In this document: piece by piece, positions 1 through 64,000 of the stretch
How positions within the stretch are numbered: the stretch's first letter is position 1
Layout of the letters: every line of letters starts with the position of its first letter
NCBI GenBank assembly: GCA_021018815.1
Contig: JAITYX010000007.1
Coordinates: forward strand, 4,155,001-4,219,000
Origin: Talinum fruticosum
Taxonomy: Eukaryota; Streptophyta; Magnoliopsida; Caryophyllales; Talinaceae
Length of the DNA: 64,000 nucleotides
Direction of reading: 5' to 3'
Program-made: the position numbers and the translations under genes
Notes under the pieces: model-generated
Database searches by the model: none
What the model saw: only the letters and a program-made list of their open reading frames with translations
What the model was told of the DNA's origin: nothing

Positions 1-1073
1 GGTTGGCGTCGTTCGGGGATTACCATTGTAGTCTTGCCACCCTCCACCAAGCTGCGATGATGTTAGTTGTATCGAGTCAAAGTCATGAGTCAGGCTATGG
101 GCTTTTGTATTGATTGTGTTCTTTAGGGAAGAAAGAGAAAGAAGTGGTGGGGACAACTGGCACGTGACACATACTTATTAGTTGATTTTTTTAGAGTTTG
201 ATTTGAGAAAAAAGTGAATATAACATTGGTGAAAAATAAGTAAGTTCTTAAAAAACATTGCCAAATGAAGATAAAAAGTAAGTAAAAAGTAAAAAATTAC
301 TAAATAAACAATATACATGTATGTGTGTATGCTTGTGTAAAGTCTATTTCTGTTTGTTTAGTAAGATTATTTCTATATATTAGTTGTACTTAAAGGTTTA
401 CATATATGAAGGGAATTTTGGTTATTTTAGCAGTTTGTAATAATTTGACACAAAAATAAAGGAGGATAAAAATATAATTCGAAAAGCTTATGGGTAGAAA
501 AAAATATTTACCAAAACTTTGAGGACAGTAAATAAAATTTTTTGTTCAATATGCATCGTATGATTGAGTGAATATTTGAGGGATCCAAGGCAAGTTTTTT
601 GGTATGTTAGATGGTAATGGGGGCAATAGTCCTTTTAATTTGGCGTTGCAAGTTCCGGTCAAAAGGGGCCAAAAAAGGGTAAAAACCATGTAAAAGACAT
701 ATCATCCTACTGTTAAATGTGGATCACGACTTGGATTTTTCTAGGGGCAAATTATATGCTTGCTGTAGTGATTTCTTGGGCGTTTTCCTTGCTTTAAATG
801 AAAGAGAGTTGGGTGCGCTTCTATTTTACCTTTTCTGCTCTAGTTGGTAATTGATCTAACAGCTCATGCCTCTTGACACAAAAATGTTCGTCTTCTCCAC
901 TATAATGGATCGTTGGTCCTCTATAAGATGCAACCCAAGCTTATGTTTAAATGTCCAATTAGCCTGTGGTCCTGTAAAGTTCTACCCCCTCACCCAAAAA
1001 TTAAATAATTTTTTAATTGAATAAAATAAAATAAATAAATAAATAAAGCATCGAGAAAAGTTGACAACATTGA
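1..1073. other. Intergenic, no gene seen
   Basis: The first 120 bases are GC-richer than the rest and could be the edge of a gene or element lying outside the window. The remainder is AT-rich with short A and T runs. I see no coding pattern, terminal repeat or RNA gene. Confidence 0.5.
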
Positions 1074-1074
1074 T

Positions 1075-2290
1075 TAGTGATTAGACCAAGACCAAGGATG
1101 TCGTGACAACTTAAAGTTTATACATTTTATACTTTTTTCATAATGACAACTGGTTAGGAGAGTCGGGTATTTCTTCGTATAGGTGCATGTCCAGCCAAAT
1201 CTATGTATAAAAATAGAATTAAGAATAGGAGAAGGTGAAGAATCATATGGTTGAAAAGAGAGTGTGCACCAATTTTGAGAACCCAATCTATTGCCATGTT
1301 TGCTTACCAATATGTATGAGAAGTGATGTGATGATCCAGCGTGGTTAAAAGCCTCAAAATATATTGGAGAATTGTTACAATTTGTCCACGAATAATAAAA
1401 TGTCATTTGAGTACTTGAATCACTGTAAAATTATCTCCTTCTATCATTATTATCTTGAAACCTGCTCCAATTGTTGCTTAAATGCCATCTCAAAAAGCTC
1501 TTGCGTCCACGACTAGAATGGTAGAATATCCATAGTGTGCTACTCCTATCTTGATAAGATTGCATGTCCAATCTCTGATGACAAAATCTCATGTCGCTTA
1601 GTTATGTGTGAAGGACCAATCAAAATTCATTTTGATGAATCGCGAAGGAAAATGTTTCATCTCATAAGAAAGTTTAAGGTGGAAATAACATGATGCTCCT
1701 CATCTCCACCAATAAAAGAATTCACCCAACATGCAAATTCAGATTCACCACTCAATGCTTTTTTGCTTTAATCAAGATTCTCATAGGATTAAAATTTCAT
1801 TATGTAAAACAAGTATATTTCCTCCTTCTGTTATGCTCCATAGTATATAAGCTACTTTCCTAGTACAATCACTATTATGGCTTTATTTACTTTTTAATAT
1901 TAGGAAGTTGATAACTAGATGCAATATTAGGAAGTTAGAACCATTTATGTTGCTAGAGTGAAGCCCAATATCTTTTAATGGATGGACATTTCCAAGAGAT
2001 TTCGTCATTTGACTAAATGTTGATCATCATAACAAAGTGGGCAAGAAGGATTAATTGGCAAGCTTCTCTTAATAAGGTTATCATGTATTGACAAAGCATT
2101 ATGTAATTTTGTCATGAAAGAAATTATTTTTTTGGAATAGTAAATACAGAAAATATTAGCAAGCTTTTCTCTCAAAGAAAATACATATATTATCGTCTTT
2201 AAGTATACATGAAAGTTCATGCAAGGGAGGGGATGTAAAAGTAATTGTAAATCTAACGTCACATCCTAATTTGACAATCCAATCTGCATA
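1075..2290 (-). pseudogene. LINE ORF2 C-terminal remnant (zf-RVT + RNase H)
   Basis: Degenerate coding sequence of a plant non-LTR retrotransposon, read on the minus strand. At about 2,040-2,100 the translation gives LHNALSIHDNLIKRSLPI followed by NPSCPLC, the zf-RVT zinc-binding signature found after the reverse transcriptase of plant LINEs. Downstream, at about 1,400-1,480, it gives IGAGFKIIMIEGDNFTVIQ, the part of the LINE RNase H domain around a catalytic aspartate. Then comes a region ending near ANMAIDW, matching the HxxREANxxADW motif. Stops and frame changes occur throughout, so it is non-functional. No poly(A) tail or target duplication was found. The family assignment rests on motif recognition, not on a search. 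Confidence 0.6.
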
Positions 2291-2900
2291 TTTCCCTATT
2301 GAAAAACATGTTCAACAAAAAACATGAAAACAATGGTAACATAGCTCGTATATCATGGACTAACATTTGGATCCTCTATGGGTTGTGAATGATACCTTGA
2401 ACTACTTGGATAACTATTTGGTTGTTGCCCTCAGCTTGGATGTGACTGTATCATGCCTCTGAGGGTGCCTTGATACCATCACACATTATTGTAACTTTAG
2501 AGACAAGTATAAGGCTTTTCATATAGAAATTTGATGCCTCTTTGAATGAAATGTCCATGGTCAATCACCTAGAATATAACCCGTTGTTGCACATCATAAA
2601 AGAAATTTAATTTTTGGCGTACTCATGCGGTTTTTATATCCATTTATAAAACAAATCTAAATCATAAATATCATCATTTTGTAAGCTACCCACGTGGCTA
2701 ATTTAGTGATACATTGACCCAATCTTGTAAATTACAAACAGAAAGAATCTTCCATCTAAATTGAGGTAAAGGTATTCCTATAACCTTTTGTATAAGTTCT
2801 TTATTATTAATGGTTGCCTAAACTTGTTAACATCCCAACTCTTACCTTCCTTGATAAAATTGGTAACCTTACAATTAGGTTGATGAACCATGTACAATAA
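2290..2900 (-). pseudogene. Second LINE ORF2 remnant, upstream in tandem
   Basis: Minus-strand translation gives another RNase H-like stretch, EGNNQIVIQVVQGI, followed by a region like the RNase H tail (VHDIRAML, then FFNREI). Before it lies sequence of the kind seen between reverse transcriptase and zf-RVT. It ends where the zf-RVT of the next LINE piece begins. This gives two LINE C-termini in the same orientation, either from two insertions or from a duplication. It has many stops and frame changes. Confidence 0.4.
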
Positions 2901-3158
2901 TTCCATATAGTTATGATCAAAAAAAAAAATTCCATATAGTTAGTATTATCAACCCAATTATCCTAGCAAATGCTAAATTTATCCTCGTTTCCAATCTTCT
3001 ATCGAATCCCTTTCTTAAGTGTAGTTCTACTTCTTAATATACTTTTCCAAATTGGGGATCGAGTCATTTTCCTTATACGTACAATCTAGGAAAAAAATGT
3101 ATCAAGGATTGTCTTTCATTCAACGAAGCATCCGGAAATCCATAAATGCATCGACCTT

Positions 3159-3672
3159 TAGGTTATATTTGATTTTTGAAAAATTGGATGGAAAGAAAAA
3201 ATTGTGAAAAATGAATTTCTGTCTCTTGTTTAAATTGGAGAAAAAAGGAGAGAAAAAAAGTTTGATGAAAATAACTCATGGAAAATTTTGTCAATTTGGT
3301 TATTGGTATTTTCCTTTCAAAAATTGAGAGAGAAATGGAAGAAAAATTTCATATATAGAGAGAAATGGAGAAAAGAGAGGGATTCTATTAAGAAAGGTCG
3401 TTAAAAATTTTCTCTCTCCTCTCATGGCTATGGTGGATGGAGAAGAAAAATATAGTAGTTTCAATTAATCAAGGCTATTGAGTATTTTCTTTCTCCTCTC
3501 CATGGCAATGTGGTGGATAGGTAAGAGGTTGGAAAATGATTATAATTTTTTTCCTCTATTTTTCTTGAACCAAACACAAGAAAAAAAAATCAATTTCCCC
3601 TTTTTTCCTCATCACTTTTTTTCTTTTAAATTTTCTTTGCAACCTATTTTCTTAGAATCAAATAGAGTCCTA
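3159..3672. mobile_element. MITE-like element (uncertain)
   Basis: The two ends are loosely inverted. The left reads TAGGTTATATTTGATTTTTG and the reverse complement of the right reads TAGGACTCTATTTGATTCTA. The interior is made of A/G-rich and T/C-rich blocks resembling imperfect inverted arms. The open frame at 3,478-3,696 has low-complexity composition and is not credible as a gene. No clear target duplication was found. Confidence 0.35.
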
Positions 3673-4017
3673 GTGATAAAGTTATCAAACCATTAGCATG
3701 TTTAGTTTGAGAAAAAATGCCAATGCCAAATGGAGAATTCAAAATTTGTATGTCAATTGAAAACACTATGATGGTTCGTCTTTTCCTCTTACCACTATCC
3801 ATTTCATTAGGTAGCATCCCCGTCTTCTAAGTTAATCAAAATCAATTTTGATGAATCACTTAATCATACTTGACTGATTGGTGGATCTTCATTTATAATT
3901 GGACCAAAAACTCATCTAGACAGGTAAAGTATACTATAGTCAAACTTCAATAAATATGGTAGAAATTAGAGTAGTTTGAGACAAAGTACAACCGACAGTT
4001 GGGCCATTCACTTAGAG

Positions 4018-4235
4018 TTTTTTTTTTTTTCCATAAGTGAGGTCATCCCCCAAGCACCCTATCCCAGGGGACACATCTATTGGTCAACGGCCATAGAGGA
4101 AGGGGAGCCATTCAGATGCAAGCCCAAACCCTCACCCTTCCACTCCCAATAATTAGGATGAAAGACCCCCTAAAAGGATTGAATCCTGGTGAGGAAAGAG
4201 GGAAATCATGGTCATACCAAGGGACTATTGCCTAG
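4018..4235 (-). mobile_element. SINE-like element with poly(A) tail
   Basis: On the minus strand this is a GC-richer 200-bp unit ending in a run of 13 A residues (T run at 4,018-4,030 on the plus strand). Near its head is GGATTCAATCC, close to an RNA polymerase III B box (GGTTCRANYCC). About 30 bp before that is CCCTTGGTATGACC, a possible degenerate A box. This layout (internal pol III-like promoter, tail of A) is that of tRNA-derived plant SINEs. No convincing target duplication was found. Confidence 0.4.
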
Positions 4236-4800
4236 TTAGTGTACAGGATAGTTAATTGTCATTAGTTGAACGTGATAACGAGGAGGTTATTCAAGCTATA
4301 TAAATTCACAGGTGTAGAGAACATGAAATATTGCAGCTTGATTAGCACACAAAATTTTAACACTCTATTATATCGTCATATGTAACAAATTTACGTTTTC
4401 CCTCAAGGTAAGTTGATTTTAGTTGATGATGTAGGTGGATAGACTTGCTAGATATGGTATTGATTATGTTGAAAATATTTTGTACCATGGAATATCCGAG
4501 TTCCGGATACGCAAAGAATCGGATGGACTTACCTAGGATGTCGACCGCTTCTTTCCTTAGTGATCTTCAATCCAGTCCGGGTACTAAGGTCCGATATGGT
4601 ATAAATGAACATGTGGAGTTAGAAGTCTTTGTTCTCCTTGTGTCTTTCCATGTGTCTCGATTGGATTTTGTATGGTCGAGTTGAGAATTAGAGGAATTTC
4701 TTCATCTTCTTCATCTCTGCAAGTCTTAGATTTTTGTCCGGGTCGACACCACTCGAATTTTTTAGTGTCTAATGTTCCTGCATTGACTTAACAATTTTGT
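4236..4800. other. Unassigned sequence, possible LTR remnant
   Basis: The segment 4,480-4,760 is GC-richer and has CCGG/CCGAG words like the copia LTRs of this window, but no end was found. The open frame at 4,445-4,684 on the plus strand resembles nothing I know. It may be what is left of the 3' LTR of the adjacent copia remnant. Confidence 0.3.
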
Positions 4801-4811
4801 TAGATCTAAGA

Positions 4812-4832
4812 GAGGGCTCCCCCTCAATTCAT
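4812..4832 (-). other. Polypurine-tract-like site
   Basis: The minus strand reads ATTGAGGGGGAGCCC, which resembles the polypurine tract that primes plus-strand synthesis in many plant Ty1/copia elements. It lies at the pol-distal side of the copia gag remnant that follows, in the expected orientation. If real, most of pol between it and gag has been deleted. Confidence 0.35.
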
Positions 4833-4929
4833 GCAACAATTAATTTATAGCAATGTATCCACATGGCTAATAAAGAATATGAGTTGATACTTATGCACTA
4901 CATATGAATGATAATGGAAAGGCGATGAG

Positions 4930-6660
4930 TCGATTTGACTTTTAAGCATACCCGCACTCGGAAAAATCAAACCTTTTTGTTTCTTTTGACCAAAAGACTC
5001 TAATCTAATTGGGTCGGATACCATGTTTGGAGGTTTTGTCCCTTTAGGAACCCAAACTTGGATTATCTTTTGGCCTCTAGGTTTCGAGGAGGTAAAGAAT
5101 CAAAGTAGCTCCTTTTGTTTCTAAAGTTGGAGTGACTTTGAGTCTTCGAAACATCTCTTTTTCAAATTGATTTTTATAAGCAATTTTCTTACTCTCATAG
5201 TCAAATCCAATACCTTGTTTTTTATAAGAGATGCTCCGAGATCCCAATATCAAATTGAGATTATCTTGACCTTTCGTAAATTTCAAAAGCGTCTCATGTG
5301 TTTTTTCATACTTCTTTTGAAGATCTTGTTTTTCAATTTTGAGATCATGTAAATCTAACTTGTGTTCACCGACCTTAGATCGAATTTTTTCACATGAGTT
5401 TTGCAAAGTCGATTTTCATTTTTCAAAGCTTTTAAACACTTTTTCAAATATTTGATCTCATCTTGATAATGGTCCTCAATCCTCATAACAAATTTTGCAA
5501 GATGATCTTTAGGAAAGGAATAAATGTTTTTAGTACCTCTTCGCTTTGTTCCTTTGTTAGCTCTTCATCCGATTCCGATTCGGAGTCAAATAGAAGAATA
5601 TCATCTTTGGCCATCGGACACATGTTGGCATTCTCGGATTAACTCACTTTCGTTAGAGTCAAAGTCACTCCAGGTTGCTAGTATAGCCTTCTTTCCTTTC
5701 GAAAAGTGTTTCTTCTTTTCTTTGCTTTTCTTCCTCGGATTTGGGTAGTCTTTAATCAAGTGATCTGGGGATCCACAACCAAAACAATTAAAAAAGCAAA
5801 TTCATTTCTAGAGAAATTTTTCTTACCTTTCTAATTTTTGTCATGTTTTCTCGGATGAAGATTCACGGTTGAATTTCTTTTTGAGCTTCTTGTTGCGAAA
5901 CATTCTTCCGAAACTAGCTGCAATGATGGCTAACGCATCTTTATTGTCTATGGATGAGTCGACAGAGAGCCTTCTTCATCAATGATTTTCAGTGCAACGC
6001 CTTTCTTCTAATTTGGTTCATCTAACTAATCTTGAAGATGTATTTCATGAGTCGAGTAGCTTGCCAATTAGATCATCTAACTTTAATTTGCTCAAGTGTT
6101 GTGCTTCCTCAATTCCCGTAACTTTTGGTCCCCATTTCTCGCTTTGGGAGACTTCGAGTATCTTTCGATCGCCTCTTCCTTGATTAGTGCTTGCCCAATG
6201 ACTTCATGTTGTTCAAGATCTCGGAGAATCTAATATACATATCTTTAATGCCTTCTTCCAAGCAGCACCTTGAATAACTTGTATTTGTGAACATGCTGAT
6301 TGATTTTCAATTGTTTGACTCGACTACTTCATAGGTTGTCACTAGAGTGTCCCATATTTCTTTAGCAATCTCATAGGCAGAGATGCGATTGAATTCATCC
6401 GGGTCCAGATCGCATAGCATTATGTTCGAGTGCTCTAAAGTTCTTTGAATACTTGGTTTTCTCAGCGGGAGTGAATTCTTCTTTGAGCTTGTCTTGGCCG
6501 ACTTCTTCGATGTCCTTCTCGGGAGTGTAGTTTTCTTGTTGAACGATCTCCCATATTTCATAATCATGGTCTTTTAACAAGACCTCCATCATTCTCTTCC
6601 AATGGGCAAAGTTTGACCCATTTAAGAAGGGTGGTTTGTTTTAAGGTCTTGCCTCGGACA
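4930..6660 (-). pseudogene. Ty1/copia gag remnant (SIRE-like)
   Basis: Minus-strand gag of a copia retrotransposon, broken by frameshifts. From the N-terminal side: FLNGSNFAHWKRMMEVLLKD at about 6,550-6,620, the usual start of the gag domain; then LDPDEFNRISAYEIAKEIWD (about 6,340-6,420); then a CCHC zinc knuckle near 5,760-5,800 (FGCGSPDHLIK, with the last cysteine position reading tyrosine); then a lysine-rich coiled-coil segment (5,077-5,406) containing TKGQDNLNLILGS, typical of the long C-terminal part of SIRE/Maximus gag. No integrase or reverse transcriptase follows, so pol has been lost. It assembles particles in intact elements; this copy cannot encode a full protein. Confidence 0.7.
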
Positions 6661-6705
6661 TGATCGTGATCCACAAGAATGTTAATTCTTATAGAGTGTG
6701 GAACT

Positions 6706-6717
6706 CACTCGATACCA
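6706..6717 (-). other. Primer-binding site of the first copia remnant
   Basis: The minus strand reads TGGTATCGAGTG, close to the TGGTATCAGAGC complement of the 3' end of initiator-methionine tRNA used by plant copia elements. It lies one base from the LTR edge (TTGA at 6,719) and just upstream of the gag remnant. Confidence 0.55.
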
Positions 6718-6718
6718 A

Positions 6719-7775
6719 TTGAAAAGTCCTAGAGGGTCGGATATACCCTAGACGGAGGGGGTGAATAAGGTATTTTAAAATTTTGAGACGCCTGACCGAT
6801 CGAGAGCCAATAGGTTAGATATACGAAAAGCAAACAAAAAGAAAAGTAAATGGGACAATGCAAGTTTGTTTGTTCACGATCTTGGCCCGGATCGAAATAT
6901 ATGAGTTAGTGACCGCCTAAAGTTTCCTCCATTAGGATTATCTTCTACTTTTCTTATTATTCGAACTGTCGGACAAGTTCTTCACTTAACTTTCCGACTA
7001 ACTTGTTGAGTACCCTTACTCTCAAGGCCCATCGCTCACACTTCTCTCAAGTGTTACAACCGACAAAGTAGTCTACCCTAAGACTCTTTGCTACAAGAAT
7101 AATCTAAGTAAGTACAATTACAAGAGACTAAAATAAGATATGAAGTGTATTCTCTTGCTTGTTTGATCCACGGTCTTGGCTTGTGTTTTTATACCTTTGC
7201 CCTCATTTGGTAGACTGTTTAAGTTACCGTTGGAGATTTGATCTTCTCTCGATCGACTTGGTAACTTGATCTTGGCAGAATCGATCGTTGGTAAGAATCT
7301 TGATTCTTTCCAAGTTTGGCTTGTCTCTTGATTTGCTCATGTATCTTTGAACGTTTATCCTGCATTAGCAACCTTGAATTATTGCTTAAATTACGTGGTT
7401 GCATTTTTCTTATACTTGCAACGAATAAGGGCGTGATCCGACTGATATCCTTTCCAAAAATAAGAACGATAAAATCTACAAAAAGTGAGATTTTATGCAA
7501 TAAAATCATACCATAAAGTGCTGCAATAGATCCCTAATTCTCGAGATCATAATCAATTGAAAATCTTTCCTTAAATCAATGATTTAGTATAATGCCAAAT
7601 AAGGAAATAATATCCAAGAATAAAATCGATGCAAGAAGAGTAATATAAGGGATATTTATGGAATGCATATAGCTACTTAGTATTTGCCTTGAGAACAAAA
7701 TACATTAAAACTCAACGGGATCGGGTAAACCAATAAATGAACGTGTCCGACCGATCGATTTATCATCTGTCTAAC
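6719..7775 (-). mobile_element. 5' LTR of the first copia remnant
   Basis: It begins on the plus strand with TTGAAAAGTCCTAGAGGGTC and GGAGGGGGTGAATAAGG, the same plan as the start of the SIRE-like LTRs at 25.8, 34.9 and 52.8 kb (TTGAAAG, CCCTAGAGGGGGTGAAT), but it is otherwise too diverged to be the same family. A possible TATA box (TATAAAAACAC on the minus strand) lies at about 7,180-7,192. The outer end is not sharp and is set near the start of an AC microsatellite at about 7,771-7,786. No partner LTR is visible, so the element is truncated. Confidence 0.5.
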
Positions 7776-7786
7776 ACACACACACA

Positions 7787-9499
7787 CATATGTATATTAA
7801 TAAACTCTTTTGTAAGTACTGTAATTAGCTCTTTTTAGACCATCGATCATGCATGGATAAAGAAATAACAACTGTTGATCTAGTTTTGGTTAATTTACTA
7901 CAAGTAATACCTAACTAAAATTCTTTTATATCTTTTATTAAAAATTATTTTATTTCTATCAAATAAAAAAATAATTACTTTTATTTTTAACTAATAATGG
8001 GGTTTTTGGCAAAGAGTTTATTGCCCCCAAAAATCTCTTTTTAACTCGTTTGATCGAGTAAAAAGCTAATTGGACTATTTGATAAAGAGCCTTTTGGAAT
8101 AATTTTTTGATCCAAAAACTCTTTTACAAAAAGCTCTTTAGAAAATTTTTTGGAAGAGTTTATTACAATTGATATTAAGTTACCATATTATCCTTCACAT
8201 TTTGCTGAAATTACTCTAATTACCATTGAAATTATGCTTTTGTGTAAGATTTTTTTTTAATTCATATTTTTCACTTTTTGAACAAGAGTAATGGATGATT
8301 ATGAATATTTAAGTTAATGTTTTTTTATTATAATACTTTCTATATTTTAACAAATAATTTAGTCTATCATAATAAATAAATAGTTTTTTCATGTAAATAT
8401 CAAATACATTATTAAAAATAAAATTAAAAAAATATACATAATTAAAATTGTGTAGATGGTATAAATGTAATTTTATATATCATATAATTATTAATTAATG
8501 TTTAAGAAATATGAATATAGAATAAAAACAATTATAATGTATAAAATAGTTAATGAAATTGAGTTATGGGTATAAATGAAATTTTACCAAATAGCTTTGT
8601 TAGAAACAATTAATTTTACTAAACACCTTTTTCTAAAACAACTAATGAAAATAATTAAATCAAACAATTAACATCTAACAGCTGATTGCCAAACAGGTTA
8701 ACTGTTGTACACCCATCATCGATCTCTCTCTTCTCCCGCAATCTCTTGTGTCCCCTCCTTAGTCCCTGCTAGGGAAGCAAGTAGTCCCTGTTCATTAAAC
8801 ATTACTAGTATTATACCATTGCGATGCAAAGACTTCAATTATTTTTAATTTTAATTTTATTAATGTCAATAAATAATAAAAGTATATAATTTTAAAATAG
8901 ATCATAATTTTATAACAATGTAATTAGTGTTTTTTATATAATTTTTAATTTTTTAATTTTTATATCATTTACTACTTTTTAAAATTATCTAATATGTGCT
9001 ATTTTTTCTTTTTATTTTTGATAGGAACATGAACAGTTTTTAAATATTAATTAATTTAATAACAGTTTTTAATTTTGATATCATTTACTACTTTTTAAAA
9101 TTACTTTATACATATGCAATTAAAAAGTCATTTGTTTTATTTAAGTATAGTATTGTATTATGGTCATCTATTTGGTCAAGTAATCCTATATGGTTATTAC
9201 ATATGTATTACTTATATAATCATATGTGGTTTGTTTTGAACCAATAATTATACATTAATTCTCTCCAACTTTTATAAATAATGAAAAAATATACTAATGC
9301 ATTTATAGAACATTAATGTTTGAATGTGAACAAAATAGTTTTTGAATCGATACAATTTCTAAATATATGGTACACAATTTTATATAAATTAATTATTTAA
9401 AACATAATTAAACGCATACCTTACATAAACATTATATTTATGAGATAATTCCACATAAGCATCATATGTGTCACTCATATAGAGCTCTTACAAAACTTT

Positions 9500-9500
<1 letters not shown>
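7787..9500. other. AT-rich intergenic DNA with hAT-MITE-like pieces
   Basis: No coding signal is seen. The segment about 8,000-8,720 has the composition and terminal words (AACAATTAACATCTAACAGC, GCCAAACAGG) of non-autonomous hAT-like MITEs. Similar words recur at 42.6-42.7 and 47.05-47.22 kb. The rest is low-complexity A/T. Confidence 0.35.

Positions 9501-9549
<49 letters not shown>
9501..9549. repeat. (TA)n microsatellite
   Basis: An uninterrupted TA dinucleotide run of about 48 bases. Confidence 0.95.
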
Positions 9550-9553
<4 letters not shown>

Positions 9554-9839
9554 AATTGGGCTTCATCATTTGTTTAGGTTAGGCTCCCCGCCCGCAAGCG
9601 TATGTTTTTTTGCCTTTTCATGTCTTCCTATTATGTAGTAATTATTCTAATGGCATAACAATTTAAGTTTTTGGTTTTGAATTTTTTGTAAAGTTTTAAT
9701 TTATCTTGAATATAAAGTGAATATATTGACTTTACCTTGAGGGTCCACTTAGGAAGGGCGTCAAGTTAGAGGAGTTAAGAGGATAAAATATGTAAATTGA
9801 CATTTTTGCTCCCCGGTATTCCTCCTTACCCCTCAAATT

Positions 9840-10074
9840 AGGGAGATAGTAGCTTTACTTTATAATCTTATAGCTTCTTTCAGCTCCTTAGCGGTGTTTA
9901 CAACTTTTTATACCTAACCTTACAACTATTTTAGAACACCTTACAACTTACAGCTTTACACTTCCTTAGGACTAAGAAATGAAGAGTAAAGGGAAGTCAA
10001 GAGGTGTAGGAGGTATAGGAGTAAATTAACATCTTACCCCTCCTTACTCTTCTTTACTCCATTTTGCTCTCAAA
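9840..10074. repeat. Left inverted arm of the outermost MITE-like element
   Basis: The reverse complement of 9,850-9,960 contains ATAGTTGTAAGGTTAGGTAT then AAAAAGTTGTAAA, matching ATAGTTGTAAAGTTAGTTAT then AAAAAGTTGTAAA at 44,405-44,437. Its outer part (rc AAGAAGCTATAAGATTATAA) matches AAGAAGCTATTAGGAGCTAT plus a following TTATAA near 44,526-44,556. The arms are imperfect but long, and they face each other across the 34-kb nested insertion. The outer CACTA sits between them with a 3-bp duplication. Interpreted as a several-hundred-bp MITE split by that insertion. Confidence 0.45.
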
Positions 10075-10455
10075 CACTACTATAAAAACGACTTCTAACA
10101 ACGGGCTTTTAACCATGGTTATAAAGAAAAACAGTTATAAAAAATAAGGCAGTGACATTTTTGTATGTAAGTTGTCTTTTATTACACCCATTATTACGAT
10201 TCTTTAATTGAATCGTCATCATAAATTGATATGTCCACTTTTAACTAGGGTTCATTAAAAGAAACGTAGTAATAGGTGTTGTCTATTACTAAGGTTCTTT
10301 CATTGAACCGTAATTAAAAAAATCTATTATATTTGACAAAAAATATAAGATACTTTTACTACGTTTCAATGAAAGAATCGTAATAATACGTTTCTATATT
10401 ACTATGATTCTTTTATTGAAGCGTAGTAAAAGTCCCTTCTTTTCTTATAACTCCT

Positions 10456-10730
10456 TTGAATGCATTATCTCATATCTTATTTTCTCTCTTTTCCTCCAAC
10501 CTTTCCAACCCTAAAAGGGACTCTCCAGACCTCTCTAACTCTTTCGTTTTCTCGGATATAGTTTTCACTCTCTCTTTCTCCAACCTCTTTAACCCTTTCG
10601 TTTTCTCATATTTGGTCTCTCTCCACCATGCCCGCTTCATCAACAGATCTCCCCACTCCTGTACTCTCACAAATCTTGAGAACCTCTGGGTACCCAATAA
10701 CCCCTTCCTCTCCAAGTTTCATCTTCAACA
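10456..10730 (+). pseudogene. Unrecognised open frame, left half (split by inner CACTA)
   Basis: An ATG-started frame runs from 10,456 into the left end of the inner CACTA. The last in-frame residues before the element read NNPFLSKFHLQH. On the other side of the element, from about 43,118, the continuing frame reads ASTFTNLIKFVVENPS and stays open to 43,298. Together these suggest an exon-like open frame lying inside the outer CACTA before the inner one inserted. A second in-frame ATG in a good plant context is at 10,627 in another frame (MPASSTDLPTPVL). I recognise no domain in either frame. It may be a captured gene piece. Confidence 0.35.
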
Positions 10731-11010
10731 CACTACAACAAATCTCTAATTGTGCCATAGAAGATTTTGTGGCATAAGATTCAAATTTTTGTGGCTATGC
10801 CATCTTGCCATAGGAATTTCCGAAATGAGCCTCGTGGCACAAGTGATTGTGTCAAGGTTGTTGCTATAGAAAAATGACTACTGTGGCTACATGACAAATG
10901 GTGGTCACGGAAATACTCATGGCAAGGTGCTTACTTTAGCCATGGAATACCCGTGGCAAGTTTAATTCTAGGCACAATAGCGACTCGTGACATGCTATAG
11001 GCATTAGAAC

Positions 11011-12078
11011 ACTCGATTTGCAACTATATAATTCGATAGAAACAGGAAAGAAGGGGCAATTTAAAGGGGGCAAGAGTTGCCGCAAATACAGACCTCAATA
11101 ACATTACCGAGAAGTGGTTATAGGACTTCCTCTGTTCCCATATTTTGTTGAACTGATTCTCGCCATGAACTCGCTAACTAAATAGGCTATCGAATACATC
11201 GGTTTATATCATAATATAGAATAAATCTTACAATATTTTTTCAAGGGTAAGTATGTTAAGCACTTCATTGCTTTAGATTATATCGGTTGTGAAATTTTGG
11301 TATGAATACTAAAATTTTTTCCCTTCATTTAGTCAAGTTCCAAGATTTAAGAATTGAAGAGGAATTCATCTCGCTTTTGAGAACAATATATTTTTTTTGT
11401 TTTGGTTTTGGGGGAGAAAGTCTATTACATATTTTTTTGGTAAAAGACCTACTCTTTTTTTTTTAAGGAGAAGGCTGATATTTTGTGGGTTGGAAGGTCA
11501 AGTCCTATTGTTTGGGAGAATGCTTATATTCAAAAGAGCTTTAGGGGGTTTTGTACATACGGAACTAATTAATTAAATAGAAGACTTTTTCACTAGTTAT
11601 TGCTTGCTACTTGTATTTAACTTATGTTGAGACAAAGTTTATATCATATCAATATTATACATTTCTATATATGTTATCTAGTTTTATTGAATATGCTATT
11701 TATGATGTTATAGTTTGTGAACTAAAATGCCCAAGGGAATAGTGCATTAAAGACAAATTCAATATCAGCGAGTTGTCGCAATAGTCAATGTAAGATCTTC
11801 TCAAAGCAAATCCTTAAAAGAAAGGCTAACAAATGACCAAAAAAATAGCACACACAATTATCAACTCAATTGCAACTTTTAATCACTCAAGTGTGCATTC
11901 AAGCAACTAGAAAGTGAGTTTATAAGTGAAGAGGCTAATAGAGTTGGGGAAATCTAAGCCCAAAAGATGACATTAGACCAAAGATAACTTGTCCAGATTT
12001 TGTTCATAATGCTCACCACAAGACAAGTGGTTTCATGAAGATCAAATTTAATAACAATCAAGCACCATCAAATACTAT
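11011..12078. other. Non-coding interior of the inner CACTA, 3' side
   Basis: AT-rich sequence between the sub-terminal repeats and the second-ORF gene. I see no coding signal and no further insertion boundaries. Confidence 0.4.
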
Positions 12079-12201
12079 AATAGATGTTAGAAATTTGTCC
12101 AGTTAGAAAGGACACCCACATCTTCATGCTTGTTTTACTACAATAGATGTTAGAAAATTGTCCGAGTTAGAAAGGGCACCCACATCTTCATGCTTGTTTT
12201 A
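12079..12201. repeat. Tandem duplication, 63-bp period
   Basis: Two near-identical copies begin AATAGATGTTAGAAA at 12,079 and 12,142, and both include CACCCACATCTTCATGCTTG. They differ by a few substitutions and one inserted base. Confidence 0.85.
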
Positions 12202-12240
12202 CACGCACACAGATATGAATGTATATGTATACATATATCC

Positions 12241-12290
12241 GCACATAACTCCACACGGATATATACGCACATAACTCCACACGAGATATA
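12241..12290. repeat. Short tandem duplication, 26-bp period
   Basis: GCACATAACTCCACACG occurs at 12,241 and again at 12,267 with similar AT-rich tails. Confidence 0.8.
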
Positions 12291-12559
12291 GAATAAGAAA
12301 ACTAAGTCGTTGAGATGGAGAGGAGGAAAAAAGAGAACCGAGAAAAGAGGGAAAAGAAGACAGAAAAATGAAAGAAAAAACATGAAGAAAGGACAACAAT
12401 GAGGAAGAAGCTTGAAGAGGAGGAAGAAGAAAACGAAGAACCGAGGAATAGGAGGAGAAATGACCAAAATCAAGCGACCAAATTTTTTTTCACAAAAGGC
12501 AATAAATAAGATCAAGTATACTCACCGCCATTGATGAACTTAATTTAGTTATTATCGTG

Positions 12560-15500
12560 CCCGAGTGGATATGAGAAACTCTTCAAGCATGTCCTTCATC
12601 CTTCCCTCCCACATCTTGTTATTAGCTTCAATCTTCACATCCACTTCATTCCTAATTGCCTTTGCTTCTTTGTTAGCTTGTTCAGCTTCCTTCTTTGCTT
12701 GTTTAGCTTCATGTTTTGCTTCTTCAACTTCTTTTACGGCTTCTTCGCATCCTTTTTAGCTTCTTCAACACTTTCGTTAGCTCTTCTCTTCAATTGCATA
12801 ACATCTTGTGCAAGATCCAAACGAGAAGGTTTGACTCCAAAAGACTATGTTATAGTCTTACCCCTTCCATATGCACACAAGTATCCATGCGTGTTTTTTC
12901 AAGTACATCTTGAAAAATTTGCTCATCGATCTTGTTGTTGAGACCTTCTTCTCTGTCATTTTTTAACTTCTCTAGTGCAGCCTAAATTGGATATCACAAC
13001 AAATTAAAAAATTATAAACTTGTATATTAAAGAAACCACAACGAGAAAAAGAATTGTAAACTTATATAATGTAATGCTAAACATATAAAATCTTGAAGTC
13101 TAGACAAAGAAATTTGTATTTACCTTTACATTCATGTTGTTTGCAAGGGTCTCTACATTCACAAGCTTATCGGATTTGCTCTCACGAGATTTAAGCATCG
13201 GATCAAGTCAAAAGCATTCCTTCCCATATTTCTCTTTCTAGAATCATTAAATGGAATTTTTAAAATAATAAGAATAACGATTACAAAAATAAGAAGTATT
13301 TTCAATTCTTGCAAGTAATAAAAGTATATACTTGCAAACTCATGTTTGAGACGTGTATAACTTTGTGTGCCATTATAATGATGCATCTTCGACAAGCTCT
13401 ACTTTGGGGACCTTTTTTGCTCTTTGCCTACCAAAAATCAAAGCGTTACAAACTTGGATGATTATAATGCTTGTAAACATGTTGCGATCTTAGTAGAATG
13501 TAATTCAAACTGAAGCTAAGATTTCTAATAAGCTTATATTATATATTACCCGAAATTATGGAGAATACCATAAGTTAACCCAATATTTCCAATCTGCATC
13601 CAACATCTCTTTAGGACAATTATTCTTACGATTTGATTTTGTTTTTAACTTTAGATTGTTGAAGTACTTCTTCTTCAACTTATGCCTACTTTTCCTAAAA
13701 AGAGATCTCTCATGTTTGAGGACATCTTTTTTCTCAACTCCGGACTATCAAAGGTGAAAACCCCTTAAGAATTTATAATTAATATATTAGCAATGAGGCA
13801 TGTATTAAGATCTATATCAATGACAAAAGAGAAATAAACATGTTTATTCTTTACTTGTACACAACTCCATAAATGTTCTAACGCCTCGGGCTTGATCTCT
13901 TCCCAGCAGACTTACTTGTACTTGGAATGACTGTTCGATTCCTAACTTGATTTCCCAAAAAGAAAGAGTGCGTTGATCCATTATCGCCAACGTAATTTCC
14001 ATCGTCATCAAACTTTACAATTAGCTTTTAACCGGGAGGCAGCTCGAGATAGTTTTCTACGAGTAAACAACGCCTCTTGTTTTCTTGTGTGTGCCTAAAT
14101 ATAAATAAGAAACATTGTTGATGACTTGATGTTATTTTTTAAGGGCAACGTAATATGAGGCAACTTAGTTAGCAGCTCGGTTGGCAATGGTAAGAAGTTA
14201 TAGAAATTGACAGTTGCCAAAATTCTATTAGATGAAAACATTAACCCTATGAAGACATCATGAAATGGCAACTTTAAAAGTTTCAACATTCTAATTTACC
14301 ACTAAAAGAAATTTAACAAACGCAACTATTCTTCGGAAGAGCTAAGAATACTACTAAAAATAGGAAGTAGGCCACACAAAGATTGAAGCTAGTACAGGAG
14401 AAAACATCAAGAAGATCATCTATTGCTTCAAAATTTCAATAGTAGTTTTAACAAAGTGGCAATGCATCTATATGATGAGGTTCAACCCAAAAAATGAAAT
14501 CATGCCCTCTAGTCAAATTTGTCGAGTGAGGAAATGAGAAAGATAGATTTTCTTCAATGCATGTTGTTCTACCTTATTTTTCCCCATGAATAGCATAAAA
14601 AATTTCAAAGTACTTTAACAAAAGTGGCGGATTGAAATTAACACATCTTATGTTTGCTTGATGATCTTATCATTTTCTGCACAACAAAGAAGAAAGCAAT
14701 ACAAATTGTTATAGGGGCAATCTAAAATTTTTTTACAACAATAGGACAAGAGGCTAATAAAAACAAATCAATGATGATCCTAGCAGGGGTGGACAATGCG
14801 ACTAGATAACAACTACAACTAGCATTGGGTTTGTAGAGGGATAACTCCCTATTAAATACTTAGGGATCCCAATTACAACAAGTAGATTGTCCAAAAATAA
14901 ATGCAGGTTGTGAGTGAACAAAATAGTAGCAACAATTCAAACAACTACCGCATACTAGATTGTCCCAAAGACGGGCCTTAACCTCTCGGACTCGGGTGGA
15001 GAAGATGTGTAAATTGAAAGGAAAGAAATGACATAAATAGATGAAGTATGCAAGATTTACAACACTTATATACCAGGTTTAGGGATGTAGGAACTTAACC
15101 CCGGATGTAGCAGTAGCATTTTATAGCATTCAAGAAAAAGTCAAGTATTTCATAGCATTCAAGAACAAGTCAAGTAGACGAATACAAATTTCCTATAAGA
15201 CAACTCTTTTTTTCTCTTTCCTTTCTTTCTTTTTTTTATTGTGGGGAGGGGGAGGGGGAAGAATTTAGCCTTATTTCCGTGTAAATGTTGCAGAGTTCTC
15301 CGGAATGCCTAGAATTATGTACAAATCTCCTTTGTAATAAATTTCTTGACAAGCAACTAGTAAAGATCAAACAAAAAATGAGCTCCAAAATGCAGTAAAC
15401 TTTTTCTCTCACACACAGTCTAGGAAGATTGGCACGAGAGAAAATGCGTAATAAAAAATAAGGTTATTTATAGAGTAACCGTACTATACAATTATGATAT

Positions 15501-16769
15501 AATAGTGGTTTTTAAGTGAATGAGATTATATATACTTGTATCACATAAAATTGTGATGTTAAAAGGCAATGATAAAAATAAAAATACATGCGAGTGATAG
15601 ATTGTATGAGGTTTGCACAATAAAGAAGCGGGAACATGAATAGGAGGAAGAAAGAAGGAATAAAAATGCAAAAAGGAAGTCAAGAACCATAGCTATAGAA
15701 ATTTGGCCTAACAACCTCTTCATTAACAAAGAAGTGAAATACCCGCAATGGTTCGTTGTCTTTCTTCATTGCTAGCCGTTTGATTCCTGGATGAGAAGTT
15801 TGGATCTTCCATAATATGCTTATCCAAACACGTCCTTACCATTGGCCTAGTTTCACTCACTATAAATTTTTTTCAAATCACGATGAGTTGCTTTTCCTAA
15901 GAAAACTCAATATTGAACACATAAAAACTAAATTTGCAAATGGTATATTTCGGATAATAACACCAAGGAAATACCCGGAATGCTATGTGGTCATTCTTCA
16001 TGATTACCTACTTGATTTTGTAATTTACATGTATCATAGCACATCAAATTCACAGTAATAGTTGTCACCTTCATTGCTAAGGACAATGTTTTGATCAAAT
16101 TGTTGTTGATCTGTTAATTGCTTGTCAAACAAGTGAAAAGACCAAATTACATCGTTAAAGTTTTCATAAAATAAGGAACAAAATAAATGGTAAACACAAC
16201 TTGTGAACATGTCCCTACCTTTGTCAACAACTTGGAATACTACAACAACCTTCTTCAAGGCTTCATCACCCACTACTACTCGCTGTTGTTTCGGCTCATG
16301 AGAAAAAAGTTAGCCATAAACATTGGTGCAATGGATTGTTTCTTTTGTAGATCATTTGTTTTAGTTGAAGACTTAATCGTAACATATGAAAATTGCATTA
16401 CAATCATAAAGTACTCCTATATATGAAATATTGATCTTATAATGTTCATTTACCATTTTCACAATTCTACTTCAATAGTTCTCGCTCTAATTGAAGTGAT
16501 TCATCAATGGATGAATCTAATTTTTCATCGACATCATTATAACTTGGAACAGATTCAACATCTTTATCTAGTTGAGATTTTTGCTTCTACTTTACTCGTT
16601 CTCCATTAGTATTATCCACTAAACTTGTTAGTGAACTAGCTAGGCCCTTAATTCCAAGGGACTACAGTTTTAAATTATTGTTTCTTATCCTTTCCATCAT
16701 CTCCTTTTTATATTCATTTGTATGGAATCTTGGCTTGTTAAAATGTGAACTTCCTCCGAGTTTTGACAT
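12560..16769 (-). pseudogene. CACTA second ORF, Ptta/En-Spm plant transposase-like
   Basis: A multi-piece minus-strand gene. The likely start is ATG at 16,769 (MSKLGGSSHFNKPRF), followed by an open segment to about 16,450 broken by stops. Near 13,560-13,700 it reads KSNRKNCPKEMLDADWKYWV, where the tryptophan pattern (W-x2-W-x3-W) resembles the plant transposase (Ptta/En/Spm) domain. At 13,330-13,420 it reads MHHYNGTQSYTRLKHEF, like the HxxGSKSFxxxR part of that domain. The C-terminal part (12,565-12,760) is a lysine- and alanine-rich coiled coil followed by NKMWEGRMKDMLEEF. In active CACTA elements the second protein binds the sub-terminal repeats beside the transposase. Stops and AT-rich introns or deletions make this copy non-functional. 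Exon limits are guesses. Confidence 0.5.
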
Positions 16770-17426
16770 TATTCAATGCCATTATCACTATACTATACAA
16801 ACATGACAATATATAAATGAATCACTATTATTCAAACAACTCTAATGCTAAAGTTAATATATGAGATGATGGATGACATGAAGTATAATAATAGATGCAC
16901 TATAATACTAAATAATATGAATCAAAAAGATCATTGGACAAAGCAAAATTATTATAATAGTTATAACTAATAAACTCAAAGTAAGTCTATACGATTGCAA
17001 ATTAACAACCATGAATATAAGTCATGAAAATAAAATACCAATTGTATAAGTACTACTATACATCTTCAAACACACAACGTGAAAACAAAGCCGATTATTA
17101 GACAAAGCAATATCATCTTCATCAATGATGTTTACATTATTAATGTCAAGATCAACATCATTATCATCATCGTTATGATCACTTTCTTCTTCACTTTGAT
17201 TCCCAGTAAACTCTCATGATTCATTGATATTAGTTGCACTTACAACTAAATAATTCATATCATCTCTCTTGTGAGTGTGAACCTCATCTCCATCTTCCTC
17301 AAATAAGATATCATTTGATAATGGCCTCGAATCACTTTGTCGGAGGGCATCTTCTTCACAAGTTTCTAATTCTAGGACATCATAGTGGTGTCGGGGTTGT
17401 GTGTTCACAACAACAAGACATTTTGG

Positions 17427-17434
17427 GTCATACC
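17427..17434. repeat. Target-site duplication of the hAT element, left
   Basis: GTCATACC, 8 bp, identical to 21,100-21,107. An 8-bp duplication is the hallmark of hAT transposition. Confidence 0.9.
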
Positions 17435-19264
17435 TAGGGGTGTACCTGAGCCGAGCCGGCTCGCGAGGGCGTATAAAAGCTTGCCAAGCCGAGATTGTGA
17501 CGAGCCCGAGCCGAGTCGAGCCGAGCTCGAGCTTGCAATGTTGGAGCTCGTAAGCTCGCCGAGCCTACACGAGCCCATTACAAACGAGCCGAACGAACGA
17601 ACGAGCCAACGAGCCCAAGCAAACGAGCCGAACGAGCCTACCAAACGAGCCTAAATAAGTTGGGCTCGTCGAGCTTACACAAGCTAATTACAAATGAACC
17701 TAAACAAATTGAAACAAATGAGCTAAAATTTGTGGAGATTAGTATGTGAAGAACTTTTGTTTTTATCATCGATCTAGCAATTAATTTAAATTTTTTAATT
17801 TAGCATAATTATTTTGATTTATATTTATTAAGTAAAGCATTTGGTTATACCTAATCTATTAAAACTTTTGTTTACCAATTACTAACATTTATATACATGA
17901 AAACCCAAAATCAAGATAGATAAAATGTTGATAATGAATATATGATTCACATTAATCTAGTTTACTTTTCGTATAAATAAAAAAATATAAAATAAATATA
18001 ATTGATGTAAATTTAAGAATTATGAATTTTAATAGTTAATAAATTTAGATTTTTTTCTATAAAATTTTCGATTGGTTATGCTTGATAATAGGAGCAATTG
18101 AACATAAACATGTAATACTTTATTTTCGAATGACTTAATTTGATTTGAAAATTAATGACAATTTATTTATGGATGATTTTAACGAAATCATGCTAGAATA
18201 AATTATTAGCCACTGTTATACTAGCTAAAGGACATCATAAATGTATATTTTCGAATATTTGTTGAACAATATGGTCTATTAAAAATAACTATATGTAAAA
18301 TATAGCGAAAGTGTTTTCAAGTGATCCATAAGGTTTTAGGTGAATTTTAGTCACTTTTACTTTTGATTTGGATACTTAGCACAAAACGAAACTATTGTTG
18401 TCACCACCCCTGGTTTCAATTACACCTTTTGTCTTTCATTGTTTGGTAATTTTAAGTTTGGACCCAAATGGTCTATATTACTCATATAGCATATAACGTA
18501 AAATTTTACCAATAAGGTCTAAATTTAGTGATCAATATTGAGGTCCTGGGTACATTAGGTCCCATGTTCGATTTTTTCTTCCTCCATTATATTGTATTCC
18601 CTTTATAACTTATCCGGATTAAAAAAATATAGCATAGAGATCTTAGAGAATTCTTAATAAGAATAAACTTGGTTTTCTTAGACGTAAAAACAAGTTGTAA
18701 TAAGCTAGAACAAGTTGGAATAAATTTTATAATTGTATAATTTGATAATTTTAATTTTAAAGTATAGTTGTCATGTTTCTATTTTGTTAATGTTAAATGA
18801 CTATCTATGTACATAAAAAAAAATGCTATGTAAGTAAGAATTTTTTTTATTTCATATTTGCTTTTGAATCAAAATTTAAATATTTTATTATCCTAATATA
18901 AATTATGTGAATAATAAATTATTAGCGATCGTTAGAAACAATTGATCATCGATATGACCAACATTGGTGAACAAATGATACATGTTTTGAATATTAAATT
19001 GGTCCATTTTGAATCATTTTATTTAGTCATAATACACATATTAGGTATATATATATATATCATCTAATAACGACATGTGTATTAACGTCATACATATGTC
19101 TGTTATTATATATATATATATATAATGTTATTATTTTTTGATATGCTTGCCTAAAAATCAGCATGTAAATCTTTTAAAATCAACAAATATATAATTTTAT
19201 TATCTTTTATATATATATTATCTAAAAATCAATATATATATCTTCTTAAAAAATATAGCAAGTA

Positions 19265-19425
19265 CTTTCCTTCCCCTTCTTCTCTTTCACATTGCCTCAC
19301 TCTCTCTCCCCCTTACTGCCGCTAGGACGTCTCCGGCGTCCTGCCGCCCGCCATCTCCGGCACTCCGCCGCCGCCCACCGCCAAACTCCTCTTGCCTCTC
19401 TTGTTTATTTTTGGTGAGTTGCTCT
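19265..19425 (+). other. GC-rich exon-like block inside the hAT element
   Basis: A CT-rich leader (CACTCTCTCTCCCCCTTACT) is followed by GC-rich CCGCCGCC-type sequence and then TTTGGTGAGTTGCTC, which looks like a splice donor. The surroundings are very AT-rich. This is the layout of a plant 5' UTR and first exon followed by an intron. It is either the promoter and leader of the element's own lost gene or a captured host gene start. No long open frame is present. Confidence 0.35.
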
Positions 19426-20100
19426 TGTATAATTAGGATTTTTTTCTAAATTTTAAAATAATTATTGTAAAATAATTTCAATCTTTTCTTGCTGCACTTT
19501 AGCAACTCTTAACTCTTTTTATGATTACATTTTCAGATCTTGATTAGTAAAGATAGAAGTATCACTTTTTGATTAATTCTCTTTCTTTGGAGGTAAAAAC
19601 CCTAAAAGCTCATACTTTTTATTATGTTTCTTGTTCTTGGTTAACTTAATGAACTTTTAAAGGGTGAAAATTATTATTAGGACTTATTTATGAAAGATTT
19701 TCGTGGGTTTTATGATTGAAAAAGGTTGATTTATGCATAAGTTATAAATTCTAGGAGAACCAGAAAATTAACCCGAAATTCTCTAACTTTAAAATTTCGC
19801 CATAATTTATATAATCGTCTAAAAATTTCAAAAACTTATGATAGATAGATTTATACTTTCTACATATTTTAGTTTTTGAATTGATTAATTTGGACTTAAA
19901 TCGAGAGAGTTATTAATTTTCTCCCGTGATTGCGCAATTTACGACTGAAGCTGACCCATGTGATAAACTTGAGTTTTTATGGTATTTATAATTTTTGGCT
20001 GCTGTTTATCATAAAGTAAAAGTTGTAGGCAACACTTATACCTTTCTATATTGTGCTCATTAATCGAAATTCAGTATCAGAATTAAAAGTTATGCCATTT

Positions 20101-20371
20101 GGAAGTTCAAGTTAAATTCTGTCCAAAAAATAAAAAGTGAAAAATATGTGGCTTAGTGTTAAATTATTCTTTATAATCAGGAAATAATTATTAAAAATTA
20201 TTTGGGTTCTTCAAAGGGTGAAAATTATTATTAGGACTTATTTGGAAGTTCAAGTTAAATTCTGTCCAAAAATAAAAAGTGAAAAATATGTGGCTTAGTG
20301 TTAAATTATTCTTTATAATCAGGAAATAATTATTAAAAATTATTTGGGTTCTTCAAAGGGTGAAAATTATT
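20101..20371. repeat. Tandem duplication inside the hAT, 142-bp period
   Basis: GGAAGTTCAAGTTAAATTCT occurs at 20,101 and 20,243, and the following roughly 120 bp are nearly identical, up to TTTGGGTTCTTCAAAGGGTG. A third partial relative (GGGTGAAAATTATTATTAGG) is at about 19,660. Confidence 0.9.
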
Positions 20372-21099
20372 TATGAAAGATCTTCAAACGGTGGAAACTT
20401 TGATATGTGGAGGTGATTGGTTCCGTCATCTACATGGTGTCACAAAAAGAAGAGGAAGGTAGTTTTTTGTCAATTTAAAGTATAAATTAAAATAAAATTG
20501 TATTAATGATTTAGTTATAACTTTTATTTGTCTCCCCTTCTCGAGTGTCAAAAGAAGACGATCAACCTAAAGAGTTCATATTGCCAATTTCTAATGAAGG
20601 ATCGACGTGCCCACTTTGATGACATTTTGCTATATTGGAAATGTGGAATAAAGAGCCTTTTTTAGTGAATGATAGATGTTATTGTTACAAAGATTTTAAG
20701 TTAAAATTCAGGTTGTTTAGTAATTTGTATTTCATTATCAAAGCGTCAAATGTTTTATTTATGTTTTATACTATTTTTTTAAGTGGTATATTGTGATTGT
20801 TAAGAAAAAGAGTCTCAATTAAATTTAAATTTATGTTTTTATAATAAGTATATATAAAGGGTGACTTTGAACCTAAAAATAGGAGTTTAATAGAAACTTT
20901 TGACGAGCCATGACGAGCCGAGCTTGGGCTCGAGCTTTGGCGAGCCGAACTTGGGCTCGAGCTTTTGGCGAGCCGAGCTCGAGCTTAATTGTGCCGATCT
21001 CGGCGAGCCACGAGCCGAGCTCGAGCTACAAATGATACTCACGAGCCGAGCTTCGAGCCCGGCGGAGTTCGGGCTCGGCTCGGCTCGAATACACCCCTA

Positions 21100-21107
21100 G
21101 TCATACC
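21100..21107. repeat. Target-site duplication of the hAT element, right
   Basis: GTCATACC, identical to the left copy at 17,427-17,434. Confidence 0.9.
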
Positions 21108-24100
21108 CATCCCTCACGTAGAAAACTTGATAAGCTTAAGACATTAAAATATAAGGCTCTTGTGTCCTGAGTTGATATCAAGTATTAACACCGACAAATC
21201 CATACTTGTTAACTTTTACTCCCTACCATGATTATAAACATCCAACTAATCACAACAAAATAAGGTTACACATTTACCATCCAAGTATCATAGTGATATT
21301 ATGTCTGTAAGCACTCCATAATAGTCGATCTCTATAGAGAAGTTTACTGCTCCCTTTACCATTGCTCCACTATTTTGATTAATCCTCTTCCTTTTGACAT
21401 CCCTTATATGAAACCTAAAACCATTTTCTATATACCTTTGGAGACGTTGAGCACTTTGTGGGCCCAATACTAATGCCCTTAAATCCTTGGTCACTTGTTC
21501 ACTACTTTGGTTGCAGGAGTGTATAACCTAATAGAAAAGGTTTAAAAAGATAAAAATATTTAGTCAAATAATGGATTATAGATTTCAAAATAAAGGTTGG
21601 ATTTAGTGACAATATAGTAGCATACTTGATCATGAAACCAGTATGAGAAATCTTCAGTGAACTGGCCTCGTTGATACTCCCTAGTCACAAAAGCTATGTT
21701 AATATATCTTCTAATAGAAATAGTATTAAAATAATATTATTAATATTCAAGTAAAAAATGAATAGTATCTTAGTGTATGTAAGGTTCGACGTCTTCATAA
21801 TTTTTTAATATATAGTCTCAAGCTTGACGAAACTCTGTACTTACAAGAAGGATTGATTTCCTCTTTCCTAAAGGAGTGCCACAAGGTATAAATATAGATA
21901 GACCTTAATAATTCTTATTCACCTCATCTGCATTTTTTTCTATTTGGTTAAACCTTGTCTCAACATGATGCATATATTTTGAGGAAAAAATCATACATTC
22001 CACAACAATATATCCTTCTGCAACAACCCCCTCTGGTTTGCTTTTGTTACGCACATAGCCCTTAAACTTAAGTAAGAGCCTACAATAATAAGGTAAAACT
22101 CTCAATTAGGTATTAAATTTTTTACTTTATCAAGTGTATAATTTATAATATCTATGAAATTAAAAATACCTCTCAATTGGATACATCGATCTGTATTGCA
22201 CTAATCCACAAAGTTTTGCATCTCTTACAAGGTGAACACACAAATCTATCATGACATCGAAAAATGATGGGGGAATACTTTCTCCATTTCACATAATGTA
22301 ACAGTGATCTAAAGCTCCATATGATCTAAGGTTTCCACATTCAATGACTTAGAACACAAATCCTTGAAAAACAAGCTCAATTGAGCAACCACATCATACA
22401 CTTTAGCATGAGACACTCCACAGATTGCAAGTGGCAACGGTTGCTCCAGAAGTACATGACAGTCATGGGTTTTAAGTCCCCATAGCTTACGATACTCACT
22501 ATTTATATATTTTTAAAAGTTCCATGAATATCCATCAGGAACTTTCACCTCCTCTAAAAACTTGTAAACCTTTTCTTTTTCTATCTTAAAAAATGTGTAC
22601 AATGCTGGTGGAATGTGCCATTTTCCATCAACCAATTGGGAGCAAGATGGTTCATGATACCAAGAGCCTCCAAATCATGTCTTGCCTTTATATTATCTTT
22701 CGATTTCCCTTCAATATCTAGCAAAGTCCCAAGAATATTGTCACACATTTTTTCAATATGCATAACATCAAGGTTATGGCGAACCAAAAGGCTACTCCAA
22801 TGCGGAAGTTAAAAAATGCTCTTTTTTTCCAATTATGATCTCTTTTAGGCACAGTTACCTTTTTTCCAAATTTCATGCCTTCAAGATCAGTTACTTGGGC
22901 CAAAATTTCAGCACCAAATAGTATCCTGGGAGCACTTCTCTTCTCAAATTTTTCATTGAATGACTTACTGTTTTGAAATTTATGATCAAGTGGCAGAAAT
23001 CGACAATGGTCCATATAGCAACATTTTTGGCAATTAGGTAACCGAATGAGCAAGTTTTATTGGCACAACAGGGACATGCTTTGTAGCCCTTGGTAGACCA
23101 TCTAGATAGATTACCATAAGCAAGAAAGTCATTAATGTCCAAATGACGAGAGCATGCTTTTGAAAATATTCTTCTTTTGAAGAATCATAACTTTGAACCC
23201 CGACATCCCAAAGCAACTTTAACTCCTCAATCAATGGTTGTAAATATATATCGATATTGTTGCCAGGAGCACTTTTTCTAGGAATCAATAAATATAAAAA
23301 GAATATGGTTGTTTCATACACAACCATGGTGGAACATTATACTGAATAAGTACTACTGGCCATATACTATAATCATTTCGAAGGTCGCCAAAAGGATTAA
23401 AGCCATCACTAGCTAAACCTAACGTCACATTTCGAGAATCAGAAGCAAATAGTGGATGCGAGTTATCAAAAGACTTCCTAGCCATAGAATCGGCAGGATG
23501 TCTAAGAACTCCGTCATGGACCCGTTTGTCTCCATGCCAACTCATATCTTCTGCTATTTTTGATGGCTTATATAGCCTTTGCAATCTTGGTGTTATAAGA
23601 AAATAATATAGCACTTTTGGAGGAGTGTCACTACGTTTAGAATGATAGATTAAACATTCTTCAAACTTAGAATTCTCCTTCCTAAAAAGCATACAATCAT
23701 TAACACATGCTTCTATCTTCTCCTACCCAAAGCCTAAATCAATTATCATCTTTCGGGCTTCATAATATGTTGATGGCATTCTGCACCTTTAGGCAATGCA
23801 ATTTTAATGAATTGAAGCATATTGGTAAAAGCTTTGTTTATCATCCCATCCATATACTTAATTTGAAACAACTTTAGGGTAAATGATCCACACCCAGAAT
23901 ATAACATTTTTGAGCATCTTTCATGAGCCTCTCATAAATTTCTGCTTTCTTGCTATTATTTGGATGGTCGTGGTGATCTTCTCCCTCATTCATCACAAGG
24001 TCATCTTCAATTAAAGGACTACAAGCTTCATGTAACATTTCAAAAATATTTTCATGGTTTTCTCCTTAATCATTCCTAGCTCATTTTGTACGATGTTTGT

Positions 24101-24592
24101 ATTCACCTTGATAAATCCAATGAGAGTACCCAGCTAATATATCATTTATAAAAAGGTCTTCATTTATCTCTTCCCTGATCTTATGATGACTATCGTTACA
24201 CTGCTTACAAGGACAAGGAACCTTACATTCTTCCATATCAACACTTGTAGGCATGTTAAAGAAAGCAAAATCAAGAAACTCCCTAACTCCATCTATTTAT
24301 ATATCGGTTCGTCTATCGACACAAGTCATCCATTCTACTCTCTTCTTAATTTGTTCTAAATTGTCCACCATATTTTAACGAGAACGAAACAAAATCTACA
24401 ACGTAAAACTTAAGTATCAAAAAATTATAAGGATTTCCATAACAAAAACTTAATACAATACAACAATGTTTAATCACCAAGCAATAAAAAATGAAAAGTG
24501 GTCATTGACCTGCATAATTTTTGAAGGGGACATCATCAAATGCATTGTTTTCAAATTGTTTGTGAGAGGAGAGCGACAAATTTTAAATTTTA

Positions 24593-25003
24593 ATCTATGT
24601 TATATATAAAGGGAAGAGGTACTTAGTGTTGTATTATTTATGAGTTCTGTATTATTCCTCTTCAATCTTTGTGGGTGTCCTCTATTTTGTTATATTCCTC
24701 AGGTAATTTTTGGTTGATTTAGGTTTTGAGGGGGTCAAATGATGTAATTAGGGATAGGTTTATGTTAATCTTGCTTGGTAGATTATTCTAGTTGTGATGA
24801 GAGAGAGGAGGATGAGATATATTTAAGAAGCGAGAGAGGAAGTCGTAGAGAATGAATAATTGCAGTTTGGTAACTGTCATACATGCATATAAGAACCCAC
24901 GTGGCAATTCTATCCCCATAATTTAAGGCAAGATGAGGGTACATATGGCAAAATAAAAGTTATACAACTACATGAGGGTATTGACATTATATATAACATA
25001 GAT
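24593..25003. mobile_element. MITE-like element with 17-bp inverted ends
   Basis: ATCTATGTTATATATAA at 24,593-24,609 is the exact reverse complement of 24,987-25,003. The inverted match extends about three more bases with one mismatch. It is about 410 bp long, with no coding potential and no clear target duplication. It lies just upstream of the TNP2 start and could disturb the promoter of that gene. Confidence 0.5.
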
Positions 25004-25826
25004 CAAGTGATGACCCTTCTTTTGGAAAATGTTTGTCTAAGCGATTTAGAATAGATTTGGATATTGAGCCAAATAATCAATATAAGAGGATTTCTATTTT
25101 CAGTTGGGTATTAGAGAAAATGTTAGCCTTCCCAAGTGATGTTTAAAGCACCCACGTGCATTCAACAATTTGGGGTGGGGGGAAGGAATTTTTTTTTTTG
25201 GGATTTCTCTATAATATATATAAATGGGTGAGGTCTAAAAATGGACTATGTAAAATGCTATTTGAGTACCTTTTTCATTTTTTAATTTTGTTATTGCCTT
25301 GGTAAAGGTGGATCAAATTGTCATAAAATATTGAGATTGTTGTTCGAGTTTTCTTATTGTTAGCATGGATGGACAGCCCTACTAAAAATATGATTTAGTT
25401 TTCTCAAATGTTTATTTCCACTATGAGAATCTATAATCTCCATCCTCCAATGCTTATCCTTTCTACAAGACTAAGGACTTGATGGATCAACTTTTAGTCT
25501 TTTTCAAGCTAATGAAGGTTGTGTGGATTTGGTAACTGGTGTGAGAATAGGGGAATAAGACTTTGTATTAGGGAAATAAGTCTACTGAGTGGTTAGACAA
25601 AACAAGAAGTGTTTTTTGCTGGGGGAATTTGCAGTTCTTTCCAAACTGTTTTTGTTGTATAGGTTGGTATTTGCTGCATTGACGATAATAGTAACTCGTA
25701 TGTAATTGTTTCATGTAAGTTCTTGCTTTTCTTTGGATACATACCTTTTGTGGGTAGTTTATTTGGAATTTGCTTTAGCTTTTATGGATAGTTTTATCAC
25801 CTTACGTAGATGTTATTATTTCATGT
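25004..25826. other. Inner CACTA sequence left of the copia insertion
   Basis: AT-rich, presumed 5' leader or promoter side of the CACTA. I see no coding signal. The small frame at 25,706-25,903 runs into the LTR and is not a gene. Confidence 0.4.
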
Positions 25827-27314
25827 TTGAAGGTTTGCTCTTGGAGAGTCTATGTCACCCTAGGGGGATGAATAGGGTCATGAGAAAATTTGAAGAAACT
25901 TAGAAACTTTTCGCTAAGAAAAAGATAAACAGTTGAGTCCGAGTCTAGATTGGACTCAAAAGGAAAACACTCGAGAATACGTGGAAACCCTCCCGGGGAA
26001 AAAACCACGGACAAGTGCTAATCCAAGCACCAAGTCAAATCCACTATTTTGAATCCTCAAAATACAAAGGATCGACTCTACCGAATTGCTCCCTTAGACA
26101 ATTCTTTACAAGGTTTTCCTAAACTCATAAATTCCCTTATCTAATCTAGTACTTCCTAACCGAGATGACCTTTACAATTAGGGACAAGCGAGCTGAGTTA
26201 ACCCTTACAACTACGTCAAGGGACCTTACTCGGAAAGTAAGAGAAGTATGTAATCATTTACAAGACTTTACAACTCATAAAATATTAATTATAATCCGGG
26301 AGTTGTAAATAGAAGATTTAATATGAAAACAATGATTTTCGCTTAAGTAATGTGCTTCACCAATAATTTCAAGCAAATTTTCAAGTCTTGTGAACCGACT
26401 TTTATTTATAGATGACCAAGCGAGTGACTATTGATTCTTGGTTCTAAACGAAGTCTTTATTGATCGTTATAACGGCTCTTCCGAGACACTTAGAAAAGAT
26501 CTGTTAGGATGTGAATGTTGTGCAACGACTTTTGGCTCTTAAAGGTACTCCAGTCAACTGGTGATGTTTAAAAAGTAAGGTGGAAACAACCGTTGAGCCT
26601 AGCATTGGAGTTTTCCAGTTTTGGAAATAGACAACCATGATAGGTGTCTAAGCCTTGTTCGAAGTAGATAAAGCTTGTCTGCCTGGTGATTGACAGCTAG
26701 AAGCCGGCTCCTTTTGTATTTAAAAAATGAAATAAACTCGTTTGAATAACCTACAAAAGTAAACCACTTTGGTTCTTAAAGTATAAAATACTTTAGTCTA
26801 AAATTAGGCACAAATAATAATTTAATTAAGACAATTAAGTGTATAATTATCTTAAGCCTAGAAAAGTGAAATTTTTGAGTCTAATTTTTAATATACTCAA
26901 ATTCCATCACAAGTAAATCCTAAGAATGATCAAGTCAAAAAGAATAGAATCATCAAAGTATAACGACTTGATCTCGGACAAATAATTCTCAAACAAACAA
27001 ACCGACTTAGAAGAAGGAATTAACACTGTAATTCACTTTTCGTTGAAATATGCAGATCGAACTCGGAATAAAAGAGTTAGAGAAATGATTTGAACATGCA
27101 CTAGTTCCGAGTGATATCCGAGTGAGTCGGAATCATCAATGTAGAAGATATACAAGAATGTGTTTCGAGTCGAGTCAAAAACGAATGAAAACTTATACAA
27201 GAGTTTCTATAACACTCGGAATAACTTGAAATCAAAACTTAACAGGGATGAGGTTTATAACCGAGTCTTCATGTAGTACTCGGAATGCCTTAGAGTTAGA
27301 ATATGAGTCTTCAA
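25827..27314 (-). repeat. 3' LTR of the SIRE-like element
   Basis: Direct repeat of 34,891-36,331. It begins TTGAAGGTTTGCTCTTGGAG and ends GAGTCTTCAA next to the polypurine tract. A TATA box (TATAAATA on the minus strand, 26,403-26,410) is shared with the other two LTR copies. Confidence 0.88.
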
Positions 27315-27327
27315 TCTCCCCTTTTGA
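27315..27327 (-). other. Polypurine tract of the SIRE-like element
   Basis: The minus strand reads CAAAAGGGGAGAT immediately against the inner edge of the 3' LTR. This is where plus-strand DNA synthesis is primed. Confidence 0.8.
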
Positions 27328-27588
27328 TGAAAGGCATTCCATACTTAGAAACTTGTTAGTGTAAAACATGAGTTTTCATTCTCACTAAGCGGAACATATC
27401 GGAGCGAGAAGTAATGATTGAGACATATTCCATACTTATAGCAGAGTTTATCATTACTCATAGCATTTATGCGAGATAACACATTAGATCAAAGAATTGA
27501 ACAAATTATATCGGAGCGTAAAAAAAATGATATGAGAGATTGAACTCGAAAGAATTAACTCGTAAATAAGTCCGTTCGAAAAAAAAAT

Positions 27589-29344
27589 TCATTCATAAAA
27601 AAGAGGGTGAGCTCCTCTTAAACGCAACAACATCAATTTTCTATATTTCTCCCCTTGCATTTCATCAAAAATAGGGAAGAAAAAATAACAAAGAGGCACA
27701 CTTGATGTTGGACAAAAAAATAAAGAAAATAAACCGGGGGCTTGCGGTGCTTGAGGTGGAGGAATAAGCGAGTGCACCTGCGCCGGTAAGCTTGGGACGA
27801 AGTTGATAATCGTGGCGGCAGTAGCACGGGGATGTGAGGTAGTGGCTCGCTTGCAGTTGTCCGACTCGGGGCCATATCATCATCGGGCTCATCCTCCCGG
27901 AAGACAGCAGAGGGAGGTGCTTCGGCTTGACAACCGTGGACTCGACCGGCGTCCACAGCGTCTGCTAACCCACTCGGATCTTCATCCGAGTTGATCAATT
28001 TTGGTTCGGGGACTACAACGACTTGTCTTTCGATCCGAGCCGCTTCCTCTTTCTCTTTTTCTTTTTCCTCCTTCTTCTCTTCCTTCTCTTCCTCCTTCTC
28101 CTCCTCAAGTTGAGCTGCTTTAGCCGCATCTTCTTCTTCTTCAACCTCATCCGAGGGAGACTTGGTCGGGCTAGAGGACTCCTTAGAAGTGTCCGAACTT
28201 TCTAGGTCCCGGGCGGCCTTAGATCGGCGTTCTTGGAGGAGCTGGAGCTGCTCGCGCTGCTCACCGATGATTCCCTTCATCTCGATGAGCAAATCCTGGT
28301 GCTCCCGGATCCGGGTCGTCTTCCGGTTAATCATCGGACTTTGAAGGACGGTCTTGAGAAAGCGGAGAGTGCCCCGAAGTTCTTCCGACACAACGGAGAG
28401 TTTGTCTACCAAAATAGTAAACAAAGCAGCGAGTCGCTACTGAAGGTGGTTCGAAGTGGATGGACCACTTGATGGAGGAGGGAGTGGTAAAGGAATCCGA
28501 GTCCGAGTGGGAGGGGGTGAAGGGGGCTTCAACTCGGACCCGTGAACCCGGACACCGGGCTTGACTTCCCGATATTCGTAGCCCGAAGCTCCTTCTTGCC
28601 TACCACTACGGTAGCATCGAACATCGCATTTGGATCTAAGGGGAAGAGAACCTTGAACCTGTTTGAAGACAACAGTTAGAAGGGCTCCGAAGGGGAAATG
28701 AGAAGATTTTTTGGATTGTGGCTGGCACGAAGCCATTTGCACAAGAATTGCTGGGAAGAGGTCTACATCGTAGCCCTCTAGAATGTCGAAAAGAACTTTG
28801 AGAATTTTAGAGTTGGGATTCTTCTTGCTAGAGTGATGAGAAAAGAAAGTTCTCATCAACGAAAACAGAGTAACTTGGCCTCGGTCTTCATTTGAGTTAC
28901 TGAGAAGTTTTTGCGTGACTCAAGGACCTCCTTGGCGTATTTCTCAAAGAACTCATCCGCAATCTCCATGAAGGGGATGGGATTACAGTTCAGGAATAGA
29001 GAAGAGACTTTGAAAAGTCCGTGAAGGAGAGAGAGGTTAATACGAACAACCTTGTCTTGAACTCGTGAGGTAATGACTCCCTCGAGTAAGACATGTTAGA
29101 GTAAAACTCGACAACGAGTTCGGGATAGATAAAATCATTGAAGCACAAAAAGTTGTATACTCGTAGTGGTCTTGATGTATTGCAACCATGAAAACGAGGT
29201 GGTTGGGAAGAACTTGTCATCTAACGTTAGGTGTTGGGTGACGAAGACTTTAGAGGGGTTAGAGGTACCCTCTTGAGGAATTTTGGTGCGAGGTTTCTTG
29301 GTAGTAGACCCTAGAAAATCTTGGGCAAAACCCCTTTTAGGCAT
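27589..29344 (-). pseudogene. Extra ORF (env-like position) of the SIRE-like element
   Basis: A sense-strand ORF between RNase H and the 3' LTR. The start is ATG at 29,344 (MPKRGFAQDFLGSTTKKPRT). The N-terminal part contains FFPTTSFSWLQYIKTT and YNFLCFNDFIYPELVVEFYS, a folded-domain-like region that resembles the plant-transposon proteins coded after pol in some retroelements, recognised only loosely. The C-terminal part (27,633-28,424) is open for 263 codons: a coiled coil with a long Glu/Lys run, then a Pro/Ser-rich tail. Several frameshifts separate the pieces. SIRE elements carry an env-like ORF here, but I see no convincing signal peptide or membrane anchor, so the name env is positional only. 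Confidence 0.55.
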
Positions 29345-29489
29345 GGTGAGAATTCTTGAAGAAATCAAACGAACTCGATCGACAGAGAGAGAGAGTAAAG
29401 AGAATAAGAGCGCTTAGAATTCGGAGAGTGAGCGAGAATGCTTAGAGAATAAGTAAGCAAGTGAGTAAAGTAGTGAAATGAAAGTAAAG

Positions 29490-29580
29490 AGGTGCTATTT
29501 ATAGCAAAAATAAATGTCCTTTAGCCTTCGGTTTGACTTGAAGCTCCAAAGGCGACCTCGGACAGTGTGACGTTTCGCTC
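29490..29580 (-). promoter_or_regulatory. Promoter-like block ahead of the extra ORF
   Basis: On the minus strand there is a TATA box GCTATAAATAGC (TATAAATA at 29,496-29,503). It is followed over about 150 bp by a CT-rich leader (for example CTCTTTACTCTCTCTCTCTG) up to the ATG at 29,344. A TGACG-type word (complement ACGTCA at about 29,567-29,572) lies upstream. The spacing and leader composition are those of a standard plant gene promoter. It suggests the extra ORF has its own transcript. Confidence 0.5.
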
Positions 29581-29999
29581 TCCAACGGTTAGAATTCCAG
29601 TGACTTTCTTCCAAAGGCTAGTTTTCTCGATCGATGTGTGTGGCAAGAGAGAGAGAGAGAAAGAAGATTTTAAAAAAATTCGAAATTCTACATTTATCTA
29701 AACAAGATTTTAGAAGATTGATGTCCGTTTTGCTCAAAAACCGAGTCCGACTCGAGTATGGTTTTTGAGTGACTCGTAACACTCGGAGACACGATAACTC
29801 CTAGCTCGGTTTCACTTGGTCAATCGAACCATTTGTTATTAAGGAAAAAGAAAAACATATAACACATAATCATGCAAGAAAATTTCACTTATAAAAACAT
29901 ATAATCATGCATTAATCATTCCAAGCTCATTGCTAATAAAACAAAATTGATCCTCACTAGGTGGCTTAGTGAAAATATCGACTAATCGAAATTTCATAG

Positions 30000-32900
30000 G
30001 AATGAATTCAAGTTCAACATCACCTTTCTCGGAATGGTCTCTCGGAAAATGATACCGACCTCAATATGTTTCGTCTTTGAGTGATGAATTGGATTCTTAG
30101 TGATGCTGATTGCACTCGATTCTCACACTTGATTGGGATAGATTTGAATAAAAGTCCAACATCCTTCAAGTGTTGCTTGATCCATAGAATTTGAGTATGC
30201 TCCGAGTGCAATGTGCTCGACTTCAGCAATTGATAGAGCAATTAAGTTACGCTTCTTTAAGTGCCAAGATATGAGGGATTGACCCAAAATTGGCATGCTC
30301 CCGATGTGCTCTTTCTATCAACCTTGTAACCAGCGTAGTCAATATTTGAGTACCCAGTGAGGGTCGGCTTCGAGTCTCTTGAAAACCATAAACCAAGATT
30401 CTAAGTCCCTACAAGATATCTGAAAATTCTCTTCACCGCAGTGAGATGTGATTCTTTTGGATTAGCTTAAAATCTTGCATACGTGACATACACTAAACAT
30501 AATGTCCGGCCTACTAGATGTGAGATATAGCAGAAATCCAATCTCACCTCTATAGAGTTTCGATCTACTACTTTACCTTTTTCAGTCCGAGTCCGGTTTC
30601 ATGCTCGCTACTCATGGGTGTTGCTACATGTTTCACATCTTGAAGCTTGTACTTCTTCAACAACTCTTTGGTATACTTAGATTGATAGACATAGATTCCA
30701 TCTTTATCTTATCCGATTTAGAGACCAAGAAAGAAATTGAGTTGTCCTATCATGCTCATTTGGAACTCCTGTCTCATTAACTCGGAAAACTCTCGGTAGA
30801 GATTTTTATTAGTAACTCCAAAATAATATCATCAACATAAATCGAGCAATAAGCAAATCTTTCCCCTTAGTTTTTATGAAAAGAGTTTTGTCAATCTGAC
30901 CTTTTTGAAACCATTTTCAACTAAGAAATTGCTCGATCTTTCATACCAAGCTTTGGGAGCTTGTTTAAGACCATATAAAGTTTTTGCAATTTGAAAACAT
31001 GATTTGGAAATTACGAGTTTTCAAATCTAGGGGTTTGCTCAACATAGACTTCCTCTTGGATGAAACCATTCGGAAAATCACATTTAACATCCATTTGATA
31101 CAATTTAATATTCATGCTTGATGCAAATGCCAATAGGATTCCGATTGCTTTGATCCTAGCAATTGGTGCAAAGGTTTCCCATAATCAATCCCTTCTTCTT
31201 GATTGTAACCTTGAGCCAAAAGTCTAGCCTTATTTACGGCTATCAACCCATCCTCATCCAGTTTGTTTTTGAAAATCCATTTGGTTCCTATAATCGGGTG
31301 GTTAGAAGATCGTTTGGTCAAAGTCCGGACTTGGTTTCTTTCAAATTGATTAAGCTCTTCTTGCATGGCCTCTACCCATTCGAGGTTCATTTAGGGCTTC
31401 TAGTGCATTTACGGGTTCCGTTAATGATATGAATGCGAGTGAATGCACACAGATTTGCAAAGACGAACGAGTTCTTACCCCACTATTAATCTCGAGACAA
31501 AATGTTATCGAGTGGGTGGCTCGAAGCATATTTGAATGCTCTACTCGTTCTCTCGGTTCACCAAGTTCGTTGGTTAAACCGGCCGATCTTCGATGAGTCC
31601 GAGCTTGCCGAGTTTGCTCATTTGCTTGTCCTTCAACGTTCGAGCTGGTTCGATCCGAGTCACAATGTTCCGAGCTACCTTATTCCGAGTTGCTTTCTTC
31701 GACTCTTCCCGAGCTCAACTTCAACGAAGATCATCTTCATCCGAACCGAGTTTCGGATCCGAGAAGGTTGACTCACTTGTCTTTCCCCGATCTATCTCAT
31801 CAAACACAATGTGGATACTTTCTTCCACTTTGTTAGTTCTTTTGTTAAAGACACGATAAGTTTTACTTGTGAGATGAGTAACCGTGAAAGATACCTTCAT
31901 CCGACCTAGCATCAAACTTGGTCGAGTGATCCTTACCGATTATTGTGAATAAAGCACTTACATCCAAAGGGTCTAAAATATGAGATGTTGAGCTTCTTTC
32001 CCTTGTAAAGCTCGTAGGGAGTTTTCTTCAAGATGGGTTGATCGCCTCGACCCGTAAATAGTAAGGTAGATAATTTTCAATCATCATTGTCCTTCCTATT
32101 TCTTCAAGAGTTTGGTTCTTTCTCTGCACTACTTCATTCTGTTGAGGAGTTCGGGTGCTGAGAAGGTGTGAGAGATACTGTTCTTGTCACGATGCACTCG
32201 CAAATTCCGAGTAGTCAAGCTCCCTTCCATGATCGGTTCGAATTCGTCTAATCCGAGTCCGAAACTCCACTTGAATTTTCCTGTAGAGCTTGCTTGAACT
32301 CTTTGAAAGGTTCATTCTTGTTTTTAAGAAAACAAACCCGGGTAAATCGTGAAAAATCATCAACAATCACAAGTACATATGATTTACCTCCGAGACTTTT
32401 CATAGAGATTTCACCACATAAATCCATATGAAGCAATTCAAGCACTTTGGATGTGGAAACAGTTTTGAGAGGATCGAAGGATGATCCGACTTGTTTCCCT
32501 TTTGTGCATGCTTCACATATTTTATGTTTCTTAAATGCACGATTAGGTAAACTCCTAACTAAACCATGAGACGCAAGCTTTTTGATAGTGTACATGCTAA
32601 CATAACCTAGTCTACGATGTCATGTCCAAGAATCATCATGCAATGATGCTTTTAAATAGGATAAATTCGACTTGGATCAAAAGATGAATAATATAGATAT
32701 TACTCGGCCTCTTACCTAAGAGCTTAGCCTCTTTGGTAGTTGCATCGAAATATAGCGGTTGGTCCGGGTGAATCTTACCTCTTGACCTTTGTCACACAAC
32801 CGAGAGATGCTTAGCAGATTGTATTTTAGTCCCTTGACAAGATATACTGGGTCGACCAAGTTGTCTCCTTTCCCAATCTTGTCAATTCCAATTATCTTAC

Positions 32901-34831
32901 CCTTGTCTGTCATCTCCAAAAGTGACTTTGCCTCCTTTAAAATCTTATAACTCGGAAAAGAGTCTTGAATCTCCGACATGTAGCGTGAACATCACCTGTC
33001 TAAGTACCAATGACCATCCTTTTTAAGTTACCTGCAAGTCGAAACACACTAACATTTCTCACTTCCTCTAACAAACCCAGTAACCCCCTTTACTATGGTC
33101 CTTTTCTAAGGAAGAAGACTCTTGGGAACTCGAGATTTGAATGACTTCGGGTTTGGTCCGATTCTAAGTCTTCTTTCTAAAAAACTAAGTGTGTGTCTCT
33201 TTCTTTTGAAAATCTCTTCTTTTGTAAACGAGTGGAGAAGGTTTTCTCCTATAAAGCTGGTCCGGGCTCAATCCTCCTTTCATTCTTATGAATAGCACCA
33301 TACTCGACCTTTCTAAACTTCAAAGTTCTAGAATCCTTCTTAAAAAGATTCGAGTAGGAATTAGATTCCTTCTCTTTGTTAAAACCAAGTCCTTCTTTCC
33401 TGAAGGAGACACACCGAGAACCTAAAAGCATGTCAAGGTTTTTCGACCATAAGTATATTTCAAAACAAGCTCTTGAGACTCATTGAGCTTTCTTTTCAAA
33501 TGCTAATTTTCTCTTCGAGTGACTCGGACTCGGTCTCATTATCTTGAGTATTAGTCTTGAGTTCTTTGAGAGTTAGTCTCAATTTTTCCAATTCATTTTT
33601 CAAACAATTTTTCTCGAAGTAAGAGACTCAAGTTGTTCTTTGACCGAGAAGAATCGAATTGGACTTTTCTTCCAAAGTGTAAATATATTTGGCCAAATCA
33701 ACTTTGGAGAACTTGAGAAAGTATTCAATTACCTCCCGAGGACTTGTCTCCTCGATTGTCCGAGTCTGTCGAATCCGACTCGGATTCACCTTCCGAGTCC
33801 GTTAGTGCCATTAGACACTTTGAGTCATTAGAATCATCATCTTCTTCAAATGAGTCATCATTGCTCCATGTGACCATCACGACCTTCTTCTTCTCGTTCT
33901 TCTTTCTCTTTGAACAGTCCTTGACTATGTGATCTTTGCTCGCCACATTTAAAACAACTAGAGTTCTTAGTTAAAGATAACTTTGAAGGGGAAGAATATT
34001 TACCTTTTCTGTCCTTCTTATCCTTCTTGTAGAACTCTTTCTTTGGCCTCTTTTTCCACTTCTTATGCTTCATCATTCTTTTGAAGCCATGGGCAATGAG
34101 TGCCATTGGATCCTCTTCTAAGTCTCTACTTTCCGAGGCCTTCGACGCAATGTTCCTTTTGGTGCCGACCTCGGCATCCTCTTCTTCCGGATGAATTTCA
34201 TGGGTAAGCGGCTTCCCAATCGGCTTGTCCGGCTTTAGTTGAGAGAGGTTCCGAGCTTCCTCGATAGCTGTCACATTGGGACCCCATCTCCTCTTGGGTA
34301 GGCTTCTTAGAATTTTTCCGCACATTTCTTCATGAGAAATTTTTCTACCTAAAGATTTGAGATTGTAATCTCAATGAAGTGAATAAACATCCGAGTGATG
34401 TTTTCTTCGACTCCATCTTGAACAACTCATATTTGTGAAGATATCGGCTTATCTACGCCTGTTTAACTTGGCTTGTACCTTCGTATGTGTTGACAAGAGT
34501 GTCCCACACGTCTTTGGCCGTGTCGTAGGTCGACACTCTATTGTACTCTTCTAAACCGATAGCACACATCGAATGTTTATTGCTTTGAAATTCTTTATGA
34601 ACTTCTCGACTCCTCATTGGTGTACTTGAATTTTTCTTTAGACACGGACCTTGTTCCTTCCATCTTCATTGAGATGTAGTTGCCTTCTTAGATGATGTTC
34701 CGGACATCTTTATCGTTGTCCAACAGAAAACACTCCATCGGTTTCTTCCAGCGCATGAAGTTTGATCCTTTAAACTTTGGTGGTCTAGTGGAAGACCTTT
34801 CTTCATCGAACTCTCCAATGTTTTGAGCCAT
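30000..34831 (-). pseudogene. gag-pol of the SIRE-like copia element
   Basis: The gag start is ATG at 34,831, then RPPKFKGSNFMRWKK (gag domain), a CCHC knuckle split by a frameshift (CFKCGE, then DHIVKDC) near 33,920-33,990, and an acidic Ser/Asp tail. Protease near 33,000-33,040 reads WYLDR, stop, CSRYM, so the DSG active site is lost. Gag-pre-integrase zinc motif and integrase follow (32,250-32,980): HMDLCGE and VIVDDFSRF hold the first two acidic residues, while the third motif near 32,135 reads NEVVQRKN, with glutamine in place of the catalytic glutamate. Reverse transcriptase follows (31,390-30,300): IIGTKWIFKNKLDEDG, KARLLAQGYNQEEGIDY and an intact IYVDDIIF near 30,825. RNase H ends near 30,000-30,250. 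Frameshifts occur throughout. Confidence 0.85.
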
Positions 34832-34877
34832 CCGATCTCTAGACCTTTGGATTGTTAGATCCTTCCGGAAAGGTTAG

Positions 34878-34889
34878 GCTTTGATACCA
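34878..34889 (-). other. Primer-binding site of the SIRE-like element
   Basis: The minus strand reads TGGTATCAAAGC, one base from TGGTATCAGAGC, the complement of the initiator-methionine tRNA 3' end. It lies one base inside the 5' LTR edge. Confidence 0.85.
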
Positions 34890-34890
34890 A

Positions 34891-36331
34891 TTGAAAGTTT
34901 GCTCTTGGAGAGTCTAAGTCACCCTAGAGGGGGTGAATGGGATGATGAGGAAATTTGAAGAAACTTAGAAACTTTTCGCTAAGAAAAAGATAAACAAGTG
35001 AGTCCAAGTCTAGATTGGACTTAGAAAGGAAAACTCGGGAATACGTGGAAACCCTCGTGGGGCAAAAACCACGGACAATGGTAATCCAAGCACCAAGTCA
35101 AATCCACTATTTTGAATCCTCAAAATACAAATGACTCGACTCTACCGAATTGCTCCCTTAGACAATTTCTTACAAAGTTATCCTAGACTCGAAATTCTCT
35201 TATCCGATCTAATACTTCCTCACCGAGATAACCTTATAATTAAGAATAACTAAGCTGAGTTAACCCTTACAACTCGGTTAAGGGACCTTACTTAGAAAGT
35301 AAGAGAAGTATGTAACTCGTTTACAAGACTTTACAACTCATAAAATATTAATTACAATCTAGGAGTTTTACTTAAGTAATGTGTTTCACCAATAATTCCA
35401 ACAAATCTTCAAGTCTTGTGAAATGGCTTCTATTTATAGATGACTAAGCAGAGTGACCATTGAGTCTTGGTTCGAACGGAAATCTTTACGGACCGTTGTA
35501 ATCGCTTTTCGAGTCACTCGAAAAGATCCATTGGAATGTGAACGTTGTGCAACGGCTTTTGGCTCCTAAAGGTACTCCAAACATCGGATGTCCGAAAAGT
35601 AAGGTGGAAACCACCGTTGAGCCTAGCGTTGCGGTTTTCCAATTTTGAAAACAAACAACCCCGATACGGTGTCCGAGCCTTGTTCGAAGTAGATAAAGCT
35701 TGTCTGCGGGTGATTGACAGCTAGAAGCTAGGTTACTTTTGTATTTCAAAAATGAGATAACCTCGTTTGAATAACCTACAAAAGTAAACCACTTTGGTTC
35801 TCAAAGTATAAAATACTTTAGTCTAAAATTAGGCACAAATAATAATTTAATTAAGACAATTAAATGCATAATTATCTTAGGCCTAGAAGAGTGGAATTTT
35901 CCGAGTCTAATATTCAATATACTCAAATTCCATCGAGTAAATCCTAAGAATAATCAAGTTAAAAAGAATATAATCATCGAGTATAACGACTTGATCCGGA
36001 CAAATAATTCTCAAACAAACAAACCGACTTAGAAGAAGGAATTAACACTGTAATTCACTTCGTTGAAATAAGCGGTCAGAACTCGGAATAAAAGAATTAG
36101 AGAAATTATTTGAACATGCACCGGTTCCGAGTGATGTCTAAGTGAGTCGAAACATCAATGTAGAAGATATACAAGAATGTGTTTTCGAGTCGATCGAAAT
36201 GAATGAAAACTTATATAAGAGTTTTTATAATACTCGGAATGACTTGAAATCAAAACTTATGAGGGATGAGGTTTATACTTGAGTCTTCATGTAGTACTCG
36301 GAATGACTTAGAGTTAGAATCGAGTCTTCGG
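34891..36331 (-). repeat. 5' LTR of the SIRE-like element
   Basis: Direct repeat of 25,827-27,314. A TATA box (TATAAATA on the minus strand) lies at 35,431-35,438. Its promoter would drive the genomic transcript toward gag. The terminal CA has mutated to CG. Confidence 0.88.
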
Positions 36332-36641
36332 ATGTCACATATATTTAAAATAATACTAGTTGCATATGATCTGTTGTAATAATTCCCAAGCTTTCGATGG
36401 CAATTCAAATATTATTGATAACTTGTTTAATCTATCTCGCAACTTTATCAAATCCATTCACATGCTCTTGATAACAATTACTCGAACATTCTCTTCTAAA
36501 ACATGCATATATAAGTGATATTGATGTATGATGTGAGTTGTGTGTCTTTTTTATTTCACACTCGGACTATGTACTTTCTTGTTGTTGTATTTTGGGGCAT
36601 AATTTGTCTATTGTCTTTTCTTCATTTTTTACAACATTTAG

Positions 36642-37410
36642 CTAGAAGATGGCCGTTTCTTTCGCATGGACCTCAAAACATTAGTTCCCTTGGAGCAAAG
36701 AATTATTCTTGTGAGTGATAGAAGTTGCTCATTTTTCTTGTTTTGATGTGGGCATCACTTGGTTGTTTATGGCTTATTGTTATGTTTCGTGGTAGAGTAT
36801 CCTAGATTGTTGCACTTTAGGTATGAAAAGGTAGAAAAGTTAACTAGCAAGCTTGTTATATAGAGGGGGTTGCTAATTTTTCCTCCTATGTACCGAGTGT
36901 TATGACTCGGGGTATTTTGGTGGTTTTATTGGACCCTTCCGGAGAGTGACTTTGTCTAATAACCTATAATTGTTTCGAAAATATCTCTTTCTAGTGCTAA
37001 AGAAAAACTTAATTTCATGTACAATTCACATAATTATTTAACATTATTTCTCGGCTTTCTATCAAATGCAAGGAGGCTGGCTTTTGAGTGCACCGATATG
37101 TGAATACTTAGATCGGGCCGAACTAAATCACACACTAAAGTGTATCATCCGAGTGTAATTTGGTATGAGAACCATATTTTCCTTCTCTTATAGATCTTTT
37201 ACAAAAAAATTAGAAGTCTGTCTTCCTATCTATTCATTCTTCATGTAATTTTGTCTTTGTTTTGCCTATTAGCCAAAGGAGTTTTGGAAGGAAGAACTAA
37301 AAGAGTTCAAGTAACAAAAATGGATATGATCTCTGTAAGAATGGAGGTGGTGCACCTATGCTTTTAGATGCTCTTAAGGATTTTGAAAGGTATCATGAAT
37401 TATGTGCATC
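36642..37410 (+). pseudogene. TON1: TON1-like gene fragment, copy 1
   Basis: Three exon-like pieces match my recollection of TONNEAU1, a plant protein related to human FOP that organises cortical microtubules and the preprophase band. Piece A (36,642-36,710) ends at GTGAGT and reads RMDLKTLVPLEQRIIL, like the TON1 N-terminus. Piece B (about 37,073-37,162) reads LLSAPICEYLDRAELNHTLK, then loses frame by one deleted base, and ends at GTATGAG. Piece C (37,273-37,410) follows a CTATTAG acceptor and reads KEFWKEELKEF, then after an inserted base NKNGYDLCKNGGGAPMLLDA and LKDFERY. The exon between A and B is missing or unrecognisable. It lies within the inner CACTA, so it is probably captured. Confidence 0.6.
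36919..37329 (+). repeat. Direct duplication unit 1 (contains TON1-like exons)
   Basis: The 410-bp segment from GGTGGTTTTATTGGACCC to AAAATGGATAT is repeated at 40,148-40,554 in the same orientation, including the introns. The copies differ by scattered substitutions and small indels. Confidence 0.85.
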
Positions 37411-40147
37411 TTTTTATTTTTTGAAGTAGAATATAATAAATATTTTATATGATAAAGTGAACTAAGTAAAGTGTCCACCTCTATTTTCTTTCTATGGTGT
37501 AGTAGGCGGTTGATGGTTTTATAGGGTCTAATGGAATTAACTTCTCTACAACTTAGGAGTAAGGGTTGTAAATCCGAGCCCCTCACATCTGTCTAAGTGG
37601 GAGTGCGAGACTATCTAGTATGATTCGAAACTTCAACATGATAAATATTTGATCTCTCGGGAATTGTCTTTTCTTAGTTTCTTTCTAGAGAAAGCTATAT
37701 TTCCTATAAATTTAGTGTTCCTTGTAATTAATGACTTCGAGCTATTTTTTCTGTTTTTGTTTTTAGGGCGGGGGCATTGTATTGAAATTGATAAGACAAG
37801 TCTTCCTTGCACAATTTCATAATTTGCTTTACCCTATTGAAGTTGACTTGGATGCGATGTTCGGTTCTTTTTCTTCCCCTTTTGTGGGAAGGAAGTGGGG
37901 GTTGATGCTACTTTTTGTGGTGCTTTCGTGGCTCTTAATTGAGTGCCTTATAGCAACATAAAATATATGTTGTCGAAAAGCTTTTTAATATCTTCTGTTT
38001 GTGTGGAGTTGTTTGGTTATCATGCATTTGAGTGCGAGTGTAGAATAAAGCCCCGATTTAGTGGTAAAGGTAAAATGCCTTAATATGAAGGTGTACCACT
38101 TTCTAGCATAGAATCCAAAACCCCTCTATGTCTACTCATTCAATACCCACTTTCTAGCATAGAATTGGCTGCTGACTGCAGCAGAAATGGGGCAGAATCA
38201 GCACAGTGGGAATCAAACACTTCCCTGAAAATTAGAATGTGGGGAGCATAACAATACCTACTACTCGACCCCAAAAGTTGGCTTATCAATCATCAAATGC
38301 ACACACACGTACACACAAGAGATGTAATATTGAGCCTTACATACCTATTAATAACCAAATAGTTTTGTAGATATTTACCACGATTCATCGATAGCCATGC
38401 CTATTCTTTTTGTCCACGTCAACGAAGCCCCTAGCTCTCCCAAGAGACGGAGTACTTCAAATTAAGGAAAATTTCCCTTTGCTTCATAAGTCATAAGTAA
38501 AACCTAAGCCCGGGGATGACTTTTGCTCTATCCGGAAATTGATAGGGTTGCAAAGCATTTGCTACTTTATATATATTCTGCCCAAAAGTGGCATGGGAAT
38601 ATAGAAATTTGTAAAAAGGGTACGTTATATATATTATTTGAGATTTCCAAAGCATATTCGTTGAAGCATTTAAAAGTTTATTAAAGCTCCAATAAATTGC
38701 TCTTTTCCATGTTTGTTGAATAAAAAGCACATGCGCATTTGTTTGCTTGGATAAAAATTATCTTATCCTATACAATAATTATCCCTAAGAATTTGTAAAA
38801 GTACCAACTATTGATATTCATGTCAGCCACGAATGTTTCTGGTTTTATAATTGGCAACTTGACTCACTTCAAAGGTGTATCCATATAGAACCTTTTTGGG
38901 CATTGGAAATACGGAAAAGTAGAGAAACCCTTAATGAGATGGAGAAACAGAAAGTATTAGCCAATCTTACTTTGATGTTTTACACCCCCTCCCCCTCATT
39001 AAGGTCTTTCATTAATGAATGATAAAAAGCTCAACATGAGAAATATGACAAATGATAACACTACGTGCTTATAGTTCTTAGATTAAGAAAATTGAGAATG
39101 ACTTCTTAGAAATCTTCTCATTCTTCCGCACATGTCATGAGTTCTTGATTGGAATATATGATAGGGCTATGCCATGTTATTCTTGTGCACAATGAATAAG
39201 GACCCAATTTATTTTATGAGTACATTGTTCTCTCAAGGAAGTGACATTTATTGAATCCTAAAAGCATGATAATGTAAATATTATTCCGTTGCTAATTATT
39301 TTCAGTTTAGGAGGCTACCTGTCTATATCTCCCTAGCTTTGTCATGGATAAAATGGCATGCTTCATTACTTTGTAGAGTTCTTCGAGGGACTTCCTCCAA
39401 GGAGGGGGATAACAAGGATCGAAAACTTCGAGTGAGACAATGAAAACCGGAGGAAAAAAGCATACATGAATATAATTAGTAAGGATGCTTTATGGTTTCC
39501 CATAGTAGTTTTAGAAAAATAACATTATGGTTTCCCATGGTAGTTCTAGAAAAATAATACATTCGATTCTCCTCGAAGATTCTTGCTAATAAATCGAAAA
39601 ATGCCTAAGGTCAAGTGCGCTCAATGCATGTTGTGTAATCAACTTTTGGTTTGGCTAAGAGCCAAACTATTATGGGGACAATTACCCTCTTCTTCACAAG
39701 GAACATGGTTAAAGGAATATGCTGGCAAAACTTGATCTGATAGTACATCTATAAGGACATAATGGCAAGATCGATTGGGAATTCTATCTTTTCGGATGCA
39801 AGAAGAACAATGTGAGCTCGGTTCCTCATATCATGAACAAGGATTATGTAATGAGCCTTAGCATGAATATTAGCTGTAAGTTGCTAAAGTGGTTGACGTA
39901 CTGTGTCACTTCTCTATTTTCTTTGTGGAAATTTAGTTGGCCTCTTCAGGCTTTACCAACTCTCTAGATGCCAAAAGGAGAAAGTTACCTAAAAAAGATA
40001 TCCTAAGGAGATGTGCTTGTTACAGTAAATGATTATGTAAGAATACATACTAGAGATGCACTAAATAGAATTCAGCCTTGATTTGTTGTGAAGATATCCC
40101 ACCCTTTTTCCCTTCCCCTAGGATATCAAAAATAAACTAACTGTGTA
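37411..40147. other. Inner CACTA interior between the two TON1-like copies
   Basis: AT-rich with intron-like pyrimidine tracts. I see no recognisable coding domain. GGTTTCCCATAGTAGTTTTA at 39,495 and GGTTTCCCATGGTAGTTCTA at 39,531 form a small tandem repeat. The minus-strand frame at 38,491-38,730 is not convincing. Confidence 0.35.
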
Positions 40148-40554
40148 GGTGGTTTTATTGGACCCTCCTAGAGAGTGACTTTGTCTAATAACCTATAATT
40201 GTTTATGAAAATATCTTTTCTGGTGCTAAAGAAAAACTGAATTTCATGTACAATTCCCTAATTATTTAACATTATTTCCTGACTTTTTATAAAATGCAGG
40301 GAGGTTGGCTTTTGACTACACCGATGTGTGAATACTTAGACTGGGCTCAACTAAATCACACACTTAAAGTGTATCACCCAAAGTGTAATTTGGTATGAGA
40401 ATCATATTTTTCCTTCTCTTATAGATCTTCTACAAAAAGTTAGAAGTTGTCTTCTTATCTATTCATTCTTCATGTAGTTTTGTCTGTCGTGCCTTTTAGC
40501 CAAAGGAGTTTTGGAAGGAAGAACTAAAAGAGTTCAGTAGAAAAAATGGATATA
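40148..40554 (+). pseudogene. TON1: TON1-like gene fragment, copy 2 (duplication unit 2)
   Basis: Same segment as 36,919-37,329, less decayed. Piece B (40,300-40,392) is 31 uninterrupted codons between a TGCAG acceptor and a GTATGAG donor and contains CEYLDWAQLNHTLKVY, which I recognise as the conserved TON1 motif in the dimerisation/LisH-like region. Piece C begins at 40,500 after TTTTAG and reads PKEFWKEELKEFSRKNGY, in the right order and phase. The following TON1 C-terminal sequence seen in copy 1 is absent, and the N-terminal piece was not found. So this is a fragment, though the splice sites look intact. Confidence 0.65.
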
Positions 40555-40907
40555 ATTCATGCTTGAGTAGCTCTGGAGAACTTACAGTTGGATAAATGTA
40601 TATTAGCAATAACAAAATAACTAATATCTTTTGGATTTTACCTTCAGTATTTTTATTTTGAGTTGTTCTATGCTGCCTAGAATAATTTGCTTAAACCTAC
40701 ACATACTTAACTATCTCTGTTCTTTTTGTTTCTTTTTCTTGTGGGAATTTCAGATGTTCATCAATCCCCAAAATTGTGAATGATTTTTTGATAGCTCATT
40801 TTTCATTTTATTTTATGTTTAGAGTTTTTTGTCTTATTGTTATTGAAATTAAGTTTCAACACAAGATTGATTAATCAGCAAACTTCTTACAACCAAATCT
40901 CAGTATA

Positions 40908-41293
40908 AAATGAATGGACACAAATTAAAATTACACATAAGCATTCCAAAATCTGAGTTTACAATTGAAATTTAATAACTAGAAAGAGAGAATTACCGCA
41001 ACCAAGCCATTGTAGTTGCACAACAACCAAATCCCCTTTTTCAAAATCGGTCTCTGTACCGACCCTTCTCAGTATTCACCACAATATCATAGATTTGCAA
41101 TGAACGGCCACAAATTAAATATAGACATGAGTAATCCAAAATCTCAGTATGAAAATGAAATTTAATCACTAGAAGAGAAAATTACCACAATCAGGTGATG
41201 ACTACAATAAAGCTGTTGTAGTTGGAGAACAACCAAATCCCTTTCTTCAAAAGTTGTTTCTGTACTCGACCCTCCTCAGTATTCGCATAATTA
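40908..41293. repeat. Imperfect tandem duplication, about 190-bp period
   Basis: Two copies share CACAAATTAAA, AAATTTAATNACTAGAA, ACAACCAAATCCC and CTCAGTATTC in the same order (about 40,908-41,085 and 41,098-41,293). They are moderately diverged. Confidence 0.7.
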
Positions 41294-41419
41294 ACCATGA
41301 GTAGATCACTTATGTTGATCACTTATGCTCTCAGATTGTGTGGATGTTGTGAATGAAGAAAACCTAACAATTTATATACTCTCAAACGATTTTTTGTGTA
41401 GTTCAAAACATATGCCTAT

Positions 41420-42180
41420 CTAGCCGTCTCTCAAATTGACCCCCTATTTGGATTTACGAAAATAAGATGGATTTTAAGCAAAGAAAATAATGAGAAAAAA
41501 ATGTAGAAGAAATTTTTTCCCCTCTGTTTGGATAGGGAAAAAATTATGAGGAAAAAATTCACCATCCATCTCCAAATTAAAAACCACAAATCGGAAATTG
41601 AATCCTTCTTCCCCAATTGAACCCTCCTCTTCCACAAACAAAATATACACATACCTATGGCCTTAGTCGACTGAACTCCTTCACGAGAGATAGAAGAACG
41701 AAAAATGATGGAAGAAGTCACCCAATTTCAAATTCCTACTAAAATTCTGACCCTATTCTGAATCCGAACGCAGCCAATGCTTCAATTTAACTTCTCAAGT
41801 AATCCTAGAAGTAATTCAACCGCCAATAAGCACAAATTCGATCTCATTTACGAGTTTTTGGGATCCATATTCGAAAACCCGACACGCTGAAGAACCTAGA
41901 TCTGAGTACCTCGATGTACTCTTCGTATATCTACTTCGACTACAGACTACATGAATGGAGAGAGAGCGAGAGAGCTTCGAGGAAGAGCTTTGAGAGAGAT
42001 AGATGGAGTGAGGTCTTGAGCTAAGACCTAGAACTGAGAGAGGAGCGAGGAGACTCGAGATAGAGATGAGCTTCCTTCTAATTTGTTTTACTTTTGATCT
42101 TTCATGTGAGAGTTTTCAGACATTTTGTTTTTCTTCCTTTTTTCGAAAGAATTTATTTTTCCAATTTTTGTTGGTTTCAA
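41420..42180. other. Unassigned, exon-like purine-rich stretch
   Basis: On the minus strand, 41,750-42,070 is CT-rich and GC-richer than its surroundings and is followed by an open frame (41,431-41,721). This could be the 5' UTR and first exon of a captured gene. I recognise no domain. Confidence 0.3.
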
Positions 42181-43116
42181 TCCCAAGTTGAATATTTTCT
42201 TTAATTAAAATCTCAAGTTAAATATTATTTTAGATATATTTGTGTCCAAAAATATATTATTCTAAATTAGGTGAAATATGTTAAAAATTATTCAAACTAG
42301 TATGATAAGCTAATTTTTTCTTTCTTTCTTTTAAATTTTTTAAAATATAAAATCATATTCGGAAATAGCATTTAGAGTAACATTTACCATCTTTATAAGT
42401 CAAAATAAGTCAAATATTGTTATTATTTTGGCTAACATTTTTAGTATCATTTAGAGTTTTAAGCAACATTCTTAAAAACTAATAATAGTATCTTTGTCCT
42501 TTCAAAAGTACAGTTTCATATTTTTATGGTTAAAAAATTACTCTTATTTTTTATAAAATTATTGATCCTTCTATGTCAATTTACTTCACTGAGTTAGCCC
42601 AACAACTAAATTATTGAACACATTTTCTCCAAATGCTTATCTTATCAACTATATGCTAACAACTAAATTACAATTGTTAGTTGCCACTTAAACAACTAAA
42701 TCAAACACCATCTAAAATTTCCATCCTTTTTTATGTTTGATACATGTAATTATTTTCCACAAGAATTTCTAATCATAGCATATTATTGCCACAAGAATTA
42801 TAAACTTGTGCCAAAAGAAATTTTTTGTCATATTAATTTATGCTTGTGGCATATTATTGTCATGGTAGTATCTACTCTTGTCACAAGTAATGTTTTACCA
42901 CAGTAATTTATACATGTGCATATTATTGGCACGGGTACTATTTTTTTGTGGCACAAGTACTTTTTGCCGTGAAAATTTTTTATCATGACATATTTATTAT
43001 TTCATATATTTACACTTGTACTCGACGAAAAATTAATAGTGGCAAGACAAAAAATTGCCACGATTTTATGTTTCTTACGGCATAATTCGTGGTACAAGTG
43101 ATGATTTCTTGTAGTG

Positions 43117-43298
43117 ACGCCTCAACATTCACCAACCTCATCAAGTTTGTGGTCGAGAATCCGTCGCGGTCCCCGCCATCAATGCTAAGTTTCTCCTTCA
43201 GCGACGTCGGTGCCATAGCACCGACCTCTTCTCCCCGTCACAATCGAGAATCGCTACGTCCCCACCAGCAACGGCCGTGGTTGGAAAACAAGAGATAG
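43117..43298 (+). pseudogene. Unrecognised open frame, right half
   Basis: Continuation of the frame begun at 10,456, on the far side of the inner CACTA, reading ASTFTNLIKFVVENPS and staying open to 43,298. It is GC-rich compared with the surroundings. No domain was recognised. Confidence 0.35.
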
Positions 43299-44159
43299 AT
43301 TTCTCCTAGCTGTCATCGTATGCTTGACCGCCCTTGTCAAGCTCGACCTAGATATGAGCTTCACATTTTCTCTCACTTTTTGCCTCTCTCTCTCTACTCC
43401 CTTACGGTAGTGTGCGTCTCTCCCTCTCTCTCTCTCGCTTTTGGGTATTTTGGAATTCAATCAACCATGGGAGAGTGAGTAGAAAGGATCAAAATACTAC
43501 ATCTACCAATCTGGGCATCAAAGGAATATTTGTTTTGTGTGGTGGTGAAGACATTTGTTTTCTCCAATTTTTTGTATTAATAATTCATCATTCTAGGGCT
43601 CTAACTTCCTTTGAGAAAGGAAAGTTGGAACGTTGAAGTTTAATTAGATGAATTAGGTTGCCTTTACTTGTTATTTCGATGTAAAACTAAATTATTAGAT
43701 TCTGATGTAAAATTGTATTCCACATAATAATTTCGGACACTTTTTCTTTATCTTTTTCTTTCAATTCCATTGCCTTTCCTTGTTATTTCGATGTAATTTT
43801 GATGATTTTTGGATCGAAATTGATGCTTCGCAATCGTCGTTTGTTCCGATTGTATAATTGTACAAGGGGTATGAAAAATAAAAAAATATATCAAAAAATT
43901 AAGACCTATTACTACGGTTTTTAACTAAGAACCATAGTAATAAGTGAACCTCCTATCGCAATTGTTTATCCGTAACCGAGGTAATAGGTTCTTTATTACT
44001 ACGGTTTTTACATAAACCGTAGTAATAGGTGGTCTTTTACTACGATTTTGAACCATAGTAAAAGATGCCCATTTACAATTACGACCACATACACGAAGCC
44101 AAATAACCATAGTAAAAGGTCTTTCGAAATCGTAATTAAAAGTGGTTCCTATAGTAGTG

Positions 44160-44585
44160 AAACTAACTCGAATCTTCTTGGAATTTTTTTCTTTTGCGGT
44201 TGTTATTTCTTGATTCTATTTGGAATAAGGCATAACTAACTAAATTTCATATATAAACTAATCTACCATATTTCCATAAGTGAATAACGTTGATTGCTCT
44301 ACAAAAGCATCCCCTATTCCATTTACTCGTGAGGAGTTATAAACCTTTAAGGAGATGTAAGCAATCGTAAAAAGATACAAGGAAAACTGTAAGGAGTTGT
44401 AAGATAGTTGTAAAGTTAGTTATAAAAAGTTGTAAAGAGTTGCAAGTAGTTGAAAGGAGTTGCAAGCAACCGTATGAAATTATTAGGAGTCTGTAAGCAA
44501 CTATAAGAACATGTAAGGAGTTCTAAGAAGCTATTAGGAGCTATAATATTATAATTTAAAGCTAAATGGAACAAGGTCCTAAATA
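44160..44585. repeat. Right inverted arm of the outermost MITE-like element
   Basis: The segment 44,380-44,560 is made of repeated GTAAGGAGTTGTAAG-type words and is the imperfect inverse of 9,850-9,960. It ends near AAAGCTAAATGGAACAAGG. It carries the right AAA duplication of the outer CACTA at 44,160-44,162. Confidence 0.45.
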
Positions 44586-44759
44586 ATCATTTTGGATTCA
44601 ACTACAGACCTAGGGGAGGAACTTCTTAGATGCCCTTATAGCAAATGTACAACCTTTAGTTTCTCAAAGATTCACTCAATCCCCTTAAAGAGCCGCAAAC
44701 TTCTCAATCACCCGCACAAACCAAAAACATAATTAATTACAATGGGAAAGCAGGAAATA

Positions 44760-44970
44760 GGCAATTTTGGAGGTGTTTGGTTGACAACCTTTTGAGGGAA
44801 GAAAGAGTCGTTTAGAGGGATTAGTCTGTTTTGACCAAGTTAAATAATTATATGAATGTTTGGTAAATAACAGTTTGGAATAGCCGCTTGGCTCCAAATA
44901 ACTCTTTCTCAAACATCTTTTCCTAATTTCTTGGGAAGAATTGTTTATGAAAATGATACATTTGTCCAAA
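44760..44970. mobile_element. hAT-MITE-like fragment
   Basis: GAGGTGTTTGGTTGACAACC, GAATGTTTGGTAAATAACAG and GGAATAGCCGCTTGGCTCC are the GTTTGGT-type words common in small non-autonomous plant hAT elements. There is no defined end or target duplication. Confidence 0.25.
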
Positions 44971-45009
44971 AGTTTGAGCATTTACACCATATGTCACCAA
45001 CCCTTATTA

Positions 45010-45106
45010 TTATTATCATACCACTTGATATTTTTTATTAAATTGAATATGATAAATATTATATTAGATAGATAATGAATATAAATTTTATAAAATAGTA
45101 AGAAAA

Positions 45107-45173
<67 letters not shown>

Positions 45174-45270
45174 CTACCACTTGATATTTTTTATTTAAAT
45201 TAAATATGATAAATATTATAATATACAGATAATGAATATAAATTTTATAAAAATAGTAAGAAAATAAAGT
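45010..45270. repeat. (TTA)n microsatellite with duplicated flanks
   Basis: TTA repeats run from about 45,107 to 45,171. The roughly 95 bp before them (CCACTTGATATTTTTTATTA, GATAATGAATATAAATTTTA, AATAGTAAGAAAATA) recur after them, so the microsatellite sits at the junction of a tandem duplication. Confidence 0.85.
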
Positions 45271-45340
45271 TTTATAAATGAACATAATTTGTATAATATA
45301 AATATATTTATATTTGAAAAAAAATAATATATATATATAT

Positions 45341-45721
45341 AGGGATTGTATCAAATGAGAGGAGGAGACAGAGTGAGAGTGAGAGGATTAAATCTCAACC
45401 ATTTATTTTAAATCTAAGGGTTAAAATTAAAACAAAGTTATTTTTTATCATTCATGGATGTAAGATATGAATTTTTGATTTGGGGTTCAACATGCCCTAA
45501 ATTAGATGCATTTGAGGTAGGGTTTTCATAAATTCCAGCGGCTTTGCCGGCGGAAAAATAAAAAAAATAATGGAGTGTGGTGGTTTTAGGGTGGCATAAT
45601 GTAGGAGGAATTAATTAGGATTTTTTATTTGCTAGATTAATCTCAGCCACTCATTTTGATCCAATGGCCCATATTTAATCCTCTTACTCTCACTTTATCT
45701 CTCTCCTCTCATTTGATACAT

Positions 45722-45725
<4 letters not shown>
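45341..45725. mobile_element. MITE inserted in a TA microsatellite
   Basis: The left end is AGGGATTGTATCAAATGAGA then GGAGG. The reverse complement of the right end is AGGGATGTATCAAATGAGAG then G. TA repeats lie directly on both sides (45,327-45,340 and 45,725-45,799). It is 385 bp, with no transposase. Confidence 0.75.

Positions 45726-45799
<74 letters not shown>
45725..45799. repeat. (TA)n microsatellite
   Basis: A pure TA run of about 75 bases between two insertion-like modules. Confidence 0.95.
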
Positions 45800-45801
<2 letters not shown>

Positions 45802-46512
45802 TATCCAATGAGAACTCTTAGTTAGAATGGAAACTAAGAACTTTTAATCTCACCCTTTAAATTATAATAAAAGGAACCAAAACATGCCACATCACCAAAC
45901 TTTCATTTTCCTAAATTCAGCCCCCTTGCCCCAGCTCTTTCTCTTACCTTCGTTGCATCGACCACCCTCACCTTCCACCCAGGCTTTGCCGCCGGAAAAT
46001 TCACTTGGTTGTTGGTTAATCTAGAGAGCAACAATTTCAATCGAAATCTAAACCTGATTTGGCAATTCGGATGTCGGTTACCATTAGACTCGCCGATGGG
46101 TTCCGAACGAGTAATGGTGGTTTCCCATTTGTAATCAACGTCAAATGATGGTGCCACCGGCTTCAAAGTCGTAGTGGCCAGCGACAGTCCGCCCGATTTG
46201 TCATGAGTGATAAAGAAAGGGGGATCCGTTTTTGGCCCAACGGAAGCCACCACGACGAGCCACCGGTGGAGGGCGAATACCGATCGGCTTCCATCGTCCA
46301 TCAGCGACCACTATGGTGGCCTCTTTACGCTGGACAAACTCGACCGAAGTTTGGCTGTTGGCCAAAAGTAATGGAAGTCCACCTTAGTGGGGAGGTGGAG
46401 ACCTTAGGGGGAGGAAGGTGATGTGGCAAAATCACACCCTTTAGATTAAAAATTAATGGCCTAAATATAAAGTTCTTAGTTCTCAATTAAACCATTAGTT
46501 CTTAGGGATATT

Positions 46513-46516
<4 letters not shown>
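45800..46516. mobile_element. Second module between TA tracts, GC-rich core
   Basis: The left end has GAACTCTTAGTT and AACTAAGAACTTTTAATC. The right end, reverse-complemented, has CCCTAAGAACTAATGG and GAACTAAGAACTTTATA. Both sides then show CACCCTTTA / ATGCCACATC-like words, so the two sides are imperfectly inverted. The core (45,920-46,400) is GC-rich, with open frames on both strands (45,903-46,301 minus, 46,203-46,421 plus). This resembles a MITE or MULE carrying a captured gene piece. No domain was recognised in the core. Confidence 0.45.

Positions 46517-46566
<50 letters not shown>
46517..46566. repeat. (TA)n microsatellite
   Basis: A pure AT run of about 50 bases. Confidence 0.95.
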
Positions 46567-46570
<4 letters not shown>

Positions 46571-46960
46571 CTCCTTTAGATGTGCTCACTCATTAGGTGA
46601 GCTCAATACATCTAAACCATTCAATTATAAACTAAGGGCTTAGATTAAAAGGTAAAATTTTAATTAAAAACATAATTTTTTTATGTGAGAGGGTTGGAAA
46701 GGGTCAGATTTACAGCCCTTCCTCACTACTTTCTTATCGCTATCCCTCTCTCGTCGCGACGGTACTATCTCACCAAAACTCGCCTTCGGCCCTCCACCCT
46801 CACTCCACCGCTGTCCTCGTCGTCCCATGCCTCACTCTCTCTACCCTCTCTATGTCTTTATCTCACCTCTCTCTACCCTCATTGTGTCGTTCTCTCGCCA
46901 CGGATTCAGCTCATCCGCGGGCCTCTCACTCTAGTCGCCGGCCTCACCAACACAGCGACC

Positions 46961-46963
<3 letters not shown>
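46567..46963. other. Third module between TA tracts
   Basis: It begins CCCTCTCCTTTAGATGTGCT and has a GC-rich right half (46,690-46,960) with a plus-strand open frame that ends by running into the TA tract. No inverted end was found on the right. Confidence 0.3.

Positions 46964-47028
<65 letters not shown>
46964..47028. repeat. (TA)n microsatellite
   Basis: A pure TA run of about 65 bases. Confidence 0.95.
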
Positions 47029-47029
<1 letters not shown>

Positions 47030-47032
<3 letters not shown>

Positions 47033-47808
47033 ATGACAACTTAGACATAAACACATAAATGAAATTTCTCCAAACAACTAATTTTACCAAAAATCTTTTC
47101 AAGAAACAATTAATTCAAACAGCTTGATACAAACGGCTGATTCCGATTCAAACATCTAATATCTAATAGTTGATACAAATAACTAATAGCTAACAAATAA
47201 CAGATATTTATCAAACATAACCTTTTACATTTAGGAACAAAGTACTCAAACCCATAAAATACTATAATATGAAATCCAAAGTCATAAATTAAAAACTCAA
47301 ATAAAAGTCAAAAAGTCAAATGAAAAATCAAAAGAACAAAATGAAGAATAGTTGGGCATGTTCCAGACTCGCAGCAAAATTCGTGAATATAGAAGAATTT
47401 TTACCATCAACCATGAAGGAGTAACAGAATGTACATGAAAAATCAATGCCAATTGGAATGACCAGTAATTGTGTTCTACTATCAATTACTCAATTGAGAG
47501 AGCTTATGAATGCTTGAGGACTTACGAATTGAGGTTAGAGTGCAAAAGCAGGGTCTCAATGGGGATAGAGAAGAGAGAGAGGGATGGTGTACATTATTAC
47601 TTCAAAATAAAAACAATCCTTTTATTTATTTCATAGAAATAGAAGAGTTTTTCAATAAAAAGAAATAAAAAAATTTCTGTTAGGCATTATATGCTATAGT
47701 AATTAAGCAAATTTTTAGATCAACGCATGTTATTTCTTTATCCATAATCAATGGTCTAGAAAAAGTTAATTACAGTAGTTGAAGAAAGTTAATTACCACA
47801 GGATCTTC
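47030..47808. other. AT-rich, hAT-MITE-like words, no gene
   Basis: The segment 47,050-47,220 has AACAACTAATTTTACC, AACATCTAATATCTAATAG and similar words, as at 8.6 and 42.65 kb. The minus frame at 47,297-47,485 is not convincing. Confidence 0.3.

Positions 47809-47863
<55 letters not shown>
47809..47863. repeat. (ATA)n microsatellite
   Basis: ATA/AAT trinucleotide run of about 55 bases. Confidence 0.95.
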
Positions 47864-47865
<2 letters not shown>

Positions 47866-48039
47866 GGCACTAGGGTACCAATGTTTTACTGGTCAGCTAT
47901 TTTTTAGAACCTAAATTCTTAAAAACGATTATAAGTTCTCCCGAGTTTTACGACAAACTATTTCTTAGGCCCTTTTTCTTACTTTTTTGGCATGAACTTT
48001 TTGAAATGTGTATTTTTGACATAGAACACGGTAGAATAT

Positions 48040-48041
<2 letters not shown>

Positions 48042-48070
<29 letters not shown>
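48042..48070. repeat. Poly(A) run
   Basis: 29 consecutive A residues. It could be the tail of a retroposon ending here, but no retroposon body was recognised beside it. Confidence 0.8.
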
Positions 48071-48072
<2 letters not shown>

Positions 48073-48493
48073 TGAGGAGTATTTTGTGAAAAAAACTTAT
48101 TTTAACGATTTTAACTTTTTGAAATGACTTTACTTGGTACTAGTTATTACAATCTAATACTTATATCTTATAAATATTATACTTTATGTGATTATAGGCT
48201 CACTATCCTTAGAAAAATAATTAAACTTAATTAGAGAGTTTTGACCATTATCTAAATTTAGTAGGAGTTGACCCCGGAGTTTCTCTACCTTCCGGTTCTA
48301 CGGATATTGTTAATCTCAACTACACCTCCTCTAGATCAAGTATAACACAAATTTGTTTCATTTCTTACATTGGACCATACGTAGTCACTCATCAAATATT
48401 AATATATTCAAGGATAGTGAAATTTTAATCAAGAAATTATAATATTTCGGGCATAAGGTTCGCCTGAATAACGTTCCCTATTAGAAAACTTCT

Positions 48494-48499
48494 TTTATT
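48494..48499 (-). terminator. AATAAA signal of the caulimovirid transcript
   Basis: AATAAA on the minus strand, about 135 bases downstream of the TATA box at 48,632-48,641. This matches the short distance between start site and poly(A) signal that gives caulimovirid RNAs their terminal redundancy. Confidence 0.45.
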
Positions 48500-48631
48500 G
48501 AAAGTTTGGAAGTGGATACATTACAATGAAAAGATTGAAGAAGGACTCATAGAGAAATGGAGAACCCCGACTTCTCTTTTTATTCAAACTATGCTCAAAT
48601 GATCTGTGTCCTTTCACAATGTCATATGTTT

Positions 48632-48641
48632 CCTTATATAG
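48632..48641 (-). promoter_or_regulatory. 35S-like TATA box of the caulimovirid
   Basis: CTATATAAGG on the minus strand, followed by AAAC. It closely resembles the TATA region of caulimovirid pregenomic promoters and lies at the end of the viral segment distal to the primer-binding site, as expected. Confidence 0.5.
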
Positions 48642-48809
48642 AGGAGATAGGATACATAAGATGCCCTAATGGCTATAGTACACATACTATTATATAATTT
48701 GTCCGGCATGGCTATAGTAAATGCAATAATACAATGATACATTATTGAAAACAAGACATACCGACATAAAATACATAGCTACTTGAATGGTGCTGCAACC
48801 TTTTTTTTT

Positions 48810-49500
48810 TTTAGCACTCAATTATTATCATTGAAATTCTTCATTCCTTCATCTCTAATTACTCTTTCCAACTCATCATCATCAATTTTAAAATCAAGAC
48901 ATTCAGGACTCCATCATAAGAATAAAGCATGTACATATAGTTTTACTTCTTGAGATAAAATTTTCCAACTCCAACTTCAAATAAATAATCATCAATATCT
49001 TCGGAAATGACATCATTATCTTCTAAGTATTCCTTCCATTCGACTACATATCCAAATGTAGTATTTTCGTAGTGCATCGATTTACGACCTCTTTTAATCA
49101 TGAACCACATTGGATGATACATATTGAAGAATTTAATGGCTCTTGCTAAAGCAGGATTAGTAACTATCCTCTGTCATTCAAGAATCCAATTAGACTCTAA
49201 ATTCATTGAATCTTCTATATCAACCACTTGAACTAAATAATGAAATGGCTTAATTTTTTCCATCTTCAAATTCTATGACGAGTGCACTCGAATACGTGCA
49301 TATGTCAATACTAGCAAATAAAGGTGGAGTTGTCGAGTCCTTCATTTGTGGTGAAAATCCAATGGATCTTTTTGAACATGGATCTTTGAAACTTGTTCAA
49401 TCTTAAGAGAAAAGGGCTATCAGTGTCTGGAATCCTTCATCCAAAACAAGCTACCATTCCATATTTCTATGCATCTATTAAGGGATCATTTGGTTGAATT
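48810..49500 (-). pseudogene. Degenerate coding zone after RNase H, possible transactivator ORF
   Basis: A minus-strand frame with few stops between about 49,270 and 48,830, acidic and aromatic-rich (for example WKEYLEDNDVISEDIDDYLF near 48,985-49,045). In several caulimovirid genera an inclusion-body/transactivator ORF lies here, between the polymerase and the promoter. I cannot confirm a domain, so this is positional inference. Confidence 0.3.
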
Positions 49501-49864
49501 GTTTTATATATTCTTAATCCTTCTATTCTAGATTTATCACGCAAAGTTATTTATTATGATCCCCATAATTCCCATATATGATAGGAATAATTGTTCCAAT
49601 GATCAATGACACTTGCATGCCATTTTCGAACCATTTCTATGGACATGTCCTCTTATTTTTTGTTTTGAATGTCTAAAGGATTCTTCAAGTAGTAAGTTTG
49701 CATTTGTAAGAGGTTCAATCTCTCGACTACTAAATAGTGGGAATAAGTCGGACCTCACCGGCATCTTTTTACTTGAAATAATACTAAGGTATCTATGTGA
49801 ATTTAGTATAAAGTTACACGTATTTTAGTCATAATTACACTTTTATTTATTTGATTCCGGTTGG

Positions 49865-51113
49865 GCACTAGTTTGGCCATATTTAACATAGGCTAACTCT
49901 CGCATAAGACTATCGGCCAAAGAGTTCTTTGATCCCGTATATGTTCAATAGAAAAGAAAAATTGGTTAAGCTACAATTGACAATACAGGAGCCTTCTTTG
50001 CGCTTGCATATTGATAAATTCTTTTTCACAAAAACAAGTATTCCTTTGCAATCATTTCGAATAAGAAAAGGTTTTGAGGATAAAAAATTAAGAAATTTTC
50101 AATTTCCCGTATCACAACAAGAATCTTTTTTCCATCATAGAATAATTGCATTCAACTTTGTTAAAACTTCCACTGCAATATTTACATGGTTTTTCTCCTT
50201 CTTTAATTTTGAGCACTCGCACTCCAATGCTCGTTGATAGGATCTATCTCAAGAAACAGATCATCTTCATCGTTAGGCAAATTTAGAACATGAAGATTTT
50301 TGCATAACTTTTTGAACTTTTGCACAATCATTAAATCATTATTAATCCAAGGCCAACTTAACTCTTTTTAAGCTTTCATTGTAAATGTTTTCTTAATTTG
50401 GAAAGATCTTTAATAAAATTTGAGGCATGCGTGAGACATCCTAAAAACCTTTCTAACTGTTTTCTATCTTTAATTTTTTCAAAAATTTTTCTATTTTTTT
50501 CTAGGATATGCTTATGTAAAATTACTTTTCCTACCTTGATCTCTAAACCTAAAAACTTTATTTCTTGTTCGGCAAATATACATTGATTTTTATTAAGAAT
50601 AATGTCATGATCAATACATCTTTGGGTAACAGCTTAGTATACCAATTTTGTGTTATTCATTCGTATTTGAAATATTTGAGGTGCAGTCTTTAGACCAACT
50701 TGCATTACAAGCCACTCGTAATATCCTTGGGGGGTACTAAAAGCGGTTAAAGGGATACTTTTTTTATCCATTTTTATTTGCCAATATCCGCATTTGCAGT
50801 TCATTTTAGAGAACTAAGAAGCATACTAAAATCTATTAAAAAGGACAGTCTTATTAGGGATATAATAACCATCAAAGAAGGTATTATCATTAAGTTTTTT
50901 GTAAGTAAGTACCATTCTATCTTTATCTCTCTTTTCTTCAGAATGATTCATTACCATGAATACAAGTCCGGTGTAAGGACTTTTACTATTCCTAATTAAA
51001 TCTTTTTCTAGGAGTTCTTTAATTTGTTTATCAAATTCTTGAATAGCTTGGTGGGTATACATCATTTGTTTGACTCGGATAATGGTATTAGGATTTATTA
51101 ATGTAATTTTCAT
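49865..51113 (-). pseudogene. Caulimovirid reverse transcriptase and RNase H, broken
   Basis: The N-terminal part (50,826-51,113) is open for 95 codons and holds the entry region of a caulimovirid reverse transcriptase (KLNDNTFFDGYYIPNKT). Further on, the fingers-palm part and the region just before the active site are legible near 50,660-50,700, but the YxDD catalytic block is not found. The frame passes directly to the sequence that normally follows it, indicating a small deletion. RNase H is recognisable from about 50,220 to 49,870 (ends SLADSLMREL), with stops. The enzyme would copy the pregenomic RNA into DNA in an intact virus. This copy cannot. Confidence 0.7.
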
Positions 51114-51620
51114 AAATGTATTATCTTTATCCCAAAATTTAGAGGACTATCGGGATAGAGTTCTTTATATAATGTTTCTTGTTGCTCAATAATTTTCTCT
51201 TTAATGTTAAGCTCAAGTAGAGAAATTTCTAAAGTAGTTTCCCGCTGAGTGGATATTAGGTTCCCATCATGCTTGTTGCATGTAAACTCAATTGTATGAT
51301 GAGTATAAGCCTTATTTAGTTTATCATTAGCGACAGAGTAACCATTTATGGTGAATATAATTTCGCTTGTGGTTTGGGTGCATGGATGACACAACCTTTG
51401 AAAATTATTGCCAATCATCATATCGTGTGATGGTTAGTTGGTTGTCCATAATACTAGTATTAGACACTTTTTTCATAATTTTATTGGGCTTACTTACTTG
51501 TAAAGGATTCTTTGCTTCTTCCATATGAAATATGGAAATAATGATATTTTTCAAAGCATACGGAACAACCATTATCAATATAAGCACATAATTCATAGTT
51601 CTTATATCCTTCTAAGAATA
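51110..51620 (-). pseudogene. Caulimovirid aspartic protease region, broken
   Basis: Immediately upstream of the reverse transcriptase. The active-site segment near 51,555-51,590 reads AYIDNGCSVC, with asparagine where the D-T/S-G triad has threonine or serine. The following 51,110-51,421 frame begins with IGNNFQRL, which matches the part of caulimovirid proteases after the flap. A frame change separates the two. Confidence 0.55.
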
Positions 51621-51649
51621 TATTTACTAGAATATAAATGTTATTAGGA

Positions 51650-52560
51650 TTGGCTTAGTGATCTCATATGAGATCTCTATGGTCAAATGGTTTAACTCGT
51701 CTTCATAAATTCACTAATTAATGGTTCTTGTCTTATAACCAATGACCTTTTGATCTCAACAGGTGCTTCCATTTACACTTTGTCATGTAGTTTCGTAACT
51801 TATGCTACTCATTTCACTCGGTCATACTAATTGTGTCATCTTCCTTGGCTGATGAGGTCCTTTCTTCCCATTGAGGTTTTTTGCTTATACTTGTTAAATG
51901 AGGTTTTTCCTTCCATTATAATGTACTACTCATACTTCTCAATAGCTAGGAATTTTACGGTTAGTTTTCTATTCTCATCAATTTTGATAATATTTTCCTT
52001 ATTATGATTAATTTTTGTTGGATCGGAGAAACTACTAACCCGATGAGATCTTTCAATTATTATTTCTTATAGATTTGATTTGATCCTTTGGATTGTCTGC
52101 TTAGGGATAGGACACTCAAATTTATCGACTTCTATCATAGTTATTTTAGTTTTAGGATCTATAGTATTATCGAATTTATAAATGATTTTATAGAATATTC
52201 TTAAAGGATAACCACTATTGTCTTTATTTTTAGAGAGAAGAAATTCTTAGCAAATTCATCCTTTAGGCTTACATAATATCCAGGTCGACAATTAAAACAA
52301 ACGGAACCATTACACAAATTGGTTTTTATTCGTGTGATTAGTTGATTATCAAACTTCGTGTGCCTAATATCACAGAGTAAAGCATAAAAGTCAATATCTT
52401 TACCATAATATTGTAATGGTGTGATATATACTTGAACACTCCTAACATGGATCTATCTATATCTTTTATCCTTATACGCTTAAGGATATTATCCCAATTA
52501 ATGAGATTAACTTCGCCAACATCATATTCACGAGTCTTTAATTTCATCTCCTTCCATCAT
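51650..52560 (-). pseudogene. Caulimovirid movement protein (30K family), broken
   Basis: The minus-strand translation between 52,560 and 52,080 shows QVYITPLQYYGKDIDF and, further on, a CFNCRPGYY segment, features I associate with the 30K-type movement protein of caulimovirids that lines plasmodesmata. The frame is shifted at least once and contains stops. It lies between the coat-like region and the protease. Confidence 0.5.
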
Positions 52561-52810
52561 TTCACACACATATTTGTTCTTAAGTTAAAATAAAGAATTC
52601 TTGTATATCATATCTCTAGAGATAATAGGGTTCACCCAATCTCATTCAACTTCGACATTTTCATTTTCATATTCATAATCTATGACAATCTTCAAGCATG
52701 CAAATTTCCTAGGGTGATTTTATTACTTTTCATCATGAAACTATTTCTTCATATTCATTGTGTACATATTCATCTTCCATGACAATTTCAACAATTCCTT
52801 TATTGTTTTT

Positions 52811-54330
52811 TGAAGGTTTGCTCTTGGAGAGTCTTAGTCACCCTAGAGGGGGTGAATAGGGTGATGAGGAAATTAAACAATAAATGGAGGGTTAAAGTTT
52901 CAATTGAATAATCAAGACTGTCCGAGTCTAGATTGGACTCGAAAAGTATCAACTCGAAATTATGTGGAAAACCTTCTGGGGCAAAAGCCACGGCCAGTGC
53001 TAATCCAAGCACCAAGTCAAATCCACTATTTTGAATCCACAAAATACAGTAGACTCGACTCAACCATAATTGCTCCCTTAGACAATTCCTTACAAAGTTT
53101 TCTTAGACTCGAAGTTCCCTTATCCGATCTAGTACTTCCTAACCGAGGTAACCTTTACAGTTAGGAACAACTAAGCTGAGTTAACTCTTACAGCTTAGTC
53201 AAGGGACCTTACTTAGAGAGTAAGAAAGAGTTTGTGACTGATTACAAAACTTTACAACTCGTAAAAAGTGTTAAGTACGGACTTGGAGTTGTAAGATGAA
53301 GATTGAATGAGTATTATACAAAGCGATATAATTTCAGCAATGGGTTCAGCAAGCTTCAAGTCTTGTGAAGTGGCTTCTATTTATAGGTGACCAAGCAGAT
53401 TAGCCGTTGTGACTATCTTCCGATTAGAAGTCCTTTGTGACCGTTGCAGCGGTTCTTCCGAGTCGCTTAGAAAAGATCCGTTGAGATGTGAATGTTGTGC
53501 AACGGCTCTTGACACCTTAGGATGTCCCAATCCACTGGTGGTGTCCGAAAAGTAGGGTGGAAACCACCGTTGACCTTAGCGTTGAAGATTTCTAGTTTTG
53601 GAAACAGATAACCCCGACATAGTGTCCGGACCTTGGTCGAAGTAGAAAAAGCCTTGTCTGCTGGTGATTGACGAGCTTGAAGCCGATTACTTTTGTAATT
53701 CAAAAGTAGGATAACCTCGTTTAGATAACCTACAAAAGTAAACCAATTTTGGTTCTTAAAGTGTAAAATACTTTGGTCCAAGATTAGGCACACATAATAA
53801 TTTAATTAAGATCATTAAGTGCATAATTATCGAGTCCTAGAAGAGTGGAATTTTCCGAGTCTAATATTCATTATACTCAAATTCCATCCGAGTCGATCTA
53901 GAGAAAGATCAAGTTATAGAAGAGAATATCGAGTATGAGTACTTGATCTAGACAAATATATTTCACTCAAAACATGCTCGACTTAGAAAGTTGAATTAAC
54001 GCTGTAATTCACTTTATCTTAGAATATGAAGTCAAGAACTTAGTTTGAAAGAGTTAGAGTGAATGTTTAATCACGCGATAAATCTGAGTGATGTCCGAGT
54101 GACTCGGAACCATCGAGTGAATTGATGAACAAGAGTATGCTTTTGAGTATGTCGAATCGAATGAAAACATATACATTAGTTTCCGTAACACTCGTAAAAG
54201 TTTCTATAACACTCATAAAAGTTTCTATAACACTCATAATGACTTGTAATCAAAACATAGAAGGGATGAAGTTTGTACCTGATTCCTTGATAGTACTCAA
54301 AATGATATAAATGTAGAATCCGAGTCTTTA
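52811..54330 (-). mobile_element. Solo LTR of the SIRE-like copia family
   Basis: TGAAGGTTTGCTCTTGGAGA to CGAGTCTTTA, the same sequence plan as the LTRs at 25.8 and 34.9 kb across its whole 1.52 kb, including the TATA box (TATAAATA on the minus strand, 53,378-53,385). No internal retrotransposon sequence adjoins it. TTTTT flanks both sides (52,806-52,810 and 54,331-54,335), compatible with a 5-bp duplication but low in information. Caulimovirid coding sequence continues on both sides, so it inserted into the viral copy and then recombined to a solo LTR. Confidence 0.85.
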
Positions 54331-54339
54331 TTTTTTAAT

Positions 54340-54790
54340 ACAAGGTCGAGTGCTTCATCTTCGCTAAGCTCAACATAATCTAAATTTTCTAAGGTTTCGA
54401 TGAGCTTATGTTTTTTTTTTCTATTTTTACAGCTTGTTGCCATAATGCCCTATTTCTCCACACGTCCAACACTTACAACTATTTTTCCTACCAAAAATAA
54501 GTAGTCTTTCTAAAAACCTTCTTGGTTTGGGATTTTCAGCAATTTTGTTATTATATTTTCTCATATTTTTTGCCTCTTTGTTTATGAAAGCTCTTTTTCT
54601 TATAGAACTTTAACTTTCTTCTACTTTCAGTTTTTTCCCCATTGATGTGAAATATCCCAACATGCAAGAAATTATTTCTTCATCTTCTTTTACTTCGGAT
54701 GTCTAGGCATTAATCACTAACCCATTTTCTTAAGAAATATATTCTTGTTCCTAGAGTATCTCGCAACATTTGCTTTTTCGGACCATGTAG
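54340..54790 (-). pseudogene. Caulimovirid coat-protein zinc-knuckle region
   Basis: On the minus strand near 54,425-54,475 there is a C-x2-C-x4-H knuckle (CWTCGEIGH) in which the fourth ligand position reads leucine, followed by a stop. It is flanked by lysine-rich sequence. Such a knuckle near the C-terminus of the coat protein is a caulimovirid hallmark. Confidence 0.5.
54763..54789. repeat. 27-bp direct repeat, left copy
   Basis: Begins GCAACATTTGCTTTTTCGGA and ends CCATGTA. Identical to 56,218-56,244, one copy on each side of the insertion. Confidence 0.9.
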
Positions 54791-56210
54791 GGCCAAAAAC
54801 TTAACAGGCCACAAGCGCACGGTATATGATTGTAGGTAGCTAAGGTCGATCTCACAAGGACTCGATCTAGCAACGCACTAAACTAGCCCTCTACTAAATT
54901 GTTAAGCAAATCATATTTCGATTGGTTGTTTCTCTAAACTAGTTCTAACTATTAAAATTAAGAAAACTAATCTAGACTTAAATCAATGGGTAAAAACATA
55001 TAGGGATTTGCTTTCCTAACAATGAGTTTGATTACTAAAACATAATTTGTACAATCATTCTTTCAAATGAATCAAGGATCATTAATCACAAAATTCTACC
55101 GCTCTTTCGATACTTAATAGAATTGCTCTAATTAACCTATCAAACAACTTTCGTATGCCTTTTAAGTTAATCAAAGTTAGAGATTTTAAGTTATCAAAGT
55201 GATCCTCTAATTTACTAATCTTTTCTCAAATTTCATAAACTAGGTAGAAAGGTTGGTTGTCGGATTATTCTATTTCACGTTTCAATACATGATAGATTAT
55301 TCTCTAAACACAAGTATTCTAGGCCTTCAAAACACTCATGAACATAATAAACACAATCTTCTATTGATCAAAATAAGAATTCAAGCACAAATTATGGAAA
55401 ACTAATCAAACTTCATTGTTTCGGATTACAAATCCCTAGATAAACTAAAACTACTCACACATTATTATTGAAAGCTTAAATAAAATCCAATACATGGAAA
55501 TCAAACCTCAAATAGCAAGAAACGAAGAAGTAAGATGATAGACTTGAAATACTCCACTTGAATCTCTCGACTTCGAATGGAAACCCGCAATCGCTTGAGT
55601 CTTCTTCTTTGATCTTCAAAATTTTGTTTGATATGGATAAAGGTAGGATAATTGCAATGGATGAGTGGTGGATGAACTATGGATAGATGCGGGAATGGAT
55701 TCGGACTGGATGCCTCAAAAACAGTCGAAAATCAGGTTAAATAAGCCACTAAGAGGCAATCAAGAGCTAAAGCCATCAAAACCGAATTGTCTCGGCAGAA
55801 TTCACCTCTAACACGGGCCATGTTCGGCAACACGGGCTACCCATGTTCGTTGCTAGCAAATGAAAACTTGACGGAAATGCTGAAAACGGGTCGTGTACAT
55901 CGACACGGCCAACCCGTGTTCGATGCAAAGGCTCCTGGGTAAGCTCATCTCCTGGAAGTGCAGACTTCGACAAATCAAGGGGAACGACCATTTTGACTAC
56001 AAAGTTGGACCGTGTTGGCCTTCTTTATGCTTAAAACACTCACTAATCTCGGGAATACTTGGTATTGGTAATCAAATTTCCACAATCATCTCAAAATACC
56101 AAAACACAAGCATAAAATTGAAATAGAGCATAAACATACTCCAATTAACCGAATTTCCCAAAGAAAAGCATCAAAACGCCTAAAAACTAATGCATTTCAT
56201 GCACTTATCA
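54787..56210 (-). mobile_element. LTR-like insertion in the caulimovirid (Ty3/gypsy-type solo LTR?)
   Basis: About 1.42 kb starting TGTAGGGCC and ending GCACTTATCA on the plus strand. The reverse complement begins TGATAAGTGCATGAAATGCA, a start seen in LTRs of some plant Ty3/gypsy elements, and near its end it has TGTGAGATCGACCTTAGC. There is no coding sequence and no internal domain. The flanking direct repeat is 27 bp and does not fit the 5-bp duplication of retroelement integration, so the formation mechanism is unclear. The frames at 55,776-55,991 and 55,893-56,126 are not credible genes. Confidence 0.5.
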
Positions 56211-56217
56211 AGTATTT

Positions 56218-56244
56218 GCAACATTTGCTTTTTCGGACCATGTA
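56218..56244. repeat. 27-bp direct repeat, right copy
   Basis: Identical to 54,763-54,789. An AGTAT word also precedes both copies within 3 bases. Confidence 0.9.
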
Positions 56245-56323
56245 ACATATATCTCATTAACTATTGAATTAATAGGGTATGGAAGTTTGTCGTAGAACAT
56301 TCCTAAATTAGTAGGATTACTTG

Positions 56324-56576
56324 GATTTTAATATCTCGAACTTTAGGTCATTTTGTTCATAATATCTTGAACTATTGATTGATCTCATAATATCCTCATA
56401 TTTAACACTAATATTTTTTAATAACCAATACTCGTGAAAAGAAAATAATTAGTGTTTTGAAATTGGACGACTAAGGTTAGTTTTTTAAGGTATGAGATAT
56501 TAAAAATATTAGTATCAAAGATGGCATAATGCCCTATTTCTCCACACGTGCAACTAAAGTTTGAGATATTAAAATC
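56324..56576. mobile_element. MITE with 23-bp inverted ends
   Basis: The left end GATTTTAATATCTCGAACTT plus TAG (56,324-56,346) matches the reverse complement of 56,554-56,576 at 22 of 23 positions. It is 253 bp with no coding potential. Just inside the right end, 56,525-56,554 repeats 30 bases of the zinc-knuckle region at 54,441-54,470 with one mismatch. Confidence 0.7.
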
Positions 56577-56599
56577 TAATAAGCGAAATTAGTATCGTT

Positions 56600-57780
56600 G
56601 TGACCAATTTTGTAGTAATGCAAAGCTAAATTTTACTAAGTAATTCTCCAAGTACATCATATCCTATAGTTATATGTTATTTATTTTTCTTTTCCACTCT
56701 CTAGCCTTTTCTTCATAATCAATTCTAGCACCTATAAATTTATTTTTAATTTCCTTACATAAAGCTTTGAACATAGTAGTCGGGAATCTATTACTCTCAA
56801 CTTCGTTTTTCCTTGTTCATCTAGTGAATCATACCAATCAACAATAGTACAGGAAAAGTTATGTTTGATATAATTAAGGAAATTTTCAGTTGTCCATGTC
56901 ATAATAAGGTTTAAGACACTATTTATTCCACGTTTTCAATATTCGAATATTTCTTCCCTATTATGAACTTCATATATGTTTAAGACACTATTCATTCCAT
57001 GTTTCCAATATTCGAAAATTATTTTCTTAGGGATGAATTCAAAAGTGAAATTTGTTGTGCTTCCAGCAAGGACATGCCTTGTTTGAAGGAAATTTGTATT
57101 TCTTCAAGATGATTGTCCAACTTCTTCAGGTTTAAGAACTACATTGTTTACCAAATTGGATTCAAAGTCTTCATCATTAAGCTTTTCTCCAATCTCATTA
57201 AATTCACCTTTTTCTACCATTTTTTCATACTTCCTATTTAATCTTCTTTTTACTTCTTTCAATGGTAGGGTGTTAATTTCATTCAGTTTAATAAGATTCA
57301 TTTGTTGATAGATTTCTTTTTCAAGATAGAGATAATTCGTTTTTTCTTAAGAGATATTGAAATTTCTTGTTTATCAATAGTAGCATTATCTTGTTTAATA
57401 CTTATGGATATTGTTCATTACCAAACATTTTTTTAAGTTTATCTAGATTATACTCTTTAAACTCCATTTTCTTTTTCTAATGTTTCTTCAATAGCTAGCT
57501 TTTCTTCAACTTTTAGGGTCTTTAACTCTTGCAAAGAAAATTGGATTTTGCTTTTAAGATTTTGAAATGGGTATTTATGTTAAAAAGGTACACTCTTACC
57601 TAGATCAACCTTACTACTACTATGTCAGACTTTGTTAATTAACAAATGCATTATAGATAATTATTTTTTAATTTCCTTAATCTCAGCCTTAATATTCTAT
57701 AACTCAATTTTTAACTCCAAAATTGTGTTGGTGATATAGTTTAATTGTGGAATTACAGATGAAGGTCCTTCAGGAGCATG
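56600..57780 (-). pseudogene. Caulimovirid coat-protein N-terminal/coiled-coil region
   Basis: Minus-strand, lysine- and glutamate-rich, with helical heptad-like segments (57,104-57,301 open for 65 codons; another near 57,460-57,560). Frames are broken. Its position between the primer-binding-like site and the zinc knuckle fits the N-terminal half of a caulimovirid coat polyprotein. Sequence alone is not diagnostic. Confidence 0.35.
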
Positions 57781-57892
57781 CACAATATGAGTAAACTTCG
57801 AACTCGACAAGCGGATGATAATTCAAACATTAATTATATTAATTTATTGGAATTAATCATCACTAATTATAATTATTAATATGAAAACCTAG

Positions 57893-57904
57893 GCTATGAT
57901 CCCC
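57893..57904 (-). other. Degenerate primer-binding site of the caulimovirid
   Basis: The minus strand reads GGGGATCATAGC, 9 of 12 matches to TGGTATCAGAGC (initiator-methionine tRNA complement), at the upstream edge of the viral coding sequence. Such a match can arise by chance; position is the main support. Confidence 0.3.
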
Positions 57905-57910
57905 GATAAA

Positions 57911-60186
57911 ACAATTCTCTCGGTAATTTTAAGATATAATATAACAATAACAATAACAATGCATATAATATAATTTATACAATTAACTTAATATCGGTGT
58001 CAAACATAAAGAAGAGAAAAAGTTAGGGATAGCAAATAAAACTTCTAAAAATTTAGGGGCAGCAGATGTGAATAAAAATAGTAATTTTGGTTCCGTTTTA
58101 TAGTTTATACCAAAAGATAAAGAGATCTTATTTATTCTTTTTGAAAAATATGGGTCTATTAAATAGATGACACCATAACTGAGGGTTCTTTTTTGTTATT
58201 TGTCCATATATACAAGGCTAAAACACTAAAAAAGCTACTTCAAGCCTAATTCAATCTTCAAACACCAGTTCAGCAAATAATTATATTTAATTTAGTGTTT
58301 TAGTTCAAACGTTTTCATCTTATACAATCTAAATATGTATAATTAATGAATGAATGTCAACAATACTACAATTAATGGCTCATTTGATTGGATGTTATTA
58401 ATTATGCAATGTAATTAAAGTGATTATATTACCACATTAGGTTTACTAAAAGGAAATGTAATCAAATTTACATTGTTATTATAATTATCGAAGGGATGTA
58501 ATCAAATTGACTTGGACTTTTCCAAGGAAACCCATAACACTAATCAGGGCCGACCCAAGGTGAGCAAAACTCAATACTTATTGCTGCTCCTTTACTTCTG
58601 GCTACTACTCCACTCCTTGCTCTACTTGGACAATGGTAGATATCATGGAATCCCCCTCTTTCTCTCTCCTTTTTCCCTCTTTCTCCTCACATAGATTTCT
58701 TTTGCTTCCGTGACCGTGCTCGCAGTTGCTTCTCAAATTTTTGAAGGTAGATTTTTAGTGTTGGTTGTCTGAAAACTTCAAATGAAGTTATTTGTCTTCT
58801 TCGTTTCGAATTTCGATAAATTCTTCATCATTTCAGGCTCGAACCCCTAAAAATTATTCTCTCGCAAGAGGAATGTCACTTCTTTTGTTTAATTCATTTT
58901 CAAGGGTTTTATATATGAAAATTGATTAGAGATCTCATTTTCTAGCAAAAGGAGATGAAGCTGCATTGTTCTTTAGTTGTTGATATTCCCTTAAGGTTGA
59001 GGTGCACCCACAACAACGATCCAAGCTTTGCGATACTTATCGAATGAATTCGCTTTTAATCCTTGATTCTTTAGTTTAGTTAATGTCTTTGTGGTATTTG
59101 GTTTTGAGTTAAATTTTAAGTTTCAAAAGTAAATTGCCAAAACCAAAGCATGAAACCTAGTAGTTGCTCATTCGCTTCCTCCTTATCTTCTTATGCATCC
59201 CCTTTTAGATATGGCTTTTTGAAAGGAAAGACTCGCCAGCTTTCTCACAATTTTCGTTCTTTATTTTTTTTTGTAGAATTTTTTTCCTTTTTAGTATTAA
59301 ATTATCCCTCTTATTAGAGGTTTTTAAAAGTTGCCCCGAGCCCAATTGGCCACAATCAAGCTTTGCTCACCAAATTTGTGTTTAGTCGGGGCTCGACTCT
59401 AAACTCGGCAACTGTGAAATTTAGTCTTGTTTTGGGTTCAAATACACATTGCTCAGCTCGTTCATTTGTTTTTGCTTAAAAAGTTTCCAAATTCAATGCT
59501 ACAATCAAAGTTAAACGATCATAGATTTTCCCCTTTGATTCAAGAAACAAAGGTTAGAATCGAATATTATTAATCATGCTCTCCATAAAAGCATTTAAAA
59601 AAAAAAAGAGAGAAACTCATGAGCTAAATTGAGCCAAGTTGACTTGGGCTCGGCTCGGTATATTTTAAACCTATTCAGGATCAGCTTGACTCAAGCTTGA
59701 GATAAGCTTTGATAAGTTGAAGCCTATGGGTTCAACCAGCTGGCTCGATCTCGTATACCACTACCGCCAATTGTAAAACTCTTTTGCTCTCTTTCATTGT
59801 TAGTGTTATATTTTATTGTTAAGTTTATAAAATTTTGCATATTTTTTTTATAATGCTCAAGGAATGAATTAGGTACTACTTATATTGCATGTTAAAGTAG
59901 CAGTTCTTTATCTACGAGTATCAATAGTTCAAATATGGTTTATGTGTCATAAGAATATCTCGTTCCAAAAAACTACACTAGATTAACATACTTATTTTCG
60001 AGAAGATATTATAGGACGTTTCTAGATGTCTTCTCCAAGATGTATTATGAAAAATGATTGTAAAAAATGAGCATTCAATTTTTATAAATATAATTTCTTA
60101 ACATGGAGTTTATATTTTGATATTAGTGTTCTACATTTGTTTCTATATTGTGCTTTATATACCTTGTATACATTATACGACTAATC
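57911..60186. other. Intergenic, no gene seen
   Basis: AT-rich. The segment 59,330-59,770 has scattered GAGCC, GGCTCG and CTCGGCTCGG words like the ends of the 17.4-21.1 kb hAT element and may be a decayed relative. The frame at 58,512-58,694 is not convincing. Confidence 0.35.
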
Positions 60187-60499
60187 ATAACTATTACAAT
60201 GATAACTTTTAATGATGGACCTTTCATAATGGTTATAAAGAAACCGTTATACAAAATGAGGCAATGGTATTTTTGTAATAATCGAAAAAGGAATTGACTT
60301 TTTAACTACGGTTCGAGAAAGAACCGTAGTTAAAAATCACCTCTTGGCGTATGAGTACGGTTCTTTATAGGAACCGTTGTCATAGATTTCATATCTTGGG
60401 ATATTGACTACGGTTCTTTATAGGAACAGTTCTCATAGGTCCAATGTCTCAACCTATTGGCTTATTACAACAGCTTCTTTATAAGAAACGTTGTCATAG

Positions 60500-62220
60500 G
60501 TCTTATTAATACGATGTACATATTCTTTCCGTTTTTGCTCATTGTTTGAATTTTTTTGACTTCATAGATGGTTCCAAATTCCTAAAATTTTTACTGTAAA
60601 TTCATAGAAATTTTTAATAATTTTTAAAATTTTTTGGTGAATTTTGGATGAGTAGATTCTGTGTTTTAAAATTTTGAAGGAAATTGTTCTTTTTTTAAGC
60701 ACAAAGTTCTATTTAAGGGAAGTGAGACCTATGACAACGATTGGCTTGACCAACCATAGTCATAGGTTACCTATGACAACAGCTTCTTTATAAGAACCAT
60801 TTTCACGAGTCCTACTACTACGATGTGTAGATTTTTTCCGTTTTTACACATTGTTTGAATTGTTGTGATTCCATGGATGGTTCAAAATTCTTGACATTTT
60901 TACGGTAGATTCATATGAATTTATGACATTTTTTGTATTTTTTTGTGAATTTTGGATGCGTAGATTCTGTGCTATGAACTTTTTAAGGAAGTTGTTTATT
61001 TTACAAGTAGCAAGTTATTAATAGGAACTATTATCATAAGTCTTATTACTACAATGTGCAGATTTTTTCCATTTTTGCTCACTATTTGAATTTTTGTGAC
61101 TTCATGGATGATTCAAAATTCACGAAATTTTTACTCGCAGATTCATATAAATTTATGGAAATTTCCTATATTTGTTGGTAACTTAGTATGAGTAGATTTT
61201 GTGTTATGAATTTTGCAAGGAAATCATTTTGTTTTGGAAACAGAAAGTTCTATTGAGGTCCGGATAGACCTATAACAACGGTTCTATCTAGGAGTCATTA
61301 TAATAGGTCATTTGGTTTTTTAAAAACAATCTCTTACTCGTTCTCTCTCTGTTCGGACTTATTATTTCTCTCTCCTTTTCTCCTATGTTTGCCCATCTCC
61401 TACTTTTAAAAACAATCTCTCTTTTTCTCTATCCTTAGACTCGTACCTCATTCCCCATCAATAAAGTAAGAATCCTCTTCTCTCTCACTCGTTCGCCCTC
61501 TCGTTCATTTTCTAGGTCTCTCTCTCCTTTTCGTCTCCTTCTCCTTCTCCATCTCCATCTCCATCTCCATCCTCATCCGTATTCATCTTCTCCATCCTCA
61601 CCAACCCTTCTCCCGCAGATCCATTTAGATCTACATTTAAATGCCAACTCCGAGAGATTTTAAAGAGATCTATAAAATTTCTAGCCTCTTTAATAAGTTG
61701 ATTCAGATCTGTAAAATTAGTTTTTCTTCATTTTGTTTAGATTTTGTTTCTATTTTTTATATATAAAATTCGACCTTTTGTTTCGGATCCGACTTGTTAT
61801 CGGCACCGACATTGATATTGGGGCATGCATTTTAGGGCTCAAGTGAGGATTTTAAAGAGGAGAAGGCAGACGACGAGAATGAGACGAAGAGCATATGACG
61901 AGAAGGATACGAAGAGTAGATGGCAAAAGACATCAAGTTCTAAGTTTTAGGTTTCACTTTCTTCTTCAAATTTTAGTTTTAGATCTCAAAATTTCATTTT
62001 TAGATTTTGATTTAGTGTAAATCGATTGCTTTTCAAATGAAAAAATTCAAAATGTGTAAACTTGACTTTATATGCAGATTTTTCCCTATCTTTTCTCACT
62101 ATTTGAATTATGGTGATTACATGGAAGACCGAAATTCTTGAAATTTTTACTGTAGATTCATGTGAATTTATATCAATTTCTTCTATTTTTGATGAATTTG
62201 GAATGTCTCGTTATAATTAG
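60500..62220. repeat. Four diverged copies of a roughly 230-310-bp repeat
   Basis: Units begin near 60,500, 60,810, 61,040 and 62,060. Shared words are GCAGATTTTTTCC (and variants), CACTRTTTGAATTTTTGTGA, GGATGGTTCAAAATTC, TTTACTGTAGATTCATATGA and TGAATTTTGGATG-AGTAGATTCTGTGTT. The last copy is separated by a CT-rich block (61,320-61,620). Confidence 0.75.
61320..61640. other. CT-rich block with CATCTC minisatellite
   Basis: CTCTCTCTCC-rich, with CATCTC repeated at 61,549-61,571. It resembles a plant 5' UTR but no open frame follows. Confidence 0.4.
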
Positions 62221-62453
62221 ACCTGGTTTGGTCAAACCTTTAACAATGGTTATTTTATAAGAATCGTTGTCATAGTCCTCACCTATGACAACGGTTATAA
62301 TGTAGAACCGTTGTTAGAAGTAGTCTTTGACAACAGTTGTAGAGCCATTGTCAAAGATACTCGACTTACAAGAACGCTCACCTAAACCACGTTTGTAAAC
62401 TCGTTGTTAAAATTCGTTTATAATCGTTATTAAAGATTATTCTTGTAGTAGTG

Positions 62454-64000
62454 CATTTATATTTAATGGATTCTTTTTTTCTATGAAAAAAGAATATTTA
62501 TTAATGAAAACCAAATGATATCTACTATAAAAATCATGCAAAGAATAAATGGAAAATATCAAAATAAATACTCAATCAAAAAGTTAATGGTAAATCTATT
62601 ATTGACCAACTCTAATCTTGTAGCCTCTTCCCGGTTGCTAATCATGTTCTTCAATGTCCTTGTATCTTTCTCGAATATTGGGCTATGTTGAGATAACCAA
62701 GTCGGTTGATTGACCTGGTTATCAAAGTGGGTTAATGGTTCGACCGGTTGGGCCGTTTAGCTCTGGATTAGACCGGTTGGCCTAGTTGATGATTGATCGA
62801 TTAGACTAGTTAAACCCGATATTATTTGAGTAAAAAACAAAGCTAGTTCAACCCATATTTATAAAAAGAATTATGGGCCTTGACTAAAAAGCACCTCCAA
62901 ACACTAATATTTTAAACCTTTTTGTCTCTTTAAAAAGAAAACCCTAATTACCTACTATCCCTTATTCCTTCCCTCGCTCCCTCCCCCGACTTGGACAGCC
63001 CCAATTAGCATCCCTCTTATCTCATCCCTCTCTCATTGGCCCTTTCTCATCCACCCTCCCCCATCTTATCCTTTTCTCACCAGCCCTCCCCACATCTCAT
63101 TTCTCTCTCATCGCCCCCTCAATCCCCATCTCTCTCTTTCTACATCACCTACCCAATGCTACTCTTGTGCTCGAAGAGAATCCATGCCTTGTCGACACAG
63201 CGGCAGCCGGGGAGTACTAGAAGGGAGAGCGGGGTGGGTGGGGGCTAGGACTCGTCGTTGGGCTCGTGAAGGAAGAAGGAAGGTCTCTGTCAAATGATTC
63301 TATCTCAACTTCTTGGCAATGGCCATCCTCAACCCCCTCTCTTTGTATTCCATCTCCTCTCGCCTCATGCTCATTGAAATTAATCATGGCCAAAACAATA
63401 ATAAACCATATCGAAGAAGACTAGTAGAAAGGAACCAGATCCGAGAAGAAAAGAAGAGAAATCCCGGATGGACCATGGTTTGGCCAGTTCATCCGAGTAG
63501 CCGGGTCGACCGGGTTTGGCCAAGTGTGTCCGATTCTATAGCCCAAACGAGTCCGTGTCTTCTCCGGACCGGACCGATGAGCGATTCACTGGCCGAACCA
63601 CTTCGACCTATCGACCTAGTCCGGTTTTCGTAACGTAGACAATGGGAAGCTATAATATCTCTCCGGAGCAAATATATATTTGACGTGATATGTTACACTT
63701 GTAAGGAAGATCATCATAACCAAATCAAAATAAGCAGATTTTATATAAAAATTCAATTATTTTCCACAATTTACCACATTCGGATATGTGAAAAGTCACA
63801 TAAGAGTAAGAGATAACATTCACACTAGGGTGAGAAGTCAAAACCTATACTAATAAAGAAAAACCTAAAATGGATAAAATTTATTAAAAAAATTAAATTA
63901 ATATTAAATTTAATTATAATTAAAATATAGCATTGAAAAAAAAATTGAGACTTACCACCCATAACTATAGCTAATAGTAGCCCTAATTAGAGAAAATTGA
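62454..64000. other. Unassigned end of window with two open frames
   Basis: ACCGGTTGG / GACCGG-type words occur at 62,740-62,810, and GACCGGGTTTGGCC-type words at 63,500-63,630, possibly the ends of a MITE. Between them are two GC-richer plus-strand frames (63,036-63,248, Pro/Ser-rich; 63,313-63,633). I recognise neither. Codon pattern is not persuasive. Confidence 0.3.

Follow-up and report, generated by a model that had tools for sequence, protein, structure and literature searches.

Nesting of LTR elements in plants has been called common in the accessible part of one report (PMC6911290), and the available text on RESites (Related to Empty Sites) describes an approach in which the joined flanks of an element serve as the query and matches crossing the junction are counted (PMC2213677). 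For the CACTA class, Chenopodium elements are described in the consulted section of PMC8978399 as carrying Transpos_assoc, Transposase_21 and DUF4218 in that order, and the excerpted account of the 20.5-kb soybean element Tgmt* reports TIRs, subterminal repeats and a 3-bp duplication (PMC2613891).

The locus described here lies in a 64,000-nucleotide stretch of Talinum fruticosum DNA (hereafter the window; contig C7, positions 4,155,001 to 4,219,000, in a 620-Mb assembly), and all tests were made on paralogues in this one genome. The window contains a 34-kb nest of three levels, in which an outer CACTA element holds an inner CACTA, which in turn holds a hAT and a copia element side by side (Table 1). 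The preliminary description had proposed nesting at least four levels deep, with two CACTA elements, a hAT with a perfect 8-bp duplication and a two-LTR copia element inside a pair of inverted MITE-like arms. The nesting itself is upheld by empty sites in paralogues, but its depth is three because the MITE level is wrong. The ends of both CACTA elements proved exact to the base (TIR matches of 11/13 with AAA/AAA for the outer, 12/13 with ACA/ACG, one mismatch, for the inner). The hAT has its perfect duplication (TIR 10/11, three empty sites), and the copia element has two LTRs that are 89.1% identical over 1,433 sites, together with two empty sites. We hold with high confidence the full reading, that is, a CACTA within a CACTA, followed by a hAT and a copia element inside the inner one, with the flanking MITE copies independent of the nest. 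The test of joined flanks is the same as that of RESites as described in the available text, with the difference that here the empty sites of the inner CACTA and the hAT are themselves copies of the transposon that received the insertion. No match to Rfam was obtained in the window at the gathering threshold.

Table 1. Features of the nest and its immediate surroundings, numbered from the first base of the window.
Feature	Position	Strand	Basis or remark
Outer CACTA, left part	10,075-10,730	+	Full-length paralogues L010 and L011; non-autonomous
Outer CACTA, right part	43,117-44,159	+	Paralogue alignments
Left AAA adjoining outer CACTA	10,072-10,074		End-pattern scan
Right AAA adjoining outer CACTA	44,160-44,162		End-pattern scan
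Inner CACTA with all insertions	10,731-43,116	-	32.4 kb gross; about 18.2 kb without hAT and copia
Left target copy of inner CACTA, ACA	10,728-10,730		Junction comparison
Right target copy of inner CACTA, ACG	43,117-43,119		Junction comparison
Frame-broken CACTA transposase	21,908-24,296	-	Pfam domains above cut-off
Transpos_assoc domain	24,084-24,296	-	Pfam, above cut-off
Transposase_21, four frame-shifted pieces	within 22,721-23,722	-	Pfam, above cut-off
DUF4218 domain	21,908-22,105	-	Pfam, above cut-off
hAT-type element, 3.7 kb	17,435-21,099		TIR TAGGGGTGTAC/TAGGGGTGTAT
Left hAT target duplication, GTCATACC	17,427-17,434		Scan and empty sites
Right hAT target duplication, GTCATACC	21,100-21,107		Scan and empty sites
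Copia-type LTR retrotransposon, 10.5 kb	about 25,828-36,330	-	LTRs, PBS, PPT, domains, empty sites
Copia LTRs	about 25,828-27,313 and 34,892-36,330	-	LTR alignment
Copia gag_pre-integrs/rve piece	32,251-32,619	-	Pfam
Copia gag piece	33,861-34,370	-	Pfam
Extra piece of about 2.0 kb	38,468-40,462		Absent from both family copies reaching there (C125, C27)
Degraded copy of abundant short MITE (left arm)	9,850-9,975, approximate ends	-	Alignment; outside nest
Complete copy of same MITE family (right arm)	44,310-44,580	+	Both terminal repeats

Matching ends were cheap in shuffled sequence, so the claim of nesting needs related copies. Pairs of CACTA and TAGTG ends with at least 10 of 13 TIR matches numbered one with a perfect TSD, against 0.29 per dinucleotide shuffle, and five with at most one TSD mismatch, against 2.55 (300 shuffles). 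The scan for 8-bp TSDs with no more than three TIR mismatches gave 25 pairs, against 12-32 in 10 mononucleotide shuffles. By pattern alone the CACTA end pairs are not significantly beyond chance, and it is the paralogues that decide. A further CACTA-like pair around the hAT (16,898/21,295) was taken as chance, with 2.55 such pairs expected.

The search with the left part of the outer CACTA (10,076-10,730) was followed through the best 40 of 1,111 first-look candidates, and 30 loci, including the window itself, were cut out. When the two outer halves are joined they make 1,699 bp, which aligned from 1 to 1699 with L010 (80.5% identity over 1,712 columns) and L011 (75.3% over 1,743 columns) and from 1 to 1373 with L013 (72.8% over 1,418 columns), in each case without any inner sequence. 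Two full-length empty sites and one partial one thus exist for the inner CACTA; in L012 the alignment is broken into four pieces, and those adjoining the junction lie about 30 bp apart. In the window TTCAACA is followed by the inner CACTA and then by ACGCCTCAAC. The corresponding uninterrupted junctions are TTCAACACCTCAAC in L010 and TTCAATGCCTCAAA in L011, and in L012 and L013 the sequence after TTCAACC is more diverged. The target place itself is ACA in L010, ATG in L011 and ACC in L012 and L013. Judged from these sequences, the insertion of the inner CACTA would most likely have duplicated AC[A/G], with one base changed later. The alignments and the junction sequences together indicate that the outer CACTA is most likely one element.

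The outer element shares with the CACTA (En/Spm) superfamily its CACTA...TAGTG ends and a 3-bp duplication. Unlike members of that superfamily with a tnp2 transposase, it showed no transposase, and a coding-like stretch of its relative L010 had no Pfam match. From the ends, the AAA/AAA flanks and the family we infer that it inserted into the flanking DNA; among the best 40 of 1,788 candidates, a set filled by MITE copies, no row crosses its joined flanks as would an empty site or an allele lacking 10,075-44,159. Of the three paralogues read at both ends (L010-L012), L011 alone has its own perfect 3-bp target duplication (GAT/GAT), and the flanks mismatch in L010 (TTG/ATA) and L012 (GAT/GGA).

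Across the outer family, 27 of 29 non-self loci contain a left end, and a properly oriented right end lies in the same locus in eight (L010, L011, L012, L014, L015, L016, L022 and L038), a count limited by the 1.5-kb flanks; the right end of L016 is supported by 23 bp only, and that of L017 is present in the wrong orientation. For the inner family, the left-end search (10,731-11,500) covered the best 40 of 60 candidates and the right-end search (42,500-43,116) the best 40 of 336. When the two tables were compared, 17 of the other 38 left ends listed had a right-end partner at a distance of 1.9-23 kb, on the same contig and in the same orientation; the 21 others carry little weight, since each list stops at the best 40. 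The left ends of 16 of these pairs were fetched (C85 was left out), with termini assigned where a short end motif matched best, and a perfect 3-bp duplication was present in 11. The remaining five comprise C9, with one mismatch; C78, C60 and C29, with no match, whose right ends agree with only 12 of 16 motif bases and may be misplaced; and C43, in which the left terminus was not located. Two of the pairs with perfect duplications, on C7 and C45, have common flanks and may represent one event that was itself duplicated. No recognisable left end was seen in the 20 kb around the right-end copies C125 and C6. The preliminary description had named, as the finding that would speak against it, outer or inner CACTA ends joined to different partners elsewhere in the genome, and none appeared in the copies examined, where the same kinds of ends are paired.

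The inner element is a CACTA with a tnp2-type transposase, as its TIRs, the 3-bp duplication and the transposase domains together establish. Its domain order, Transpos_assoc, Transposase_21 and DUF4218, is like that of the Chenopodium elements in the consulted section of PMC8978399, and it likewise shares CACTA TIRs, subterminal repeats and a 3-bp duplication (seen here in 11 of the 16 copies checked) with Tgmt* as excerpted from PMC2613891. DUF4216 was not seen among the inner CACTA pieces scanned. Compared with the CACTA (En/Spm) superfamily, the transposase here is frame-broken and the element is interrupted by the hAT and the copia. In addition, both family copies that reach the region, C125 and C27 (two of two), run directly from 38,466/38,467 to 40,462/40,463 or to the near-identical 37,233/37,234, and about 2.0 kb is therefore extra in the window. 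A direct repeat of 89% identity (36,919-37,327 and 40,148-40,553) suggests that this piece arose by a later rearrangement.

The insertion at 17,435-21,099 has the 8-bp target duplication and short TIRs of the hAT superfamily. Its joined flanks (17,100-17,434 and 21,108-21,440) returned seven rows from seven candidates, comprising two self halves, two short one-sided matches and three places aligned straight through. These three empty sites are 88-89% identical across the joined flanks and contain one octamer each, GTCATACC in C46 and GTCATGCC and GTCATACT in C27, and the one in C46 lies between the left and right ends of that contig's own inner CACTA copy. None of the eight ORF pieces (63-92 aa) in or overlapping this 3.7-kb element matched Pfam, nor did a ninth that straddles its left end. 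Since no hAT transposase was thereby found, the element is filed as hAT-type and non-autonomous by its ends and duplication.

The copia element has the two LTRs, PBS and PPT of Ty1/copia, with the minus-strand signals PPT AAAAGGGGAGAT, LTR TGAAGACTC... and PBS TTGGTATCAAAGCC, the last of which we take to resemble initiator tRNA-Met. It differs from Ty1/copia in having no target duplication and an additional ORF region between pol and the 3' LTR. Among its coding pieces gag_pre-integrs scored 39.2 bits, above the cut-off, whereas rve (29.5 bits) and Retrotran_gag_2 (22.2 bits) were both below theirs. Four rows from four candidates were obtained with the joined flanks, namely two self halves and two places aligned through, C13 (81%) and C18 (80%). 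At both places ATGTT and ATGTC are separated by 19 bp, of which no more than one G survives in the window, so that about 18-19 bp of target are missing there relative to both. Because ATGTT and ATGTC are thus native in the two empty sites, there is no target duplication of about 5 bp at the copia, and for this reason the element is described as a copia-type remnant, by its LTRs and coding pieces, and not as an intact insertion. In one C27 copy of the inner CACTA, the distance from the hAT site to the right-end match is 9.0 kb, too short for a 10.5-kb copia. LTR divergence is converted to time at 1.3e-8 or 7e-9 substitutions per site per year, and the K2P distance of 0.119 (1,433 sites) would correspond to 4.6 or 8.5 My, respectively; given the missing target duplication, this divergence may not date the insertion.

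Three other accounts of the locus have to be weighed against this evidence. A nest of four or more levels, whose outermost would be a single MITE interrupted by the outer CACTA, is scarcely credible, although the arms on which the preliminary description relied do resemble each other in inverted orientation (78% over 79 bp, 75% over 63 bp). Each arm is a copy in its own right of one short MITE: the right one by itself has terminal repeats at its start and end (CCCTATTCCATTTA / TAAATGGAACAAGG) and the core TAAGATAGTTGTAAAGTTAGTTATAAAAAGTTGTAA inside, and in the left arm the core recurs, diverged and inversely oriented. In each of five aligned copies the core occurs once (five of the seven loci L002-L008, with L003 and L007 dropped for want of clean ends). 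The dropped locus L003 carries part of the core twice. Of 38 loci from the best 40 of 1,788 candidates (72 of 76 rows, the four in the window being left out), 29 matched both arms, in every case with the two matches overlapping and in opposite orientation, and nine matched the right arm alone. Moreover, about 100 and 150 bp of other sequence lie between the arms and the CACTA ends. A single MITE shared between the arms was rejected on the completeness of the right arm and on these matches of both arms to the same bases. Also very improbable is a composite produced by recombination among dispersed CACTA copies, whose matching ends would stem from separate insertions. The abundance of both families (1,111 and 336 first-look candidates, counted as single ends) and the expectation of such end patterns by chance would fit it, but paralogues run through the breakpoint in the outer element, L010 at the exact base, and matching target copies flank 11 of the 16 other inner pairs checked.

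The nest itself is compatible with the third account, in which ectopic recombination or end-joining brought in the copia element by exchange or trimmed it; we regard this as possible while leaning against it. In its favour are the absent target duplication, the loss of about 18-19 bp that both empty sites still have and a 5' LTR that begins CG instead of TG, whereas both LTRs, the PBS and the PPT are in place, and age with small deletions could likewise erase a 5-bp duplication. In the event of such remodelling by recombination, the LTR divergence would not date the element. The more specific proposition, that within the CACTA-in-CACTA nest the copia arrived or was reshaped by a non-canonical route, at the cost of about 18-19 bp of target and with no duplication, appears unlikely.

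Under the preferred reading of three nested levels, a non-autonomous 1.7-kb CACTA would first have inserted and duplicated AAA. As the empty sites show, a transposase-bearing CACTA of another family then entered the middle of this element, most likely duplicating AC[A/G]. Two further insertions into the inner CACTA followed, again by the evidence of empty sites: a 3.7-kb hAT, which duplicated 8 bp, and a 10.5-kb copia retrotransposon, which has no duplication. The preliminary description had called the locus a dated series of insertions. The succession from outer CACTA to inner CACTA to the hAT and copia stands, but nesting does not order the hAT against the copia, and the LTR date is doubtful. 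The nest looks ordinary, though well documented, its parts being the decayed products of usual cut-and-paste or copy-and-paste transposition. In AT-rich DNA, matching ends and short duplications are by themselves weak evidence. At this locus empty sites within one genome support three of the insertion steps of a 34-kb repeat nest, which makes it a clean worked example.

The inner CACTA element of the nest contains 2.0 kb of sequence (38,468-40,462) that is missing in two copies of its family elsewhere in the same genome, and a direct repeat with 89% identity (36,919-37,327 and 40,148-40,553) adjoins this extra segment. Two inner CACTA copies, at C7:5,509,767, on the contig that also holds the window, and at C45:3,135,297, agree in the 8 bases that flank them on the left and in the 8 on the right, so duplicated or allelic segments may be present in this assembly. 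The hAT element nested within the inner CACTA carries a 142-bp tandem duplication (20,097-20,371; 99% identical).

A third LTR of the nested copia element's family lies at 52,809-54,194, with 77-79% identity to the two LTRs of that element. Between its pol and 3' LTR, the nested copy has minus-strand open reading frames (27,636-28,919), which resemble the extra ORF of sireviruses; their only matches, to SR-25, BUD22 and Transposase_32, were each weak and below the cut-off. Separately, weak copia-type gag pieces (PF14223 and PF13961, each below the cut-off) were observed on the minus strand at 6,310-6,640.

To the right of the nest, frame-broken pieces on the minus strand at 48,946-52,452 resemble an endogenous pararetrovirus. 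The remaining pieces scanned from this stretch were without a clear match.

Pfam matches among the pararetrovirus-like pieces
Piece	Position	Strand	Pfam	E-value	Remark
Movement protein	52,204-52,452	minus	PF01107	2.5e-08	
CaMV-type peptidase	51,113-51,433	minus	PF02160	0.00032	weak, below cut-off

Finally, the middle of L010, a paralogue of the outer CACTA, contains a coding-like open frame of 144 aa; a Pfam scan of this frame returned no match, and it is possibly a captured gene fragment.
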